Assembly (NCBI RefSeq): GCF_025717675.1
Contig: NZ_JAJIRT010000004.1
Location: 1-64,000, forward strand
Length of the DNA stretch: 64,000 bases
Direction of reading: 5' to 3'
Source of the DNA: Paucibacter sp. DJ2R-2
GTDB taxonomy: Bacteria; Pseudomonadota; Gammaproteobacteria; Burkholderiales; Burkholderiaceae_C
The notes below the pieces were generated by a model. It was not told the DNA's origin and did no database searches. It saw only the letters and a program-made list of their open reading frames with translations. Positions 1 to 64,000 of the stretch are shown piece after piece; the first letter of the stretch is position 1; each line of letters starts with the position of its first letter. The position numbers and the translations under genes are program-made.

Positions 1-128
<128 letters not shown>

Positions 129-146
129 CTAGAAGAAGAAAAGAGG

Positions 147-221
<75 letters not shown>

Positions 222-310
222 ATCGGCACAGGTTTGCAGGCAAAACAACCAACAAACCGGTAACGACACTACCAACAACACTGCGCCTTCCGCCGCTTCG
301 CACCCAACAC

Positions 311-384
311 TGGAGCGGGAAACGGGAATCGAACCCGTGTCATTAGCTTGGAAGGCTAAGGTTCTACCATTGAACTACTCCCGC
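311..384 (-). tRNA. tRNA-Gly (anticodon TCC)
   Basis: 74-nt cloverleaf on the minus strand, acceptor GCGGGAG, anticodon loop CTTCCAA (anticodon TCC), T-loop GTTCGATTCC, encoded CCA. Middle gene of the Tyr-Gly-Thr-tuf transcription unit. Confidence 0.97.
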
Positions 385-459
385 CCGGGAGCCTTGCGAC
401 CTTGCTTGAGATCGAGCTGCCGGACCAGCCGACAGCTCGAATCAAGAAAAGTTTTGCCT

Positions 460-545
460 TGGTGGAGGAGGCTGGATTCGAACCAGCGTACGCGTAAGCG
501 GGCAGATTTACAGTCTGCTGCCTTTAACCACTCGGCCACCCCTCC
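460..545 (-). tRNA. tRNA-Tyr (anticodon GTA)
   Basis: 86-nt class II tRNA with a long variable arm, acceptor GGAGGGG, anticodon stem CAGAC/ATCTG with anticodon GTA, T-loop GTTCGAATCC and encoded CCA. It is the first gene of the tRNA-tuf unit. Confidence 0.97.
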
Positions 546-843
546 GAGGCAAGCCTGCTACTGTAGCACAGCATTTTTCACTCGCCAAGAACTTTTCTGG
601 AATTTGAGACATCCAGCTCCTTTTGGTGAGCCACGGGCCGTGGCCGCACCATCTCGTCCCGCCACCGCTTGGTACCCAACCCTTAAGTACCAATAGATCA
701 AAGACGAAGAGAACTCTCCATCCAATGCACCGAAGTCAATGCCACCCCGCCTGCCCTAGGTGAGATTCAGACAAGGACTCGATGGGCCACCAGGCCTATC
801 TCACTGGCGAATTGAAACGCACCCCACCTTAGCCACCCCAGTC

Positions 844-861
844 AATACCAATGTGCTACCA
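844..861 (-). promoter_or_regulatory. NagQ-like operator candidate upstream of the TonB receptor
   Basis: On the minus strand this reads TGGTAGC-ACAT-TGGTATT, two mismatches from the TGGTATT-N4-TGGTATT pattern seen at the nag promoter. It lies about 290 bases before the receptor start, far for a repressor site, so it could belong to a distal promoter. The match is seen; the function is inferred. Confidence 0.35.
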
Positions 862-1070
862 AGAGCTGCCGCCATCGTCGCCCCCGTACGACAGTCGACA
901 GTCGCTCTGAAGCCCATTTACAGAAGCAACACAAGTGCCCCAAAACATGGTGGCAACATCGCCACAGCAGGGAAAACACGAACCGAAAAGTGGTAGCAAA
1001 GTGGCACTACCGAGCCGTATAGTGGCATGGCATTGGTTGCATTCGTACGTCATAGGAGGCACCAGACACA

Positions 1071-1090
1071 TGCCAATTTGCAGATTGGCA
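1071..1090. promoter_or_regulatory. Inverted repeat ahead of the TonB receptor gene
   Basis: TGCCAAT and ATTGGCA form a perfect 7-bp inverted repeat with a 6-base spacer, 64 bases upstream of the receptor start. It could be a protein-binding palindrome or a 5' leader hairpin. No specific regulator is assigned. Confidence 0.3.
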
Positions 1091-1153
1091 TTGCACTGGT
1101 TCCGCGTCGTAACAGGCCGACTCATCCATTCCGGCCAATATCGAGGAGCAGTT

Positions 1154-3808
1154 ATGAAGGTCAAGAAGAATCCCGTCGCCGCGGCAGTCGCGCTGACGCT
1201 GTTGAGCGCGGCCATTTCGGCGCAGGCTCAGCAAGCCGCCCCGAAGCAGGACACCTCCCAATTGGAGCAGGTGGTCGTGACCGGTATCCGCGCATCGCTG
1301 GAGACCGCAGTCAACATCAAGAAGAACGCCAGCGCCGTCGTGGACGCTGTGTCCGCAGAAGACGTGGGCAAGCTGCCTGACTCTGACGTTGGCGAATCCC
1401 TGGGACGCCTGCCCGGCATCACCGTGGGCCGCGCTTTCGGCCAAGGTGCCTCCGTGTCGGTCCGCGGTTCTGATCCGCAGATGACCTACACCACCTTGAA
1501 TGGTCAGACCGTCGCTTCGACCGGCTGGTATGACCAGTCCACCGTGGATCGCTCTTTCAACTACTCCCTGCTGCCCTCCGAGCTGATCGGCGGCATGGAG
1601 GTCTACAAGTCCTCGCAGGCTGACCTGACCGAAGGCGGCATCGGTGGCACGGTGATCGTCAAGACACGCAAGCCGCTGGACCTGAAGGCCAACACCATCT
1701 TCGGCAGCGTGAAGCTGGGCAAGGGCACTGTCAGCACCGACCTTTCCAAGGACGTTGCTGGCCTGTACAGCTGGCGCAATGACAGCAAGACCTTCGGTGT
1801 CTTGATCGCTGGCGCCAAGGAAGACAGCCAGTACATCCGTCGCGGCATCGAGTCAGACGCAGGCTGGGCCGGCGATGTGGCTCCTGCTACCTTTGTGCAG
1901 GACCGCAAGCGCAGCTCGATCAACCTGACGGTGCAGGCCAAGCCCACCAGCAATGTCGAACTGGGCCTGAACTACCTGAGCCTGGACCTGACGGGCGATA
2001 ACACGAACAGCAACCTCTACCTGTTCACCGGCCAGAACGACCCGAACCCCGACCAACCCAATGCGGTGACAAACTGCGTGCTGAAGAACGCAGCGGGCCT
2101 GTGCGTGAAGGCGGAAGCCGGCGCTAAGAACCCGGTCAATACCTTCATGCAAACCTGGGCTCGCCAGGGCAAGATGTCCTCGGACAGCCTGGTCCTGAAT
2201 GGCTCGGTCAAGGGTGACAGCTTCAAGCTGGAAGCCGTGGTTGGCGAAACCAAGGCCAAGGGCGGCACCTCGCACACCATGAACTATGGCGTGGGCTGGT
2301 GGGACGCGGGTCAAAGCCTGCCGAAGTTCCAGGGAACGATCGACGGCACCGGCAAGCAGATCGCGATCACGCCGAGCGTGCCCATGGACGTGTCCGTGTC
2401 CAATCTGCCCAAGCAACTCGCCCCGACGGGCTGGGCCACCGACCAGCAACAGCCGAACTCTGACAAAGAGCGCTTCGCTCAAGCAGACGCAACGTTTGAT
2501 CTGGACTGGAACGGCCTGACTTCGTTCAAGGCCGGCGTGCGCAGCACCAGCCACAAGTACGAGCAAAGCGCCTTGCGCGGCAAGTTCTCGAGCACCGTGG
2601 TCGTGGGTAACACCAGCGACCTGTACAGCGGCTCCATCAAGATGGGCCCGAATGGCTGGGCCTTCCCGGAAGCCAATCTGAGCGGAATGGCCGCCCTGTA
2701 CGACAAGAACACGGCTTCCTGGACACCGCAACGTTCGAGCTATGCCGCGATCGATGAAGACAATACCGCGGCCTACGGCATGTTCGAGTTCGAGCAAGGT
2801 GGCTGGCGCGGCAATTTCGGCCTGCGCTATGTGCACACCAAGGTGACCGGCAAGGGCTATCTGTTTGACGGTACCCCGCTTGCTGCCAACGATGTTCCCA
2901 ACAACGACGGCTGGAGTAACAAGATCCGCGAAGAGAACTCGAGCTACAGCGACTGGCTGCCCAGCCTGAACGCCGCTTACAAGCTCGACCGAAACACGGT
3001 GCTGCGTGTGGCCGCTTCCAAGGCCATCACCCGCCCCAACTTCGAGTACATGTTCCTGACCAAGCAAGCCGGCTACAACGACGACCGCGTGGGCAACGAG
3101 TCCATCACCTTCGGTACCGTGGGCCTGAAGCCCCAGTCGTCCAAGCAGTTTGATCTGGGCATCGAGTACTACTACGGTCGCGGCAATATGGTGTCGGCTG
3201 CGTTCTTCCACAAGACGATCGACAACTTCGTGACTGCCAACGTCAAGACCAATCAAAAGGTCGGCGTGGTGGATCCGCTGAGCAAGGTCGACAACTGGAC
3301 GATCAACAACTACGTCAACGCGGGCGGCGGCAAGATCAACGGCCTGGAAACCCAGATCAACCACAGTCTGGACAACGGCTTCGGTGTTGCAGCGAGCTAC
3401 ACCTACGCGGATGCCAAGGCTCCGGCCTCCAGCTACCCCGACAACCTGGCCCTGTTCACGCAGTCGTCCAAGCACACCCTCAACCTGGTGGGCTTCTACG
3501 AAACTGAGAACTACTCGGCTCGCGTGGCTTACAACTGGCGCTCGAAGTACATGATTCGTGAAACGGGCTACTACAGCTACCGTATGCACGATCCCTACGG
3601 TTCGCTGGATTTCAGCGCAGGCTGGAACATCAACAAGAACCTGCGCCTGAGCTTCGAAGCCATCAATCTGCTGAAGCAAGACGACATCCAGTACGGCGCC
3701 GCAGACGCCAAGAACGCCAACGTCAAGCCCAGCATGCGCGTCGGCTATCCTGCCTGGTCCTTCATGGGCGAGACGACCTATCGTTTCGGCCTGAGCGCCA
3801 AGTTCTGA
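1154..3808 (+). CDS. TonB-dependent outer-membrane receptor (Xanthomonas/Caulobacter carbohydrate type)
   Basis: 884-residue receptor expected to take a substrate across the outer membrane using TonB energy. Residues 1-25 are a signal peptide ending AISAQA. A TonB-box-like VVVTGIR follows at 40-46, then a plug domain with LPDSDVGESLGRLPGI and SVRG, then a long beta-barrel ending in an aromatic residue (LSAKF). Plug features match the TIGR01782 class common in oligosaccharide loci. The start at 1154 has a GAGGAG site 8 bases upstream and begins the signal peptide; frame continues upstream without a better start. The neighbouring Trp-halogenase homologue and the nag operon 12 kb away suggest chitooligosaccharide or GlcNAc as substrate, which is inference. 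Confidence 0.9.
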   Translation: MKVKKNPVAAAVALTLLSAAISAQAQQAAPKQDTSQLEQVVVTGIRASLETAVNIKKNASAVVDAVSAEDVGKLPDSDVGESLGRLPGITVGRAFGQGASVSVRGSDPQMTYTTLNGQTVASTGWYDQSTVDRSFNYSLLPSELIGGMEVYKSSQADLTEGGIGGTVIVKTRKPLDLKANTIFGSVKLGKGTVSTDLSKDVAGLYSWRNDSKTFGVLIAGAKEDSQYIRRGIESDAGWAGDVAPATFVQDRKRSSINLTVQAKPTSNVELGLNYLSLDLTGDNTNSNLYLFTGQNDPNPDQPNAVTNCVLKNAAGLCVKAEAGAKNPVNTFMQTWARQGKMSSDSLVLNGSVKGDSFKLEAVVGETKAKGGTSHTMNYGVGWWDAGQSLPKFQGTIDGTGKQIAITPSVPMDVSVSNLPKQLAPTGWATDQQQPNSDKERFAQADATFDLDWNGLTSFKAGVRSTSHKYEQSALRGKFSSTVVVGNTSDLYSGSIKMGPNGWAFPEANLSGMAALYDKNTASWTPQRSSYAAIDEDNTAAYGMFEFEQGGWRGNFGLRYVHTKVTGKGYLFDGTPLAANDVPNNDGWSNKIREENSSYSDWLPSLNAAYKLDRNTVLRVAASKAITRPNFEYMFLTKQAGYNDDRVGNESITFGTVGLKPQSSKQFDLGIEYYYGRGNMVSAAFFHKTIDNFVTANVKTNQKVGVVDPLSKVDNWTINNYVNAGGGKINGLETQINHSLDNGFGVAASYTYADAKAPASSYPDNLALFTQSSKHTLNLVGFYETENYSARVAYNWRSKYMIRETGYYSYRMHDPYGSLDFSAGWNINKNLRLSFEAINLLKQDDIQYGAADAKNANVKPSMRVGYPAWSFMGETTYRFGLSAKF

Positions 3809-3833
3809 TCGAGCATCAAGCTCACAGCAAGAC

Positions 3834-3861
3834 AAAAGCCCGGCTCTGCCGGGCTTTTTTT
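3834..3861 (+). terminator. Rho-independent terminator, probably bidirectional
   Basis: Stem AAGCCCGGC/GCCGGGCTT with a TCT loop, followed by a run of seven T on the plus strand and TTTT on the other. It lies 26 bases after the receptor stop and 40 bases after the halogenase stop, so it can serve both converging genes. Confidence 0.9.
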
Positions 3862-3901
3862 GTGCGCCAAACGTCCTGGCGCCGATCACCCGGCGAGCAA
3901 A

Positions 3902-5434
3902 TCAGGCGGGCTGAGTGCCTCTCGCAGCAGCCGCGCGCAAGCCCTCAAGCCAGGCTCGGTGCCCGGGAAGCTCGCGGATCAAGGCCTGCGTGGCCGCGTC
4001 AACATGAGCCAAACGCTGGCGTCCATCCTTGTGCTCGGCTGCCGAGATCGGGAACCCACGGGTCGGATAACGCATGCCGTTCAAAACGTACAGATAGTTC
4101 TCCACACTGAACAGATCGAAGCGGCTGAAGAAATCCGTCTGATGCGGATGACCGGCCGACCATTTGGCGAGGCGTCCGCGCAGCACATCCGACAGATGGC
4201 AAGCCTGGCGGTTGTCACGCCAGAACTCGGAGTCGCTGCGATCGGAGATGTGATAGTGCAGCTGCACGAAATCGATGATGCGCTCCCAGGCATAGGTCAG
4301 CGCATCATTGACATGATCCCGCAAGGGCGGGGCGTCGCTGCCGAAACGTGGGAAGTTGCGCGCAAGAAGCCCCGCGGCAAAGTCGGTCAGCAGAATCGAA
4401 GTCGCCTCCAGCGGTTCGACAAAACCCTGGGCCAGGCCCAAAGCCATGCAGTTCTGTGTCCAGCTCTGTTTGCGATAGCCGATCTTCATGGCTATCTGGC
4501 GCGGTGCAAAGCTGTCAGCGGGCACGCCAAGATAGCGGGCGAAGGACGTGACCGCCTCCTCATGGCTCATATAGGCACTGGCGTAGACAAAGCCTGTGCC
4601 GCGACGCTCAGTGACGGGGATGTCCCAGATCCAGCCGGCCGCATGCGCGGTAGCCAGGGTGTACGGGGGAATCTCAGCACCGGCTTTCAGCGGCACCTGC
4701 TGCACAAGCGCCGTGTCAGTCAGTATCTGGTGAGACTTGTCCACGAAGGGCACCTTCAGCGCCCCCTGTGTCAGCAAGGACGCGAAGCCGCTGCAGTCGA
4801 CAAAAAAATCAAAGACCAAGCGTTCACCGGACTTGGTGATCAGCACTTCGATATCGCCATCGGGGGCGCGCTCGGCACCCACCACAGTGGCGCGAAGATG
4901 TTGAACCCCAAAGCGCTGCATGGCATTGCGAGACAGCAGGGCGGCGAACTTGTGCGCGTTGACGTGATAGGCGTAGTCCACCGCGCCCTCGTAGGCAGGC
5001 GATTCGATCCGCTTGGGTGAGCGCATCGCCTCCGCCAGGCGGGTGCTGCTCGACACATCAGAGAACGGGCGAACCGGTTCCGACAGCCAATGCGGCGTGA
5101 CATCCACGCCGCCCGGATACGGTGAAGCGAAGGGGTGGTAATAGAAATGCTCCGCGCCAGGCTTGCCGGCATCCATCCAGTTCTGAAACTTGATGCCGTA
5201 CTTGAACGTGGTCTCGCAAGACAAGATCAAATCGGCTTCGCTGATGCCGAACTTCTGCATCGAGGTCTTGATGAAAGGCACCGTGCCCTCCCCCACCCCA
5301 ATGATGGGCACATCTTCCGATTCGATCAGCGTGATCTCAATCTCGGGATCGGCCTGCAACTCACGGCCGAGATGGTTGGCGGCCAACCATCCGGCCGTGC
5401 CGCCGCCGATGATGGCAATTCTCTTGTTCTTCAT
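3902..5434 (-). CDS. Flavin-dependent tryptophan halogenase family protein
   Basis: 510 residues, the usual length of PrnA/RebH-type halogenases, which use FADH2, halide and O2 to make an electrophilic halogen. The FAD motif GGGTAG is at 10-15, the family motif WIWDIP at 268-273, and a lysine in TTFKYGIKF (Lys78) fits the catalytic lysine. The FVEPLEAT motif keeps Glu343, but Ala344 stands where PrnA has Ser347. Homologues beside TonB receptors are common in carbohydrate loci of Xanthomonas and Caulobacter and rarely have proven substrates. The gene converges on the receptor. No flavin reductase is seen nearby. The substrate is unknown: free indoles, Trp in a peptide, or a non-halogenating role are all open. 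Confidence 0.88.
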   Translation of the reverse strand: MKNKRIAIIGGGTAGWLAANHLGRELQADPEIEITLIESEDVPIIGVGEGTVPFIKTSMQKFGISEADLILSCETTFKYGIKFQNWMDAGKPGAEHFYYHPFASPYPGGVDVTPHWLSEPVRPFSDVSSSTRLAEAMRSPKRIESPAYEGAVDYAYHVNAHKFAALLSRNAMQRFGVQHLRATVVGAERAPDGDIEVLITKSGERLVFDFFVDCSGFASLLTQGALKVPFVDKSHQILTDTALVQQVPLKAGAEIPPYTLATAHAAGWIWDIPVTERRGTGFVYASAYMSHEEAVTSFARYLGVPADSFAPRQIAMKIGYRKQSWTQNCMALGLAQGFVEPLEATSILLTDFAAGLLARNFPRFGSDAPPLRDHVNDALTYAWERIIDFVQLHYHISDRSDSEFWRDNRQACHLSDVLRGRLAKWSAGHPHQTDFFSRFDLFSVENYLYVLNGMRYPTRGFPISAAEHKDGRQRLAHVDAATQALIRELPGHRAWLEGLRAAAARGTQPA

Positions 5435-6044
5435 GACACATACCCTTGTTGCTCAACGCAAGCGCAACGAAATCAAGGCCCACAGAAAAACTCATGGCCG
5501 TCACCTCATAAGGGTCGCCAGCGATTTCCTGCGATTGCCGATTTCGCCACTTTTTCGAGACTGCCATGATAGGGCGAGCTGAGCTGCCAAAGGGCTGAGG
5601 CAAAGCATTTCCAGGGGTTTCTCCTCGCCATGTTTCATCCCGCGCAAGCACACCAACGGCTCCCGGTCAAAACTACATGTTCGCACCCCGCTCAACGCCA
5701 TAGGAGAAGCGCTCGAGCGCGCCCAGCGCAAGGTGACTCTCAATACTCTCGCAAGCAAGCACAACACTGGTTTTTAATTGGTTTTATCGAGTGTTTTGAG
5801 CAAGCGGGGCGCGAGCGGAATACCAAGATCAGCCAGGTCAATGACAGCTAGTACGCCATTCATGGAGGATTCATTCAAACCCGAGAAAATCTGGGCGCGC
5901 GCATGATTTCGCGCGCGAAGCAGCGAATACCAGTACTTAGCAAGCAGTATCGGTCAGGCCTGCCGCAAAGAGTATTTCAATACCTATGATCAGGACTTCG
6001 GTCGCAGCAGTTTTCGGCCATCTGACATGCTTTCAGAGAAAACC
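5435..6044. other. Divergent intergenic region, halogenase and lipoprotein promoters
   Basis: 610 bases with no convincing gene. It must hold the promoters of the halogenase (minus) and the lipoprotein (plus). A NagQ-like direct repeat lies at 5768-5785, and a CGCGCGC/GCGCGCG inverted repeat with an 8-base loop at 5896-5917. Base composition is more AT-rich around 5750-5800 than in the flanks. Confidence 0.6.
5768..5785 (+). promoter_or_regulatory. NagQ-like operator candidate between halogenase and lipoprotein genes
   Basis: TGGTTTT-TAAT-TGGTTTT: two identical half sites, each one base from TGGTATT, with the same 4-base spacing as the nag site. It could serve either divergent gene, or neither; it lies 334 bases from the halogenase start and 260 from the lipoprotein start. 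Confidence 0.35.
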
Positions 6045-7322
6045 ATGAAATTTGCATCCATGGCGATGGCACTGCTGCCTCTGCTGCTGACGGCAGGCTG
6101 TTCCACTCTTCCTTCCGGCGCGGGCCATGGTTTGGGCGTCGAGTCTCAGGATATTGAAGCTTGCAAAGCCTACAGCCTCGAAATGGTGAAGCCCCAAATG
6201 CGGGTGATCACGCCAGCACTGACCACGCCGGGCCGCACCGTCTGCACTTCAGGTTCGTCGCCGGGGTCGACCAATTGCTCCTACATTCCCGGCATCATTT
6301 ACCCCGCCGTCGAAGAAGACGTCAGCATCGAAGCGCGCATACAGGTTCTCGCCGAATGCTTGTTGGCAAAACAAGAAACCGCACGCATCGCGCGACTGGC
6401 GGCTCAAGGCGAAGCGACCAAACCGGACAAGTCTCAGAACACACCCGAGGCGGTTGCCGCCCGCTCTGCGCAGGCCGAAGCCCTTGCTCGCCAGTTGCTC
6501 ACGGACAAATCGGGCCCGCCGCCCTCTTCGACCGTAAAGTCGGCGCAGGCCAGCAAAGACTGCGAGTTCTGCCCAGCGATGATCAAGGTGCCAGGCGGCA
6601 GCTTCAAGATGGGCAGCAACAACCACTCGTCAGAGCAGCCCATCCGCACGGTCTCCGTCCCCAGCTTCTTGCTGGGCAAGTACGAGGTGACTCAGGGCGA
6701 ATGGAAGGCCGTCATGGGCAGCAACCCCAGCGCCAACACCTCTTGCGGCAATCATTGCCCCGTGGAGCGCATCAGCTGGAACGATGCCAAAACCTTTGTT
6801 CATCGGCTCAACGAAAAGACCGGACTGAAGTTTCGACTCCCCAGCGAAGCTGAATGGGAGTACGCCGCACAACTCAGCAGCAGCGGCCCCAGCAACCCCG
6901 AGGCCGAATTGGAGCGGCTCCACCGCAGCGCTTGGTTCAGCAAGAACAGCCGGGGCCAGGTTCACGCCGTGGGACTCAAGGCACCGAATCGGTTCGGTCT
7001 GCACGACATGCAGGGCAATGTCTGGGAATGGGTCGAGGACGCCTTTCACGAGAGCTACCAAGGGGCCGCCTTCGACGCCCGAGCGCGGTCGAGCGGCGCG
7101 GAACCGGTCAAGCGTGTGCTCCGCGGCGGCTCCTGGTTCAATGAACAGAAGCAGCTGCGCCCCCAGCACCGCAACTCCGAAATGCCGGAGGCCAGCTATG
7201 TGTTCTTTGGCCTGCGATTGGCGCGTGATCTGAACTCCGAGGAGCCGGCACCGAGAGCAGATTCCACCGCCTCCGCCATCAAGCCGGCAAGGTCTGCTGA
7301 GGCTTCAGGCCTCATCCCTTGA
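6045..7322 (+). CDS. Lipoprotein with formylglycine-generating-enzyme-like (SUMF1) domain
   Basis: 425 residues. The lipobox LTAGC gives a lipidated Cys19, so the protein is probably membrane-anchored in the periplasm. After a low-complexity linker, residues from about 185 form an FGE-sulfatase/SUMF1 domain: MIKVPGGSFKMGS, GKYEVTQGEW, RLPSEAEWEYA, NVWEWVED, VLRGGSW and FFGLRLAR. Members range from sulfatase activators to non-catalytic sugar or protein binders, and I see no clear active-site cysteine pair. The start at 6045 begins the lipoprotein signal; an in-frame ATG at 6027 is possible. No sulfatase is visible nearby, so a role in this locus is unknown. Confidence 0.85.
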   Translation: MKFASMAMALLPLLLTAGCSTLPSGAGHGLGVESQDIEACKAYSLEMVKPQMRVITPALTTPGRTVCTSGSSPGSTNCSYIPGIIYPAVEEDVSIEARIQVLAECLLAKQETARIARLAAQGEATKPDKSQNTPEAVAARSAQAEALARQLLTDKSGPPPSSTVKSAQASKDCEFCPAMIKVPGGSFKMGSNNHSSEQPIRTVSVPSFLLGKYEVTQGEWKAVMGSNPSANTSCGNHCPVERISWNDAKTFVHRLNEKTGLKFRLPSEAEWEYAAQLSSSGPSNPEAELERLHRSAWFSKNSRGQVHAVGLKAPNRFGLHDMQGNVWEWVEDAFHESYQGAAFDARARSSGAEPVKRVLRGGSWFNEQKQLRPQHRNSEMPEASYVFFGLRLARDLNSEEPAPRADSTASAIKPARSAEASGLIP

Positions 7323-7413
7323 CCATAGCCTTGCTCCTGCGCCGATCCAACTCGCTCACCAGGACGAGACCCAAGGCTGCAAGAGCGACGGCGAATGCCA
7401 GCCAGGATCTCAA
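7312..7413 (-). CDS. Possible 33-residue membrane microprotein downstream of the exporter
   Basis: From a TTG at 7413 the minus strand encodes MRSWLAFAVALAALGLVLVS followed by a charged tail ELDRRRSK, a single hydrophobic helix with positive charges after it. It lies after the exporter stop and overlaps the 3' end of the lipoprotein gene. There is no clear ribosome-binding site. It could be a small immunity or accessory peptide, or chance. Confidence 0.15.
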   Translation of the reverse strand: MRSWLAFAVALAALGLVLVSELDRRRSKAMVKG

Positions 7414-7531
7414 GTGCTCGGTTCACCACGGGTCGCCTTCGAGTTAGCCGGCCGCGCGCGCGACGGGGCGAACGCTCCACACCCATGGATCGAGCAATCA
7501 GCGCCCGCTCCGGCCGTAACAGGCGACCGCA

Positions 7532-9631
7532 CTAGCGCAAGACAGGCAGCTTCTGCGGCTGCAGCTCAATCACGCGCCCCGCCATGGCGATGGTCTCTTG
7601 GCGATGCGCGATCACCACCCGCGTCAGCTGGAGCGCACGGATTGAGTCATTGACCTCCTGCTCGCGCTTGGCATCGAGGTGGCTGGTCGCCTCGTCAAGA
7701 AACAGGATTCGAGGTTGCTTGTACAAGGCGCGCGCCAACAAAAGGCGCTGCTTCTGCCCGCCGGAAATCGCCGCCCCCATGTCGCCGATCAGGGTTTGCC
7801 AAGCCATGGGCATGGCCAGCACATCTTCATCCACGGCCGCCATGCGGGCACACAGTCGCACTCGCTCCATATCGACATCAGCGGCCCCAAACGCGATGTT
7901 CTCAGCGATCGTGCCGGCAAACAGTTGATCGTCCTGCATGACCGCACCGAGACAATCGCGCCAGGCTCGCAGGCCGATGGCCGAGAGCGGCCGACCCATC
8001 ACCAGAATCTCGCCCTCGGTCGGCGTCAGCAGACCCAGCATGATCTTCAGCAGGGTGGTCTTGCCGCAGCCCGAGGGGCCCACAATAGCCACCGACTCGC
8101 CGGCGGCAACGCGAAGACTGATGCCATCCAGCACCCAGGGCTCATTGGCACCGTAGCGGAATCGCACCTCACGCAGTTCGATATCGGGCACGGTCGCTGC
8201 AGGCAGACCACTGCCGCCCGAAAGTTCCGGTTCGCTGAGCACAATGTCAGCCAGTCGCTCACGCTGGATGCGCAGCATGCGCACCTGGAAGGCCAGATCG
8301 ACCAAGGCGCTGATGCGGCCGCTGAACTGCAGCTTGTAGGCGGCATAGGCAAAGCTCATGCCTATGGACAACTCTCCGCGCATCACCAGCTTCGCACCGA
8401 GGTAGATCACCGCGATGTTCTCGACGCCGAACACCAGCGCATTGGCGGATTGGTACAGCGTCGTCAGCCGCTGAGTCGCAAGTTCCCGGTTGCTGGTGTT
8501 GACCAACAGGTTCAGCCAGTGGGCGCGCCGCTCGTCCTCGCGATTGAAAAGCTTGATCGACTGCACGCCGCGCACCGACTCGAGCAGATGGCTGTCTTGA
8601 CGCGCCGCATGAACAATTTGCTCTTCGTTGGCCCGCCGAAATGGCGCATAGGAAAGCACGCGAATCAGCACATAGATGAGCAAGGCGCTCAAGGTCACCA
8701 GCGCCAGCTGGACGCTGTAGACCAACATCATCGCGAAAGCCACGCCGGCCATCAGCCCGTCCAGTGCGGCATTCAAAGCGGCCGCTGTCAGGGTCTGACG
8801 GATGTTTTGAATGGCGCCGAAACGCGACATCACATCGCCCAGATGACGCCGCATGAAGTAGTCCATGGGCAGGCGCAGCAACTTGCTCAGCACACCAGAT
8901 GCCCACTGCAAGTTCAGCTGGGTGGAGAAGTAGATAACCATCCAGCTGCGCATGGTGCTGATCAAGAGCTGCAGCACCATCAGCAGGAAGAAGCCGAGCG
9001 CAAGCACCTGCAACAGATCCATGTCCTGCTGGACGATCACGCCGTCCAGCACCCATTGCTGGAAGAACGGCGTCACCACGGCCAAGAGCTCCAGGGCCAG
9101 GGACAACATCAGCACCTGGGCCAGCGAACGCTTGAGCCCAGTGACTTGCCCGACCAACTGGCCCAAGCCGACTGCCGGCTTGGGCTCGTTGCGCTCGAAG
9201 CTGGGCATGGGCGAGAGCTCCAGCGCCACGCCGGTGAAATGCCGAGAGGCCTCGGCCAGACTCAGCTGGCGCACGCCATAGGCCGGGTCGTGGACCGCGA
9301 GGCGGCGCGCGCCGACCCGGCGCAGCACCACGAAATGGTTCATGTCCCAATGCAAGATGCAAGGCATCTGCAGCTGCCCGAGATCCTCCAGTTCCAACTG
9401 CACCGCCCGCGCTGCGAAACCCAGTTCGTCTGCGAAGCCGATCAGCTGTTTCAGCGTCATGCCCTTGGCCGAGGCCTGGAGACGCTGGCGCAGATCGGGC
9501 AGCTCCTGCCATTGCCCGTGGTAGCTGCTGATCATGGCGAGGCAGGCCAGACCACACTCAGCCGTCTCCGTCTGTTGCACCATGGGCAGACGCGCCCCGA
9601 AGCCGAACTGCAAACCTTGCATCAGGCTCAT
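7532..9631 (-). CDS. lanT: Peptidase-containing ABC exporter (LanT-type, C39 protease)
   Basis: 699 residues in three parts. An N-terminal C39 peptidase (1-130) has Cys26 in AECGLACLAM, His99 in DMNHF and Asp115 in HDPAYG as catalytic triad; this family cuts leaders after GG or GA. A six-helix ABC membrane domain follows. The ATPase domain has Walker A GPSGCGKTT, signature ISGGQKQR, Walker B ILFLDEATS and the AHR switch. It should cleave and export the two precursors encoded upstream in the operon. The ATG at 9631 overlaps the adaptor stop (ATGA), indicating translational coupling; an earlier in-frame start at 9670 would overlap the adaptor by 43 bases and is less likely. Confidence 0.93.
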   Translation of the reverse strand: MSLMQGLQFGFGARLPMVQQTETAECGLACLAMISSYHGQWQELPDLRQRLQASAKGMTLKQLIGFADELGFAARAVQLELEDLGQLQMPCILHWDMNHFVVLRRVGARRLAVHDPAYGVRQLSLAEASRHFTGVALELSPMPSFERNEPKPAVGLGQLVGQVTGLKRSLAQVLMLSLALELLAVVTPFFQQWVLDGVIVQQDMDLLQVLALGFFLLMVLQLLISTMRSWMVIYFSTQLNLQWASGVLSKLLRLPMDYFMRRHLGDVMSRFGAIQNIRQTLTAAALNAALDGLMAGVAFAMMLVYSVQLALVTLSALLIYVLIRVLSYAPFRRANEEQIVHAARQDSHLLESVRGVQSIKLFNREDERRAHWLNLLVNTSNRELATQRLTTLYQSANALVFGVENIAVIYLGAKLVMRGELSIGMSFAYAAYKLQFSGRISALVDLAFQVRMLRIQRERLADIVLSEPELSGGSGLPAATVPDIELREVRFRYGANEPWVLDGISLRVAAGESVAIVGPSGCGKTTLLKIMLGLLTPTEGEILVMGRPLSAIGLRAWRDCLGAVMQDDQLFAGTIAENIAFGAADVDMERVRLCARMAAVDEDVLAMPMAWQTLIGDMGAAISGGQKQRLLLARALYKQPRILFLDEATSHLDAKREQEVNDSIRALQLTRVVIAHRQETIAMAGRVIELQPQKLPVLR

Positions 9632-10860
9632 AGCCGCCCTTTCAGCGCCAACATGGGCTCGAAGATCCATTCGATCAGACGCCGCTCGCTGAGCATCACG
9701 TCGGCCTCCACCTGCATATCGGCTTGCAAGGCCACCGGCTGGCCATAGGCCATCACGGTCTGACTCAAGGGTCGAACCAGCACGCGGTAGCTGCGCTCAC
9801 CCGCACTGCTGCTGCCCACTTGAGCCAGCAGGGCCGCCCGCGAAACCTCCTGCACCACGCCCTCATGCTGGCCAAACTTTTGATACGGGAAGGCCGCATA
9901 GCGCAGGGCCACTTTTTGCCCGGGCCGCACGAAAGCCGCCGCACTTGATGGCAGCTGCAGCTGCGCCTGCAGTGCAGCGCCAGCCGGCAACAAGAGTGCC
10001 AACACCTGGCCGGCCACCACTGTCTGTCCGGCATGGGCCTGCAGCGAGGTCAGCACGCCGTCCACCGGCGCACGCAGCTGCCATTCATGCCGTCCCTGGG
10101 CTTCGGCCAGCTCCTGTTGCAAAGCCGCCAGCTGACGCTCAACCAAAGCTCGTGGGCTGCCATCGCGCAGCCCCTGGGCGCGCAGTTCCGACTCCACGGC
10201 CACCAGCTGCTTGCGAATTTCACGTTCATTGCGTTCCAAGGCAGCCAAGCGAGCCTGCTGATCCAGCACCTCGTCGGCACGCTGCTGCACCTGCAGACCC
10301 GACGCGAAGCCCGTGCCCTGCAAGGCCTCAAAGCGCGCCAGGGCTTCTTGCGCCGACTGAAGGCGGCGCCGCAGCAGCAATTGTTCAGCCTGAGCGCGCG
10401 GCAACTCCGCCATGAGTTCGCGGCGCTTCTGGCGCAAGGCTTCACCCTGGGTGACGGCCAATGCATCCAGGCGAAGCAGCTCAGCCTGCAGGCTGCCACG
10501 CTGCTGCTCCAGGCTGCGCACCGCGCCCTGTGCCAGGTCGCCGGCCTCGGCCGGACGCTCGACACGCAGACGAAACAAGGCCTGGCCCCGGCGCACCGCC
10601 GCGCCCTCGCCCACCAAGGCCTCGGCCACCAATCCCGGCTGCAAAGCGGCGAGGTTGACCAGACCTCGGTCCGGCACCAGATGGCCACTGACCCGAGCTC
10701 GCTGGGTGTAGCTGACGAAAAACAGCATCAGCAACACGCCCAGCCCCAGGGCCAGAGAAGCCATCGAGATCAACCAAAAGCTGCGTGGGCTGCGCAGCAA
10801 AACACGCCCCTGACCATGGCCATGACGCTGATGATCCAAAGCGGCTTGACGGAACTGCAT
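9628..10860 (-). CDS. HlyD-family periplasmic adaptor of the lanthipeptide exporter
   Basis: 410 residues: a cytoplasmic N-terminus, one transmembrane helix at about 28-50 (SLALGLGVLLMLFFV), a first lipoyl half, a long coiled-coil hairpin rich in Gln, Ala and Arg, and a second lipoyl/beta-barrel part. Such adaptors link an inner-membrane ABC exporter to a TolC channel, as in Gram-negative microcin secretion. No TolC gene is in the window, so a shared one is likely used. The ATG at 10860 has GGAG 8 bases upstream; a TTG at 10884 is the only upstream alternative. The stop overlaps the exporter start. Confidence 0.9.
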   Translation of the reverse strand: MQFRQAALDHQRHGHGQGRVLLRSPRSFWLISMASLALGLGVLLMLFFVSYTQRARVSGHLVPDRGLVNLAALQPGLVAEALVGEGAAVRRGQALFRLRVERPAEAGDLAQGAVRSLEQQRGSLQAELLRLDALAVTQGEALRQKRRELMAELPRAQAEQLLLRRRLQSAQEALARFEALQGTGFASGLQVQQRADEVLDQQARLAALERNEREIRKQLVAVESELRAQGLRDGSPRALVERQLAALQQELAEAQGRHEWQLRAPVDGVLTSLQAHAGQTVVAGQVLALLLPAGAALQAQLQLPSSAAAFVRPGQKVALRYAAFPYQKFGQHEGVVQEVSRAALLAQVGSSSAGERSYRVLVRPLSQTVMAYGQPVALQADMQVEADVMLSERRLIEWIFEPMLALKGRL

Positions 10861-10885
10861 GCGAATCACTCCGGCAAGGTTCAAA

Positions 10886-10911
10886 GCCCGAAAGGACAGA
10901 ACCTTTCGGGC
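10886..10911 (-). terminator. Attenuator-like hairpin between precursor and export genes
   Basis: Perfect 10-bp inverted repeat GCCCGAAAGG/CCTTTCGGGC with a 6-base loop, followed in the minus direction by only TTTG. It lies 57 bases after the first precursor's stop and 25 bases before the adaptor start. A weak terminator here would let precursors be made in excess over exporter, as in other lantibiotic operons. It may also protect the upstream mRNA end. Confidence 0.55.
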
Positions 10912-10968
10912 CGACCTCGCAGGTCCGGGGCGACTCAGCGCCGCCGCCGGACCCGCGCGATCAGGGCT

Positions 10969-11247
10969 TCAGCACAGATCGCTGTTGGCGCCACCACAAC
11001 GCGGCGTGCGGGACGCCGGCGGGCAGGCATTGCTGACGCAATTCGCGCTGGCCGGCGGGCAGCCCTGCGTCTGTGGCACGCCGGTTGGGCAGCCAGTCGC
11101 GGCATTGACCGTGATGCAGGGGCGGTTGGTCGGATCGTCGCCACAGGCAGCGATCGAGGTGTAGCCGCCAGCCACATCGCTGAGCTCGGCTTGGCTGAGC
11201 TGACGCACCGAGGTGGTGGCCAGATGGAGTTTGTCGATTTTCTTCAT
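10969..11247 (-). CDS. lanA1: Lanthipeptide precursor peptide 1
   Basis: 92 residues, not a family I can name. The leader (1-28) begins MKKIDKLHLATTSVRQLS and ends SDVAGG, a double-glycine site for the C39 exporter. The 64-residue core has 8 Cys (35, 44, 53, 63, 70, 75, 84, 92) and 12 Ser/Thr, enough for several lanthionine rings, and is rich in Pro, Gly and Asn with no Trp. TQGCPP and SNACPP follow a [ST]-x-x-C-P-P pattern shared with precursor 2. The leader is nearly the same as that of precursor 2, so both are likely substrates of the upstream LanB and LanC. Activity is unknown. Confidence 0.85.
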   Translation of the reverse strand: MKKIDKLHLATTSVRQLSQAELSDVAGGYTSIAACGDDPTNRPCITVNAATGCPTGVPQTQGCPPASANCVSNACPPASRTPRCGGANSDLC

Positions 11248-11336
11248 GGTCTTGATGGGATTGCTTGTTGAGCGGCCGGCTGGCCGCCCGGGTTACAGGT
11301 CGCCAAGGCAGGCCTCGTCAAGAGACCCGCACTCAC

Positions 11337-11588
11337 TCACACGCACCAGCCTTTGGTGGCCCAAGGTGGGCAAGCCGTCGTGTGCGCCGGAGGGCAGGTG
11401 GCCGAGACCGGCGGCGGGCAGGTGTTGGTCCGGCACGGATCGTTGCTCGGGCACGGGCCGCAGTAGGCGTTGGACAGCGAGGTGTTGCCCGTCGGGCCGC
11501 CATCAGCGCCGACCACCTGGTCGACTTCGGCGGGCGACAGACTGCGCACCGAGGTGGTGCTCAGCTTCAGTCGATCTGATTTGCTCAT
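11337..11588 (-). CDS. lanA2: Lanthipeptide precursor peptide 2
   Basis: 83 residues. The start at 11588 has AAGGA 6 bases upstream and begins a leader, MSKSDRLKLSTTSVRSLS, collinear with that of precursor 1; the frame is open further upstream to 11777 without such support. Alignment puts VVGA (25-28) opposite VAGG, so cleavage after Ala28 is likely; a GG at 30-31 is the alternative. The core has 7 Cys (43, 46, 52, 57, 65, 73, 82) and 12 Ser/Thr, with TNTCPP, SATCPP and TTACPP repeating the [ST]-x-x-C-P-P pattern. Two Trp (76 and 81) lie near the C-terminus. Confidence 0.85.
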   Translation of the reverse strand: MSKSDRLKLSTTSVRSLSPAEVDQVVGADGGPTGNTSLSNAYCGPCPSNDPCRTNTCPPPVSATCPPAHTTACPPWATKGWCV

Positions 11589-11773
11589 GGAGTTTCCTTG
11601 TCGAGTTGGAATGCGGCCGGCATTGGCCGCAAACGAAGTGCAGGGCTGTTCACGGCAACCCCAAGGCGGCTCCTCTTCGCGCCCCGGGCTCCGTGCAGCC
11701 CCGGTCGCGGCCAAGGCCGCCGTCGCTGCTGCACCGTCAGGCCCGGCCGAGCCATCGGGTGCATCAGACGAAT

Positions 11774-13030
11774 TCAAGTCATTGCTGTGTCTGGCTCAGC
11801 CACGGCCGGGTCCCACGCTCGGGCGTCACCGATCCACAAAGCCCTTTGGCCGGCCAGAAAGGGCAGGCTCCAGGGCAGCGCCAATGGACCGCTGCCTTGC
11901 TCCGCGAGGACCAGGGCAAGACCGGCATAGCCCTCCAGCAGACTGAGATTGGGGTCAGGATCCTGTTCCAGCAGCGTCAACAGACCGGCTTCACCGTCCA
12001 GCGGATGACACTGCTCGAAGCGGCCCGCCAACTCCTCTTGGCCCGGCGCCAGCTGGCGCAGCAACCAGGCTGAACCCACGCTGCCATGGCAGAGCCAGGC
12101 GTCGACAAAGCCCAGGCCCAACAAGGGCCGCTGGCTCAGGGTCTGCAGCAGGCGCTGGGCCCAGGCTTCCAGCGCGGGTTCGTCGAGGGCCAAGGCGGAC
12201 AGTTGCAAGGCCGCCGCCGTGCCCAGATCGCCATAGCACCAGGCGCAGCGGGTCAAGCCCGGGGCTTCGACCGCGGCGCCGAAATGTGAGCGCCCGTCTT
12301 GTGACTCATGACGGCGCAGGTGGCGCAGTGCGCCATGCAGCAAACCTCGCGCTTCGCCCTGTCCGCTGCGGCCACTGGCCAGTGCAAAAGCCAATGCCGC
12401 CAGCACACCCGCCTGGCCGTGGGCCAGGCCCAGATCGGTACAGCCGGTCGGATGCGCGTCACCCATGGGAAAGCCGCGAATCCAGGCCGGCGGGGTGAAC
12501 CAGAAGACTTCCTCGCCGGCCGCGGTCTGAACACGCGTAGCCCGGCTGCTCAGCCGGGCCAGACAGGCTGCGACCAAAGGCAACCGGCTGCCCTGGCGCT
12601 CACGGTAGGCGGCATAGACGAGCAAACCGGCGAGGCCGCTGATGACGTCAAAGTGCTCGGGCAGATCGCGGTCATGTCGCAAACCGTCCAGAAGATGCTC
12701 GTCGGCCTCTTGGGCCGCATCCTCGGCCATGCCCAAGCCGTAAGCCCGGTCCAACTCCAGAGCTGCGAAAAGCAGGCCTTGAGCACCCTGGAACAGTCCG
12801 TGCGGATAGCGCGGCAGCAACTCCAGCAAACGCATCAACGCCTCGGCCATCCAATCGGCTGCGATGCGTGTATCGGGCGCCGCGCGCGCGTCCAGGGCGG
12901 CCAGGCAAAGCAGCTGACCGGCGGCGCCGCAGGCATAGCTGGCATCCGTCCAGGGCTGTTCCAGTCGCTGCAGCAGGCGCGTCCGCAGGGCTGCGATCAG
13001 CCGCCCTGATGGGCTCGCTTCGGCCTTCAT
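11774..13030 (-). CDS. lanC: Lanthionine synthetase C-like cyclase
   Basis: 418 residues, the size of NisC-type cyclases, which add Cys thiols to dehydrated Ser/Thr to close (methyl)lanthionine rings. The zinc ligands are visible: Cys265 in CAWCYGDLG and Cys314-His315 in LCHGSVG. Other family motifs are LAHGQAG (202-208), the GLF/GAQG segment near 78-85 and the final LLEGYAGLALVL (364-375). The ATG overlaps the stop of the dehydratase gene (ATGA), so the two are translationally coupled. All the catalytic residues I know are present. Confidence 0.93.
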   Translation of the reverse strand: MKAEASPSGRLIAALRTRLLQRLEQPWTDASYACGAAGQLLCLAALDARAAPDTRIAADWMAEALMRLLELLPRYPHGLFQGAQGLLFAALELDRAYGLGMAEDAAQEADEHLLDGLRHDRDLPEHFDVISGLAGLLVYAAYRERQGSRLPLVAACLARLSSRATRVQTAAGEEVFWFTPPAWIRGFPMGDAHPTGCTDLGLAHGQAGVLAALAFALASGRSGQGEARGLLHGALRHLRRHESQDGRSHFGAAVEAPGLTRCAWCYGDLGTAAALQLSALALDEPALEAWAQRLLQTLSQRPLLGLGFVDAWLCHGSVGSAWLLRQLAPGQEELAGRFEQCHPLDGEAGLLTLLEQDPDPNLSLLEGYAGLALVLAEQGSGPLALPWSLPFLAGQRALWIGDARAWDPAVAEPDTAMT

Positions 13031-16000
13031 GCATCGCTCCCTTGCGCCACAGGACGACGCGCCTGACGGGCCCGTTCCAGGCGACGGGCAAAGTCATACA
13101 GCAGGGTCTCGTGGCGGCGTGGCTCGCTCGGCGCCAGCCGGTTGCAATGCATATGGAGCAGGCTGTGCATCACGCTCTCACGCTGCACCTCGGGTAGAGC
13201 CGACAAGTGCACATTCAGCTCAGCCAAGAGCGCCAGCCGGCGCGGCTCACTGCGCTGCAGCTGCTGCTGCCAGGCGCCCAGGTGGCCCTGGCCCCTCTGC
13301 AAACCCTCCAGCTCACGGCGGAACTCGCGGAAGCGTGCGCCGATGGCCACGAGAGCGGCCGAGCGGCCACTGGCACCGGATTGTTCTTCCAGGAACTGAC
13401 GAGACAAGGTGTCGAGCAGTGCTTCGCGCTGCTGCGGTTCCGGGCTCAGCAATCGGGCATAGGCATCGACCGAGGCCAGAGCGAACAGCCAGCGCGGCGG
13501 AGCACCGTCCGGGTCGGTCTCGGTCGCGGCAGCCTCCAGATCGAGCAGGGCCAGAGCATCGTCGGAATCGATGGCGAACAGCTGCTCGCACAGCCGCAGG
13601 CCATGCGGGCCGCCATAGCGCTGCGACTCCGGTAGGTAGTCGTCGCCCTGCACGCGCCAGAGCAGGCCCGCACGCTGAGCGTCGGCCAAGCACGCCAGCA
13701 ATTGCTCGTGCGCCAGGATCAAGGCCGCGCGATCTCGGCCTTGCAGACGCAAGCGCAGGTGCTCGAAACTGTCCTGATAGCGGACGAAGAACCACGTCTT
13801 GATCAGCCCTTGCATCTGCAACTGACGCAAGCAGGGCGCCACCCATTCGCGCAACACCCGGTCGGCATAACCGGCACCGGTGTAGAGGCGCAGATAGACC
13901 CAGTCCTCCAAGATTGGGCGGCGTTCACCCTCGCCCTGCAGACCGGCACGTTCCGGGTTCCAAGGCTGGGCACGGCGGGTCTTCGCTTGCCGCGGCCGGC
14001 GCAGCGGCAGCACCCATTCCTGGCTGCGCTGGCCAAACTCCTGCTGCGCAGCCGCCGTGTTCAGGGCCAGGCATTCATGCAAGGCCACTTGCGGCAATTT
14101 GATGATGTCATCGAGCAGCAGGCTGACCGAAGCCGGGTTGTCCAAATCCACCGGCAGATGGTTGTCGTGCTGATCCCAGGTGACAAAGCGGGGCAAATTC
14201 AGAGCCTCTCGCCAGGCGCTCAAGCCACCTTCCACCACGGCTTGATTCAAGGCCGCGATCTGCTTGGCATCAAGCAGGCAGCGTGCTCGCGCGAGGATCA
14301 CACCCTCGAACTCCAAGCGTGGCAGCCACGGCAGGTGTTGGACAGCGGCCGGCCAGGCAAAGCCCAGCCAGGGCCCGTCCTCATCCTGCAATCCAGCCAA
14401 AAACTCGTAGGCGCCAAGCTGGCGCGCATGGTAGTTGTGGGCGCTGCTGAGGCGCGGGATGACCCGGCGCCCACTGCGCAGTTCACGCAGCACAAATCGA
14501 TCACCGAGCAGCTGAATGCTCAGATCCGAGAGCCACAGCTGCTGCTCGCGCGGCCGGTCGCTGCTGCCCGCGAACACCAATTCGTGGCTGGCCAGCGAGG
14601 GCCGCCGCAGGATGTTGAGCAGGCGATCCTGCGGGTGGTGGATCAGCTCCGCGTAAATGCAGTCGGGGTTCTCGTCACGATGTTCGCGGGCGTAGTGGGA
14701 GGCGGCCTCGCTGAGCTCGGGGCTCAGGTGGCAGAAACGAGCGATCAGCTCCAGGCCATTGCGCCCACCCATGCCGCGCAACTCGAACTGTGGTGCCTGG
14801 CCAGGCGCCGTCGGCAACACGCCCAACTGGGCGTAAACGCCCTCAGGCAGGCTCAAGGACGCGGGTTCGCCCAGGCTTTGCAAATCCGCACGCGACAGGG
14901 TGATGCAAGCAGCACCCGGCCCCTGGGCAAACAGGCGGCTCAGCACCAGGCGCTCGAAGGCCAGCAGCGGTGCTTGCACGGCGCCGCCTTCGCCGGGACT
15001 TGCACCACCCAGGCGCAAGCCCTGCAGCAGTGGCGAAGCCAGGGCACCACGGTTCGGATAAGCAAGGCCCAGCTCCGGATGCAGGGCGAAGGCGAGATTG
15101 ACCTCGCGATCCTCGAAACGCTCGCGGAACAAGCGCTTGTAGTCCTGCTGCACCGACGAGGGCCTTGCCGTGTGGCGCATCAGCAGTTGCAAGCGCTGCA
15201 CCAGATCGGCGGCCAGAGCCGGGGCGACCCGGGCCGGGCGCGCATCCAAGGTGTCGATCTGCAGCACGCCGCGACTGAGATCCTCCGGGCCGATCTGACC
15301 CTCGATCGTGGCCCGCAAGGCCTGATAGGCCCCGACCAGTGAGGCCGAGCTGTCCGCCTGCGCACGCAGCTCGTGCAGCTGCCGCTGGATCTGGCGCAAG
15401 GGCAGCAGGGCAGGATGGTCCGGCGACTGGGCCAGCGCCTGGTCCAGGCTGCAGGCATTGCTGGCCGTCGGCGCCAGCAGGGGCAGGATCAAACGGCGCT
15501 CGATCAGCTGATGCAGAAACTCAGCGGCATCGTCGGCGTCGACCTCCAAGCCTAAAGCGAGCTCCTCCCGCAGATCGGCAAAGCTGCGCGGCGACTGAGC
15601 CAGCCGCTGCAAAAGCGCCAGTGCTTCGCTGTGAGCCAGTTCTACGGCCCGATAGCTGCGCTGACGATTGGCCTGGTACACCCAGTCGACGTAACTCAGG
15701 TGGGCACCGCAGCGGAAGGCCGTGTTGCTGAACTGCCAACGCAGGGCTTCCCGCCAGCTCCGGTCTTGCAAGGCCGCATCGATCAGCCAAGCCTCGACGC
15801 CGCTGTCCAGATGAATACCCCGGCGCAGCGCCGGCGCGGCAGGGCCGGAATCGGCGAGCCCGGCCACCTCGGTGCTGATGCGAGCCAGTTGCACCTGAGC
15901 AAACAGGCCAAACGGCGTGCAGCGATAGGCCGCTCGGCTCACGAAGCGAGCCAGGCTGGCGATCAGCTTCTTGCGTTCGCTGGCACTTCGGCTGACATCG

Positions 16001-16203
16001 CCCGTTCCTTGGCGCAGATCCAGCAAGCGCGCATGCAAAGACGGGCTGGACACATACAAGGCTTCGTCCACCAAGGGCAGCGCGCATTGATCCAGGATGT
16101 ATTGCTCGCGATCCGAGCTCCGGCACCAATCCTCGAACTGCCCCAGTGGCAGCAGCGGATGGCGCAGCAAGGCGAAATCGCCCGGCGCAACGAGTTCTTC
16201 CAT
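13027..16203 (-). CDS. lanB: Class I lanthipeptide dehydratase (full-length LanB)
   Basis: 1058 residues in one chain, combining both domains of NisB-type enzymes. The N-terminal domain glutamylates Ser/Thr with Glu-tRNA and carries the signature RCTPFGLFA at 94-102. The C-terminal elimination domain begins near 740 (EDWVYLRLYTG) and includes FFVRYQDSFEHLRLR and RYGGPHGL. The product is a peptide with dehydroalanine and dehydrobutyrine for LanC to cyclise. It is the first gene of the minus-strand locus, with 440 bases of non-coding DNA upstream. Full-length LanB with a Gram-negative C39/HlyD export system is uncommon in Burkholderiales as far as I know. Confidence 0.95.
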   Translation of the reverse strand: MEELVAPGDFALLRHPLLPLGQFEDWCRSSDREQYILDQCALPLVDEALYVSSPSLHARLLDLRQGTGDVSRSASERKKLIASLARFVSRAAYRCTPFGLFAQVQLARISTEVAGLADSGPAAPALRRGIHLDSGVEAWLIDAALQDRSWREALRWQFSNTAFRCGAHLSYVDWVYQANRQRSYRAVELAHSEALALLQRLAQSPRSFADLREELALGLEVDADDAAEFLHQLIERRLILPLLAPTASNACSLDQALAQSPDHPALLPLRQIQRQLHELRAQADSSASLVGAYQALRATIEGQIGPEDLSRGVLQIDTLDARPARVAPALAADLVQRLQLLMRHTARPSSVQQDYKRLFRERFEDREVNLAFALHPELGLAYPNRGALASPLLQGLRLGGASPGEGGAVQAPLLAFERLVLSRLFAQGPGAACITLSRADLQSLGEPASLSLPEGVYAQLGVLPTAPGQAPQFELRGMGGRNGLELIARFCHLSPELSEAASHYAREHRDENPDCIYAELIHHPQDRLLNILRRPSLASHELVFAGSSDRPREQQLWLSDLSIQLLGDRFVLRELRSGRRVIPRLSSAHNYHARQLGAYEFLAGLQDEDGPWLGFAWPAAVQHLPWLPRLEFEGVILARARCLLDAKQIAALNQAVVEGGLSAWREALNLPRFVTWDQHDNHLPVDLDNPASVSLLLDDIIKLPQVALHECLALNTAAAQQEFGQRSQEWVLPLRRPRQAKTRRAQPWNPERAGLQGEGERRPILEDWVYLRLYTGAGYADRVLREWVAPCLRQLQMQGLIKTWFFVRYQDSFEHLRLRLQGRDRAALILAHEQLLACLADAQRAGLLWRVQGDDYLPESQRYGGPHGLRLCEQLFAIDSDDALALLDLEAAATETDPDGAPPRWLFALASVDAYARLLSPEPQQREALLDTLSRQFLEEQSGASGRSAALVAIGARFREFRRELEGLQRGQGHLGAWQQQLQRSEPRRLALLAELNVHLSALPEVQRESVMHSLLHMHCNRLAPSEPRRHETLLYDFARRLERARQARRPVAQGSDA

Positions 16204-16305
16204 GGTCTCCCTCCGGCGAATTCGCTCGGTTGCTGGGGTCCATGCCCAAGGGCCGGACCCATCCAGGGCGGCTCAGGGCGCAGACGCGGAACTGCAAAGC
16301 TGTAC

Positions 16306-16335
16306 TGCTACTGCTGGAACTGCTACTGCTGGAAC
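16306..16335. repeat. 15-bp perfect tandem duplication upstream of lanB
   Basis: Two exact copies of TGCTACTGCTGGAAC with partial copies on both sides, built from CTGCT/CTGGAA units. It lies about 100-130 bases before the LanB start, in what would be the untranslated leader. On the minus strand one frame reads as a poly-serine run, which I regard as non-coding. Confidence 0.85.
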
Positions 16336-16505
16336 TGCTGGAAACGCGGGGCTCGATCGGCCGCGGCAACAAGGCCACGACCGAAGAAAACTTCGGGCGG
16401 GACCTGCGCACAAACCTCAATCAAGCGAAGCTGTCGCTCAGGAACGACTTGAATGCCGGGCGAGACCCGACCAGATCTTTCCCCTTTCTGACACTGCATC
16501 ACGCA

Positions 16506-16523
16506 AATACCAGGAAGAGTCCA
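16506..16523 (-). promoter_or_regulatory. Weak NagQ-like half/full site upstream of lanB
   Basis: Minus strand TGGACTC-TTCC-TGGTATT: one perfect and one degenerate half site, three mismatches in all. It is exactly 32 bp from the stronger site at 16538, about three helical turns, so cooperative binding is possible. Confidence 0.3.
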
Positions 16524-16537
16524 AATCGCTTATTTCG

Positions 16538-16555
16538 AATACCAATTTAATACCC
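16538..16555 (-). promoter_or_regulatory. NagQ-like operator upstream of the lanthipeptide operon
   Basis: Minus strand GGGTATT-AAAT-TGGTATT, one mismatch from TGGTATT-N4-TGGTATT and sharing AAAYTGGTATT with the nag promoter site at 25448. It lies 335 bases before LanB and points the same way as both operons. Two sites this good would be rare by chance (about 0.02 expected in the window on both strands at equal base composition). Function is inferred. Confidence 0.55.
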
Positions 16556-16643
16556 GATGGGGATTCAGGTAATTGCCGCAAACCCGTAGGCCGAACCGAC
16601 CGCGTGGTTCTCAGACCCGCCGCCCGGCGACAAGAACAGGCGC

Positions 16644-17714
16644 TCAGACCTTGATATAGATCCGGCGCGCGTCCAGAACGCGGACGATCAGCGCCCACAC
16701 CGCCACGAATGCCAGCGCAAACGCCAGTGAGGCGTTGAACGGCCCGGCCAAGCGGCCGATCCAGCCGAAGGCGCCGGCGTAGAGCGGGGCCATCAAGCCG
16801 AAACCTTCGAGCACCACCGTGCACATCCAGGCGCCGGCGTATGCGGCGATGGCGTTGACACCAAAGCTGCGACCCAGCGCCGGCCAGCCGGCTTGGTCGA
16901 TCAGGCGGTGGGCCAGGGCCAGGGCCAGGGCGCCAAGGCCGCCGGTCCAGAGCACGAAGCTCGGGGTCCAGAGTTGCTTGTTGAGCGGCTGGAACTCAGC
17001 CACCAACAGGCCCAGACAAGCACTGCCCAGACCAAGCAGCCAGAGGCTTTGCCGCTGGGCGCGGCGCAGGTACTGGCCGGCTTGCAGGCCCAGCAGGCTG
17101 GTGGCCAGCGCGCCGAGGGTGCTGACCAAGCCTTCCGGATCGTGACCCAGGCCGGTAGCCGCATTCCACTCATAGCCAAAGCGACCGAACAAGGCGGCGT
17201 CCCAGCGCGAGGCGATATTGCCCACCTTGTCGAGGCTGCCGCCCCAGGCCAGCAGCGCGCCATAACCCAGCAGCAGCGCGGCCAAGAGCCACCACAGCTG
17301 AGCCTGGCGGCGCAGGTGGAGAACGACCAGGCCCGTCACGGCAAAGCAGATGGCAATGCGCTGCAGCACGCCAGGGATGCGCAGCTCGGGCTTGCCCATC
17401 AGCCACCAGGCCAAGAGGTGCAGCACCAGACCCAGGGCCAGGATGCGCAGGGCACGGATCAGCACCGTGCGGCGCAGCGGCGCCAGCGGCGCTTGCGCAT
17501 CGACACGCGGGCCAAGAGCCAAGGCCAGCGAGACGCCGACGATGAAGAGGAAGAAAGGAAAGATCAGGTCGGTGGGCGTGCAGCCATGCCAAGCCGAATG
17601 CTCGAGCGGCGCGTAGACATGACCCCAATCGCCGGGGTTGTTGACCAGCAGCATGGCCGCCACCGCCAGGCCTCGCAAAGCGTCGACCGACCCAAACCGT
17701 TGGCTAGCGCTCAT
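16644..17714 (-). CDS. nagX: NagX-like membrane protein (acyltransferase, DUF5009/HGSNAT type)
   Basis: 356 residues, nearly all in hydrophobic helices, with VDALRGLAVAAMLLVNNPGD at the N-terminus and DLIFPFFLFIVGVSLAL nearby, typical of the heparan-alpha-glucosaminide N-acetyltransferase/NagX family. Such genes accompany GlcNAc and chitin catabolic genes in many proteobacteria; their reaction there is not settled, with acetyl transfer to amino sugar across the inner membrane one suggestion. The start at 17714 has a GGGCGG-rich site and fits the family start; an in-frame ATG at 17738 lacks one. Last gene of the nag operon, 91 bases after the GH16-like gene. Confidence 0.88.
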   Translation of the reverse strand: MSASQRFGSVDALRGLAVAAMLLVNNPGDWGHVYAPLEHSAWHGCTPTDLIFPFFLFIVGVSLALALGPRVDAQAPLAPLRRTVLIRALRILALGLVLHLLAWWLMGKPELRIPGVLQRIAICFAVTGLVVLHLRRQAQLWWLLAALLLGYGALLAWGGSLDKVGNIASRWDAALFGRFGYEWNAATGLGHDPEGLVSTLGALATSLLGLQAGQYLRRAQRQSLWLLGLGSACLGLLVAEFQPLNKQLWTPSFVLWTGGLGALALALAHRLIDQAGWPALGRSFGVNAIAAYAGAWMCTVVLEGFGLMAPLYAGAFGWIGRLAGPFNASLAFALAFVAVWALIVRVLDARRIYIKV

Positions 17715-17805
17715 CGCGGCCCGCCCTTTCCATCGCATGCAAACAAGAACACAGATTCACTCGACCCAAGAAGCGAACTCGGGCGAACGGTCACGGCGAC
17801 CGGAA

Positions 17806-18726
17806 TCAGAAATCACACAAGCTGCTCAAGGCCGGCTCGGCCGCCGGCACTGTGTCCAACTGGGCCACGCCGCCGGCGCGCAAACGCTTGACTTCTGCGT
17901 CCACCTCGGCCGGGCTCAGCACCTTGTTGCGGGCATGAAAGACCCAGTCCACATCTTGCTCGTACGCACGTGCCTGGCTGCTGGCCGGCAGCAAGCCACC
18001 GGGCGAGAACCAGAGGTTGAAGTTGATGGACATCAGCGAGACCGGGTAATTGCGTCCGCCATGCGTGGCCAGCTGCCGGCCATCGAGGAAGAGCTTGACC
18101 TGACCGCCCGAGACCTGCATCAAGAGCTGATGCCAGCCGTTCAGGTTCGTGAACTCTTCGTGCGACTGGTTGTAGCTCTTCCAGGGCTCGAGCTGCACAG
18201 TCTGCCAGGCAATGCCATAGAGCCGCGTCTTCTCGCTGCCCCAGCCGCCGTTGGGCAGGTACTCCCAGTCGATCTCGCTGAACTCGGGGTCGAAGTCATG
18301 GCGCAAGGGCGCCACCACATAAAAGGTCTGGATCACCGGGTCGCCATCGACGCCGCGCACGGGCGCATCGCTGAAGCGCAGGCGGGCCGCATACGTGCCT
18401 TCCAGATACTTGCGTTGGTGGCAGATCTGGGCCTGCGCCGTGCCGGCGCCATTGCCGTCGGTGTGTGCGGCCAGACGCAGCAGGCGGTTACCGGCTTGCT
18501 GCGGATCATCGACCAGGCTCAGCTGCTCGGCGCTCCAGCGCGCACCCGTCACGCCCGGGTGGCCCGCTTTGCTGCGTGGCGTCCAACCTTGGGCCCAGAG
18601 GCCACTCAGTTCGCGGTAGCTGAAGTCATCGAAGAACAGGCCGCCAGGCGCAGGGCTGGCGGCCTGTGCCTGAACCGCGAGCAAACCCGCCACAACACCG
18701 GCCAGACCAAGAAAGAACCCGCGCAT
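17806..18726 (-). CDS. Secreted GH16-like glycoside hydrolase/concanavalin-fold protein
   Basis: 306 residues with a signal peptide (MRGFFLGLAGVVAGLLAVQA, cut near 22). Residues 147-160 hold DPEFSEIDWEYLPNG: Glu151, Asp153 and Glu155 match the ExDxE catalytic signature of GH16, though with EIDWE rather than the commonest EIDIE. GH16 enzymes cut beta-glucans, agars and related polymers; a GlcNAc-containing polymer would fit the operon but is inference. The chosen start leaves 4 bases after the MFS stop and starts the signal peptide; an in-frame start at 18759 would overlap the MFS gene. Confidence 0.75.
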   Translation of the reverse strand: MRGFFLGLAGVVAGLLAVQAQAASPAPGGLFFDDFSYRELSGLWAQGWTPRSKAGHPGVTGARWSAEQLSLVDDPQQAGNRLLRLAAHTDGNGAGTAQAQICHQRKYLEGTYAARLRFSDAPVRGVDGDPVIQTFYVVAPLRHDFDPEFSEIDWEYLPNGGWGSEKTRLYGIAWQTVQLEPWKSYNQSHEEFTNLNGWHQLLMQVSGGQVKLFLDGRQLATHGGRNYPVSLMSINFNLWFSPGGLLPASSQARAYEQDVDWVFHARNKVLSPAEVDAEVKRLRAGGVAQLDTVPAAEPALSSLCDF

Positions 18727-18730
18727 GACC

Positions 18731-20053
18731 TCAGCGGCTCGCAGCTGGAGCGGCATCACCCGCCGCTGGGGCAGCCTCTGCCGTTTGCGCGCCCGGGATC
18801 TTCACGAAGAACATCAGAACCAAGGCCGGTACGCCGCAAGCAATCGTCCAGAGGAAAAAGCTCTGGTAGCCCATGGCCACCTGGATATCGCCGCTGATGG
18901 TCTTGGAAAAAATGAAACCGAGTTGCATGACGCCAGAGCCGAGCGCGTAATGCGCGGTCTGGAACTTGCCCGGCGCGACCGCCTGCATGATGTAGAGAAT
19001 CATGCCGACAAAACCGAAGCCATAACCGAACATCTCCACGGCCACGGCCGCGCTGATGTGGAACATGTCCTGCGGCAGGCTCACGCTGAGGTAGTAGAAG
19101 GTCACATTGGGCACAGCCATCATCAAGATCAGCACCGGCATGGCGCGCTTGAGACTCAGCCAAGACGTGAAGTAACCACCCAGGATGGAGCCGACCAGAA
19201 AAGCGGCCGTCCCCACCGTGCCGTAAACGCCGCCAATCTGTTCGGTACTCAGCCCCAAGCCGCCCTTGTCGCGCGCTTCAATCAGGAACAGCGGCCCGAT
19301 GGTCTGCACCTGCCCCTCGGCAAAGCGGAACAGCACGATGAACAAAATCGCCAGCCAGATGCCAGGCTTGCGCAGGAAGTCGCCGATCACCTCGCGCAAG
19401 GTACGTGCCACACCCGCGGCACTGATGTCGGCCGTCTCGGTGTTCAAGGTGCCGGGCAAGGCATAGGCGTTGTAAGCGGCCAGCAGCGCCAGCAGCACCG
19501 CCAGCAAGACAAAGATGATGGACCAGGCGTTGAAAACGCCGTAGCGGGTTTCCAGATGCCCGGCCAGAACCAACAAGCCGCCCAAGGTCAGGAACTTGGA
19601 GGCATTGAAGAAGGCGCCCTGCCATCCCGCATAGGCGGCCTGCGACTTGGCATCGAGCGCGGCCATATAGAGCCCGTCACAGGCGATGTCGTGGGTGGCC
19701 GAGGCATACGCGAGCACGAAGAGCACGCCGATGGAGGCCGCAAACCACATCGGCAACTGCAAGGCCAGCGCCATCAGGCCGAGGCCAGCGGCACCGGTGA
19801 ACTGCATGGCCACGACGATCAGCTTCTTGCTGCGAGCCAACTCCAGGAACGGGCTCCACAAGGGCTTGATCGCCCAGGCCAGTCCCAGCAAGCCGGTCCA
19901 GCGGGCGATCTGGTCGTTGGGCACGCCCATGTTCTTGAACATCAGGCCGGCAATCAGCATGACGACAAAGAACTGCATGCCCTGCACAAAGTACAGGCTG
20001 GGAATCCATCGGATCGGGGAACGCCCTGCCGCGGCTGACGACTCTTGGCTCAT
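18731..20053 (-). CDS. MFS transporter, AmpG-like, of the GlcNAc operon
   Basis: 440 residues with about 12 hydrophobic helices. The N-terminal part (SLYFVQGMQFFVVMLIAGLM, then WSPFLE and DIACDG) resembles AmpG-type permeases, which import GlcNAc-anhydromuropeptides or disaccharides. Between NagZ-type hexosaminidase and secreted GH16-like genes, it is probably the inner-membrane importer for chitobiose or GlcNAc saccharides. No PTS or ABC importer is in the operon. The start at 20053 has GAGGAG 8 bases upstream; the upstream ATG at 20068 has none. Confidence 0.85.
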   Translation of the reverse strand: MSQESSAAAGRSPIRWIPSLYFVQGMQFFVVMLIAGLMFKNMGVPNDQIARWTGLLGLAWAIKPLWSPFLELARSKKLIVVAMQFTGAAGLGLMALALQLPMWFAASIGVLFVLAYASATHDIACDGLYMAALDAKSQAAYAGWQGAFFNASKFLTLGGLLVLAGHLETRYGVFNAWSIIFVLLAVLLALLAAYNAYALPGTLNTETADISAAGVARTLREVIGDFLRKPGIWLAILFIVLFRFAEGQVQTIGPLFLIEARDKGGLGLSTEQIGGVYGTVGTAAFLVGSILGGYFTSWLSLKRAMPVLILMMAVPNVTFYYLSVSLPQDMFHISAAVAVEMFGYGFGFVGMILYIMQAVAPGKFQTAHYALGSGVMQLGFIFSKTISGDIQVAMGYQSFFLWTIACGVPALVLMFFVKIPGAQTAEAAPAAGDAAPAASR

Positions 20054-20101
20054 GGCCGGTCTCCTCATGTGTTGTTCTCAGGCTATCAAGGCGCGCCGGA
20101 C

Positions 20102-21580
20102 TCAGGCATCCAGTTGCACAGGCGAAACGGCAACGGCCACATGCTCGCCCTGCAACCATGCCTGCAGGCCGGCCAGAGCGCCATCGGCATAACCCCAGCT
20201 CACCACGGTCGGACCCGGCACATCCAGGGCCTGGAAGGGATTCCAGAGCACCAAGTGCAGATCGGGCGTCCAGGCGCGGGCGTTCTGGCCGTAGCGCATG
20301 CGGTGGGTCGAGGCAACGATGTTCAGGCGTCCGTCCTGCGGTACCGTGGCCCAGTCCAGGGCCAGGATGTCATCGACGAATTCGATCTGGGCATTCGGGA
20401 AGGCGCGGAACAGCTCGACGATCTGCGCGCCCGAGGGGCCGGCTTCCGAGACGCCATCGGTCGGCACTTCGGGTTGCACGTAGACGCGCAGCGCTGCATC
20501 GCGAGCCGGCGGCGTGGCGCCGCGCAAGGCGGTCAGGCCGGCAGCCCAGGCCTGGCGCATCAGGCGGTCGTCGGCGGCACGCGGCTCGCCTTGGTAGTCG
20601 TCGTGGCGCACCGGGTAGGCGGCGGCCAACTTGTCCAGGCGGGCGGCGGCGATGCGGCCCTGCTCCAGCGTCAGCTCGCCGCGCTCGAAGGCGTCTTTCA
20701 AGGCTTGGATGGACCGGCCCTGCTCTTCCAGGTCACCCTGGGCCAGGATCATGTCGGCGCCGGCCTGGATGGCCATCACGGCGGCGCGGGCGTAGCCGTA
20801 GCGCTCGAAGATGGCCTTCATCATCAGCGCGTCGGTGATGACCACGCCGTCGTAGCCCCACTCGCGGCGCAGGATGTCGCCCAGGATCTTGGTCGACAAG
20901 GTGGCCGGGTGATCGGGGTCGATCTGCGGGTAGACGATGTGGGCGGTCATCACGGCCGGCGCAGCGTCGCGCAAGGCCTTGAAGGGGCGCAGCTCCAGCG
21001 CGTCCAGCTCGGCGCGGCTCTTGTCCACCGTCGGCAGGGCCAGGTGCGAGTCCACATGGGTGTCGCCGTGGCCGGGGAAATGCTTGACGCAGCAGGCCAC
21101 GCCTTCGCGCAGCGAACCGGCCATCCAGGCGCCGGCCAAACGGGTCACATCATCGGCATCTTCGGAGAAGCTGCGCTCGGCGATCACCGGGTTGGCCGGG
21201 TTGTTGTTGATGTCCAGCACCGGCGCGAAGTTCCAGTTCACACCGATCGAGGCCAGGCCGCGTGCGACCGCGGCGCCGACCTTCTCGGCCAGGGCCGCAT
21301 CATCGGCCGCGCCCAGGGCCATGGCCGAAGGCGCTTGCGGCAGGAAGGTGGCGCGCACCACCGAACCGCCTTCCTGGTCGAGGCCGATCAAGGCGCCGGG
21401 GCCCATCACCTCGCGCAGATCGCGGGTCAGCTGGCGCACTTCGGCTTCGGTGCCCAGGTTCTTGCGGAACAGGCAGACGGCGCGCACCTGGTTGGCGCGC
21501 AGGAACTCGGCGGTGGCCGCGTCCAGGGACTTGCCCTGGATGTCGACCATCACCAGCTGGCCGGGATGAAAAGCAGTCAT
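20102..21580 (-). CDS. nagZ: Beta-N-acetylhexosaminidase, GH3 (NagZ-like)
   Basis: 492 residues, longer than the roughly 340 of E. coli NagZ because of a C-terminal extension after about 330. The GH3 hexosaminidase motif KHFPGHGDTHVDSH spans 166-179, including the Asp177/His179 acid-base dyad, and Asp250 in VITDALMM is the likely nucleophile. No signal peptide, so it acts in the cytoplasm, releasing GlcNAc from imported chitobiose or muropeptides. It follows the SIS deaminase gene by 15 bases. Confidence 0.92.
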   Translation of the reverse strand: MTAFHPGQLVMVDIQGKSLDAATAEFLRANQVRAVCLFRKNLGTEAEVRQLTRDLREVMGPGALIGLDQEGGSVVRATFLPQAPSAMALGAADDAALAEKVGAAVARGLASIGVNWNFAPVLDINNNPANPVIAERSFSEDADDVTRLAGAWMAGSLREGVACCVKHFPGHGDTHVDSHLALPTVDKSRAELDALELRPFKALRDAAPAVMTAHIVYPQIDPDHPATLSTKILGDILRREWGYDGVVITDALMMKAIFERYGYARAAVMAIQAGADMILAQGDLEEQGRSIQALKDAFERGELTLEQGRIAAARLDKLAAAYPVRHDDYQGEPRAADDRLMRQAWAAGLTALRGATPPARDAALRVYVQPEVPTDGVSEAGPSGAQIVELFRAFPNAQIEFVDDILALDWATVPQDGRLNIVASTHRMRYGQNARAWTPDLHLVLWNPFQALDVPGPTVVSWGYADGALAGLQAWLQGEHVAVAVSPVQLDA

Positions 21581-21595
21581 GACAGCCGGCCCCGA

Positions 21596-22639
21596 TCAGT
21601 TCGTCTTGGTGACCTTGGCCAGATGCGGCGGCGCATCCGGGTTGCGGCCGCGGGCGCGGGCCAGGGCTTCCACCATGGGGTAGAAGCTCTGCACCACGGC
21701 GATCGGGTCCAGGTCTTCATTGCCGGTGCAGGCCAGGGGCAGCTCGGCGCCGGGCGTACCCACCGGCGCGGCCAGCAGCACGCGGGCACCACGGCCGCGC
21801 ATTTCCTCGGCCAGAGCGATCAAGCCGGCCTGGGCCGGGCCACGCGGTGCGAACACCAGCATGGGGTAGCCCTCGTCCACCAAGGCCATGGGGCCGTGCT
21901 TGACCTCGGCGCCCGAGAAGGCCTCGGCCTGGATGCCGCAGGTTTCTTTGAACTTCAGCGCCGCTTCCATCGCGATGGGCAGGCCCGTGCCACGGCCGAT
22001 GACGAAGAGCTTGTCTGCGTCCTTGAGCACGTCGACGGCCACATCCCAGCGCTGCTTGGCGGCCTCTTCGAGGGCCGAGGGCAGCTGTTGCAAGGCAGCC
22101 TGCAGGTCTTCATCACCGCTCCAGGCGGCCACCACGCGGGCGCCGGCCACCAGCTGGGCGATATAGCTCTTGGTGGCGGCCACGCTCAGCTCGGGGCCCG
22201 AGCGCAGCGGGAACACGAATTGCGCGGCATCGGCCAGAGGCGAGCTCTCGGCGTTGACGAAGGCCACGGTGCGGGCACCGCCTTCACGGAAGAATTTCGT
22301 CGGTGCGACCAGATCGGGGCTTTGGCCCGATTGCGAGAAGGCCAGGGACACCAGGCCATCGCAGACAATCTTGCTTTGGTACAGCGTTACCAGCGACATC
22401 GGCAACGAAGTCACCAGGCGGCCCATGCGCGCCATCATCAGATAGGCCATGTAGTGGGCAGCGTGGTCCGAGCTGCCACGGGCCACGGTCAGCAGGGCCG
22501 TGGGCGGCTGCTCGCGCAGGGCCTCGCCGAGCTCGGCGTAGGCATTCTGGTCATGGGCCAGCTGGTTCGCGACAGCGGCGGGGGCACTCAGGGCTTCTTG
22601 CAACATGCGCGAGGCATGCACCAACTCAGGCGAGGTCAA
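21596..22639 (-). CDS. nagB-II: SIS-domain glucosamine-6-phosphate deaminase (NagB-II type)
   Basis: 347 residues made of two SIS domains and lacking the glutaminase half of GlmS. Motifs TVARGSSDHAA, SGPELSVAATKSY, GRGTGLPIAMEAALKFKE and EVKHGPMAL match the GlmS isomerase fold. In nag operons this protein converts GlcN6P to fructose-6-phosphate and ammonia, replacing classic NagB, which is absent here. I place the start at TTG 22639 because AAGGAG lies 6 bases upstream; it overlaps the nagA stop by 14 bases. ATG 22606 is the alternative. Confidence 0.88.
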   Translation of the reverse strand: MTSPELVHASRMLQEALSAPAAVANQLAHDQNAYAELGEALREQPPTALLTVARGSSDHAAHYMAYLMMARMGRLVTSLPMSLVTLYQSKIVCDGLVSLAFSQSGQSPDLVAPTKFFREGGARTVAFVNAESSPLADAAQFVFPLRSGPELSVAATKSYIAQLVAGARVVAAWSGDEDLQAALQQLPSALEEAAKQRWDVAVDVLKDADKLFVIGRGTGLPIAMEAALKFKETCGIQAEAFSGAEVKHGPMALVDEGYPMLVFAPRGPAQAGLIALAEEMRGRGARVLLAAPVGTPGAELPLACTGNEDLDPIAVVQSFYPMVEALARARGRNPDAPPHLAKVTKTN

Positions 22640-23756
22640 TTTCTTCTCCTTCAACGACCACGCCTTGCAACTGCAAATCACGGTCCAGTACAACAAAATC
22701 CGCCCAAGCACCAGGCTGCAGGCGACCGCGATCTTCCAAACCCATGTAGTCGGCCGCAAAGGTCGACACGCGCCGCGAGGCGTCTTCAATCTCCAGGCCC
22801 AGGCCGACCAGATTGCGCAAGGCCTGATCCATGGTCAGGGTGCTGCCGGCCAGGGTGCCATCGGGCAGGCGCACGCCGCCCATGCACTTGGTCACGCGGT
22901 GGCGGCCCAAGCTGTATTCGCCATCGGGCATGCCGGCCGCGGCCGTGGAATCGGTGACGCAGAACATGCACGGGATCGAGCGCATGGCCACGCGGATGGC
23001 ACCGGGGTGCACATGCAGCAGGTCGGGAATGATCTCGGCGTACTTTGCGTGAGCCAAGGCGGCGCCCACCATGCCGGGCTCGCGGTGGTGCAGGCCGGAC
23101 ATGGCATTGAACAGATGGGTGAAGCCGCCTGCTCCATGAGCCAGGGCCTGCACGCCGTCTTCGTAGGTGCCGGCGGTGTGGCCGATCTGCACCTGGAAGC
23201 CTTCGGCGCGCAGCTCGCTGATTAGCTCCAGCGTGCCGGGCAGTTCCGGCGCCAGCGTGATCAAACGGATCGGCGCCAGCGCATGCAGGGCGTGGATCTC
23301 GGCCAACGTGGCCGGCTTGGCAAAGTCGGGCTGGGCGCCGAGCTTGCCGGGATTGATGTAGGGGCCTTCCAGGTGCACGCCGAGCAGGCGGGCCGAACCC
23401 GGTGCGCGCTGAGCGCAAAACGGGCCGAGGGCGCTGAGCGCCGAGCGGATCTCGTCCAGCGGCGCCGTCATGGTGGTGGCCAGCATGGAGGTCGTGCCGT
23501 GGCGCACATGCAAACGCGCGATTTCACCGGCGGCGTTGCCGCCTTCCATGGTGTCGTGGCCGCCACCGCCATGGACATGCACATCGATGAAGCCAGGCAG
23601 CACGATCTTGCGCGCGCCGGCATCGTGCCGGACCTGGCTTTCTGTGACCGGGCTGCCGTGGATGGCGCTCACGCGCCCTTCCGCGTATTCCAGTCGACCC
23701 CGTACAAAGCCTTGCGGCGTGAGGATGTCTGCGTCGATGTGCTGTACTGGGGTCAT
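22626..23756 (-). CDS. nagA: N-acetylglucosamine-6-phosphate deacetylase
   Basis: 376 residues of the amidohydrolase fold; removes acetate from GlcNAc6P. Metal and catalytic residues visible: His60 and His62 in DVHVHGGGG, Glu130 in HLEGPY, His193 in IGHTAG, His214 in THLFNAMS, and Asp269 in VTDS. The start at 23756 leaves 7 bases after the regulator stop, with AGGCGAAGG just ahead; an open frame to 23792 overlaps the regulator and is not preferred. The enzyme feeds the following SIS deaminase. Confidence 0.95.
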   Translation of the reverse strand: MTPVQHIDADILTPQGFVRGRLEYAEGRVSAIHGSPVTESQVRHDAGARKIVLPGFIDVHVHGGGGHDTMEGGNAAGEIARLHVRHGTTSMLATTMTAPLDEIRSALSALGPFCAQRAPGSARLLGVHLEGPYINPGKLGAQPDFAKPATLAEIHALHALAPIRLITLAPELPGTLELISELRAEGFQVQIGHTAGTYEDGVQALAHGAGGFTHLFNAMSGLHHREPGMVGAALAHAKYAEIIPDLLHVHPGAIRVAMRSIPCMFCVTDSTAAAGMPDGEYSLGRHRVTKCMGGVRLPDGTLAGSTLTMDQALRNLVGLGLEIEDASRRVSTFAADYMGLEDRGRLQPGAWADFVVLDRDLQLQGVVVEGEEIDLA

Positions 23757-23763
23757 CCTTCGC

Positions 23764-24501
23764 CTATCCCTCGCGCCGCATCTCGGCGACAAAGTCGTAG
23801 TAATCGCTGCGGCAGTAGGAATGCGTCAGCTCGACGGCATGACCCGATTCCAGATAGCCCACACGGGTGATGAACAAGACGGCCTGCCCCACCGGCACTT
23901 CCAGCAGGCTGGCGAGCTTGGTGTCGGCATTGATGGCACGGATGTGCTGCAGCGCACGCACCGGGGCACCGCCGAGCTTGGCCAGGTGTTCATACAAAGA
24001 AGCTTGCACCGCGGCCGGGTCCGGCAAGACCGTCTCAGGCAGCACGCTGACCTCATAGGCCATGACCACGGTGTCGGCCAGGCGCAAGCGCTCCAGGCGC
24101 GCCACGCGCTCGCCGGTGGACAGGCCCAGGCTCAGCTGCTCGTCCGGCGCGGCCGGCGTGAAGCTGCGGGTCAGCCAGCGCGAGCTGGGCTTGAAGCCGC
24201 GTTGCTGCAGCTCTTCCGAGAAGCTGGTCAGGCGCGAGAGCGGCTGCTCCAGCTTGGGCGCGATGTAGTTGCCCGAGCCGCGCTTGCGGATGATCAGGCC
24301 TTGCTCCACCAGGCGGTCGATGGCCTTGCGCGCGGTCACGCGCGACAGGTCCAGCGACTCCGACAGCACCCGCTCCGAAGGCAGCGCCTCGTCGGCGTGG
24401 TAGACCCCTTCGCGGATGGCCTGCGCCAGCTTGTGGGCCAGCTGCATGTACAGCGGCGAAGCGGCGTCCGGATCGGGCTTGAATTGAAATGCGATGCTCA
24501 T
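23764..24501 (-). CDS. nagQ: GntR/HutC-family regulator of GlcNAc genes (NagR/NagQ-like)
   Basis: 245 residues: an N-terminal winged helix (SPLYMQLAHKLAQAIREGVY, LPSERVLSESLDLSRVTARK, RGSGNYI) and a C-terminal UTRA ligand domain, as in NagR and DasR, which sense GlcN6P or GlcNAc6P. By position it should repress its own operon through the direct-repeat sites at 25448 and 25563, and perhaps the lanthipeptide genes. The start at 24501 has GAGG 8 bases upstream. The symbol nagQ is used because the sites resemble the Xanthomonas NagQ box as I recall it. Confidence 0.9.
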   Translation of the reverse strand: MSIAFQFKPDPDAASPLYMQLAHKLAQAIREGVYHADEALPSERVLSESLDLSRVTARKAIDRLVEQGLIIRKRGSGNYIAPKLEQPLSRLTSFSEELQQRGFKPSSRWLTRSFTPAAPDEQLSLGLSTGERVARLERLRLADTVVMAYEVSVLPETVLPDPAAVQASLYEHLAKLGGAPVRALQHIRAINADTKLASLLEVPVGQAVLFITRVGYLESGHAVELTHSYCRSDYYDFVAEMRREG

Positions 24502-24511
24502 CACGAAATCC

Positions 24512-25444
24512 TCAGCGTTGCAGTGCGCTGCGCACCAGGTGCAGCGCACCCTCGGCCGAGTCACCTCGAGGTGACACGCAGCGGGCACGAATGGTGCCTG
24601 AGAATTCGGAACTCAAACGCACAGCGATGCTGCCGCACAGCGCCAGAGGCAGTTCAGATTGAGGATCCAGGGCGTGGGCGAGGCGTTCCAGCTCGCTCAC
24701 GGCGTCGGCCACAAAGCCCGCCGCCACCGGATCGTTCGGGGCGTGATCAAAGACCAGCGGGGCCAGGCTGGCATAACCATGCTGGCCGGCGGCAGCGCAC
24801 CAGGCCAGGATGGTGGCGCGGTCCTGACCGGCCACAGCCCAGACGGCACGGGCCAGCGCACCAGGCTCGGCGCGGCCGTCCAAGGCCTGCTGGGCGTGGC
24901 GCATGGCCTTCAGGCCCAACCAGGCGCCGCTGCCCTCGTCACCGCAAACCCAGCCCCAGCCACTGATGTAGACACGCTCGCCATTGCGGCGCAGGCCTTC
25001 ACCGACGGTGCCGGTACCGGCCGCGACCACTGCGCCGGGTTCGCCGCCATGGGCGCCCAGCAAGGTCGTGAAACCGTCGTTGTCCAAGGCCACCAGGGCA
25101 TAGCCGGGCTGCAGGGCAGAGAAGGCCTCGACCTGCGCCTCCACGCCCGTGCCTGACAGGCCCAGACCGATGGCGCAACGCGAAAGGTCCAGCTCACCCA
25201 GGCCCGCTTGTGCTGCCGCCGCTTGCACGGCCTGCTGGATGTGGCGCCAGGCTTGCTCCGCGCCTTGTCCCAGGGCCGAGGGGCCGGACTCGCCTTGCCC
25301 CAAAAGCACACCGGCCCGGTCGCTCAGGCGCACGCGGGTGCCGGTGCCGCCGCCGTCCACCCCGATCAGGTAGAGCACCGCCGCCGAAAGATCGGAAGCT
25401 GTGGCGCCCTGGAGGGCGGGTGAACGAAGGATGACCGTTTTCAT
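24512..25444 (-). CDS. nagK: N-acetylglucosamine kinase, BadF/BadG ATPase family (NagK-like)
   Basis: 310 residues of the ASKHA/BadF-BadG-BcrA-BcrD fold. The first phosphate motif GVDGGGTGTRVRL is at 28-40, a second phosphate/adenosine region AAGTGTVGEG lies near 150, and GWGWVCGDEGSG is typical of eukaryote-like GlcNAc kinases. It should phosphorylate imported GlcNAc to GlcNAc6P, the substrate of NagA and likely inducer of the regulator. First gene of the nag operon; ATG 25444 lies only 4 bases from the operator, leaving a very short leader with no strong ribosome-binding site. Confidence 0.88.
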   Translation of the reverse strand: MKTVILRSPALQGATASDLSAAVLYLIGVDGGGTGTRVRLSDRAGVLLGQGESGPSALGQGAEQAWRHIQQAVQAAAAQAGLGELDLSRCAIGLGLSGTGVEAQVEAFSALQPGYALVALDNDGFTTLLGAHGGEPGAVVAAGTGTVGEGLRRNGERVYISGWGWVCGDEGSGAWLGLKAMRHAQQALDGRAEPGALARAVWAVAGQDRATILAWCAAAGQHGYASLAPLVFDHAPNDPVAAGFVADAVSELERLAHALDPQSELPLALCGSIAVRLSSEFSGTIRARCVSPRGDSAEGALHLVRSALQR

Positions 25445-25447
25445 ATT

Positions 25448-25465
25448 AATACCAGTTTAGTACCA
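25448..25465 (-). promoter_or_regulatory. NagQ-like operator at the nag operon promoter
   Basis: Minus strand TGGTACT-AAAC-TGGTATT, one mismatch from a direct repeat of TGGTATT with 4-base spacing. A -35 candidate TTGACG lies at 25478-25483, and the matching -10 (TAAACT, 18-base spacer) falls inside the site, so bound repressor would block RNA polymerase. Confidence 0.7.
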
Positions 25466-25562
25466 AAAATGAAGACCCGTCAATTGCTGGAGAACCCTTG
25501 TTGCAGCTTTGCGCAAACGCGGCGTCAGAGGTACAAACTGAGGCAGTGTTGAGCGACAACAC

Positions 25563-25580
25563 CATACCAATTTAGAACCA
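25563..25580 (-). promoter_or_regulatory. Second NagQ-like operator upstream of the nag operon
   Basis: Minus strand TGGTTCT-AAAT-TGGTATG, three mismatches from the pattern, 115 bp upstream of the promoter site, in the same orientation. Could be an auxiliary operator allowing a DNA loop. Confidence 0.5.
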
Positions 25581-25679
25581 AGCTGGCGACTGGTAGCAGC
25601 CCGGAGTGCATGCAAATCTTGAGTCAAGCTTGAGCAGGTCTTGAAGAGGTCTTTAGAGCAAGGCCCTATTGACCGGCAA

Positions 25680-25696
25680 AACGACAGATTGTCGTT
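25680..25696. repeat. Short perfect inverted repeat in the nag-ung gap
   Basis: AACGACA-GAT-TGTCGTT, a perfect 7-bp inverted repeat. It may be a regulator site or a hairpin; no family is assigned. The nag-ung gap (25445-25759) otherwise holds the two operator sites and a GC-rich hairpin. Confidence 0.4.
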
Positions 25697-25722
25697 GACG
25701 CTGCTTTCGATTCCGGGCGCTT

Positions 25723-25751
25723 GGCCTCGGGGATAGCCCTGCCCCGAGGCC
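25723..25751 (-). terminator. GC-rich hairpin after ung
   Basis: GGCCTCGGGG and CCCCGAGGCC form a perfect 10-bp stem with a 9-base loop, 9 bases after the ung stop. No T-run follows in the minus direction, so it may act with Rho or as an mRNA 3'-end stabiliser for the trp-ung transcript. Confidence 0.5.
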
Positions 25752-25759
25752 CTGGAAAC

Positions 25760-26464
25760 TCAGTCCAGCGCCCAGTCCAGAGCGCGGCCGTGCTGCGCCA
25801 GAAAGGCCGCCGCAGCGCTGAAATGGCCGCAGCCGATGAAAGGCACAGGCGGCCGCAGGGCCGAGAGCGGCGAGGGATGGTTGGCCTGCAAGACGCAGTG
25901 CGGCGCAGCGCCCGGGCCCCGGGCCGCCGCGATCAGCGGCGCCTTGGCCTGCGCGTAGGCGCCCCAGAGCATGAAGACCTTGGGCGCGGGGTCGCGCGCG
26001 GCCGCGGCGATCAGGGCGTCGCTCAGGGCTTCCCAGCCCTGCTTGGCGTGGCTGGCGGGCGCGCCGTCTTCCACGGTGAAACAGCTGTTGAGCAGCAACA
26101 CGCCGCGCCGCGCCCAGGCACCCAGATGCGACGACATGGGCGGCTGCTGGCCCAGGTCGCGCTGCAGCTCCTTGAACAGATTGCGCAGACTGGGCGGCGG
26201 CGCGATGCCCTCGGGCACCGAAAACGCCAGGCCCTCGGCTTGGCCAGGCCCGTGGTAAGGGTCCTGGCCCAGGATGAGCACACGGGTCTCGGCCAGGGGC
26301 GTGAGGCGCAGGGCACGCAGCGGCTCGGGCGGGTAGATCCGTGCGCCGGCCTCGCGGCGGCGCTGCAAGAAAGTCAGCAGGCGCTGGCCCTCGCCGCTGG
26401 CCGCCCAGGCATCGAGCACCGGCTGCCAGCCGGGGTCCACAGGGGCCAGCAGGTCCAGATTCAC
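25760..26464 (-). CDS. ung: Uracil-DNA glycosylase, family 1
   Basis: 234 residues; removes uracil from DNA. The catalytic motif GQDPYHG is at 66-72 with Asp68, LLNSCFTVEDG gives the second family segment, and NHPSPLSA the C-terminal leucine-loop motif. The start is set at GTG 26464, 16 bases after the trpC stop, because there is no in-frame ATG near; the ribosome-binding site is poor, so the exact start is uncertain. Downstream of trpC as in many Burkholderiales. Confidence 0.93.
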   Translation of the reverse strand: MNLDLLAPVDPGWQPVLDAWAASGEGQRLLTFLQRRREAGARIYPPEPLRALRLTPLAETRVLILGQDPYHGPGQAEGLAFSVPEGIAPPPSLRNLFKELQRDLGQQPPMSSHLGAWARRGVLLLNSCFTVEDGAPASHAKQGWEALSDALIAAAARDPAPKVFMLWGAYAQAKAPLIAAARGPGAAPHCVLQANHPSPLSALRPPVPFIGCGHFSAAAAFLAQHGRALDWALD

Positions 26465-26480
26465 AGGCCAAAAACAGTCA

Positions 26481-27290
26481 TCAGGCAAACAAGGCGGCCA
26501 GCGCCTCACCCGGATCGGGCGCACGCATGAAGGCCTCGCCGACCAGGAAGGCATGCACGTTCGCGGCGCGCATGGTCTGCACATCAGCCGCAGCCAGAAT
26601 GCCGGACTCGGTCACCAGCAGGCGCTCGGCCGGCACACGGTCCAGCAGGCCCAAGGTCGTATCCAGCGTGACTTCGAACGTGCGCAGATTGCGGTTGTTG
26701 ATGCCGACCAGCGGGGTCCTGAGGCGCAGGGCTCGGTCCAGCTCGACACCGTCGTGCACCTCGACCAGCACGGCCAGGCCCAGGCTTTGCGCCACTGCCT
26801 CCAGATCGGCCATCTGCGCGTCATCGAGGCAGGCGGCGATCAGCAAGATGCAATCGGCCCCCATGGCCCGCGCTTCAAAGACCTGGTACTCGTCAACCAT
26901 GAAGTCCTTGCGCAGCACCGGCAGCGCGCAAGCCGCGCGGGCCTGCTGCAGGTAGGCGACCGAGCCCTGGAAGAACTGCGCATCGGTCAGCACGCTCAGG
27001 CAGGCGGCGCCGTGGCGGGCATAACTCTGCGCGATGGCGGCAGGCTCGAAGTTCGCGCGCAGCACGCCCTTGCTGGGGCTGGCCTTTTTGATCTCGGCGA
27101 TCACGGCACTTCCCTTCAAGGGATTGCCGGCGACGATCTGGGCGCGCAGCGCCGCTTCGAAGCCGCGCAGGTCAGCGCGGCGCTCGGCGCTCTCTGCCTC
27201 CTCGCGCAGGCTGGCCAGCGAGCGCTGGCGGCGCAACACGGCCAGCTCTTCATGTTTGACCGCAACGATGCGGCGGAGGATGTCGGACAT
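26481..27290 (-). CDS. trpC: Indole-3-glycerol-phosphate synthase
   Basis: 269 residues of the (beta/alpha)8 fold, monofunctional. Motifs [11 protein letters not shown], the catalytic-lysine strand [23 protein letters not shown] and TESGI are all present. It closes the indole ring in tryptophan synthesis. The start at 27290 begins [15 protein letters not shown], the normal family start; the frame is open further upstream but overlaps trpD. Fourth trp gene of the operon, 34 bases after trpD. Confidence 0.97.
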
Positions 27291-27324
27291 GGTGGGAATC
27301 GGCAGATGGAAGATGCGAGGGTGC

Positions 27325-28365
27325 TCAGCTGCGGCCGAGCGATTGAGTCGCCACCACAAACTGGTCGAGCTTGGCGCGGGCCGCGCCGCTGGCAATGGCC
27401 GCGCGGGCGCGGGCGATGCCGTCGGCGATCGAGCTGGCCACATTGGCGGCATACAGGGTGGCGCCGGCATTGAGCAGCACGATGTCGCGCGCAGCGCCGT
27501 CCTCGTTGGCCAGGGCGCCGAGCAACATCACGCGCGACTCCTCAGGGCCGGCCACGCGCAGGCTGCGGTTGGACACCATGGCCAGGCCAAAGTCCTCGGG
27601 GTGGATCTCGTACTCGCGCACCTCGCCGTTCTTCAGCTCACCGACCAGAGTGGCGGCGCCCAGCGAGATCTCGTCCATGCCGTCCTTGCCGTAAACCACC
27701 AGCGCATGCTCGGCGCCCAGGCGCTGCATCACGCGCACCTGGATGCCGACCAGATCGGGGTGGAACACGCCCATCAGGATGTTGGGCGCGCCGGCCGGGT
27801 TGGTCAGCGGGCCCAGGATGTTGAAGATGGTGCGCACGCCCATCTCCTTGCGCACCGGCGCGATGTTCTTCATCGCCGGATGGTGGTTGGGCGCGAACAT
27901 GAACCCGATGCCGGTCTGCGCCACGCTCTCGGCCACCTGGGCCGGGCTGAGCATGATGTTGGCGCCCAACTGCTCCAGCACATCGGCGCTGCCGGTCTTG
28001 CTGGAGACACTGCGGTTGCCATGCTTGGCCACCTGCGCGCCGGCGGCCGCAGCCACGAACATCGAGCAGGTCGAGATATTGAAGGTGTGGGCGCCATCGC
28101 CGCCCGTGCCCACCACATCGACCAGATGCGGGTGCAGGGCAGGCTCCAGCGGCACCTTGTTGGACAGCTCGCGCATCACCTGCGCGGCGGCGGTGATCTC
28201 GCCGATGGTTTCCTTTTTCACCCGCAGGCCGGCCAGCAGGGCAGCGGCCATCACGGGCGACATCTCGCCGGCCATGATGCGGCGCATCAGGGTCAGCATT
28301 TCGTCGTGGAAGATTTCCCGGTGTTCGATGACGCGGGTCAGGGCTTCGGTGTCGGTGATCGGCAT
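27325..28365 (-). CDS. trpD: Anthranilate phosphoribosyltransferase
   Basis: 346 residues, the usual TrpD length. The PRPP site [32 protein letters not shown], and [10 protein letters not shown] are all intact. Joins anthranilate to PRPP. It follows ltaE by 12 bases, so it remains within one transcription unit with trpE and trpG. Confidence 0.97.
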
Positions 28366-28377
28366 CTCAATTTCCTC

Positions 28378-29406
28378 TCAAGCGAAGTACTCGCGCACGG
28401 CCGCCACAGCGTGGTCCACACCGGCCGCATCCACATCCAAATGGGTCACAAAACGCAGGCGATAGAGGCCGGTGGCCAGCACGCCGCGCGACTTCAGATA
28501 AGGCAACAAGCCGGCAGCCCGCTCGCCCTGCGCCACATCCACAAAAACGATATTGGTCTGCGGCGCTTCCACGCTCAAGCCCGCAATGCCTTGAAGGCCT
28601 TGGGCCAGGTGCTGAGCCAGGGCATGGTCCTCGGCCAGGCGATGGACGTGATGGTCCAGCGCGTGGTGAGCCGCAGCCGCCAGCACACCGGCTTGCCGCA
28701 TGCCGCCGCCCAGCATCTTGCGCCAGCGGTGCGCGCGCTGGATCAGCGCCGCCGAGCCGCAGAGCACCGAACCGACCGGCGCACCCAGACCTTTGGAAAA
28801 ACAGACCGAGACGCTGTCGAAATGACTGCAGATGCGCCGGGCCGCGGCATACGGATCCGCGGCATCCACGGCCACCGCGGCATTGAACAGGCGCGCACCG
28901 TCCAGATGGCGCGTCAGCCCATGTTTCTGCGCCAGAGCCGAGGCCGCGGCCAGGTAGTCCAGGGGCAGCACCTTGCCGCCGATGGTGTTCTCCAGCGTCA
29001 GCAAGCGGGTGCGGGCGAAGTGAGCGTCATCGGGCTTGATATTGGCCTCGATGTCGGCCAGCGACAGCGAACCATCGGCCTGGTGGGGCAGCGGCTGGGG
29101 CTGGATGGAGCCGAGCACGGCCGCACCGCCGCCTTCCCAGCGGTAGGTGTGGGCGAACTGGCCGACGATGTACTCCTCGCCGCGCTGGCAATGCGCCATC
29201 AGCGCCGCCAGATTACTCTGCGTGCCGGTGGGCATGAAGAGTGCCGCCTCAAAGCCGAGGCGCTCGGCCAGAGCCTGCTGCAAGGCATTGACCGAGGGGT
29301 CATCGCCAAACACATCGTCACCCAATGGAGCCGCCATCATGGCAGCCCGCATCGCGACCGTCGGCTGAGTCACCGTATCACTGCGAAGATCGACAACAGT
29401 GCTCAT
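28378..29406 (-). CDS. ltaE: Low-specificity L-threonine aldolase
   Basis: 342 residues of PLP fold type I. Motifs DLRSDTVTQPT, DDVFGDDP, PTGTQSNL, RHLDGARLFNAAVA and the PLP-lysine region CFSKGLGAPVGS are present. Cleaves threonine or allo-threonine to glycine and acetaldehyde. It sits between trpG and trpD, separated by only 5 and 12 bases, so it is co-transcribed with the tryptophan genes; threonine aldolase is not part of that pathway. The start at ATG 29406 is preferred over an overlapping TTG at 29415. Confidence 0.93.
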   Translation of the reverse strand: MSTVVDLRSDTVTQPTVAMRAAMMAAPLGDDVFGDDPSVNALQQALAERLGFEAALFMPTGTQSNLAALMAHCQRGEEYIVGQFAHTYRWEGGGAAVLGSIQPQPLPHQADGSLSLADIEANIKPDDAHFARTRLLTLENTIGGKVLPLDYLAAASALAQKHGLTRHLDGARLFNAAVAVDAADPYAAARRICSHFDSVSVCFSKGLGAPVGSVLCGSAALIQRAHRWRKMLGGGMRQAGVLAAAAHHALDHHVHRLAEDHALAQHLAQGLQGIAGLSVEAPQTNIVFVDVAQGERAAGLLPYLKSRGVLATGLYRLRFVTHLDVDAAGVDHAVAAVREYFA

Positions 29407-29411
29407 GGTGC

Positions 29412-29996
29412 TCAAAGGGCCAGTTGGAGAAAGTTCTTGAGCATGGCATGGCCATGCTCGCTGAGGATGGACTCGGGGTGGAACTGCACGCCCTCCATCG
29501 GTGTGGCCGTGCCGGCCAGTTCGCGGTGACGCACGCCCATGATCTCGCCGTCCTCGCTGCGGGCGGTGATGTCGAAGACTGCGGGCAGCGTGGCCTCCTC
29601 GATCACCAGCGAGTGATAACGGATGACGCTGAAATCACGCGGCAGGCCCTGGAACACGCCCTTCTGATCGGTGCTGATGATGCTGGCCTTGCCATGCATC
29701 TGGGTCTTGGCGCGAATGATCTTGCCACCCATGGCCGCCCCCATGCTCTGGTGGCCCAGGCACACGCCCAGGATGGGCAGCTTGCCGGCGAAATGCTGGA
29801 TGGCCGGCACGCAGATGCCAGCTTCCGCCGGCGAGCACGGCCCGGGCGAGAACACCAGGTGATCGGGACGCAAGGCCTCGATCTCGTTCAGGGTGATCTC
29901 GTCATTGCGAACGACTTTGACCTCAGCGCCGAGTTCGCCGAAGTACTGCACCAGGTTGAAGGTGAAGCTGTCGTAGTTGTCGATCATCAGCAGCAT
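29412..29996 (-). CDS. trpG: Anthranilate synthase component II (glutamine amidotransferase)
   Basis: 194 residues, a class I amidotransferase. [13 protein letters not shown] at the N-terminus, the nucleophile Cys in GVCLGHQS, oxyanion FSPGPCSP and the His-Glu in FHPESI near the end are all present. Supplies ammonia to TrpE. Its ATG follows the trpE stop directly (TAAATG). It may also serve PabB, as in many bacteria with one such subunit, which cannot be judged from this window. Confidence 0.97.
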
Positions 29997-31496
29997 TTAG
30001 AAGCCCTCCTCAACCAGTTCAGCGGCGCGCAGCAGGGCGCGGGCTTTCGCTTCCGTTTCTTTCCACTCCAGCTCGGGCACCGAGTCGGCCACGATGCCGG
30101 CCGCAGCCGAGACGTACAAAGTCTGATCCTGCACGATGCCGGTGCGAATGGCGATGGCCAGGTCCATATCGCCGGCAAAACTCAGGTAGCCGCAGGCGCC
30201 GCCGTAGATGCCGCGCTTGACCGGTTCCAGCTCGTCGATGATCTGCATGGCGCGGATCTTGGGCGCGCCCGAGAGCGTGCCGGCCGGGAAGGCAGCGCGG
30301 AACACATCCATATTCGACAAGCCCTCGCGCAGCCGGCCTTCGACGTTGCTGACGATGTGCATCACATGCGAGTAGCGCTCCACCGCATAGGCATCGGTCA
30401 CCTTGACCGAGCCAATCTCGGCGATGCGGCCCAGGTCGTTGCGGGCCAGGTCGATCAGCATCAGATGCTCGGCGCGCTCCTTGGGGTCGGCCTTGAGCTC
30501 GGCTTCCAGGGCCAGGTCTTGCTCGGGCGTGCCGCCGCGCGGCCGCGTGCCGGCCAAGGGGCGGATGGTGACCTGCTGGCCCTCGGCCGTGCGCTCATGC
30601 CGCACCAGGATCTCGGGCGAGGCGCCGACGATCTGGAAGTCCCCCATGTCGTAGAAATACATATAGGGGCTGGGGTTGAGCGAGCGCAGGGCGCGGTACA
30701 GGCTCAGCGGTGACTCGGTGTAGCGCTTGGACAGGCGTTGGCCGAAGACGATCTGCATGCAGTCGCCGGCGGCGATGTAGTCCTTGGCCTTGAGCACGGC
30801 CGCTTCGAAATCGGCGCGCGCAAACTCGCGCTGCACCGGGTGCGCCTGGCCGCGCTTCACCTGGGGCGCGCTGACGCTGTAGCTCAGCTTGTCGCGCAGC
30901 TCGGTCAGGCGCTTCTTGGCCTTGTGGAAGGCTTCGGGCTGGGCCGGGTCGGCATAGACGATCAGGTAGAGCCGGCCCGAGAGGTTGTCGATGACTGCCA
31001 GCTCCTCGCATTGCAAGAGCATCACATCGGGCGTGTCCAGACCGCCGGTCTTTTCGGTCTTGGCCAGCTTGGGCTCGATGTAGCGGACCGCGTCGTAGCC
31101 GAAGTAGCCGGCCAGGCCGCCACAAAAGCGCGGCATGCCGGGGCGCAGGGCCACTTTGAAGCGCTGTTGGTAGGCCTCGATGAAGGCCAGCGGGTCGCCT
31201 TCATGGGTCTCGATCACAGCGCCGTCGCGGATCACCTCGGTCCTGCGCCCATGACTCTTGAGCACGGTGCGGGCGGGCAGGCCGATGAAGGAGTAGCGCC
31301 CGAAGCGCTCGCCACCGACCACGGATTCGAGCAGAAAGCTGTGCTTGCCCGAGTTGCCGCCGTAGGCGCCAGCGCCGGAGCAGAGTTTCAGGTACAGAGA
31401 CAGCGGGGTCTCCAGGTCCGCGAAGGCCTCGCTGATCAGCGGGATGCGGTTGTAGCCCAGGCTGGCCAGGCTTTGGAATTCAAGTTCAGTGATCAT
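29997..31496 (-). CDS. trpE: Anthranilate synthase component I
   Basis: 499 residues. The N-terminal lobe has LLESV (tryptophan feedback site) and the C-terminal chorismate-binding lobe has QIVFGQRLSK, SPSPYMYF-like NPSPYMYFYD, RPLAGTRPRG, ERAEHLMLIDLARNDLGR and GTLSGAPKIRAM. First enzyme of tryptophan synthesis. The ATG at 31496 begins MITELEFQSL, the normal family start, with AAGGG upstream. The LLES motif suggests normal feedback inhibition by tryptophan. Confidence 0.97.
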   Translation of the reverse strand: MITELEFQSLASLGYNRIPLISEAFADLETPLSLYLKLCSGAGAYGGNSGKHSFLLESVVGGERFGRYSFIGLPARTVLKSHGRRTEVIRDGAVIETHEGDPLAFIEAYQQRFKVALRPGMPRFCGGLAGYFGYDAVRYIEPKLAKTEKTGGLDTPDVMLLQCEELAVIDNLSGRLYLIVYADPAQPEAFHKAKKRLTELRDKLSYSVSAPQVKRGQAHPVQREFARADFEAAVLKAKDYIAAGDCMQIVFGQRLSKRYTESPLSLYRALRSLNPSPYMYFYDMGDFQIVGASPEILVRHERTAEGQQVTIRPLAGTRPRGGTPEQDLALEAELKADPKERAEHLMLIDLARNDLGRIAEIGSVKVTDAYAVERYSHVMHIVSNVEGRLREGLSNMDVFRAAFPAGTLSGAPKIRAMQIIDELEPVKRGIYGGACGYLSFAGDMDLAIAIRTGIVQDQTLYVSAAAGIVADSVPELEWKETEAKARALLRAAELVEEGF

Positions 31497-31739
31497 CACG
31501 TCAAACCCTTGCAGGCAGGCGACGCGCACCGGGATTCAGGGGGTGGCGGTGGCGCGGCGCATCAACAAAGAAGAGACGACGGGCGCTGGGGCTGGATCAA
31601 CGACAGGCAACACCCAGGTTTGGGCGCACGTAGAGCAACGTCGATTCAGAGGCCATGGTCAGGCATGGTGTGGCGAGCGGCGCGCATGGCGGCCCGAACA
31701 TCACGCCTGCGGCAAGCAGCAGGCCAAGCGGCGTCTTCT

Positions 31740-31823
31740 TCAGCGGAGGAAGGCGAGCGGGCAACGCCAGGGCCAGGCTCCCCGGTCGTGCGACCCCTTG
31801 ATGTGCTTGCGCGTGATGAACAT
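31740..31823 (-). CDS. trpL: Possible trp leader peptide
   Basis: 27-codon frame on the minus strand, 244 bases before trpE, containing the string GAWPWRC with two closely spaced Trp codons (17 and 19). Downstream segments GCCTGC/GCAGGC and ACGCC/GGCGT could form mutually exclusive hairpins (31690-31735), but no T-run follows and the ribosome-binding site is weak. This could be a leader peptide for attenuation or a chance frame. The rest of the 31497-31958 gap holds nothing else I can name. Confidence 0.22.
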   Translation of the reverse strand: MFITRKHIKGSHDRGAWPWRCPLAFLR

Positions 31824-31958
31824 AGTGCGTTCGAGTGTAGCAGCCCCATTCAAACAGGCGTTGGCAGAGTCTTGAGCTTGCGGCCATACTGCCGCTTACC
31901 TTTGCTTACCTCCGGGACAGCAAAGCGGAACACAACAAAGACAACGGAGACAAGACGA

Positions 31959-32591
31959 ATGCGTGGAATTTCTCTTCAGGCCCGCTTGGCCACGGGCCTG
32001 TTTGCACTGGCCGGCCTTTTTCTTTCAGCCGCGGGCAGCAGCGCTCAGGCGCAGACAGTGGATCTGGCAGGGGTCAAGTACGAAGCCCAGGCCGACGTCG
32101 GCGGCCAGAAGCTGCAGCTCAACGGCGCAGGTATCCGCTACAAGGCCGTGTTCAAGGTTTACACCGCCGGCCTCTACATGGCCGAAAAGACCAGCAATGC
32201 CGACGCGGTGCTGGCCGCACCCGGCGCCAAGCGCATCCATCTGGTCATGCTGCGCGAGGTGGACGGCAATGAGCTCGGCAAGCTCTTCACCAAGGGCATG
32301 GAACAGAACGCCTCGCGCGAAGAATTCGGCAAAGCCATCAACGGCGTGCTGCGCGTGGCCGAGATCTTCTCCACCCGCAAGAGCCTGACCACGGGCGAAT
32401 ATTTCTGGGTCGATTACGTGCCCGGCACCGGCTCCACCGTCTTCCTGAACGGCAAGCCCATGGGCGCGCCGATCAAGGAACCCGAATTCTTCAGTGCCCT
32501 GCTGCGCATCTGGCTGGGCAAGGCGCCGGCCGATGACCAGCTCAAAGAGGCCCTGCTCGGCGTCAAGCGCTCGCTGCGGGAGCGAGGCTGA
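31959..32591 (+). CDS. Chalcone isomerase-like periplasmic protein
   Basis: 210 residues with a signal peptide (ALAGLFLSAAGSSAQA, cut near 32). The body, with YKAVFKVYTAGLYMAEK, IHLVMLREVDGNELGK, EIFSTRKSLTTGEYFWVDYVPGTGS, belongs to the bacterial chalcone-isomerase-like family, which shares the fold of plant chalcone isomerase but has no known flavonoid substrate. The ATG at 31959 has GGAG 8 bases upstream. Its last 29 bases overlap the 3' end of the converging gph gene. Confidence 0.85.
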   Translation: MRGISLQARLATGLFALAGLFLSAAGSSAQAQTVDLAGVKYEAQADVGGQKLQLNGAGIRYKAVFKVYTAGLYMAEKTSNADAVLAAPGAKRIHLVMLREVDGNELGKLFTKGMEQNASREEFGKAINGVLRVAEIFSTRKSLTTGEYFWVDYVPGTGSTVFLNGKPMGAPIKEPEFFSALLRIWLGKAPADDQLKEALLGVKRSLRERG

Positions 32592-33231
32592 TCTGATCGA
32601 GCCGGTCCAGGTGCTGCAGAGCGGGCAGCGCTGTGATCGGCTCGCCATGGTTGTAGCCATAGCTGAGCAGCAACACCGGGCAGCCGGCCGCCGCTGCGGC
32701 GCGCGCATCGTTGCTGCTGTCGCCAATCATCCAGGTCTCGGCCGGCGCCGTTCCCAAGGCTTCACAGGTCTTGAGCAGGGGCAAGGGGTCGGGCTTTTTG
32801 CGCTCGAAGTCGTCGCCGCCAAAGACGAAATCGAAGAAGCCTGAGAGCTCCTTGCGCGCCAGCAACTCACGCGCGAATGCCGCTGGCTTGTTGGTCAAAC
32901 AGGCCATGGGTCGCCCGGTCGCTCGCAGCCGCGTCAGGCCTTCGCGCACGCCGGGGTACACCTCGGAGAACTGCCCGTTGAGCTCACGGTAATGCGCCTG
33001 GTACAGCGCCCACGCCTGCTCGTAGAGTTGGGCCGGATCGGCGCCGACATGATCCAGAGTGCTGCGGATCAAATGCTCGCTGCCCTGCCCCACCGTGCGT
33101 TCGACAAAAGCGCGCCGCACCTCAGGCAGGCCTAACTCCGTCAATACACGGTTCAGGACCGCGACAAAATCGCCGAGGGTATCGACCAGGGTGCCATCAA
33201 GGTCGAGGATGAAGGCGGCAGGAAGAGTCAT
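32563..33231 (-). CDS. gph: Phosphoglycolate phosphatase (HAD superfamily)
   Basis: 222 residues with HAD motif I FILDLDGTLVDT, motif II LTNKP, motif III KKPDPLPL and motif IV MIGDSSNDARAA. Dephosphorylates 2-phosphoglycolate from DNA repair or RuBisCO side reactions. In Burkholderiales it usually sits between rpe and trpE; here a plus-strand gene lies between it and trpE. The start at 33231 begins the conserved region; the longer upstream frame overlaps the next gene. The 3' end overlaps the chalcone-isomerase-like gene. Confidence 0.93.
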   Translation of the reverse strand: MTLPAAFILDLDGTLVDTLGDFVAVLNRVLTELGLPEVRRAFVERTVGQGSEHLIRSTLDHVGADPAQLYEQAWALYQAHYRELNGQFSEVYPGVREGLTRLRATGRPMACLTNKPAAFARELLARKELSGFFDFVFGGDDFERKKPDPLPLLKTCEALGTAPAETWMIGDSSNDARAAAAAGCPVLLLSYGYNHGEPITALPALQHLDRLDQISLAPAASA

Positions 33232-33327
33232 GGATTGGGGCACAGATTCAGCAATCAGGCGATCAGATGAGCGCCAAGCATATCGCCGCGCAGAATCCGC
33301 CCTTGCCGACAAGGGCACACTCGCCCC

Positions 33328-33987
33328 ATGACACACGCGCCACTCGCCTTTCTGCACACCTCGCCCGTCCACATCGCCACCTTTGATCGACTGGTTCAGG
33401 CACGCGCGCCGGGCTTGCCCGTGGCGCACCATGTCGACCCTGCACTGTTGAGCGATGCACAAACACTGGGCGCTGATTCGCCCCACATTGTCGAACGCGT
33501 CGAGACGGCCATGCGGCAGGCGGCGGCTGCAGGAGCGCAGGTCGTGGTCTGCACCTGCTCAACCCTGGGTGGCGCGGCCGAACGCACGCCACTGGGCGCC
33601 GGACGCCATGCCGCACGCATCGACCGCGCCATGGCCGACAGCGCGGCTCTGCAAGGACCGCGCGTGCTGGTGGTCGCTGCGCTCGAGAGCACGCTGCATC
33701 CAACGGCCGCCCTCATCGAGGATTCGGCAGCACGTTTACAGCGCAGGGTGACACTTGACTTTCTGGCCCTGCCACAGGCATGGGCGCTGTTCCAGCGCGG
33801 TGAGCATGCCGCCTACCTCGAATCCATCGTCGCAGCCCTGCGCGCGGACGCTCGACCGGTAGATGTGGTGGTGCTGGCCCAGGCCTCTATGGCTGCCGCT
33901 GCGGAAGCGCTGATGCCTTATCGGGTGCCCATCCTGTCGAGCCCGAGCCTGGGCGTGGAACGGGTGCTGGCCCTGCTGCGGTGCTGA
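33328..33987 (+). CDS. Aspartate/glutamate/hydantoin racemase-like protein
   Basis: 219 residues of the Asp/Glu racemase fold. The first half-site cysteine is in VVCTCSTLGG near 75; the second expected Cys position has VLAQASMAAA, with no Cys, so a two-cysteine racemisation mechanism is not supported. Related one-cysteine members include maleate isomerases and decarboxylases. Alone on its strand between gph and a minus-strand gene, with no helpful context. Function not assigned. Confidence 0.75.
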   Translation: MTHAPLAFLHTSPVHIATFDRLVQARAPGLPVAHHVDPALLSDAQTLGADSPHIVERVETAMRQAAAAGAQVVVCTCSTLGGAAERTPLGAGRHAARIDRAMADSAALQGPRVLVVAALESTLHPTAALIEDSAARLQRRVTLDFLALPQAWALFQRGEHAAYLESIVAALRADARPVDVVVLAQASMAAAAEALMPYRVPILSSPSLGVERVLALLRC

Positions 33988-34017
33988 GTCCCAAGGCTCA
34001 AGCGCTGAAGGTCGGAG

Positions 34018-35049
34018 TCAGGGCAAGCGCACGCGATCGCGCTCTTCGACCCGAACTTCTTGCGCCCGGCCGCCACCGACCGAGTAGCTGATCCACAAGC
34101 TCTTGCGCTCACCCGGCGCGGGGTCAAAGCCGAAGAGGCGATTGCTGACCTCGACATCAAGACGGTCGCGGCGCATCTGAGACTGCAGGCTGTCGGTCAC
34201 ATCGCGGGTCTGACGGCCGACGCCGTAGCGGGCGCTGATGATGCGCAGATCGCCGCGGTTGTAAGCACTGTCATTGCCGGCGCCCTGACCCCAGCCGCCC
34301 TGCCAACCGCCATGGCCCCAGTTGCCGCCGCCCCAGCCGGTGAACTGGTTACCGTCCACATGGCTGTATTCGGGGTAGTCGAAGATGCGCGTTTGGCCGT
34401 CGCGGCCGCGGGCGTAGATGCGCAAGATCTTGTTGCGACCGGGATCCGGGTCGACACCGAAGACATTGTTCTCCAGCTTGAATCGCCGGTCCTGGCGGGC
34501 CAATTGCTTGAGGCGCGGCGTCACATCGACATGGTGCCGCTCGGTGCCATAGCTGGCCTGCAGGATTTGGTACTCGCCGTCATCGCTGTTCTGGCCGCTC
34601 TGGCCGTGGCCGTGCCCCCACGCCGACGCCCCCGGACGCACGGGCCCTTCGCCCCAACCGCCTTGCCAGCCGCCCTGTCCCCAATTGCCGCCGCCCCAGC
34701 CGGTGAACTGACTGCCGTCTACTTCCCCGTGCTCACGGTATTCGAAGACATGCTGATCGCCGTCGCGGCCCCGTGTGTAAATGCGCAAGGTCTTGGTTTC
34801 GCCAGGCGCAGGGTCGACGCCAAACAATTCGTTGACCAGCCTGAAACGGCGATCCTGCCGGGCCAGTTCCTTGAGGCGCTGGGTGACGTCAACATGACGC
34901 AGGGCCGTGCCGTAGCTGGCTTGCAGGATCTGATAGTCGCCGTCATCTTCGCCGCGCTCGGCGGCAGCCGGCCCGGGCAGTGCCAGCATCAGCGCAAGAG
35001 CCAGCCAGAGACTGCGCGAGAGGAAAAACAGACTCCGAAACACACTCAC
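34018..35049 (-). CDS. Secreted protein with three DUF3395-like (DnaJC11 C-terminal-like) repeats
   Basis: 343 residues with a signal peptide (LWLALALMLALPGPAAA). Three similar units of about 55 residues follow the scheme YG...DVT..L..L.R.......N.LFG.DP.PG..K.L.I.Y, at roughly 38-95, 140-200 and 250-310, separated by GGGNWGQGGWQGGWG-type glycine/tryptophan linkers repeated twice. The unit resembles DUF3395, known from the C-terminus of DNAJC11, here in an exported protein. I infer a beta-rich adhesive or binding role only weakly. The start is GTG 35049, with AAGGAG 7 bases upstream. Confidence 0.75.
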   Translation of the reverse strand: MSVFRSLFFLSRSLWLALALMLALPGPAAAERGEDDGDYQILQASYGTALRHVDVTQRLKELARQDRRFRLVNELFGVDPAPGETKTLRIYTRGRDGDQHVFEYREHGEVDGSQFTGWGGGNWGQGGWQGGWGEGPVRPGASAWGHGHGQSGQNSDDGEYQILQASYGTERHHVDVTPRLKQLARQDRRFKLENNVFGVDPDPGRNKILRIYARGRDGQTRIFDYPEYSHVDGNQFTGWGGGNWGHGGWQGGWGQGAGNDSAYNRGDLRIISARYGVGRQTRDVTDSLQSQMRRDRLDVEVSNRLFGFDPAPGERKSLWISYSVGGGRAQEVRVEERDRVRLP

Positions 35050-35290
35050 GACACACTCCTTGATGTTCTGCGCAGTTGCGGCGTCATGCCGCTTCAGGCG
35101 CGATGCACGGCAGTATCCACCCAAGCCAGGGACCGGGGCGGGGTCCCAGGAAAGTGTTTCAAATCGGGCCTGACCGCGTGAATAAGACCGGCAAGGCTTG
35201 ACCCTGGCCTGCCGCGCCGCGACCATGCCTCTGGCTTTGCCCTGCGTCACGTCCGTTGCGCAAACAGGGCCGCACAGGGAGGCTCGCATC

Positions 35291-36436
35291 ATGTTGAAAA
35301 CGAAGAACCGCTCAGTTTTCTTTGGCCTGGCCGCATGGACCCTGGCGGCCACACTGGCCGGCACAGCCAGCAGCGCCGCGCAGGCACAGAGTTATCAGTT
35401 GCTCGACCTGGGCTATCTGGGAGGCGGCCCCGGTGGCTTCTTCTCGCAGGCCACCGGCATCAACGCCCAAGGGCAGGTCGTGGGCATCAGCAGCGCCTTC
35501 GACAACGGCGCCTCGCGCCAGTACGGCTTTGTCTGGAACGCCGGCAGCATGAGTCCGCTACTCCCCCTGGGCAACACCGGCTTCACGAGCTACACCGGCG
35601 GCATCAACAACGCTGGCCAGATCGCCGGCACCAGCTACACCGCCGGCCAGGCGGCCGTGCACACCGTGCGCTGGCAGCTGGGCAACTCGGCCAGCACCGA
35701 CCTGGGTACGGGACTGGCCTTCAGCTTCGGCAATGCCATCAACAACAGCGGCGTGATCGGCGGCCATGAGAACAACCAGGCAGCGCGCTGGTCGGCCAGC
35801 AACACCAAGCAGCTGCTGCCCTCTTTGGGTGGCAGCCAGGGTTTTGTCTATGGCCTCAATGACGCGGGCCTCGCGGTGGGCGAAAGCCTCACCATCGCGG
35901 ACGTGACCAGCCGCGCCACCCTGTGGAACGCCGCCGGCCAGGCCAGCGATCTGGGCACGCTGGCGGGTGGCAGCTTCAGCTGGGCCACCGGCATCAACAG
36001 TGCCGGCCATGTGGTCGGCGCCAGCGATCTGAACGGCAACCCCAACATCTCGCACGCCACGCTGTGGCGCAACGGCCAAGTCTTGGACCTGGGCACCTTG
36101 GGCGGCCAGTACAGCGACGCACGCGCCATCAACACCGGCGGTCTCGTGGTGGGCGGCTCGTACTTGGCGGGCGACACCGTCCAGCACGCCATGCTCTGGA
36201 ACGGCAGCACCTTGTTGGACCTCAACGCCTTGGTCAATGCTGCGGGCGCGGGCTTTGCCTACCTGGAAGTGGCGACCGCGCTGAACGATTCCGGCCAGAT
36301 CGTCGGCAATGGCATCACGCTGAACGGCCAGACCCATGCTTTCCTGCTGACCCCGGTGCCCGAGCCGCAGACTTGGCTGCTGATGTTCTGCGGCTTGGCA
36401 GGCTTGGCCTTGCTACGCCGTCGGAAGGCGAGCTGA
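35291..36436 (+). CDS. HAF-repeat protein with PEP-CTERM sorting signal
   Basis: 381 residues: signal peptide (to about residue 32, ASSAAQAQ), then about seven HAF-type repeats of the form DLGTLGG...A.GIN..GQVVG.S, predicted to form a beta-propeller or stacked beta structure, then VPEPQTWLLMFCGLAGLALLRRRKAS, a PEP-CTERM tail (here described in parts: PEP, hydrophobic helix, Arg-rich end) for exosortase-dependent export to the surface. The ATG at 35291 has GGGAGG 8 bases upstream. No exosortase is in the window. Confidence 0.88.
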   Translation: MLKTKNRSVFFGLAAWTLAATLAGTASSAAQAQSYQLLDLGYLGGGPGGFFSQATGINAQGQVVGISSAFDNGASRQYGFVWNAGSMSPLLPLGNTGFTSYTGGINNAGQIAGTSYTAGQAAVHTVRWQLGNSASTDLGTGLAFSFGNAINNSGVIGGHENNQAARWSASNTKQLLPSLGGSQGFVYGLNDAGLAVGESLTIADVTSRATLWNAAGQASDLGTLAGGSFSWATGINSAGHVVGASDLNGNPNISHATLWRNGQVLDLGTLGGQYSDARAINTGGLVVGGSYLAGDTVQHAMLWNGSTLLDLNALVNAAGAGFAYLEVATALNDSGQIVGNGITLNGQTHAFLLTPVPEPQTWLLMFCGLAGLALLRRRKAS

Positions 36437-36558
36437 AGTCAGCGTAGCAGGGCAAGCACCCGAGCGGGCCTGCCGCGCGGCACCCACGCCAGAGGGCTGG
36501 CTGCCTGCTGAAGAAGCCGGCAGACTGCGCAGCTTCGCTGCATCTCTTCTTGCCCACC

Positions 36559-36870
36559 ATGCCCTCCCCTGCCTTGCTCTCTTCGCCGCAGCTGCGCCGA
36601 GCCCTGCTGAGCCTGATCGCTTTGCCTCTGGCCGCCTGCACCGCCGTGGGCGAGGTGGCCTACGACCTGCGACTGGAGCATGAGCGCGATCGCTGCCAGG
36701 CCTTGGTGGCCAACAGCGAACGCAACAGCTGCCTGGAACGGGTGCGCAGCACCGAGCGCCAGGCGGAGCAAGTGCGCAAGCAACACGAAGACGGCAAGGA
36801 CAAGCGCCCCGCCGAGCGTGGCGATCTGTGCTTCACCCGCAGCACGGGCGAACGCGTCTGCCCCAACTAG
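36559..36870 (+). CDS. Small hypothetical lipoprotein
   Basis: 103 residues; hydrophobic LLSLIALPLAACTAV gives a lipobox LAAC near residue 27. The rest is a charged helix rich in Arg, Glu and Gln (VRSTERQAEQVRKQHEDGKD) ending in a Cys-containing tail GDLCFTRSTGERVCPN. The family is not recognised. An in-frame TTG at 36550 precedes the ATG; neither has a good ribosome-binding site. Confidence 0.6.
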   Translation: MPSPALLSSPQLRRALLSLIALPLAACTAVGEVAYDLRLEHERDRCQALVANSERNSCLERVRSTERQAEQVRKQHEDGKDKRPAERGDLCFTRSTGERVCPN

Positions 36871-36918
36871 GCGGTGAAGAAGTGAACAAGTGAACCGGTG
36901 AAGGCGCTGCGGCGGATC

Positions 36919-36950
36919 GGACATTTGTCTTTTAATAAGACATTTGTCTA
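36919..36950 (+). promoter_or_regulatory. Twin palindromes ahead of psuK, probable autoregulatory operator
   Basis: Two copies of GACATTTGTCT (36920-36930 and 36939-36949), each containing the palindrome GACA-TT-TGTC, with a 19-bp period. The second ends 11 bases before the psuK start codon. PsuK carries an N-terminal winged helix-turn-helix, the obvious candidate to bind here. Confidence 0.6.
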
Positions 36951-36960
36951 AAATGCCGGC

Positions 36961-38087
36961 ATGGACAGCAAAAAAGAGCTGCTGCTGGCATTGCTGCAGC
37001 AAGACCCCTTCATCAGCCAGCAGGCACTGGCCGAGCGCCTGAGCCTGTCGCGCTCGGCCGTGGCCGGGCATATCGCGGCGCTGACGCGCGAGGGCCGCAT
37101 CCTCGGCCGCGCCTATGTGCTGCCGCAGCAGGCGCCGGTGCTGTGCATCGGCGGCGCCAATATCGACCGCAAACTGCGCACCCTGGGCGCGCTGCAGATG
37201 GGCAGCTCCAACCCGGCCGTGATGAGCGAAAGCCTGGGCGGCGTGGCGCGCAATGTGGCCGAGAACCTGGCCCGCCTGGGCCTGCCCACCCAGCTGATCA
37301 CCGCCGTGGGCGAGGACGCCGCCGGCCAGGCCCTGCTGGCGCAAGCGGCGGCCGTGGGCCTGTCCACCCAGGGCACGCTGCGCGCGGCGGACGCACCGAC
37401 GGGCAGCTACACCGCCGTGCTCGATGCGGCCGGCGAGATGCAACTGGCCCTGGCCGCCATGCCCTTGGCCGAGCGCCTGGACCCGGAGTTTCTGCGCCGC
37501 AGCTGCGCCCAGCGCCAGCAGGCGCGCCTGATCGTGCTGGACCTCAATCTGCCGGCCGAGAGCATCGCCCTGCTGCTGCGCGAAGCGCAAGAGAACCCGG
37601 GCCGGCGCCTGCTGGCCGTGGCGGTCTCCGAGGCCAAGATGCGCAATCTGCCGGCCCAGCTGCAAGGCTTGACGACCTTGCTGCTGAACCGCGGCGAGCT
37701 GGCGGCCCTGCTCGGACACGCCCTGCCCGCCCATGACCCTCAGCAGCCCCTGCCCGCCCTGGCCCCGGCCCTGGCCGAGCTCCATGCCCGCGGCCTGCCC
37801 CAGCTGGTGCTGAGCCTGGGCGAGGCCGGCTTGATCTGCAGCGAGGCCGGCCAGGCCCCGCTGCATCTGCGTGCCCCGGCCGTGCCGGTCTGCGATGTCA
37901 CCGGCGCCGGTGATGCCCTGGCCGCCGGCGTCTGTGCCGGCCTGCTGCAAGCCGAGGCCAGTCTGGCCAGTGCCTGCCGCCTGGGCCTGCGCCTGGCCGC
38001 CCTGACCGTGCAAAGCCCCCACACCGTTCACCCCGAGCTCAGCCCCGCGCTGCTGCAAGAGCAAGAAGATTTCACGAAGCCACACGC

Positions 38088-38091
<4 letters not shown>
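36961..38091 (+). CDS. psuK: Pseudouridine kinase with N-terminal winged helix (PfkB family)
   Basis: 376 residues. Residues 1-55 form a winged HTH ([40 protein letters not shown]). The remainder is a PfkB kinase with substrate motif [26 protein letters not shown] and the catalytic Asp318 in [12 protein letters not shown]. The pairing with psuG by an ATGA overlap identifies it as the pseudouridine kinase (YeiC/YeiI type). The HTH suggests that it doubles as its own regulator through the upstream palindromes. Confidence 0.9.
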
Positions 38092-39029
<938 letters not shown>

Positions 39030-39142
39030 AGCCCATCCCCGTTCACGGAGCAGCAATACGCGCCATTTCTTGATCGCGTAAGCTTCGGCACCCCTCTCAC
39101 AGTGCACCGTTTTCAGGTGCCTGCGCCGAAAGCGAACAAGAA

Positions 39143-40468
39143 ATGCGCCTCAAGCCCGTCGCCCTGAGCACCATCGTCCTGCTGAGCCTGGCCGGCGGCG
39201 GCTGGTACCTCCAGCAGCACAAGAAACCAAGCCCGGGCGCCGACAGCGCGGCGCCTGCCAGCCCCGCTTCCGCGGCCAGCGGCGCAGCCGGCAGCTCCAG
39301 CAGCAAGAGCCCGCCACAAACCGTGGGCGTCATGGCCGCCCGACTGCAGGACGTGCCGGTGACGGTGGAAGCCAGCGGCACCGTGGCCTCGCTCAAGACC
39401 GTGGACCTGCGCGCCCAGACCAGCAGCGTGGTGCGCGAGGTGCTGATCAAGGACGGCGACACGGTGCGCCGGGGTCAGGTCTTGTTCCGCTTCGACGACC
39501 GGCCGGACCGGGCCAATGTCGAGCGCGCCCGCGCCCAGCTGGCCCGCGACCGTGCCAGCTTGGCCGATGCCGAGCGCCAGTACAAGCGCGCCCAGGAGCT
39601 GCGTGCTCAGAACTTCATCGCCCCCAGCGCCCTGGACAGCAGCCAGGCCGCGGTGGAAGCGCAACGCGCCGCCGTGCAGGCCGACGAGGCCGCGCTGAGA
39701 ACGGCTGAATTGAGCCTGGGCTACAACGAGCTGCGCGCGCCCATGGACGGCCGCGTCGGCCTGATCAGCGTCAACCCGGGCAGCCTGGTGCAAGGCGGCA
39801 GCGCGGCGGCCACGCCCCTGCTCAGCATCGTGCAGATGAACCCCATCGGCGTGAGCTTCAACCTGCCGGAAAGCCAGCTGGCATCGCTGCTGGCGGCCAC
39901 CCGCGCCGCGCCGGGCGAGAAGAACCCGCCCGCACTCGATGCCCAACTGCTGATGCCCGGCGCGCGCGGGGGCAGTGATCAAGCGGCCAAGGAACAGCCC
40001 CTGAAGGGCAAGCTCGGCTTTGTCGACAACCTCGTCGACAGCAGCACCGGCACGATCAAGGTGCGGGCCGAATTCGACAACAGCCAGCAGACGCTCTGGC
40101 CCGGCCAGTACGTGCGCATCCGCATGACGCTGCGCACCATCAAGGACGCGGTGGTGGTGCCACAGGCGGCCATCATCCAGCGCGGCAACGAGCGCTCTGT
40201 CTACGTGGTGGGCGCCGACAAGGCGGCCGAGATGCGCCCGGTGCAGACCCGCTACCCCTTCGGAGACTGGATCGTGGTCGAAGGCCTGAAGGCCGGCGAC
40301 AGCGTGGTGGTGGAAGGCAAACAGAACCTGCGCCCCGGCACGCCGCTCAAGCCCCAGCCGGCCCAGCTGAACCCGGCCCAGGGTGGCGGCAAACGCGGGG
40401 CTGCGGCGGCAGCTGCAGCCTCTGGCGTGCCTGCTTCCGCATCCGCAGCATCCGCCGCCGGAGCCTGA
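39143..40468 (+). CDS. RND efflux periplasmic adaptor (MdtA/AcrA-like)
   Basis: 441 residues. An N-terminal helix (STIVLLSLAGGGWYL) anchors it to the inner membrane; an Ala/Ser/Pro linker follows; then lipoyl half (VLIKDGDTVRRGQVLFRFDD), a coiled-coil hairpin (about 130-190), second lipoyl half (LRAPMDGRVGLISVNPGSLV) and beta-barrel (WPGQYVRIRM). It ends in a long Ala-rich tail. Joined 2 bases before the RND permease, with which it forms a tripartite pump; no outer-membrane factor is encoded beside them. Confidence 0.93.
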   Translation: MRLKPVALSTIVLLSLAGGGWYLQQHKKPSPGADSAAPASPASAASGAAGSSSSKSPPQTVGVMAARLQDVPVTVEASGTVASLKTVDLRAQTSSVVREVLIKDGDTVRRGQVLFRFDDRPDRANVERARAQLARDRASLADAERQYKRAQELRAQNFIAPSALDSSQAAVEAQRAAVQADEAALRTAELSLGYNELRAPMDGRVGLISVNPGSLVQGGSAAATPLLSIVQMNPIGVSFNLPESQLASLLAATRAAPGEKNPPALDAQLLMPGARGGSDQAAKEQPLKGKLGFVDNLVDSSTGTIKVRAEFDNSQQTLWPGQYVRIRMTLRTIKDAVVVPQAAIIQRGNERSVYVVGADKAAEMRPVQTRYPFGDWIVVEGLKAGDSVVVEGKQNLRPGTPLKPQPAQLNPAQGGGKRGAAAAAAASGVPASASAASAAGA

Positions 40469-40470
40469 GC

Positions 40471-43400
40471 ATGCGCCTGACGGAAGCCTTCATCCGCCGG
40501 CCGGTCATGACCGTGCTGCTCAATCTCGCCCTGGTGATCGCCGGTCTGGCGGCCTGGAGCAAGATCCCGGTGGCCGCCCTGCCCTCCTACAACACACCGG
40601 TCATCAATGTGCAGGCCAGCCTGCCCGGCGCCTCGCCCGAGACCATGGCCTCCTCGGTGGCCCTGCCGCTGGAAAAGCAGTTCTCCACCATCGCGGGCCT
40701 GAGCGCAATCTCCTCCAGCAGCATCCTGGGCTCGACCTCGCTGACCCTGGAGTTCGACCCCTCGCGCAATATCGATGCGGCCGCGGTGGATGTGCAGGCG
40801 GCGCTGTTCCGCTCGCTGCGCGCCCTGCCCACCGAGATGACCTCGCCGCCCAGCTACCGCAAGGTCAACCCGGCCGATGCGCCGGTGCTGCTGGTGGCGC
40901 TGACCTCGCCCTCGATCAATCTGTCCGAGCTGAACGATTTCGCCGAGAACCTGATCACCCCGGCCCTGTCCACGCTGGACGGCGTGGCGCAAGTCTCCAT
41001 CTTTGGCCAGAAGCGCTATGCGGTGCGCATCAAGGTCAACCCCGAGCTGCTGCAGCAACGCAACTTGACGCTGGAAGAGCTGCAAGCCGCGATCCGCGGC
41101 GCCAATGCCAACACGCCGGTGGGCGTGCTTGACGGCACCCGCCAGACCCTGACCATCCAGGCCAACAAGCAGCTCAAGAACGCGCGCGAGTTCGGCGCCA
41201 TCGTGGTGGGCAGCCGCAATGGCGCGCCCATCTTTCTGCGTGATGTCGCCGAGGTGCAGGACAGCTTCGAGACGGTCAAATCCTTCGCCAGCTTCAACGG
41301 CGAGCGCTCCATCACCCTGGCCGTGCAGCGCCAGCCCGATGCCAACACGGTCAAGGTGGTCGATGCGGTCAAGGCCATGCTGCCGCGCTTCCAGGCCCAG
41401 CTGCCGGCTTCGGTGCAGATGAGCACGCTGAACGACCGCTCGCTCTCGGTGCGCGAATCGCTGCACGACGTTTATTTCACCCTGGCCCTGACCGTGGCCC
41501 TGGTGGTGATGGTGATCTTCATCTTCCTGCGCAAGGCGGTGGCGACGCTGATCCCGACGCTGTCGCTGCCGATCTCGCTGATCGGCGCCCTGACCCTGCT
41601 CTACGCCCTGGGCTACAGCCTGGACAACATCTCGCTGCTGGGCATCACCTTGGCTGTGGGCCTGGTGGTGGACGATGCCATCGTCATGCTGGAGAACATC
41701 GTCCGCCATGTCGAGGACGGCATGGAGCCGTTTGCGGCCGCCGTGCGCGGCGCGCGCGAGATGGCCTTCACCATCGTCTCGATCTCGATCTCGCTGGTGG
41801 CGGTGCTGATCCCCATCTTCTTCATGCCGGGTGTGATCGGCCTGCTGTTCCACGAGTTCGCGGTGGTGGTCAGCCTGTCCATCCTGGTCTCGGCCGTGGT
41901 CTCGCTGAGCCTGGTGCCCATGCTTTGCAGCCGCTTTCTGCGCCACCACGAGCCGCAGGAGGAAGGCCGCTTCGGCCGCCTGTTCGAGCGCGGCTTCAAC
42001 GCCGTGCTGGGCGCCTATACCCGCAGCCTGGATACCGCCCTGCGCCACCGCCGTTGGGTGCTGGCCGTGGCCCTGCTGAGCTTTGCCGCCAGCGCCTGGC
42101 TCTACGACCGCATTCCCAAAGGCTTCTTCCCCGAAGAGGACATCGGCCAGATCCAGGCCAGCACCGAGGCCTCCGAGGACATCTCCTTCAACGCCATGCA
42201 GGTGCTTCAGGAGCAGGCCGCCGAGATCGTGCGCAAAGACCCGGCCGTGGCCAGCGTTTCGGCGGCGCTGGGGGCTGGCGGTGGCGGCGGCAATGCGGTC
42301 AACACCGGTCGCATGTTCATCAACTTGAAAGCACGCGGCGAGCGCCCGCCGATGAAAGAGGTGGTCGAGGGCCTGCGCAAAAAGCTGCGCGCCGTGCCCG
42401 GCCTGGCCGTCTACCTGCGCCCGGTGCAGAACCTGCAACTGGGCGGGCGGCAGAGCAAGAGCCGCTACCAGTACACCTTGCAATCGGTGGCGGCCGGCGA
42501 GCTGAACAGCTGGGCCAGCAAGCTGCAGGAGAAGCTGCGCGGCGACCCCATGTTCCGCGATGTGACCAGCGATTCCCAGCTGCGCGGCCTGCAGGCCAAC
42601 CTCATCATCGACCGCGAACGCGCCGCCGTGCTGGGCGTGCAGATGCAGGACCTGCGCAGCGCGCTCTACGCCGCCTTCGGCGAGCGTCAGGTCAGCAGCA
42701 TCTATGCCGAGAGCAACACCTTCCAGGTCATCATGGAGGCGGCCGACAGCGAGCGCCTGAACGAAGAAGCCTTCGGCAAGATCTATCTGCGCGGCAAGGG
42801 CGGCGTCTTGGTGCCGCTGACGGCCTTTGCCAACGTGCAGCGCGGCCTGGGGCCCACCTCGGTCAACCACCAGGGTCAGCTGCAGGCCATCACCCTGTCC
42901 TTCAATCTGGCACCCGACGTGCCCCTGGGCAATGCCACGGCCAAGCTGGACGGCTACGTCAAGGAGATCCAGCTGCCGGCCAGCATCATCACCAGCTACG
43001 GCGGTGATGCCGCGGTGTTCCAGGATTCGCAAGGCGGCCAGCTGCTGCTGATCGGCCTGGCGATTGCGGTGATCTATGTGCTGCTGGGCGTGCTCTACGA
43101 GAGCTACATCCACCCCATCACCATCCTGGCCGGCCTGCCTTCGGCGGCCGTGGGTGCGCTGATCACGCTGGAGCTCTTCGGCATGGACCTGACGCTGATC
43201 GCCACCATCGGCATCCTGATGCTGATCGGCATCGTCAAGAAGAACGCCATCATGATGATCGACTTCGCGCTGGAGGCGCAGCGCCACGGCGGCATGAGCC
43301 CGGCCCAGGCCATCCGCGAGGCCTGCATCCTGCGATTCCGCCCCATCATGATGACCACCCTGGCCGCCTTGATGGGCGCCCTGCCCATCGCCCTGGGCCT

Positions 43401-43596
43401 GGGCGCCGGCGCCGAGCTGCGCCAGCCCCTGGGCCTGGCCGTGGTCGGTGGCCTGATTCTGTCGCAGGCGGTGACGCTCTACATCACGCCGGTGATCTAC
43501 CTGGCCCTTGACCGCTTCAGCGGCAAGGGCCCAGACACCCGGGTGGTCGAGGACACGCCAGCCCCCCCGGCGCACGCCCATGCAAACACGGCCTGA
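40471..43596 (+). CDS. RND efflux permease (MdtB/MdtC/AcrB-like)
   Basis: 1041 residues, typical HAE1 length with 12 transmembrane helices and two large periplasmic loops. The start MRLTEAFIRRPVMTVLLNLA is canonical. The proton-relay Asp401-Asp402 lie in GLVVDDAIVMLENI of TM4, and the TM10 lysine region GIVKKNAIMMIDFAL is present. Exports hydrophobic compounds with the adaptor just upstream; substrate unknown. The opposite strand also has a very long open frame here, which is a shadow of codon bias. Confidence 0.95.
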   Translation: MRLTEAFIRRPVMTVLLNLALVIAGLAAWSKIPVAALPSYNTPVINVQASLPGASPETMASSVALPLEKQFSTIAGLSAISSSSILGSTSLTLEFDPSRNIDAAAVDVQAALFRSLRALPTEMTSPPSYRKVNPADAPVLLVALTSPSINLSELNDFAENLITPALSTLDGVAQVSIFGQKRYAVRIKVNPELLQQRNLTLEELQAAIRGANANTPVGVLDGTRQTLTIQANKQLKNAREFGAIVVGSRNGAPIFLRDVAEVQDSFETVKSFASFNGERSITLAVQRQPDANTVKVVDAVKAMLPRFQAQLPASVQMSTLNDRSLSVRESLHDVYFTLALTVALVVMVIFIFLRKAVATLIPTLSLPISLIGALTLLYALGYSLDNISLLGITLAVGLVVDDAIVMLENIVRHVEDGMEPFAAAVRGAREMAFTIVSISISLVAVLIPIFFMPGVIGLLFHEFAVVVSLSILVSAVVSLSLVPMLCSRFLRHHEPQEEGRFGRLFERGFNAVLGAYTRSLDTALRHRRWVLAVALLSFAASAWLYDRIPKGFFPEEDIGQIQASTEASEDISFNAMQVLQEQAAEIVRKDPAVASVSAALGAGGGGGNAVNTGRMFINLKARGERPPMKEVVEGLRKKLRAVPGLAVYLRPVQNLQLGGRQSKSRYQYTLQSVAAGELNSWASKLQEKLRGDPMFRDVTSDSQLRGLQANLIIDRERAAVLGVQMQDLRSALYAAFGERQVSSIYAESNTFQVIMEAADSERLNEEAFGKIYLRGKGGVLVPLTAFANVQRGLGPTSVNHQGQLQAITLSFNLAPDVPLGNATAKLDGYVKEIQLPASIITSYGGDAAVFQDSQGGQLLLIGLAIAVIYVLLGVLYESYIHPITILAGLPSAAVGALITLELFGMDLTLIATIGILMLIGIVKKNAIMMIDFALEAQRHGGMSPAQAIREACILRFRPIMMTTLAALMGALPIALGLGAGAELRQPLGLAVVGGLILSQAVTLYITPVIYLALDRFSGKGPDTRVVEDTPAPPAHAHANTA

Positions 43597-43695
43597 ACCG
43601 GGCGCGGCTAGCGCAAAATCACCACGCGCGCTGCGGCAAGTTCTTTGCCTCGGTGCTACCTTGTCGCACCTGCTGCTTTTGGCAGCGCCAACGAA

Positions 43696-44763
43696 ATGAA
43701 CACATCCATGCTTTTTTCTGCCCTCCAAGTCGGCGCCCTGACCCTGCCCAACCGCATCCTGCTGGCCCCGCTGACGCGCACCCGCGCGGACGCCGGCCAC
43801 ATGCCCAATGCGCTGATGGCCGAGTACTACGCCCAGCGCGCCAGCGGTGGCCTCCTGATCACCGAATGCACCATGGTGGCCCCCAACACCTCGGCCTTCA
43901 TCAACGAGCCCGGCATCTACAACGCCGAGCAGATCGAAGCCTGGAAGCAGGTCACCGCCGCCGTGCACGCCAAGGGCGGCCGCATCTTCATGCAGATCTG
44001 GCACGCCGGCCGCGCCGCACACCCGGCCATGAACGAAGGCACGACCCCGGTGTCCTCAGGCTCGGTCGCCATCGACGGCGAGGTGCACACCCCCAATGGC
44101 AAGGAAGCCAATGCCCAGCCGCGCGAGCTGCGCGCTGATGAAATCCCAGCCCTGGTCGAGGCCTATGCCCAGGGCGCGCGCAATGCCATCGCCGCCGGCT
44201 TTGACGGTGTCGAGGTGCATGGTGCCAACGGCTACCTGATCGACCAGTTCCTGCGCGACGGCGTCAACAAGCGCAGCGATGCCTACGGCGGCTCGCTGGA
44301 GAACCGCGCCCGCTTCCTGTTCGAGGTCCTGGATGCCGTGACGGCCGCCATCGGCGCCGATCGTGTGGGCCTGCGCCTGTCTCCGCTGAACAGCTACAAC
44401 AGCATGGTCGACAGCGATCCCGTAGGCTGGATCGGCTTCCTGGCCGAGAAGGTCAGCGCCTACAAGCTGGCCTACCTGCACGTCATGCGCGCCGATTTCT
44501 TCCAGGTGCAAAAAGCCGATGTGATGCCCGTGGCCCGCGCCAAGTACCAGGGCGTGCTGATCGGCAATATGGGTTACAGCGGCGAAGAGGCGAGCCAGGC
44601 CATCGAGGCGGGCCAGCTGGATGCGGTGGCCTTCGGCACCAGCTTCCTGGCCAACCCGGACCTGCCGGCCCGCCTCAAGGCCGGCGCCGCGCTCAATGCA
44701 CCGGACCCCAGCACCTTCTACACGCCGGGCGCCAAGGGCTACACCGACTACCCGACGCTCTGA
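43696..44763 (+). CDS. Old Yellow Enzyme family alkene reductase (NemA-like)
   Basis: 355 residues of the FMN-binding TIM barrel. LFSALQVGALTLPNRI, MAPLTR-like LAPLTRTRA, WHAGR, the catalytic His and Asn in EVHGANGYLIDQFLRD and YGGSLENRARF are all present. Reduces activated C=C bonds such as enones, maleimides or nitroesters using NADPH. The start at 43696 (MNTSMLFSAL) is preferred; ATG 43708 is possible. A terminator follows. Confidence 0.93.
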   Translation: MNTSMLFSALQVGALTLPNRILLAPLTRTRADAGHMPNALMAEYYAQRASGGLLITECTMVAPNTSAFINEPGIYNAEQIEAWKQVTAAVHAKGGRIFMQIWHAGRAAHPAMNEGTTPVSSGSVAIDGEVHTPNGKEANAQPRELRADEIPALVEAYAQGARNAIAAGFDGVEVHGANGYLIDQFLRDGVNKRSDAYGGSLENRARFLFEVLDAVTAAIGADRVGLRLSPLNSYNSMVDSDPVGWIGFLAEKVSAYKLAYLHVMRADFFQVQKADVMPVARAKYQGVLIGNMGYSGEEASQAIEAGQLDAVAFGTSFLANPDLPARLKAGAALNAPDPSTFYTPGAKGYTDYPTL

Positions 44764-44810
44764 GTGAGGCTCCGGCGCTCGCGCTGAGCTGAGCCAAACT
44801 CCACACATTT

Positions 44811-44842
44811 GCGGGCAGCCTTCGGGCTGCCCGCTGTGTTTT
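44811..44842 (+). terminator. Terminator after the Old Yellow Enzyme gene
   Basis: GCGGGCAGCC and GGCTGCCCGC form a 10-bp stem closed by a TTCG tetraloop, followed by TGTGTTTT. It begins 47 bases after the stop codon. Confidence 0.8.
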
Positions 44843-44900
44843 GGGACCAGCGTCCGCGCCGCTGGGTAGGATGACGAAACTCCATGGAGGGCGGCCGGGC

Positions 44901-45335
44901 ATGGTCACGACGATCAAACGCGAAGATTTCTGTTTTCTGGTGGTGGACGATTTCTCGACCATGCGCCGCATCATCTCGGGCCTGCTGCGCGAGCTGGGCT
45001 TTCGCAAGATCCTGGAGGCCGAGGACGGCCAGGTCGCGCTGCGCACCCTGGAGCTGGCGGCCGAATCGGGCGAGCCGGTGCACTTTGTGCTCAGCGACAT
45101 CAATATGCCGGTGATGAATGGCTTCCAGCTGCTGGAAGCCCTGCGCCAGAAGCCCGAGGGCACCGCGCTGCGCCAGGTGCCGGTGCTGCTGGTCACGGCC
45201 GAGGGCCGCAAGGAAGACATCGTGCGCGCCGCCCAGCTGGGCGCCAGCGGCTATGTGGTCAAGCCTTTCAACAAGGACACCATCGGCGACAAGATTCATC
45301 TCGTCCTGAAGAACCGCCACGTCATGGTCGCTTGA
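44901..45335 (+). CDS. CheY-like single-domain response regulator
   Basis: 144 residues. The start FLVVDDFSTMRRIISGLLRE nearly copies CheY. The acidic pair is Asp16-Asp17, phospho-acceptor Asp66 in LSDINMP, switch Thr99 in LVTAEGRKEDI and Lys121 in YVVKPF. There is an insertion of about 8 residues around 50-60 relative to E. coli CheY. No chemotaxis kinase or motor gene is near, so it is an orphan regulator. The start at 44901 gives family length; ATG 44871 is an alternative. Confidence 0.9.
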   Translation: MVTTIKREDFCFLVVDDFSTMRRIISGLLRELGFRKILEAEDGQVALRTLELAAESGEPVHFVLSDINMPVMNGFQLLEALRQKPEGTALRQVPVLLVTAEGRKEDIVRAAQLGASGYVVKPFNKDTIGDKIHLVLKNRHVMVA

Positions 45336-45369
45336 GCGCAAGCGACCCGGCTTGGCTGTCTTTGCTCAC

Positions 45370-45864
45370 TCAAGCCCGCGGCAGCGCCCCTTTGCGCCAG
45401 GCCTGACCCAGTGTTACCAAGCCGCGCTCCAGCAGCATCAACACCTGATCAAAACCGCTGGCCGGGCCAAAGTATGGATCGGGCACATCCTGGCCGGCCA
45501 TGCCGGGCACCAGGTCCATGAACAGGTGCAGGCGATGCTGCAGCTCGGGGGGGCAGATCTTGCGCAGGGCGACCAGGTTGTCGGTCTCCATGGCCAGGAT
45601 CAGCTCGTAACGCTGGAAATCCTCGGTGCGCACCCGACGCGATCGCCACTTCTTGTCGATGCCCAGGCGCACGCGCTCGAGCGCCGCGGCCGCCCGTTTG
45701 TCGGCCGGCTCACCGCGCGAACCGGCATGGACACCGGCCGAAGCCACATCGACAAAGGCCGCATCAGCACCCGGGCCGAAGCCGGCCCGACGCGCCTTCA
45801 GCAGCGCCTCGGCCATGGGCGAGCGGCAGATATTGGCCGTGCAGACAAAGAGAACGGCAGGCAC
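45370..45864 (-). CDS. Low-molecular-weight protein tyrosine phosphatase
   Basis: 164 residues with the P-loop CTANICRS at 8-15 (Cys8 nucleophile, Arg14) and the acid motif VPDPYFG near the C-terminus. LMW-PTPs dephosphorylate tyrosine kinases that control polysaccharide export, or act on small aryl phosphates. No tyrosine kinase is nearby. It is 5 bases downstream of rpe and likely co-transcribed with it. Confidence 0.93.
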   Translation of the reverse strand: MPAVLFVCTANICRSPMAEALLKARRAGFGPGADAAFVDVASAGVHAGSRGEPADKRAAAALERVRLGIDKKWRSRRVRTEDFQRYELILAMETDNLVALRKICPPELQHRLHLFMDLVPGMAGQDVPDPYFGPASGFDQVLMLLERGLVTLGQAWRKGALPRA

Positions 45865-45869
45865 GGCGA

Positions 45870-46556
45870 TCAGCGCGCGAGTTCGGCGCGCATGGCGTCG
45901 ATCACGGCCTTGTAGTCGGGCTTGCCGAAGATGGCGGAGCCGGCGACAAAGGTGTCGGCGCCGGCATCGGCGATCTGGCGGATGTTGTCGACCTTGACGC
46001 CACCGTCGATCTCCAGGCGGATGTCACGGCCGCTCTTGTCGATGATCTTGCGCGCGGCCTCCAGCTTCTTGAGCGCGCTGGGGATGAAGCTCTGGCCGCC
46101 GAAGCCGGGGTTGACGCTCATGATCAGGATCAGGTCGACCTTGTCGATCACCCACTCGAGCACATCCAGCGGCTCGGCCGGGTTGAACACCAGGCCGGCC
46201 TGTTTGCCCTCGGCCTTGATCAGTTGCAGGGTGCGGTCCACATGCTTGGAGGCATCGGGGTGGAAGCTCACCAGATCGGCGCCGGCCTTGGCAAAGGCCA
46301 CGGCCAGAGCATCGACCGGCTCGACCATCAGGTGCACATCGATGGCGGCAGGCGTTCCGTCCGGCTTGACCGAATGCTTGCGCAGCGCCTCGCAGACCAT
46401 GGGCCCGAAAGTCAGATTGGGCACGTAATGGTTGTCCATCACGTCGAAGTGAATCCAGTCGGCGCCGGCGGCCAGCACATTTCGGACTTCTTCGCCCAGG
46501 CGAGCGAAATCGGCGGACAGGAGGCTGGGGGCGATGCGGTATTGAGGGGTGCTCAT
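45870..46556 (-). CDS. rpe: Ribulose-phosphate 3-epimerase
   Basis: 228 residues of the TIM-barrel family. [52 protein letters not shown] and [11 protein letters not shown] carry the metal-binding His and the two catalytic Asp residues. Interconverts ribulose and xylulose 5-phosphate. In related genomes it lies beside gph and trpE; here 12.6 kb of other genes intervene. Confidence 0.96.
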
Positions 46557-46669
46557 GGCTGGCTGCTGGCGCGCGGGCGCTCGGTGGGGCGGATGGGGGA
46601 TTTTAGAAGGTAGAAGGCCGGCGGCTCAGCCCGCGTACCGCTTGAGATCGCCAGCGCAGCCCGGCTCGG

Positions 46670-46900
46670 CTAGGGCCGACGAATGCTGCCCGGCTTGGCG
46701 AACAGATCCCGACCCTTCCTGGCCAGACTCATGAACAAGCGCAGCACCAGGGCGAAGACGATCACCGCGATCACAAGCACCACCAGCAGAAAGGTCAACA
46801 GCTTCTGATTGTCGATGTCGGCGTGGATCGAGGCCTGAGCGCCGGAGCTCAGGGCCAGGGCGCACAGTCCGGCAAGCAGACTTCTGACACGGCGGTTCAT
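46670..46900 (-). CDS. Small membrane protein, unknown
   Basis: 76 residues with a signal-like N-terminus (RSLLAGLCALALSSGAQA) and a second hydrophobic helix (LLTFLLVVLVIAVIVFALVL), then a basic tail SLARKGRDLFAKPGSIRRP. Family not recognised. The start at 46900 begins the signal; the ribosome-binding site is weak. It points away from rpe by 113 bases. Confidence 0.6.
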   Translation of the reverse strand: MNRRVRSLLAGLCALALSSGAQASIHADIDNQKLLTFLLVVLVIAVIVFALVLRLFMSLARKGRDLFAKPGSIRRP

Positions 46901-47000
46901 CGACTCGGTCTTTCTTGGCCGCGCGGGCCATGGCTCCAACACCCACACAGGCGTTGGACTCGGTTTCAAGACCCGCATTGTCTGACGCTTTGCAAGGACC

Positions 47001-47414
47001 TCAGCCTGGCAGGTGGCAGACCGCCTCTATATTGTTGCCCTCGGGGTCGAGGACGAAGGCGCCGTAGTAATTGGGGTGGTAGTGCGGGCGCAGACCCGGC
47101 GCGCCGTTGTCGCGGCCGCCGGCGGCGATGGCGGCGGCGTAGAAGGCATCGACCTGCGCCCGGCTGGCGGCGCGCCAGCAGAGGTGGCAGCCTGTTGTCA
47201 CCTCCGGGCCGCCGTAGGGCGAGGGGCCGTCGATGAACCAGACGTCGGTACGCTTGCCTTCGGGTTCGCTGGAGTCCGGGTGGCCGAAGCCAACGATATT
47301 GGCGCCGAAATTACCCTCCAGGGCCAGGGTGTAGCCCAGTGGCGCCAGCGCGGCGGCGTAAAAGGCTTTGGCTTGGGCGATATCGCGCACGCGAAAGGTC
47401 ATGTGGTCCAGCAT
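47001..47414 (-). CDS. VOC (glyoxalase/bleomycin-resistance) family protein
   Basis: 137 residues, two beta-alpha-beta-beta-beta modules. MLDHMTFRVRDIAQAKAFY with metal-ligand His4 and the C-terminal NYYGAFVLDPEGNNIEAVCH with the final metal Glu are typical. Substrate unknown. The start at 47414 has AGGAG 6 bases upstream. A LexA-like box lies 60 bases upstream, suggesting DNA-damage control. Confidence 0.88.
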   Translation of the reverse strand: MLDHMTFRVRDIAQAKAFYAAALAPLGYTLALEGNFGANIVGFGHPDSSEPEGKRTDVWFIDGPSPYGGPEVTTGCHLCWRAASRAQVDAFYAAAIAAGGRDNGAPGLRPHYHPNYYGAFVLDPEGNNIEAVCHLPG

Positions 47415-47473
47415 GGTTGGGCTCCTGGCGTTGGGTTTCAAGGCCAAGCTGAAAGCCAGCAAGGCGCCCAGCA

Positions 47474-47489
47474 CTGTATGTTCATACAG
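47474..47489 (-). promoter_or_regulatory. LexA-type SOS box
   Basis: CTGTATG-TT-CATACAG, a perfect 7-bp inverted repeat matching CTG-N10-CAG with the usual TAT/ATA arms. It lies between the TetR gene stop and the VOC gene start, overlapping a possible promoter (TTGCAT upstream on the minus strand). No other gene starts near it. Confidence 0.7.
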
Positions 47490-47578
47490 CAATGCAAGGC
47501 AATAGGCCCAACTCCCGTTTACACAGACTCTTGTGCGATTGCCGCCGCGGGCGCGGCACCGGCGGCTGGCGGCGTGCC

Positions 47579-48229
47579 TCAGCCCTTGCGCATCCGCTTG
47601 GGGCTGGCGGCGGCAGGGGCCTCTTGCCCTGAGGCCAAGCCACCGAAGCAGCTGAGCAGTAGGATGTCGATGATCTGCGCATCGCTGTACTGGCCGGCGG
47701 CCTTGAGCAGGCCCAGCACCGGGTCGCAGGCGCGAGCAAACAAGGTGTAGAGCAGCACCTCGGGCGGCAGCTCGGCGCGCAGGCTGCCGTCGGCCTGACC
47801 GGCTTCGATCCACTCGCCCAGCAGGTCGGACAGGCGCAGCAGCCGGTCCATATAGCCCTTGTGCGCCACCAGGGCGGCGCGCAGCGTCGAGTTTTGCGAG
47901 GGCAACGAGGGCATCTCGCCCGCCAGCTGCACCTGCATGGTCCAGCGGGCCACGGCGCGCAACTGCTCCAGCGGCGCCGCGGGCTGCTGGAGCAAGCGCT
48001 CCACCTCGGCCAGGGCCAGATCCAGCACGCGCACCATGGCGGCGGCGGCCAGTTCTTCCTTGGACGAGAAGTGCTTGTAGAGGCTGGCTTTGGCGATACC
48101 GACATCGGCCACCACCTCGTCCACCGTCATCAGGTCAAAGCCTTTTTCGGCCAGCAGGCGATTGACGGAGGCCACGATGGCGTCCTCACGCACTTGCAAC
48201 ACTTGTTCGCGAAAAGAGACTCTTGCCAT
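47579..48229 (-). CDS. TetR/AcrR-family regulator
   Basis: 216 residues. HTH: MTVDEVVADVGIAKASLYKH FSSKEEL at about 34-60, as in TetR family members with a SLYKHF recognition helix. The C-terminal ligand domain is divergent. It is divergent from the fasciclin genes, with a strong inverted repeat at 48320-48339 between them that may be its operator. Its ligand is unknown. Confidence 0.92.
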   Translation of the reverse strand: MARVSFREQVLQVREDAIVASVNRLLAEKGFDLMTVDEVVADVGIAKASLYKHFSSKEELAAAAMVRVLDLALAEVERLLQQPAAPLEQLRAVARWTMQVQLAGEMPSLPSQNSTLRAALVAHKGYMDRLLRLSDLLGEWIEAGQADGSLRAELPPEVLLYTLFARACDPVLGLLKAAGQYSDAQIIDILLLSCFGGLASGQEAPAAASPKRMRKG

Positions 48230-48319
48230 GGCGCGATTCTAGGCGCCATCGGCCGCGGAAACGACAGCGCCGTTTCCAAACACCCGAATTCGTAACTTTT
48301 TAAACGCAACAGTTGACTT

Positions 48320-48339
48320 TGTGAACTACTCAGTTCACA
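48320..48339. promoter_or_regulatory. Probable TetR-family operator and fasciclin operon promoter
   Basis: TGTGAACT-ACTC-AGTTCACA, a perfect 8-bp inverted repeat with a 4-base centre. A -35-like TTGACT lies just before it (48313-48318), so a bound dimer would sit in the spacer/-10 of a plus-strand promoter. Position between the TetR gene and the fasciclin genes suggests divergent control. Confidence 0.6.
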
Positions 48340-48458
48340 TTTCATCCCAAGCGGTACAGATCACTCACGGCCCACGGGCCTCACACCCAGCACATTCGGC
48401 AAAACCTTCGCCCACCCACCCGGCACGCAGACGCAGCACAGCCCACGGAGACCCATCC

Positions 48459-49520
48459 ATGTTGAACTGGCTCATCAATCCCTCCCGCCTGGCACGCCTG
48501 GCACGCAGCGAGCTGTTGCCCGACAGCAGCGCCTGCGTGTCGCCGCTCGCGCCTACCCAAGCCGACATGCCGCGCCTCGAACGTTGGCGCGAGGCGGTGC
48601 GCCTGGCCGGCATGGAGCGTGCCCTGGACCCGGCCGCCACCCAGGGCCAGCTCAGCCTGCTGGTGCCCGAGGACACCGCCTTTGCCGCCTTCGAGGCCGA
48701 GCTGGAACAAAGCGGCAGCAGCTGGGCGGCGTTCTGCGAAGACCGTGCCGGCCTGCGCCGCTGGCTGCTCGGCCATGTGCTGCCCCAACCCTGCACGGCG
48801 CAAGCGCTGCGCAGCCACCGCGGCGCGGCGCTGGACACCCTCGGCGCCCACGCCCTGCGCCTGGCCCCCGCCTCCGACAGCCTGACCGCGCCCACCCTGC
48901 TCGACGCCAGCGGACGCCGCGCCCAGCTGCTGAGCAGCCGCCAAACCGGGCCGCAGCGCCATCTGCATGTGATCGACCGGGTGCTGCAGCCAGCGGCGCA
49001 GGGTCTGCTGGATCTGCTCGCCCAGAACCCCGAGCACCGGGATTTCCTGGCCGCCCTTCGCAGCACCGGCCTGGACGCGCTGCTGGCCGGCAGTGGCCCC
49101 TTCACCGTGCTGGCGCCCAGCAACGCCGGCATGGCACGCCTGGCCCCGCGGCTGGGCCTGCGCGAGCGCGAGCTGGCCCGCCAGCCGGCGCTGCTGCGCC
49201 AGGTCTTGCTGCAACACCTGCTGCCGGGTGACTGCCCCGTGAACGATCTACCCTGGGGCGGCCAGTTGCGCACCGTAGCCGGCGAGGCCTTGAGTTTCAG
49301 TGCGCTGGGCCTGCTGGGCGAAGGCGAACAGCTCCAGCCCCTGCTGCCCGGCAGTGATCAGCTGGCCCGCAACGGCCGCTTGCATCAGGTGGAGCAGCTG
49401 CTGATCCCGCCCTCGCTGCAGGACGAACACGAAGCGAACGCTGCCGCCGACGAGCTGACGGCGATTCCGCTGCCGCTCTGGCGAGCGCCGCCCTGCGCGC
49501 CGCGCAGCCACGCGCACTGA
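48459..49520 (+). CDS. Protein with two degenerate fasciclin (FAS1) domains
   Basis: 353 residues, no signal peptide visible. Two FAS1 units: residues about 40-175 (LSLLVPEDTAFAAFEAEL, LLGHVLPQ, HVIDRVLQP) and 176-330 (FTVLAPSNAGMARL, VLLQHLLPG, HQVEQLLIPP). Key FAS1 motifs are more diverged than in the next two genes. FAS1 domains mediate adhesion in many bacteria, but this copy may be cytoplasmic. GGAG lies 8 bases before the ATG. First of three fasciclin genes. Confidence 0.82.
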   Translation: MLNWLINPSRLARLARSELLPDSSACVSPLAPTQADMPRLERWREAVRLAGMERALDPAATQGQLSLLVPEDTAFAAFEAELEQSGSSWAAFCEDRAGLRRWLLGHVLPQPCTAQALRSHRGAALDTLGAHALRLAPASDSLTAPTLLDASGRRAQLLSSRQTGPQRHLHVIDRVLQPAAQGLLDLLAQNPEHRDFLAALRSTGLDALLAGSGPFTVLAPSNAGMARLAPRLGLRERELARQPALLRQVLLQHLLPGDCPVNDLPWGGQLRTVAGEALSFSALGLLGEGEQLQPLLPGSDQLARNGRLHQVEQLLIPPSLQDEHEANAAADELTAIPLPLWRAPPCAPRSHAH

Positions 49521-49695
49521 GGCCGGCACCGCAGCCGCGGTTCATCTCCTCTCACTTTTCCTTTTCTCTTCAGCCGCGCCTTCCAGGCGAGGCCGGGTGG
49601 GCGCGAGCCTGCCTGTCTTGTTGCTTGACTCTCGCATGGGCTTTGCCCTCGTTCCTCAACCTCTCTTTTGTTCAATTCAAGTAAGGAGCACGACG

Positions 49696-50649
49696 ATGTC
49701 CCTCATCAATTGGCTGAAACCTTGGGTCCTGCTGGGCTCTGCCGCCCTGATGCTGAGCGCCTGCGGCGGCGGCGATGACCCTGCACCGCCACCCAAGCCG
49801 GAACCAACCCTGGTCGATGTGGCCAAGGCCGATGCGCGCTTCAGCATCCTGGTCGAAGCGGTGGTCGCCGCCGACCTGGCCACCACCTTGTCGGGCGCTG
49901 GCCCCTTCACCATCTTTGCGCCGACCAACGACGCCTTCGCCGGCCTGCTGACCGAGCTGGGCGTGAGCAAGGAACAGCTGCTGGCCAACAAGGACCTGCT
50001 CAAGACAGTGCTGACCTACCACGTGCTGCCCGCCCGCGTCGCCAAGGCCAATGTGCCGGCCGGCAAGGCGATCAGCACCGTGCAGGGCGGCATCTTCAAG
50101 GTCGATGCCGTGGGCAATGACCTGGTGATCACCGACGGCCGCAACCGCAAGGCCAAGATCACCGCCACCGATGTGGCCGGCAGCAACGGCCTGATCCACG
50201 TGATCGACAAAGTGATCCTGCCCGCCAATAAGAATCTGGTGGAAACGGCCATCGCCACGCCCGATCTGAGCATCCTGGTCGAAGCCGTGGAGGCCGCAGA
50301 CCTGGGCGCCACCCTCAGCGGCACCGGCCCCTTCACCGTCTTCGCGCCAACCAACGCCGCCTTCGCCGCGCTGCTGACCGAGCTGGGCGTCACCAAAGCG
50401 CAGCTGTTGGCCAACAAGCCGCTGCTGACCAAGGTGCTGACCTACCACGTGCTCTCGGGCCGCGTCCTCAAGGCCGATGTGCCCATCGGCACCGCCGTCA
50501 ACACCGTGCAAGGCGAGAGCCTGACGGTGGACGCCAACCTCGACATCACCGACCGCAACGGCCGCAAAGCCCGCATCACCGCCACCGACGTGATGACCAG
50601 CAACGGCGTCGTTCACCTGATCGACAAGGTCATCCTGCCCAAGCAGTGA
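49696..50649 (+). CDS. Lipoprotein with two fasciclin (FAS1) domains
   Basis: 317 residues; lipobox LSAC places a lipidated Cys23. Two well-conserved FAS1 domains, about 42-180 and 185-317, each with [37 protein letters not shown] and a final ...[18 protein letters not shown]. The two domains are clearly internal duplicates. Expected on the outer surface or periplasmic face as an adhesion or matrix protein. AAGGAG precedes the start. Confidence 0.93.
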
Positions 50650-50699
50650 ACCCCATTCACACGTTCACCCACCCAAGCACCACCACCAAAGGCAACACC

Positions 50700-51152
50700 A
50701 TGAAGCACTTCATCGCCATCACCGCCCTGAGCCTGAGCGCCCTGTCTGCCCAAGCCAAGGACATCGTCGACACCGCGGTTGCCGCCGGCAACTTCAAGAC
50801 CCTGGCCACCGCCCTGCAAGCGGCCGGCCTGATCGACACGCTCAAGGGCAAGGGCCCCTTCACCGTCTTCGCCCCGACCGACGAGGCTTTCGCCAAAGTG
50901 CCCAAGGCCGATCTGGACGCTCTGCTGAAGGACAAGGCCAAGCTGACCGCCGTGCTGACCTATCACGTCGTGCCGGGCAAGGTCATGGCCAAGGACGTCA
51001 AGGCCGGCAAGGTCAAGACCGTGCAAGGCAGTGAGCTGACCATCGGCACCATGGGCGGCGTCACGGTCGACCAAGCCAAGGTCACCGCCACCGACATCGC
51101 CGCCGACAACGGCGTGATCCACGTCATCGACAGCGTGATCATGCCCAAGTAA
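50700..51152 (+). CDS. Secreted single-domain fasciclin (FAS1) protein
   Basis: 150 residues: signal peptide ([20 protein letters not shown], cut near 19) plus one FAS1 domain with [41 protein letters not shown] and [13 protein letters not shown]. This is the classic MPB70-like bacterial form. It follows the lipoprotein gene by 50 bases and is closed by a terminator, so the three genes look like one operon. Confidence 0.95.
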
Positions 51153-51169
51153 GACAGCGCATCGCAGCG

Positions 51170-51207
51170 AAAACCGCCAGGGGTGATGGACCACCTTGGC
51201 GGTTTTT
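51170..51207 (+). terminator. Rho-independent terminator of the fasciclin operon
   Basis: AAAACCGCCA pairs with TGGCGGTTTTT, with an inner GGTG/CACC pairing, followed by five T. It begins 17 bases after the last fasciclin stop codon. Confidence 0.9.
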
Positions 51208-51284
51208 CGTTTTTCTGTTCAATCCTCAGCACGGGGAGGACTGAAACCGGCACAGAACCGTCGTACGTTGAGATTTGAATACGA

Positions 51285-51383
51285 ACGCAGAGTGCGCGGA
51301 GGCTCGCAGAGGTCGCAGAGAGAGAAGAAGAGCGAGGATCGTGTTGTGAGCGTCCTCTGCGGTCCTCTGCGAACTCTGCGTGC
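51285..51383. repeat. CGCAGAG-type imperfect inverted repeat (intergenic element)
   Basis: The left arm ACGCAGAGTGCGCGGAGG and the right arm CCTCTGCGAACTCTGCGT are imperfect inverse complements about 50 bases apart, and between them GCAGAGGTCGCAGAGAG and CCTCTGCGGTCCTCTGCG repeat the same CGCAGAG word. It resembles intergenic 'cgcagag' repeats seen in other proteobacterial genomes, and may be a small mobile element or a structured RNA end. No coding function is visible in 51208-51419. Confidence 0.6.
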
Positions 51384-51419
51384 TGAAACTCCTCCGCGAA
51401 CGACGCCTCAGTGCCGCCT

Positions 51420-52055
51420 TCAGCCCGCCGCTGGCGAACGAAACGCCGCACGCGCTGTTGCCACCTTCTCGCGCGTGATGCATCCCGGCGCGTGGTCATT
51501 GATCAATCCCATGGATTGCAAAAAGGCGTACATGGTGGTGGGCCCGACAAACTTCCAGCCGCGCTTCTTCAGGTCCTTGGACAAGGCACGCGAAGCATCG
51601 GATTCGGTGACGATTTCGCCGGGCAAAGGCTCGGCGTGATGGCTGGGCTCGAAGCCCCAGATGTAGCGCGAGAGCGAACCCTGCTCCGCGACAAGTTCCC
51701 GCGCGCGGCTGGCGTTATGGATGACGGCCTCGATCTTGCCGCGGTGGCGCACGATGCCGGCGTCCTGCAGCAGGCGCTCAACGTCGGCCGGGCCGAATCG
51801 CGACATGCGCTCGATCTCGAAGTTGGCAAAGGCCGCGCGAAACGCCTCGCGTTTATTGAGGATGGTGCGCCAGGACAGGCCCGACTGAAAGCCCTCCAGG
51901 CAAAGCTTCTCGAACAGGCGCCGGTCGTCCGCGACCGGAAACCCCCACTCGGTGTCGTGATAGTGCAAATAGGCCGCATCGCCGGCGGCGGCCGCGCACC
52001 AGCGACAGCGCGGCCAGCCATCAGCGGGCAAATAGAGGGTTTGTTGCGGGGTCAT
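51420..52055 (-). CDS. tag: DNA-3-methyladenine glycosylase I
   Basis: 211 residues. The zinc site is visible: Cys in RCRWC, His in YHDTEWGFP, and His and Cys in NDHAPGC near the C-terminus. The GLSWRTILNKREAFRAAF helix-hairpin-helix and FKFVGPTTMY-like KFVGPTTMYAFLQS segments are typical. Removes 3-methyladenine from DNA. The start at 52055 begins MTPQQTLYLP; the frame is open far upstream but antisense to apaG. Confidence 0.95.
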   Translation of the reverse strand: MTPQQTLYLPADGWPRCRWCAAAAGDAAYLHYHDTEWGFPVADDRRLFEKLCLEGFQSGLSWRTILNKREAFRAAFANFEIERMSRFGPADVERLLQDAGIVRHRGKIEAVIHNASRARELVAEQGSLSRYIWGFEPSHHAEPLPGEIVTESDASRALSKDLKKRGWKFVGPTTMYAFLQSMGLINDHAPGCITREKVATARAAFRSPAAG

Positions 52056-52151
52056 GACGCGATCCGGAAAAAGCGGCCAAGCCGGCAGCCGCGCAGGGGA
52101 ATGGCCCGCAGCATAGCGCCGCCCGGCAACGAAGAACCTAGAATCGGCCTC

Positions 52152-52526
52152 ATGCCAAACCCTCAATTCAAATGCACGGTGCTTGTGCAAGTCCTGCCCG
52201 AGCAGACCGACGTCGCCCAGGGCGTGCACGCCTTCAGCTACACGATCACGATTGAGAACATCGGTGATGTCAGCGCCCAGCTGATCGGCCGGCACTGGCA
52301 CATCGCCGATGCGCGCGGCCACGAGCAGGAAGTCCATGGCCTGGCCGTCGTCGGCCACCAACCGCTGCTGGCGCCGGGCCAGAGCTTCCAATACAGCTCC
52401 TGGGCGCAGATCGCCACGCCGCAAGGCAGCATGCGCGGCCGCTTCCTGTGCGCCACCGAAGACGCCACGGTGTTCTACGCCGAGGTGCCCGAGTTCATGC
52501 TGGCCGACAGCGGCGCCCTGCATTGA
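52152..52526 (+). CDS. apaG: ApaG family protein
   Basis: 124 residues, one FN3-like domain. TDVAQGVHAFSYTITIENIG, AQLIGRHWHIADARG, EVHGLAVVGHQPLLAPGQSF and GSMRGRF match ApaG, linked in enterics to Co2+ resistance and Mg2+ efflux and, in some bacteria, binding diadenosine polyphosphates. The exact role is unsettled. Its stop overlaps the next start (TGATG). Confidence 0.95.
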   Translation: MPNPQFKCTVLVQVLPEQTDVAQGVHAFSYTITIENIGDVSAQLIGRHWHIADARGHEQEVHGLAVVGHQPLLAPGQSFQYSSWAQIATPQGSMRGRFLCATEDATVFYAEVPEFMLADSGALH

Positions 52527-54550
52527 TGCTGACGCTGCGCCCCGCCCCGAGCTGGGACCTGACGGCGCTGCTGAATGCCACCGACGCGCGCGCCGAACTG
52601 GCCGCGCGCAACCTCTGGTTGGCCCGCCTGCTGGAATGGCTGCGCCACCCGGCCAGCCAGGAGGAACTGCGCAGCGGCGCCACCTTGCTGCCGGTGCTGC
52701 GCCTCAAGCACTTGCTCAATGTGCTGGAACGCAACCCGGCCCATGCCCAGGCTGTGACCCAGCTGCTCAATTCGATCTGGCGCGATGTTGACGCCAGCGG
52801 CCTGTTCGCCGATGTCGGCTTTGCGCCGCGCGTGGCGCTCTGGGCCGAGTTCCAGCACCGCCTGCAGCAGCGCCTGCTGCCGCGCACCGCCGACACCCGC
52901 GATCTGGCCGAGCTGTTCGGCCTGCTCTTCCCCGAGCGCAGCGACGAACAGTGGCTGCTGGCCCTCGATGAAGCGCTGCTGCTGCGCCTGGCCGCCCTGC
53001 TGAACCCGGCCCTGCCGGCAGCCGCAGAAAGCGCCACGGTCGACGCCGCCCCGCAATGGCGCGAAGCCATGCTGCGCGGCCTGACCGTGCTGGTCAGCAG
53101 CGTGCGCGCGGCCGGCCTCTCTGGCCCCTTGCGCCGGCGCATGAGCCCCGATTTGCTGGCCGACCAGCCCTTCGAGCAGTTGGCCGGCGCCTGCGACGGC
53201 CTGATCCTGGCCCTGCAAAGCGGCGACGCCGCGCGCAGCGCCCAAGCCCTGCAGCTCCTGCGCGCCCTGCTCGACGTCTGCCAGCGCGCCGCCTCCAGCG
53301 TGCCCGAACATCTGGAAGCCTTCGGCGTGTCGGTGGACATCGTCTTTGCGGTCGAACAGATGCTGGCTCGCATCGAACGCATCGAAGCCCTGCTGGACTG
53401 CCTGGGCGCCGAACACCATCCGCGCGAGCTGGCCCGCCTGCTGGCCGGCCTGGTGCGCGTGGGCCATGAGCGGCGCAGCATCCGCACCCTGTTCTCCCAC
53501 CATTACTCGCTGCTGGCCCGCAAAGTGGCCGAGCGCAGCGCCGAAACCGGCGAACACTACATCACCCGCAGCCGCGAGGACTACCGCCAGATGCTGCGCC
53601 ACGCGGCCGGCGGCGGCGCCATCATCGCCGGCACCACCTTCGCCAAATTCATGGTCATGGCCCTGGGCCTGACCGCCTTCTGGGCCGGCTTCTGGTCGGG
53701 CGTGAACTACGCCGCCAGCTTTGTGATCATCCACCTGCTGCACTGGACCGTGGCCACGAAGCAGCCGGCCATGACGGCACCGGCCATGGCCGCCAAGTTG
53801 CAACACATCAACACGCCTGTGGGTCTGAGCAGCTTTGTCGACGAGGTGGCGCATCTGCTGCGCTCGCAGATCGCGGGCATCCTGGGCAATCTCGCCGTGG
53901 TGGCGCCGGTGGTGCTGGCCGTGCAAGGGCTGAGCCAGGTCCTGACGGGCGCGCCCCTGGTGGGCAAAGAGAGCGCCGAGTACGTGCTGCATTCGCTCAG
54001 CCTGCTGGGCCCCTCGCCGCTGTTTGCGGCCTTCACCGGCGTGCTGCTGTTCGCCAGCAGCTTGATTGCCGGCTGGGTGGAGAACTGGTTTGTGCTGCAC
54101 CGGGTTGAAGCCGCCATCGGCTGGAACCCTGGCCTGATCGCTCGCCTGGGCCAGGCGCGTGCGCAACGCTGGGCGGCCTGGTGGCGTGGCAATGTCTCGG
54201 GCCTGGCGGCCAATATCTCACTCGGCCTGATGCTGGGCCTGGCACCGGCCCTGCTGTCCTTTGTCGGCCTGCCGATTGAGGTGCGCCATGTGACCCTGTC
54301 CACCGGCCAGCTGGCAGCCGCCGTCGGCACCCTGGGCTTCGATGTGCTGCAGCAGCCCGCGTTCTGGTGGTGCGTGGCCGGCATTGCCTTGACCGGTGTG
54401 CTGAACCTCGGCGTCAGCTTCTACCTGGCCTTGCGCGTGGCCCTGCGCTCGCGCGGCATTCAGCTGGCCGACCAGGCCTTGCTGCGCCGCTCAATCTGGC
54501 AGCGCTTCCGGGAACAACCGCGCAGCTTCTTCCTGCCGCCGAAAGACTGA
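52526..54550 (+). CDS. Gcr-family 'site-specific recombinase' membrane protein (PF10136)
   Basis: 674 residues. The N-terminal half (1-380) is helical and soluble-like; the C-terminal half carries at least five hydrophobic helices (FMVMALGLTAFWAGFWSG, AGILGNLAVVAPVVLAV, FAAFTGVLLFASSLIAGW, and more). Members of this betaproteobacterial/Neisseria family were named recombinases after Neisseria Gcr, but the membrane architecture makes that doubtful and I see no recombinase catalytic motif. It is coupled to apaG by an overlapping stop/start. Confidence 0.8.
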   Translation: MLTLRPAPSWDLTALLNATDARAELAARNLWLARLLEWLRHPASQEELRSGATLLPVLRLKHLLNVLERNPAHAQAVTQLLNSIWRDVDASGLFADVGFAPRVALWAEFQHRLQQRLLPRTADTRDLAELFGLLFPERSDEQWLLALDEALLLRLAALLNPALPAAAESATVDAAPQWREAMLRGLTVLVSSVRAAGLSGPLRRRMSPDLLADQPFEQLAGACDGLILALQSGDAARSAQALQLLRALLDVCQRAASSVPEHLEAFGVSVDIVFAVEQMLARIERIEALLDCLGAEHHPRELARLLAGLVRVGHERRSIRTLFSHHYSLLARKVAERSAETGEHYITRSREDYRQMLRHAAGGGAIIAGTTFAKFMVMALGLTAFWAGFWSGVNYAASFVIIHLLHWTVATKQPAMTAPAMAAKLQHINTPVGLSSFVDEVAHLLRSQIAGILGNLAVVAPVVLAVQGLSQVLTGAPLVGKESAEYVLHSLSLLGPSPLFAAFTGVLLFASSLIAGWVENWFVLHRVEAAIGWNPGLIARLGQARAQRWAAWWRGNVSGLAANISLGLMLGLAPALLSFVGLPIEVRHVTLSTGQLAAAVGTLGFDVLQQPAFWWCVAGIALTGVLNLGVSFYLALRVALRSRGIQLADQALLRRSIWQRFREQPRSFFLPPKD

Positions 54551-54564
54551 TCCGGCCAGCCGAC

Positions 54565-54693
54565 TTATTTTCCCTGTTCGTCCTGTTCCGGCAGGCGACG
54601 CTCGCCACCCTTGCGACCGGAAAACATGGTCCACCAGATGATGAACACGAACAGCGCCAAGGCCCCCAAAGCCTCCAGCAAAAGCAATCCCAT
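54565..54693 (-). CDS. 42-residue single-helix membrane protein
   Basis: Minus-strand frame of 42 codons: a hydrophobic helix LLLLEALGALALFVFIIWW followed by TMFSGRKGGERRLPEQDEQGK, i.e. one transmembrane segment with a charged tail. GAGG lies 5 bases before the ATG. The amino-acid pattern (aromatic belt WW, positive-inside tail) is what a real small membrane protein shows. It lies antisense to the first 23 codons of the chosen mltA frame and points at the recombinase-like gene's 3' end. Function unknown. Confidence 0.65.
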   Translation of the reverse strand: MGLLLLEALGALALFVFIIWWTMFSGRKGGERRLPEQDEQGK

Positions 54694-55879
54694 CGCAGCC
54701 TCGATTCCCAGCAGTCAGTGGCTGCGGCAGGGCGCAGCCGGCGCGATTCTAGGCCTGCTGGCCGCTTGCTCCAGCACGCCACTGCCGCCCGAGCCACCGG
54801 CTCGCCCGCCTGCACCGGAAATGACGCCCGAACGCGAAGCGGCCAGCCCGAGCCGGCCGCGCCAGGTACTGCAGCGCGAACGCTCGCGCTGGGTGGCGGT
54901 CGACTGGAGCGAGCTACCCGGCTGGGGCGAGGACCGTGCGGCCGAGCTCTGGCCGGCCCTTTTGCAGGGCTGCGCCCGGCCGGCCGCCGGCTGGGCCGAG
55001 CTGTGTGCGCGCGCGCTGCGCAGTTCTCCGGGGGACGACCACGCGGTCACGCTGTGGCTGATGCAGCATCTGCAAGCCTTTCGGGTCGAATCACCCGAGG
55101 GCGAGACCCAGGGCCTGCTGACCGGCTACTTCGAGCCCATGCTGGACGCCACGCGCAAGCCTCAGGGCGACTACCAAGTGCCGGTGCATGCAGCGCCGGC
55201 CGATTTGCAGCAGCGCCGGCCCTACTTCAGCCGCCAGCAACTCGAGGGCGAGCAGCGCCAGCGCTTACGCGGCTTGGAGCTGGCCTATCTGGACGACCCG
55301 CTGGACCTCTTGATCCTGCAGATCCAAGGCTCGGGCCGGCTGCGCATCAAAGCCAACGCGAACGACGACAGCGGCACTTGGGTGCGCCTGGCCTTCGCCG
55401 GCCACAACGACCACCCGTATCAATCGATCGGCAAGGCCTTGATCGAGCGCGGCGAGCTGCGCCCGGGCGAGGCCTCCTGGTCCGGCATCCGCGACTGGAT
55501 GCGCCGCAAGCCGCAGCAGGCGCGCGAACTGCTGTGGGGCAACCCGCGCTATGTCTTTTTCCGCGAAGAGCCGCTGGTCGACCCCAATGTCGGCCCGCGC
55601 GGTGCCCAGGGCGTGCCGCTGACGCCCGGCCGCTCCGTCGCGGTGGACCGCGCCAGCATTCCCTATGGCACCGCGCTCTGGCTGGAAGCGGGCGACCCGC
55701 TGCAAAGCGGCAACTCGCCGCTGCGCCGCCTGGTCATGGCCCAGGACACCGGCAGCGCCATCACCGGCGCCGTGCGCGCCGATTTCTTCTGGGGCTGGGG
55801 CCGCGAAGCCGAGGCCCAGGCCGGCCGCACGAAACAGCCGCTGCGGCTGTGGGCGTTGTGGCCGAGGGGCGGCGGGTGA
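54626..55879 (+). CDS. mltA: Membrane-bound lytic murein transglycosylase A
   Basis: 417 residues. The lipobox LAAC near residue 50 anchors it in the outer membrane; MltA and 3D domains follow, with LTGYFEPML, LDLLILQIQGSGRLRI, YQSIGKALIERGE, NPRYVFF, SIPYGTALWLE and the catalytic MAQDTGSAITGAVRADFFWG. Cuts peptidoglycan to anhydromuramyl products. The start is unsure: ATG 54626 gives an unusually long 50-residue signal region antisense to a small gene; ATGs at 54638 and 54641 are alternatives, and no in-frame start lies closer to the lipobox. Confidence 0.93.
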   Translation: MVHQMMNTNSAKAPKASSKSNPIAASIPSSQWLRQGAAGAILGLLAACSSTPLPPEPPARPPAPEMTPEREAASPSRPRQVLQRERSRWVAVDWSELPGWGEDRAAELWPALLQGCARPAAGWAELCARALRSSPGDDHAVTLWLMQHLQAFRVESPEGETQGLLTGYFEPMLDATRKPQGDYQVPVHAAPADLQQRRPYFSRQQLEGEQRQRLRGLELAYLDDPLDLLILQIQGSGRLRIKANANDDSGTWVRLAFAGHNDHPYQSIGKALIERGELRPGEASWSGIRDWMRRKPQQARELLWGNPRYVFFREEPLVDPNVGPRGAQGVPLTPGRSVAVDRASIPYGTALWLEAGDPLQSGNSPLRRLVMAQDTGSAITGAVRADFFWGWGREAEAQAGRTKQPLRLWALWPRGGG

Positions 55880-55918
55880 ATGGTGAATGGTGAATGGTGA
55901 TTGGTGATTGGTGATTGG
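55877..55918. repeat. Six-copy heptamer array facing its own complement
   Basis: Three copies of TGAATGG followed by three of TGATTGG, right at the mltA stop codon. Complementary words (ATTCACCATTCA, TCACCAATCACCCATTCACCA) follow at 55957-55992, so the transcript can fold into a long, imperfect hairpin between the two converging genes. It probably ends transcription or reflects slippage. Confidence 0.75.
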
Positions 55919-55995
55919 TGGACAAGCGAACGGGTGAACGCCGGGTGTTCCCCACGATTCACCATTCACGACTCACCAATCACCCATTCACCAAC

Positions 55996-56274
55996 TCACT
56001 CCCCCACCACCACACCCTTCCAAAACGCATAACGCCCCCGAATGGCGGCAGCGGATTCGCTGGGCTCGGGGTAGCTCCAGACCGCGTCGGCGTTCATCTC
56101 GCCGTTGACAAACAGGCTCAGGTAGTGAGCCTGGCCTTTGTCGCTGCTGCTGCGGTGGTTGCTGAAGCTGGTGTACTCGCGCTTGAGCGAGTCGGCGGGG
56201 AAGTAGTGGTTGCCGTCCATCAGCACGGTGTCATCGCTTTCGGCGATCACGACGCCGTTCCAGATTGCTTTCAT
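55996..56274 (-). CDS. DUF427 domain protein
   Basis: 92 residues, one complete DUF427 domain: MKAIWNGVVIAESDDTVLM, NHYFPADSLKREY, KGQAHYLSLFVNGE and the AVWSYPEPSESAAAIRGRYA-F segment. The family is a small beta-barrel of unknown function, sometimes fused to nucleotidyltransferase-like domains. No informative neighbours. Confidence 0.92.
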   Translation of the reverse strand: MKAIWNGVVIAESDDTVLMDGNHYFPADSLKREYTSFSNHRSSSDKGQAHYLSLFVNGEMNADAVWSYPEPSESAAAIRGRYAFWKGVVVGE

Positions 56275-56341
56275 GCTTGCGGGCCTCCCCGAGTTGGATC
56301 AGGCCGGCATTCTAGGAGGCCCTCCCCCGCACACGGCGGTT

Positions 56342-57118
56342 TCAGTTGCGCCCGGCCATCACACCGCCGTCCACATCCCAGACCGCTCCGGTGACCCAGG
56401 CCGCGCGCTCTGACAGCAAGAAGGTGATGACTTCAGCCACGTCCTGCGGCGTGCCCACCCGGCCAATCGGGTGAAAGCTGTTGAAGCCTTGCAAGGCGCT
56501 CGCCACCTCGGCCTTGGGAATGAAGCTTTCGTAGATCGGCGTCTGCACCACCGCCGGCGACACCGCGTTGACGCGGATGCGATGCGGCGCCAACTCCATG
56601 GCCAGATGCTGGGTCAGCGCATGCAAGCCGGCCTTGGCCATGGAGTAGGCCGAGGACGGCGTCGCCGCAATCGCCTGCTGGGCCCACATGGAGCCAATGT
56701 TGACGATGACTCCGGGGCGCTGCAGCGCCACCCACTGGGCGGCCACCGCCTGGGTGATGAAGAAGGTGGCCTGATTCAGGCTCATGTATCGCTCGTAATC
56801 CGCCAACTGGTGCTCGAGAAAGGGCTTGGGGGCAAACACGCCGGCGGCGTTGACCAGCAGGTCGATGTCGCCATGCTCGGCCCTCAGGGTTTCGATCAGC
56901 GCCGCGGTTCCGGCGGGGCTGGCAAGGTCGGCATTCAAAGCGCTGACCGGGCCCAGGCGGGCCAACTCCTGGCGCGCCGCCTCCGTCTTCTCGGGGTGCC
57001 GACCGACGATCAGCACCTTGCCGCCAGCGACCAGCACCTGGCGGGCGACTTCCAAACCCATGCCGCTGCTGCCGCCCACGACGCACAGCTTCTTGCCTTC
57101 GAACTCTGGCTTGCTCAT
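56342..57118 (-). CDS. Short-chain dehydrogenase/reductase
   Basis: 258 residues. Cofactor motif GGSSGMG at 15-21, NAAG, catalytic Ser in NIGSMW, Tyr and Lys in [10 protein letters not shown], and C-terminal [11 protein letters not shown]. Arg after the first strand (VGRHPEK) suggests NADP(H). Substrate unknown. GGAG lies 7 bases before the ATG at 57118. Divergent from a LysR regulator, which likely controls it. Confidence 0.93.
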
Positions 57119-57181
57119 CTGAAAACTCCAATGCTTGAATTTGAATAAAGAGGAAAGTACGAGCTCGGCTTGAGCTTGGCC

Positions 57182-57204
57182 ACAGAACAAGAAATACTTT
57201 CTGT
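57182..57204. promoter_or_regulatory. Possible LysR-type binding site
   Basis: ACAGAA and TTCTGT form an inverted repeat with 11 bases between, in the 222-base divergent gap between the SDR and LysR genes, which suits a LysR T-N11-A site. No other support. Confidence 0.35.
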
Positions 57205-57340
57205 AAACCCAGCCTGACTCTGTGATCTCGCCAGGCCGTATAAAAACGAAACCCCGAAAAGATGGGCGTATTCTTCGCAATCGAGGCCACGCCCACAAAC
57301 CATAAAAACCTCAGCGACGAGATAGAAAAAGTTTTTGATC

Positions 57341-58294
57341 ATGAAGCTGCCAGTTCACTTGAATGCCTTGCGCGCCTTCGAGGCGAGCGCTCGCCACCAG
57401 AGCTTTTCAGCCGCCGCCACCGAGCTCCATGTGACGGCGGCCGCGGTCGGTCAGCTGGTGCGTTCGCTGGAGGACTGGCTGGGCATGCCGGTGTTCCAGC
57501 GCGCCAGCAGCGGGCGCACCCGGCTGATACCGACCGAAGCGGCCGAACAGGCCTTGCCCGAGATTCGCGCCGGCTTCGAGCGCCTGGCGAGCGGCCTCGC
57601 CCGCCTTCAGGACGCCAGCCCCAGTCGCGGCGCGCTGACGGTGACCTGCAGCCCGGCCTTCGCCGCCAAATGGCTGCTGCCTCGCATCGAGCGCTTTCAA
57701 ACCGCCTGGCCCGAGATCGAGCTGCGCCTCGACACCAGCCACAAGCCCGTCGACTTCATCGCCCAGCGCATCGACCTCGGCATCCGCTACGGTGCCGGTC
57801 GCTGGCCCGGCCTGCAGGCCGAGAAGCTGATGGACGAGGAGATCTATCCGGTGTGTTCGCCGCGCCTCATGGCGCAGGCGCCGGAGCGCTTGCGCCAGCC
57901 GGCCGACTTGCTCGGCCAGGTGCTGATCCATGACCTGTCCATGGACGGCCATGCCGACTTCCCCAGTTGGGAGCGCTGGCTGCAGCAAATGGGCGTTGCC
58001 GGCGCGAATGCGCCCTTGCGTGGACTGAGCATCAACAACTCCGCGGCGGTGCTGCAGGCAGCCGCCGAGGGTCAAGGCGTGGCATTGGCCCGCAGCGTCA
58101 TGGCCCACGATGACCTGGCCGCAGGCCGATTGCTGCGGCTCTTTCCCGCCCTGAGCTGGCGCACGCCCTTGGCCTACCACCTCGTGCACCGTGGTGAAGG
58201 CCGCTTGCCGCCCAAGCTCATGGCCTTCCGTGACTGGCTGTTCGCCGAGGCTGCTGCGGCCCCCGCTGCCTCCGCAGCGACAATGCCGGTGTGA
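57341..58294 (+). CDS. LysR-family regulator (GcvA-like)
   Basis: 317 residues. The HTH spans MKLPVHLNALRAFEASARHQ and SFSAAATELHVTAAAVGQLV; the effector domain contains LDTSHKPVDFIAQRIDLGIRYG, as in GcvA/AmpR-type members. The start is ATG 57341; the longer frame begins with a TTG. Divergent from the SDR gene. Its stop overlaps the start of the next small gene. Confidence 0.93.
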   Translation: MKLPVHLNALRAFEASARHQSFSAAATELHVTAAAVGQLVRSLEDWLGMPVFQRASSGRTRLIPTEAAEQALPEIRAGFERLASGLARLQDASPSRGALTVTCSPAFAAKWLLPRIERFQTAWPEIELRLDTSHKPVDFIAQRIDLGIRYGAGRWPGLQAEKLMDEEIYPVCSPRLMAQAPERLRQPADLLGQVLIHDLSMDGHADFPSWERWLQQMGVAGANAPLRGLSINNSAAVLQAAAEGQGVALARSVMAHDDLAAGRLLRLFPALSWRTPLAYHLVHRGEGRLPPKLMAFRDWLFAEAAAAPAASAATMPV

Positions 58295-58533
58295 AACGCT
58301 ATTACTCGCACCAGAACAGAGACATCTTCGTCACGGCCGGCTCGGCCAAAGAGCTGGCTCCAGGCAGCTTTGGCGTCTGCGCCATCGGCGGCGGCGCGGA
58401 AGGTTGGGCTGTGGTGCACATCGGCCCCGAAGGCGATGTCGCCGACCTCGGCGGCGAGTACTACTTCGCCACACCCGAAGAAGCGTTGGAGTTCGCCCGC
58501 GACTTGATCGACCTGATGGTCGGCACCGCCTGA
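58291..58533 (+). CDS. 80-residue protein coupled to the LysR gene
   Basis: Starts at GTG 58291, overlapping the LysR stop (GTGA). It is acidic, with alternating Gly-rich beta segments (GSFGVCAIGGGAEGWAVVHI, GDVADLGGEYYFATPEEALE) and a C-terminal helix EEALEFARDLIDLM. Family not recognised. Coupling suggests a product made together with the regulator. Confidence 0.6.
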   Translation: MKRYYSHQNRDIFVTAGSAKELAPGSFGVCAIGGGAEGWAVVHIGPEGDVADLGGEYYFATPEEALEFARDLIDLMVGTA

Positions 58534-58665
58534 ACGACTGACCGGGCTTCGTGCCGGCCTTCGCACAAGCGTGCTGGCTCAAGGGCTAAACCCTGAGCGC
58601 GACGCACAGTGCCGGCCGCTATGCTCGGCCGCCCTTGCCCAGTCCCCGCTGCTTCCCCCGCCTTC

Positions 58666-59568
58666 GTGAGATTCCGCCTGCCCGCCCGCTTTCTCTGCAT
58701 CTTGGCCTTGCTTGGCAGCGCACCGTGCTGGGCGACGTCTTCTGCGGTCGAAAAGGACGCAGCCAACACCATCACCTGGCTGATGCCCGACAGCCTGAGC
58801 GTTGGCGGCGGCGCGGCCAGCCTGGGCTTCTCGGACCAGCTGGTCGACTATCTCGCCCAGGCCCTGCCACAGGTCCATCACCGCAAGGTGGTGGCCAATG
58901 TCAAGCGCAGCTGGCAGATGCTGGCGCATGGTGAGCCAGTGTGTGTGAGCTCGGCCGTGCGTACGCCCGAGCGGGCCACGCAGGCCTATTTCCTGCCCGC
59001 TCAATGGGTTCTCCCGCCCCAGCTGATCGTGCGCCAGGACCGGCTCGCGGCGCTGCCGCGCGCACCGGGCGGCGAGGTCGACCTGCCAGCGCTGATGCGG
59101 CAGGCCCGCTTGCGCGGCGCCCTGTTCGAGGGCCGCAGCTACGGCCGCGCCATTGACGAGCAGTTGGCCCAAGAGCGCGAAGCAAGCCCGCGCATGAACC
59201 ACTATGCGCAAGCCGGCGCCGCCGACAAGCTGCTGCAGATGCTGCGTCTGGATCGCGCCGACTACACCATCGACTACGACTTCGCGCTGAAGCTGGTCAG
59301 CCAGGATGCCCGCACCCCCGGCGCTGCGCTGCTGAGCCTGCCCATCCTGGGCGCCAGCGAACCCGTGATCGGCAGCCTGGCCTGCCCCCGCAACGCCTGG
59401 GGCTGGGCGACCTTGCTGCGCATCGGCCAGGTGCTGGCCGCGCCCGCCGGCACCGAGTTCTTGCGCGAACGCATGGCCGCCCGACTCAGCCCGGAGGCCC
59501 GGCGGCAACACAGCCACAGGCTGGAGCAGTTCTACAAAGACCGCAGCCAGCGCAGCCGGCCTCAGTGA
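58666..59568 (+). CDS. Periplasmic solute-binding-like protein, array copy 1
   Basis: About 300 residues; signal peptide (FLCILALLGSAPCWATSS). Belongs with the next three genes to one family that resembles the transporter substrate-binding (family 3-like, TIGR02285-type) proteins found in Burkholderiales: ITWLMPDSL, ANVKRSWQMLAHGEPVCVSS, ALFEGRSYGRAIDEQL, SLPILGASEPVIGSLACPRN and RLEQFYKDR. The start is uncertain: GTG 58666 gives a clean signal peptide and paralog-like length; ATG 58621 is the alternative. No transporter genes are nearby, so a sensor or scavenging role is as likely as uptake. Confidence 0.75.
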   Translation: MRFRLPARFLCILALLGSAPCWATSSAVEKDAANTITWLMPDSLSVGGGAASLGFSDQLVDYLAQALPQVHHRKVVANVKRSWQMLAHGEPVCVSSAVRTPERATQAYFLPAQWVLPPQLIVRQDRLAALPRAPGGEVDLPALMRQARLRGALFEGRSYGRAIDEQLAQEREASPRMNHYAQAGAADKLLQMLRLDRADYTIDYDFALKLVSQDARTPGAALLSLPILGASEPVIGSLACPRNAWGWATLLRIGQVLAAPAGTEFLRERMAARLSPEARRQHSHRLEQFYKDRSQRSRPQ

Positions 59569-59647
59569 GGCCACCGCCGCACTCGCTCAGCTCACAAGCG
59601 CATCGAATCTCGCTATGCTGGCTGCACTCCAGCAGCGAGCGCAAGTG

Positions 59648-60523
59648 ATGAAATTGCCCTGGACCTTCCTGTTGTATACCTTGTTGGCGGCTCCGGCGCT
59701 GGGCCTAGAGCCGCCCCGGCCACGCATGCAGTGGTTGATGGGCAGCCAGGCTTTGGACCCGCAAGGCCGCCCGATTGCCAGCCCCGGGCAGCAGTTGGTC
59801 GAGTTCATGCAGAAGGCTTGGCCTGAGGTCCGCCACGAGATCCTCTACGCCAACGGCAAACGCAGCGTCCAGCTCTTGATGGACGGTGAGCCGGCCTGCC
59901 ATGTCTCCCTGGTCCGCACCCTGGAGAGGGAACGTCAACTGCTGTTCACCAGCACCGCCCTGATGCCGCCGCCCAGCGTGATCGTTCGCCGCGACAGCCT
60001 CGCCCGCCTGCCCCGCGACGCCCAAGGCGCCGTGGACCTGCCGGCCCTGCTGCGCAATCCGGCCTTCAAAGGCGCCTTGGTCAGCGGCCGCAGCTACGGC
60101 AGCGCCATCGACCCACATCTGCAAAGAGCCGCGGCGGCCTTGCCCAAGACCATGAGCTACTTCTCGCCCAATGACTTCGGCGGCAAGGTGCTGCTCATGC
60201 TGCAAAGGCAGCGTATCGACTTCACGATCGAGTACGAGTGGATTCTGGGCATGATGGACGAAGCGGGCCAGAGCACGAGCCAGCTGTTCGCCTTGCCCAT
60301 CCAGGGCGCCATGGCGCTGAGCCCCAGCGGCATCGCCTGCCCGCGTACGGCCTGGGGTGAAGCGGCTATGCGCGGCATCGACAAAGCCTTGAGCACCCCG
60401 GCCGGTGCGGCCATGCTGCGCAAGAGTTTCATGCCTTCTTTAAGCCCCGCCCTGCAAGCGCGTTATGGGCCGGCGCTCGAAGCCTTTTATAAGCGGCGCG
60501 CCCTGGGCCGACCGGACGCCTAG
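59648..60523 (+). CDS. Periplasmic solute-binding-like protein, array copy 2
   Basis: 291 residues; signal peptide MKLPWTFLLYTLLAAPALGL. Same family as copies 1 and 4, with MQWLMGSQ, VRHEILYANGKRSVQLLMDG, EPACHVSLVRT, GALVSGRSYGSAIDPHL, ALPIQGAMALSPSGIACPRT and ALEAFYKRRA. The conserved Cys pair (EPACH...IACPR) may form a disulfide. Separated from copy 1 by 79 bases. Confidence 0.82.
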   Translation: MKLPWTFLLYTLLAAPALGLEPPRPRMQWLMGSQALDPQGRPIASPGQQLVEFMQKAWPEVRHEILYANGKRSVQLLMDGEPACHVSLVRTLERERQLLFTSTALMPPPSVIVRRDSLARLPRDAQGAVDLPALLRNPAFKGALVSGRSYGSAIDPHLQRAAAALPKTMSYFSPNDFGGKVLLMLQRQRIDFTIEYEWILGMMDEAGQSTSQLFALPIQGAMALSPSGIACPRTAWGEAAMRGIDKALSTPAGAAMLRKSFMPSLSPALQARYGPALEAFYKRRALGRPDA

Positions 60524-60646
60524 ACCGCAAGGCGCGCGCGGCTGAGTCCTGTTTTGCCGGTGCGATGCTGGCGTCACAACCCAGAAGACAAAAGCAAATC
60601 AAGCCGGCTATGCTTCGCCCTGTTTGCACTGCCACGCGCACGCACC

Positions 60647-61060
60647 ATGCCTCAGCACGACGAAAAGCCGCCGCCACGCTGGACTCATGTGTCAAGTTGG
60701 GTCGCCACCACGGGCCTGCTGTCGCTCTTGCTGAATCTAGGCAGCGCGTCTGCTGCGATACAAGCTGCGTCGGCGTCGCGCCCAAGCGAGGGGAAGATGC
60801 GCTGGCTGCTCGTCGGTCAAACCGTGAGGGATCCCAAGGCCACAAGCGAGAACCCGGAGTCAGCCACACCGCCTGAGCTCATACTCCGTGAGCTGCAGCA
60901 GCACTGGGCCGATCAGGGCCACGAGATTTTGCATGCCGAAGGCACAAAGATGCACAAGCAGACCTATCAAGTCTGGTACAGCCCCGAGCGTCTGCATCAA
61001 TACGCAAGCCAACTGGATCAGTTCTATCGGCAACGTGCGCGTGCTGAGGCTTTGCCATGA
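60647..61060 (+). pseudogene. Internally deleted copy 3 of the binding-protein array
   Basis: 137 codons. The N-terminal part (signal SLLLNLGSASA, then MRWLLVGQ, GHEILHAEGTKMHKQ) matches the first third of copies 2 and 4, and the C-terminal LHQYASQLDQFYRQRARAEA matches their last 25 residues. About 180-190 residues between are missing, joined in frame. It is probably a decayed gene, though the frame is intact and its stop overlaps the start of copy 4 (ATGA). Confidence 0.75.
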
Positions 61061-61941
61061 GCAGGACCGCGCCATTTCGCCGTCTGTTCGGACTGGCCGT
61101 CCTGGTGAGCGTGATGTTGGGCTGGGGGCAGGCTAGCGCCGAAACCAAGCAGGCGCCACCGAGCCTTGACCACATCGTGTGGCTGCAAGGCAGTACAGCT
61201 CGCCTCAACCCCATCGTGGCCTTTCTGAAAGAGCAAATGCCCGGCATCCGCCACGAGCCACTGGACACCAATGCCGTGCGCAGCTGGCAGATGATCCAGC
61301 GCGGCGAACCCGCCTGCCGGCCAAGCACGGTGCGCACCCGTGCGCGCGAGGCCGAGGCCTACTTCGCCGACACCCTGCTGGCCTTGCCGCCCGAGCTGGT
61401 ACTGCGGCGCGACAAGCTGAATCTGCTGCCGCGCGATGCCGAGGGCGCTGCCGACCTTGGCCGCCTGCTGGAACAGAAGCGCTTGCGCGGCGCCTACGCG
61501 CGCGGCCGCAGCTTCGGCGACATGATCGACGCGCTGCTGGCCGCTCAGCAGAAGAACAAAAACCCCATGCTGGCCGACTACGCCACTGTCGCCTGGGGCG
61601 ACCGCATGCGCGACATGCTGGCCAAAGACCGCACCGACTATCTGATCGATGCGCCGGGCGCCTTGGCCCAACTGCAAAAACTGGGTCTGGCGGCCGAAGA
61701 CTACGTCTCACTGCCCATTCACGGCGCCACCGAGCCCCTGGTGCTGGGCATCGCCTGCCCGCGCAACCCCTGGGGCCGCGTCGCCATCCAGGCCATCGAC
61801 CAGGCCTTGGGCACGCCGGCCGGCGCCGCCCGCCTGCGCGAGATCACCAAGGATTGGCTCGACGCAGCGGGTCGCGAACGCTTAGCGCCACAGCTCGAAC
61901 AGTTCTTTCAGCGCCGCAGCAAGCCGCTGAATCCAGGCTGA
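61057..61941 (+). CDS. Periplasmic solute-binding-like protein, array copy 4
   Basis: 294 residues; signal peptide (LFGLAVLVSVMLGWGQASAE). Family features: HIVWLQGSTAR, IRHEPLDTNAVRSWQMIQRG, EPACRPSTVRTR, GAYARGRSFGDMIDALL, SLPIHGATEPLVLGIACPRN and QLEQFFQRR. The ATG overlaps the stop of the deleted copy 3. Confidence 0.85.
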   Translation: MSRTAPFRRLFGLAVLVSVMLGWGQASAETKQAPPSLDHIVWLQGSTARLNPIVAFLKEQMPGIRHEPLDTNAVRSWQMIQRGEPACRPSTVRTRAREAEAYFADTLLALPPELVLRRDKLNLLPRDAEGAADLGRLLEQKRLRGAYARGRSFGDMIDALLAAQQKNKNPMLADYATVAWGDRMRDMLAKDRTDYLIDAPGALAQLQKLGLAAEDYVSLPIHGATEPLVLGIACPRNPWGRVAIQAIDQALGTPAGAARLREITKDWLDAAGRERLAPQLEQFFQRRSKPLNPG

Positions 61942-61953
61942 GGCCCGGCGGGC

Positions 61954-63627
61954 TCAGCCCTGACCCAGCAGCGCCGCCCCCAAGGCCTCCGCCACCTCGA
62001 TGCCATCGACACCGGCCGACATGATGCCGCCGGCATAACCAGCACCTTCACCGGCGGGGTAGAGCCCCTTGATGTTGAGGCTTTGGTAGTCGCGGCCACG
62101 GGTGATACGCAGGGGCGAGGAGGTACGGGTTTCGACGCCGGTGAGCACAGCGTCGGGGCGCGAGAAGCCTTTGATCTGGCGCTCAAACGCGGGCAAAGCC
62201 TCGCGGATCGCGTCCAGGCAGTACTCGGGCAGGCTGCCGCGGCCTTTTTGCTGCAAATCGGTCAGGGTCACGCCGGGCTTGTAGCTGGGCTCGACATTGC
62301 CCAGCACCTTGGAGCGCTGGCGCTTGATGAAGTCACCGACCAGGGCGCCGGGAGCCAGATAGCCGCCCTCGCCCAGCTCGTATGCGCGGCTTTCCCAGAT
62401 GCGCTGGAAGGCCATGCCATCGAGCGGGCTGACCGGGCCTTCGTGCTTGCCGTCCTGGCGGTAGTCCTGCGGGCTGATGCCGACGACGATGCCGGCATTG
62501 GCATTGCGTTCGTTGCGCGAGTACTGGCTCATGCCGTTGGTGACGACGCGCTCGGGCTCGCTGGTGGCGGCCACCACGGTGCCGCCGGGGCACATGCAGA
62601 AGCTGTAGACCGAGCGGCCGTTCTTGGCGTGGTGCACCAGCTTGTAATCGGCCGCGCCGAGGATGGGGTTGCCGGCGTTGGGCCCGAAGCGGGCCGCGTC
62701 GATCACGCTTTGCGGATGCTCGATGCGGTAACCGATGGAGAACGGCTTCGCCTCCATGAACACACCGCGCTGATGCAGCATGGTGAAGGTGTCGCGGGCA
62801 CTGTGGCCCAAGGCGAGCACCACATGGTCGCTGCGGATCTGCTCGCCCGACTCCAGCGTCACACCGCGGATGTGCTCGCTGCCATCGGCGCCCTTTTCGA
62901 TGCGCACATCGCTGACCTTTTGCTCGAAGCGGATCTCGCCGCCCAGAGCCTCGATCTCGGCGCGCATCTTGATCACCATGCTGACCAGGCGGAAGGTGCC
63001 GATGTGAGGCTTGCTGACGAACAGGATCTCCTCCGGCGCGCCGGCCTTGACGAATTCGGTCAGCACCTTGCGGGTCAGGTGGCGCGGGTCGGAGATCTGG
63101 CTCCAGAGCTTGCCATCGGAGAAGGTGCCGGCGCCGCCCTCGCCGAACTGCACATTCGATTCGGGGTTCAGGCGCTGCTCGCGCCACAGGCCCCAGGTGT
63201 CCTTGGTGCGCTCGCGCACCTGCTTGCCGCGCTCCAGCACGATGGGACGCAAGCCCATCTGGGCCAGGATCAGGGCGGCAAAGATGCCGCAGGGGCCGAA
63301 GCCGATGACCACGGGCCGCGGGCGCTCGCCGCCGTTGAAGAAGTCCACCGGCGCATGGCCGACGAATTTGTAGCCGGTGTCGGGCGTGGGCTTGATGTGC
63401 GGGTCGCCGGCGAACTGGGCCAGCAAAGCCGCTTCGTCGCTGAGTTCGCAGTCGACGGTGTAGATCAGCTGGATGGCCGACTTCTTGCGCGCGTCATAGC
63501 TGCGCTTGAAAACGGTGAAGCCCAGCAGCGCCGCATCGCTTTGCAGCCCCAGGCGCTGCAAAACAGCCGGGCGCAATGCGTCTTCGGCGTGGTCCAGCGG
63601 CAAGCGGAGTTCGGTGATGCGGAGCAT
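61954..63627 (-). CDS. FAD-dependent oxidoreductase (COG2509-like dehydrogenase)
   Basis: 557 residues. An N-terminal domain of about 90 residues (MLRITELRLPLDH, SYDARKKSAIQLIYTVDCE) precedes an FAD fold with VVIGFGPCGIFAALILAQMG, FGEGGAGTFSDGKLW, LALGHSARDTF, GRSVYSFCMCPGGTVV and the C-terminal FAD motif LYPAGEGAGYAGGIMSAGVDG. Homologues are called NAD(FAD)-utilising dehydrogenases without known substrate. The start at 63627 fits the domain; the frame is open to 63678. Confidence 0.9.
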   Translation of the reverse strand: MLRITELRLPLDHAEDALRPAVLQRLGLQSDAALLGFTVFKRSYDARKKSAIQLIYTVDCELSDEAALLAQFAGDPHIKPTPDTGYKFVGHAPVDFFNGGERPRPVVIGFGPCGIFAALILAQMGLRPIVLERGKQVRERTKDTWGLWREQRLNPESNVQFGEGGAGTFSDGKLWSQISDPRHLTRKVLTEFVKAGAPEEILFVSKPHIGTFRLVSMVIKMRAEIEALGGEIRFEQKVSDVRIEKGADGSEHIRGVTLESGEQIRSDHVVLALGHSARDTFTMLHQRGVFMEAKPFSIGYRIEHPQSVIDAARFGPNAGNPILGAADYKLVHHAKNGRSVYSFCMCPGGTVVAATSEPERVVTNGMSQYSRNERNANAGIVVGISPQDYRQDGKHEGPVSPLDGMAFQRIWESRAYELGEGGYLAPGALVGDFIKRQRSKVLGNVEPSYKPGVTLTDLQQKGRGSLPEYCLDAIREALPAFERQIKGFSRPDAVLTGVETRTSSPLRITRGRDYQSLNIKGLYPAGEGAGYAGGIMSAGVDGIEVAEALGAALLGQG

Positions 63628-63675
63628 GGTGTCTTGGGGTGGTTCAGGGTGAGCGCAGGGCAAAAATGTGCGGCT

Positions 63676-63712
63676 CAAAAAAACACAGGCCCCACCGGGA
63701 GGAAGGGCCTGT
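63676..63712 (-). terminator. Rho-independent terminator of the small basic-protein gene
   Basis: On the minus strand ACAGGCCC and GGGCCTGT form a stem around a 12-base loop, followed by GTTTTTTT. It lies 63 bases after the stop of the gene at 63776 and before the FAD oxidoreductase start. Confidence 0.85.
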
Positions 63713-63775
63713 TGTCAGCGCAGAAGGGGCCGTCAGTCATTGCAAGCAAGACCTGGCTCCCTCGGCCACGGGGCT

Positions 63776-63943
63776 TCAGCCGCCGCTGCTGGGGCGCTTG
63801 CCCGGGTTCTTCTTGCTGCGGGTGTGCGCGCCGCGCTCCAGGCTGGACTTCTGGCCGTGCGGGGCGGTGAAGGTCACGCCCTTGGGAGCGGCGGGACGGG
63901 GAGTGGCGCGTGCTGCGGCTTCGGTGATGATTTTGTTGCCCAT
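63776..63943 (-). CDS. Small basic protein, unknown
   Basis: 55 residues, MGNKIITEAAARATPRPAAP then KGVTFTAPHGQKSSLERGAH and TRSKKNPGKRPSSGG: rich in Lys, Arg, Pro and Ala, probably disordered and nucleic-acid binding. CGGAG lies 6 bases before the ATG, and a clear terminator follows, which supports a real gene. No family recognised. The last 57 bases of the window hold only its upstream region. Confidence 0.6.
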   Translation of the reverse strand: MGNKIITEAAARATPRPAAPKGVTFTAPHGQKSSLERGAHTRSKKNPGKRPSSGG

Positions 63944-64000
63944 GATGGCTCCGGTACGGAAAAAGAAATCGGAAAAAACTGCAAAACCCGGGGTCTTGCC

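Follow-up and report, generated by a model that had tools for sequence, protein, structure and literature searches.

A class I lanthipeptide operon of Paucibacter sp. DJ2R-2 is a predicted member of the NagQ regulon

Why does a lanthipeptide operon lie directly behind the genes for GlcNAc use, and could one regulator control both? In the window, by which we mean the whole 64,000-nucleotide stretch of DNA analysed here, gene content and coordinates agree with a sequence-only reading that had placed a six-gene lan operon (7532-16203) directly downstream of an eight-gene nag operon (16644-25444), both on the minus strand. The GntR/HutC regulator reported within the nag operon is likewise present, with GntR and UTRA domains at 23764-24588, and is referred to here as NagQ. 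We propose, with a probability of roughly 0.8, that the lan operon belongs to the NagQ regulon and would be repressed by NagQ until GlcNAc-phosphate accumulates. The genes concerned are the following.

935..3808, plus strand: TonB-dependent receptor, Xanthomonas/Caulobacter type (TIGR01782, 600 bits)
3902..5434, minus strand: Trp_halogenase-family protein of the nag/TonB locus (PF04820)
6027..7322, plus strand: FGE-sulfatase-domain protein (PF03781)
7532..9670, minus strand: lanT, ABC exporter with C39 leader peptidase (Peptidase_C39, ABC_membrane, ABC_tran)
9628..10884, minus strand: HlyD-family adaptor (HlyD_3); the ORF starts with TTG and the true start may be later
10969..11247, minus strand: lanA1, precursor of 92 aa with GG leader and, assuming cleavage after GG, a 64-aa core with 8 Cys and 12 Ser/Thr
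11337..11588, minus strand: lanA2, precursor of 83 aa with GG leader and, on the same assumption, a 52-aa core with 7 Cys and 12 Ser/Thr
11774..13030, minus strand: lanC, cyclase (LANC_like, PF05147) with WCYG and CHG motifs seen in the translation
13027..16203, minus strand: lanB, full-length class I lanthipeptide dehydratase, 1058 aa (Lant_dehydr_N and Lant_dehydr_C; PF04738, PF14028)
16644..17738, minus strand: nagX, HGSNAT-like membrane protein, last nag gene (HGSNAT_cat)
17806..18759, minus strand: 317-aa nag operon protein without Pfam or NCBIfam match, conserved in relatives
18731..20068, minus strand: MFS transporter, AmpG-related (MFS_1; below the AmpG cut-off)
20102..21580, minus strand: GH3 glycosidase, probably a beta-N-acetylglucosaminidase (Glyco_hydro_3)
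21596..22789, minus strand: putative nagB-II type SIS-domain deaminase (SIS)
22626..23792, minus strand: nagA, putative GlcNAc-6-P deacetylase (Amidohydro_1)
23764..24588, minus strand: nagQ, GntR/HutC regulator (GntR and UTRA)
24512..25444, minus strand: nagK, BadF-type amino-sugar kinase (BcrAD_BadFG)

The assignment to class I lanthipeptides is based on a LanB with both dehydratase domains, the two LanC motifs, which we take to be zinc ligands, and LanA peptides that combine a leader with a core of Ser, Thr and Cys residues; the predicted product would carry thioether rings. LanA1 matches the GG-leader domain TIGR04149 barely above the cut-off, while Pfam yielded no family for either precursor and NCBIfam none for LanA2. 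Bacteroidetes-type class I lanthipeptides, including the antifungal pinensin, are described with GG leaders, C39 exporters and the leader motif LxLxKx5L (PMC7268733, in the part considered here). The LanA leaders of the window read LxLxTTSVRxL, with the same spacing, Thr in place of Lys and a GG end, a C39 exporter is encoded in both kinds of cluster, and LanB is 27% identical to a Chitinophaga LanB. In contrast to the split LanB of pinensin, LanB is here a single protein of 1058 aa in a Burkholderiales host, and the likeness was judged on leader, exporter and LanB. The halogenase and the FGE gene were considered as tailoring enzymes of the lanthipeptide and rejected, because homologs also adjoin nag where lan is lacking: among 14 loci of lan-less relatives reaching past nagX, 8 have the halogenase and 5 the FGE gene; they are probably part of the nag/TonB locus. 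Their alleles appear to travel with lan.

The sequence-only reading had given the NagQ box as two imperfect copies of TGGTATT, in accordance with the direct repeats TGGTATT that NagQ binds (PMC4494728, as far as the text considered goes), and the two one-mismatch repeats that it had located were found exactly there, at 16538-16555 and 25448-25465. The sites that match TGGTATT-N4-TGGTATT in the window are the following.

844..861, minus strand: predicted NagQ operator preceding the TonB-dependent receptor (21.5 bits)
5768..5785, plus strand: predicted NagQ operator between the halogenase and the FGE-domain gene (23.6 bits)
16506..16523, minus strand: partial repeat TGGACTC-TTCC-TGGTATT downstream of the lan box (3 mismatches; 10.6 bits)
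16538..16555, minus strand: predicted NagQ operator of the lan operon, GGGTATT-AAAT-TGGTATT, GGGTATTAAATTGGTATT (1 mismatch; 25.6 bits)
25448..25465, minus strand: predicted NagQ operator at the nag operon promoter, TGGTACTAAACTGGTATT (1 mismatch; 30.8 bits)
25563..25580, minus strand: predicted second, distal NagQ operator of the nag operon (28.3 bits)

These six matches with up to three mismatches (at 844, 5768, 16506, 16538, 25448 and 25563) compare with 0.54 expected in 64 kb, and none of 100 shuffles gave six. For scoring, a matrix was built from 30 hand-chosen nag boxes (14 distinct; 19 beside nagK and 11 distal) taken from nag promoters of 19 lan-less relatives; it excludes weaker and reverse sites of those loci, the loci L076-L080, and any site from the window's own genome or from the lan-bearing genome G044. 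Scanned with this matrix, the window contains five sites of at least 21.5 bits (nag, nag-distal, lan, halogenase/FGE and TonB receptor), and the next reaches 13.8 bits. When the 441-bp gap between nag and lan was resampled 2000 times under a first-order Markov model, no resampling reached the 25.6 bits of the lan site, the maximum being 18.0 bits. The match at 25563 thus provides a second good nag site ~115 bp upstream of the one at 25448, while the repeat at 16506 is weak and probably not an operator by itself. The 25448 box overlaps the sole sigma-70-like match found at the nag promoter. Since the annotated ATG of nagK follows this box by only 3 bp, the true start is probably later, about 20 codons downstream; nagK homologs mostly align from residue 15-24, and four from residue 5-13. 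The lan box is positioned 334 bp upstream of the lanB ATG, and a search for a sigma-70 consensus promoter in its vicinity found none, which speaks against NagQ control of lan. So does the distance of the box from the lanB start, which across loci is 189-334 bp and implies a long leader; an RNA element within it was considered and rejected, since Rfam at gathering thresholds had no match there and returned only three tRNAs from the whole window.

Beyond the window, the genome contains 90 pattern matches, at least nine of which score 21 bits or more compared with 0.2 expected under an order-3 Markov model, nine being a lower bound because the count was taken from matches with up to three pattern mismatches. 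The nine sites are located at nag (two), lan, the TonB receptor of the window, a second TonB receptor with a halogenase, a tonB-like/exbB pair, a GbpA-type LPMO, a halogenase/FGE pair and a FAD/BBE-domain oxidase. The role of the genes is less certain at two of them, the other seven being those at nag, lan, the TonB receptors, tonB-like/exbB and the LPMO; Pfam gave no match for the tonB-like gene, whose box lies ~375 bp upstream. At the three GH18 chitinases the DNA scanned holds no strong box, and they were for this reason rejected as NagQ targets. These points count against the proposal. The clustering that the sequence-only reading proposed to look for is seen at nag, lan and TonB receptors, but not at the GH18 chitinases.

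The lan box is present in all five distinct loci with a LanB of at least 53% identity (25.6, 25.6, 25.6, 21.8 and 21.0 bits), among them L031, L033 and L034 as well as the window; L046 and L123 duplicate L033, L047 and L117 duplicate L034, and each was counted once. It is absent from all 12 loci with a distant LanB (23-34%), whose best score anywhere in the locus is 17.3 bits; in the ten for which the 800 bp preceding the LanB match were scanned, no score there exceeds 12.0 bits. Where the LanB match is partial, its start is not the LanB start, and for such loci the whole-locus score is the fair one. When four loci were aligned, the box was invariant in 14 of 18 columns compared with 14 of 202 in the ungapped flanks, a ratio that overstates flank divergence since the upstream regions of more distant pairs are still 45-50% identical if gaps are allowed. 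L031 and L034 agree at 366 of 531 aligned upstream bases and are thus closely related, so the independent lineages number only about three or four. Among 399 genomes of the order, LanB relatives occur in two, counting the window's own, and in the genus Janthinobacterium LanB relatives occur in 2 of 40 genomes, one only 34% identical and without the box. As for the other sites, the nag operator is found with at most one mismatch in 23 of 29 nagK loci, and four have no site at up to three mismatches, both counts coming from scans of whole loci that extend beyond the promoters; the 4-bp spacing holds in the nag promoters of relatives, and many, but not all, have a site similar to the distal copy. 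Sites comparable to that of the receptor precede it in L031, L034, L107, L110-L114, L118 and L119, and no site of 14 bits or more does so in L108 and L109. Operator, conservation, gene content and predicted regulon were all computed. Shuffles, matrix scores and conservation together reject a chance repeat.

A real site could still be idle, a relic or bystander on a lan cassette that recombined next to nag, and the lan-FGE-halogenase-TonB block does vary as a unit beside a nearly unchanged nag operon. However, 14 lan-less loci extend beyond nagX, and in none of them does a site between nagX and the following gene score as much as 14 bits, indicating that the box came with lan, and the site is more conserved than its flanks; we regard an idle box as highly improbable. 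Alternatively, lan could be the distal end of the nag transcript, reached by read-through, in which case the internal box would be secondary and the peptide still induced by GlcNAc. The common strand and direct succession of the operons, their adjacency in four of the five distinct lan loci and the lack of a terminator-like hairpin in a search of 16150-16750 are consistent with this. Against it, the 441-bp gap holds a conserved operator, L031 and L034 have a halogenase with its own box, comparable to the 5768 site, between nagX and lanB, and a Janthinobacterium locus of 23 kb keeps the box with no nag gene detected. In this Janthinobacterium, to the disadvantage of the NagQ proposal, the site is reversed and lies between lanB and a divergent gene, LanA is short and lanB appears frameshifted. 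We consider read-through unlikely.

A further element was found in relatives: in L031, L033 and L034 the NagQ box has the lux-box-like palindrome CTGTMAG-NN-CTKACAG ~70 bp upstream of it. In the window's genome this palindrome precedes a LuxR-type gene and also marks the 5' end of an ORF for a GH19 chitinase. This suggests quorum control of lan in those three relatives, and lan might even be mainly under other control such as LuxR-type quorum sensing, with little effect of GlcNAc. The palindrome was sought in the lan promoter of the window and rejected there, the best match having five mismatches, whereas the NagQ box is the element common to all five loci; control mainly by such other means therefore appears very unlikely.

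The genome scan and the five-locus conservation of the box thus support reading lan, together with nag, as part of a GlcNAc regulon. In the mechanism that we infer, from NagQ binding, its effector and repression rather than activation to the uptake route and the product, NagQ would occupy the direct repeat at 16538-16555 in the absence of amino sugar and block the lan promoter as at nag. When chitin is degraded, GlcNAc and chito-oligosaccharides would enter through a TonB receptor and an inner-membrane permease, to be cleaved by the GH3 enzyme and phosphorylated by NagK. GlcNAc-6-P or GlcN-6-P would then release NagQ, so that lan is transcribed along with the genes for uptake and catabolism. 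LanB and LanC would modify LanA1 and LanA2, and LanT/HlyD would cut the peptides at the GG site and export them.

DasR of Streptomyces ties antibiotic synthesis to GlcNAc, and both DasR and NagR/YvoA of Bacillus recognise palindromic dre sites. These HutC-type GlcNAc-sensing repressors are homologous to the NagQ described here, to which B. subtilis YvoA/NagR is the closest among solved structures, DasR following lower in the list. In contrast to theirs, the operator predicted here consists of directly repeated copies, and its target is an operon for class I lanthipeptides in a Gram-negative, so that lan control would be DasR-like through a different operator. NagQ, a GntR/HutC regulator of GlcNAc use, is reported from alpha- and betaproteobacteria and from some gammaproteobacteria, its motif being a tandem repeat (PMC5343134), and its TGGTATT direct repeats lie at nag and, in many genomes, at chitin genes (PMC4494728, PMC5343134); the portions of these papers considered name no lanthipeptide cluster as target. 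The lan operon fits this regulon in that the regulator is encoded with nagAB, a tandem TGGTATT with 4-bp spacing lies upstream, and the site is conserved across orthologs. The earlier statement that no example had been described has to be narrowed: chitin raises the output of andrimid and holomycin in marine vibrios, also Gram-negatives (PMC5209532, PMC4359443, as far as considered here), but our literature search found no paper in which a lanthipeptide cluster is tied to NagQ or to any other GlcNAc repressor. The vibrio antibiotics differ in biosynthetic class, andrimid being made by an NRPS/PKS route, and cluster-linked LysR or ArsR regulators rather than a GlcNAc repressor were proposed for them (PMC5209532).

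In conclusion, a few chitin-eating Burkholderiales probably make a modified peptide when GlcNAc is present. We tentatively speculate, while holding it to be doubtful, that the peptide is a chitin-feeding weapon: NagQ derepression, joined in three relatives by quorum sensing at the same promoter, might time the release of a two- or three-component lanthipeptide with the chitin LPMO and the chitinases, so that the cells would turn on fungi or rival chitin-eaters only when they themselves feed in a crowd. A lanthipeptide of a Gram-negative would then be under two-input control, with a catabolic repressor as regulator. If NagQ control of lan is true, a Gram-negative lanthipeptide would be tied to a nutrient signal via a defined repressor and operator, as with DasR in Streptomyces, and a biosynthetic cluster would join a regulon that the literature considered describes as catabolic. 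Feeding GlcNAc or chitin would then offer an easy means of activating the cluster, which is probably silent, and the nutrient signal would hint at the ecological role of the lan peptide.

The nag and lan operons lie on one strand, with lan downstream of nag across a gap of 440 bp:

25444 to 16644, minus strand: nag (GlcNAc/chitin) operon, eight genes
16203 to 7532, minus strand: lan (class I lanthipeptide) operon, with lanB, lanC, lanA2, lanA1, hlyD and lanT

The repeats that the sequence-only reading had noted before nag (25448-25465) and before lan (16538-16555) are both present, each one mismatch from the box TGGTATT-N4-TGGTATT. At up to three mismatches, this pattern has six matches in the 64-kb window versus 0.54 expected. 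A conserved protein of 317 amino acids encoded in the nag operon (17806-18759) matched no Pfam or NCBIfam family.

The scoring matrix was built from 30 boxes, with 14 distinct sequences among them, taken from the nagK promoters of 19 relatives; no lan sequence entered the training. The lan operon is rare, since a LanB search matched only three of 148 relatives' genomes (G000, which is the window's own, G002 and G044), none of them among the 19 training genomes. The nag box is conserved, a match being found at 25 of 29 nagK loci with up to three mismatches and at 23 with up to one; the other four have none at up to three. In the window the matrix ranked the nag site first (30.8 bits), followed by nag-distal (28.3), lan (25.6), halogenase/FGE (23.6) and TonB receptor (21.5) sites, the next match scoring 13.8. 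When the nag-lan gap was resampled 2000 times with a first-order Markov model, the highest score was 18.0, short of the 25.6 bits of the lan site.

The box motif is ascribed to the regulator NagQ in the available parts of PMC4494728 and PMC5343134. Among solved structures, the GntR/UTRA protein encoded in nag is closest to B. subtilis YvoA/NagR (1.8e-36), followed by the unnamed regulator 2ra5 and DasR (2e-23). Three further UTRA proteins are encoded in the genome, and the predicted identity of the nag-encoded protein with NagQ therefore rests on operon context and motif. The nag box overlaps a sigma-70-like match. Near the lan box no consensus promoter was found and the distance from box to lanB is long; read-through from nag may contribute to lan transcription.

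LanB of the window is 71% identical to its counterparts in Pelomonas BJYL3, a Rubrivivax MAG and Mitsuaria WAJ17 (L031, L033 and L034; the latter two are the same contigs as the Rubrivivax and Mitsuaria loci of the 148-genome search) and 53% to that of Janthinobacterium CG3. In the first three, lan lies behind nagX, the last nag gene, and a box of 25.6, 21.0 and 25.6 bits, respectively, precedes lanB, forming part of three 11-bp-phased copies, versus two in the window. Across the window and these three loci the box has 14 invariant columns out of 18, compared with 14 of 202 in the ungapped flanks; in a gapped alignment, upstream regions of distant pairs are 45-50% identical. The Janthinobacterium lan box scores 21.8 bits, and no nag gene was detected in this 23-kb locus. 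There, lanB matches fall in two frames near the 3' end (L032:12800-13125) and LanA is short, reflecting either a decayed cluster or a sequencing error. The LanB search that gave these four relatives also returned ten distant ones (23-32% identical); these and L124 and L129, twelve loci with only distant LanB (23-34%), have no box, the best score anywhere being 17.3 bits. Conservation of the lan box represents about three or four independent lineages.

A palindrome, CTGTMAG-NN-CTKACAG, stands about 70 bp upstream of the lan box in three relatives and is absent from the window's own lan promoter:

L031:9635, L033:880 and L034:9636: palindrome CTGTAAGNNCTGACAG, upstream of the lan NagQ box

It occurs four times in the window's genome (reversed control: 0). 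Three of these copies precede a LuxR-type gene, an M14 peptidase and an alpha/beta hydrolase; the fourth falls at the 5' end of the longest GH19 chitinase ORF, probably ahead of the true start. From the lux-box consensus and the LuxR context, we read it as a probable lux box and as a putative second input on lan in these relatives. LuxI-type synthases are encoded by the window's genome, Pelomonas, Mitsuaria and Janthinobacterium; none was found in the nearest relative, G011, or in the incomplete Rubrivivax MAG, which also yielded no LuxR-type protein.

In 14 lan-less relatives whose loci extend beyond nagX, a TonB receptor homolog (13 of 14), a halogenase (8) or an FGE gene (5) follows, and the interval from nagX to the gene that follows holds no site of at least 14 bits. 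Further out, tRNA-Tyr, -Gly and -Thr occur in all six lan-less loci examined; tRNA-Tyr and -Gly are also found beyond the Pelomonas and Mitsuaria loci. G011, which has no lan, shares 93-98% identity with the window in nag genes versus 55-64% in FGE, halogenase and TonB receptor, and the Rubrivivax MAG 95% in nagX versus 71% in lanB. These contrasts, together with the gene content past nagX, suggest that the lan-FGE-halogenase-TonB block (1-16600), box included, was swapped as a cassette between a stable nag operon and the tRNA cluster.

The leaders of LanA1 and LanA2 have the form LxLxTTSVRxL and end in GG; for class I precursors of Bacteroidetes, the available part of PMC7268733 describes LxLxKx5L leaders, GG ends and C39 proteases. 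Each core contains 12 Ser/Thr, with eight Cys in LanA1 and seven in LanA2, and a third precursor is present in Pelomonas and Mitsuaria. Over its first third, PTGNTSLSNAYCGPCPSN, the LanA2 core does not differ between the window and L031, L033 and L034, which suggests a conserved target. By eye, no nisin-type lipid II motif was seen, and no immunity gene is evident among the genes annotated. Antifungal action would be a guess from lifestyle.

A genome-wide scan gave 90 matches at up to three mismatches in 5.8 Mb, with strong sites at nag, lan and TonB receptors as anticipated; three GH18 chitinases have no strong box by the matrix. Nine of the 90 score at least 21 bits, whereas 0.2 would be expected under an order-3 Markov model fitted to about 128 kb from the same genome. 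Seven lie at nag (two), lan, two TonB receptors, a tonB-like/exbB pair and an LPMO; the roles of the other two targets, halogenase/FGE and an oxidase, are less certain. Predicted targets beyond nag and lan include (C, contig):

window 935-3808: TonB receptor, preceded by one of the nine boxes
C41: second TonB receptor, then halogenase; box about 230 bp upstream
C44: tonB-like gene (called by eye; no Pfam match), then exbB; box about 375 bp upstream, just beyond the end of another receptor gene
C1, L135:2855-2894: LPMO with GbpA domains; about 60 bp before the probable start lie several NagQ half-sites in 11-bp phase
C5, L134:2889-2906: secreted FAD/BBE-domain oxidase; 24.7-bit box about 50 bp upstream of the probable start

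The oxidase is possibly a chito-oligosaccharide oxidase giving the LPMO its peroxide, a guess from its domain. Below the top nine, sites of 20.0 and 18.8 bits both precede PEP-CTERM protein genes. Just one site in the genome matches TGGTATT-N4-TGGTATT without a mismatch (G000:C29:176771; L001:1501-1518); it lies shortly before a PEP-CTERM protein and scores only 18.8 bits. From the genes at the top sites and the GH18 chitinases lacking a strong box, the predicted regulon would cover GlcNAc, TonB uptake and one chitin LPMO, with the chitinases examined outside it.

The sequence-only reading knew of no described example of such control. Chitin increases andrimid and holomycin in vibrios (available parts of PMC5209532 and PMC4359443), and in a Lysobacter quorum-signal mutant GlcNAc affects lysochelin via catabolism (PMC13153030, likewise in part); because of these precedents, the general idea is not new in Gram-negatives. 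Among the matches listed from the open-licence literature, no report connects a lanthipeptide with NagQ or with any other GlcNAc repressor, and the defined repressor-operator link predicted here would, as far as these searches show, be new.
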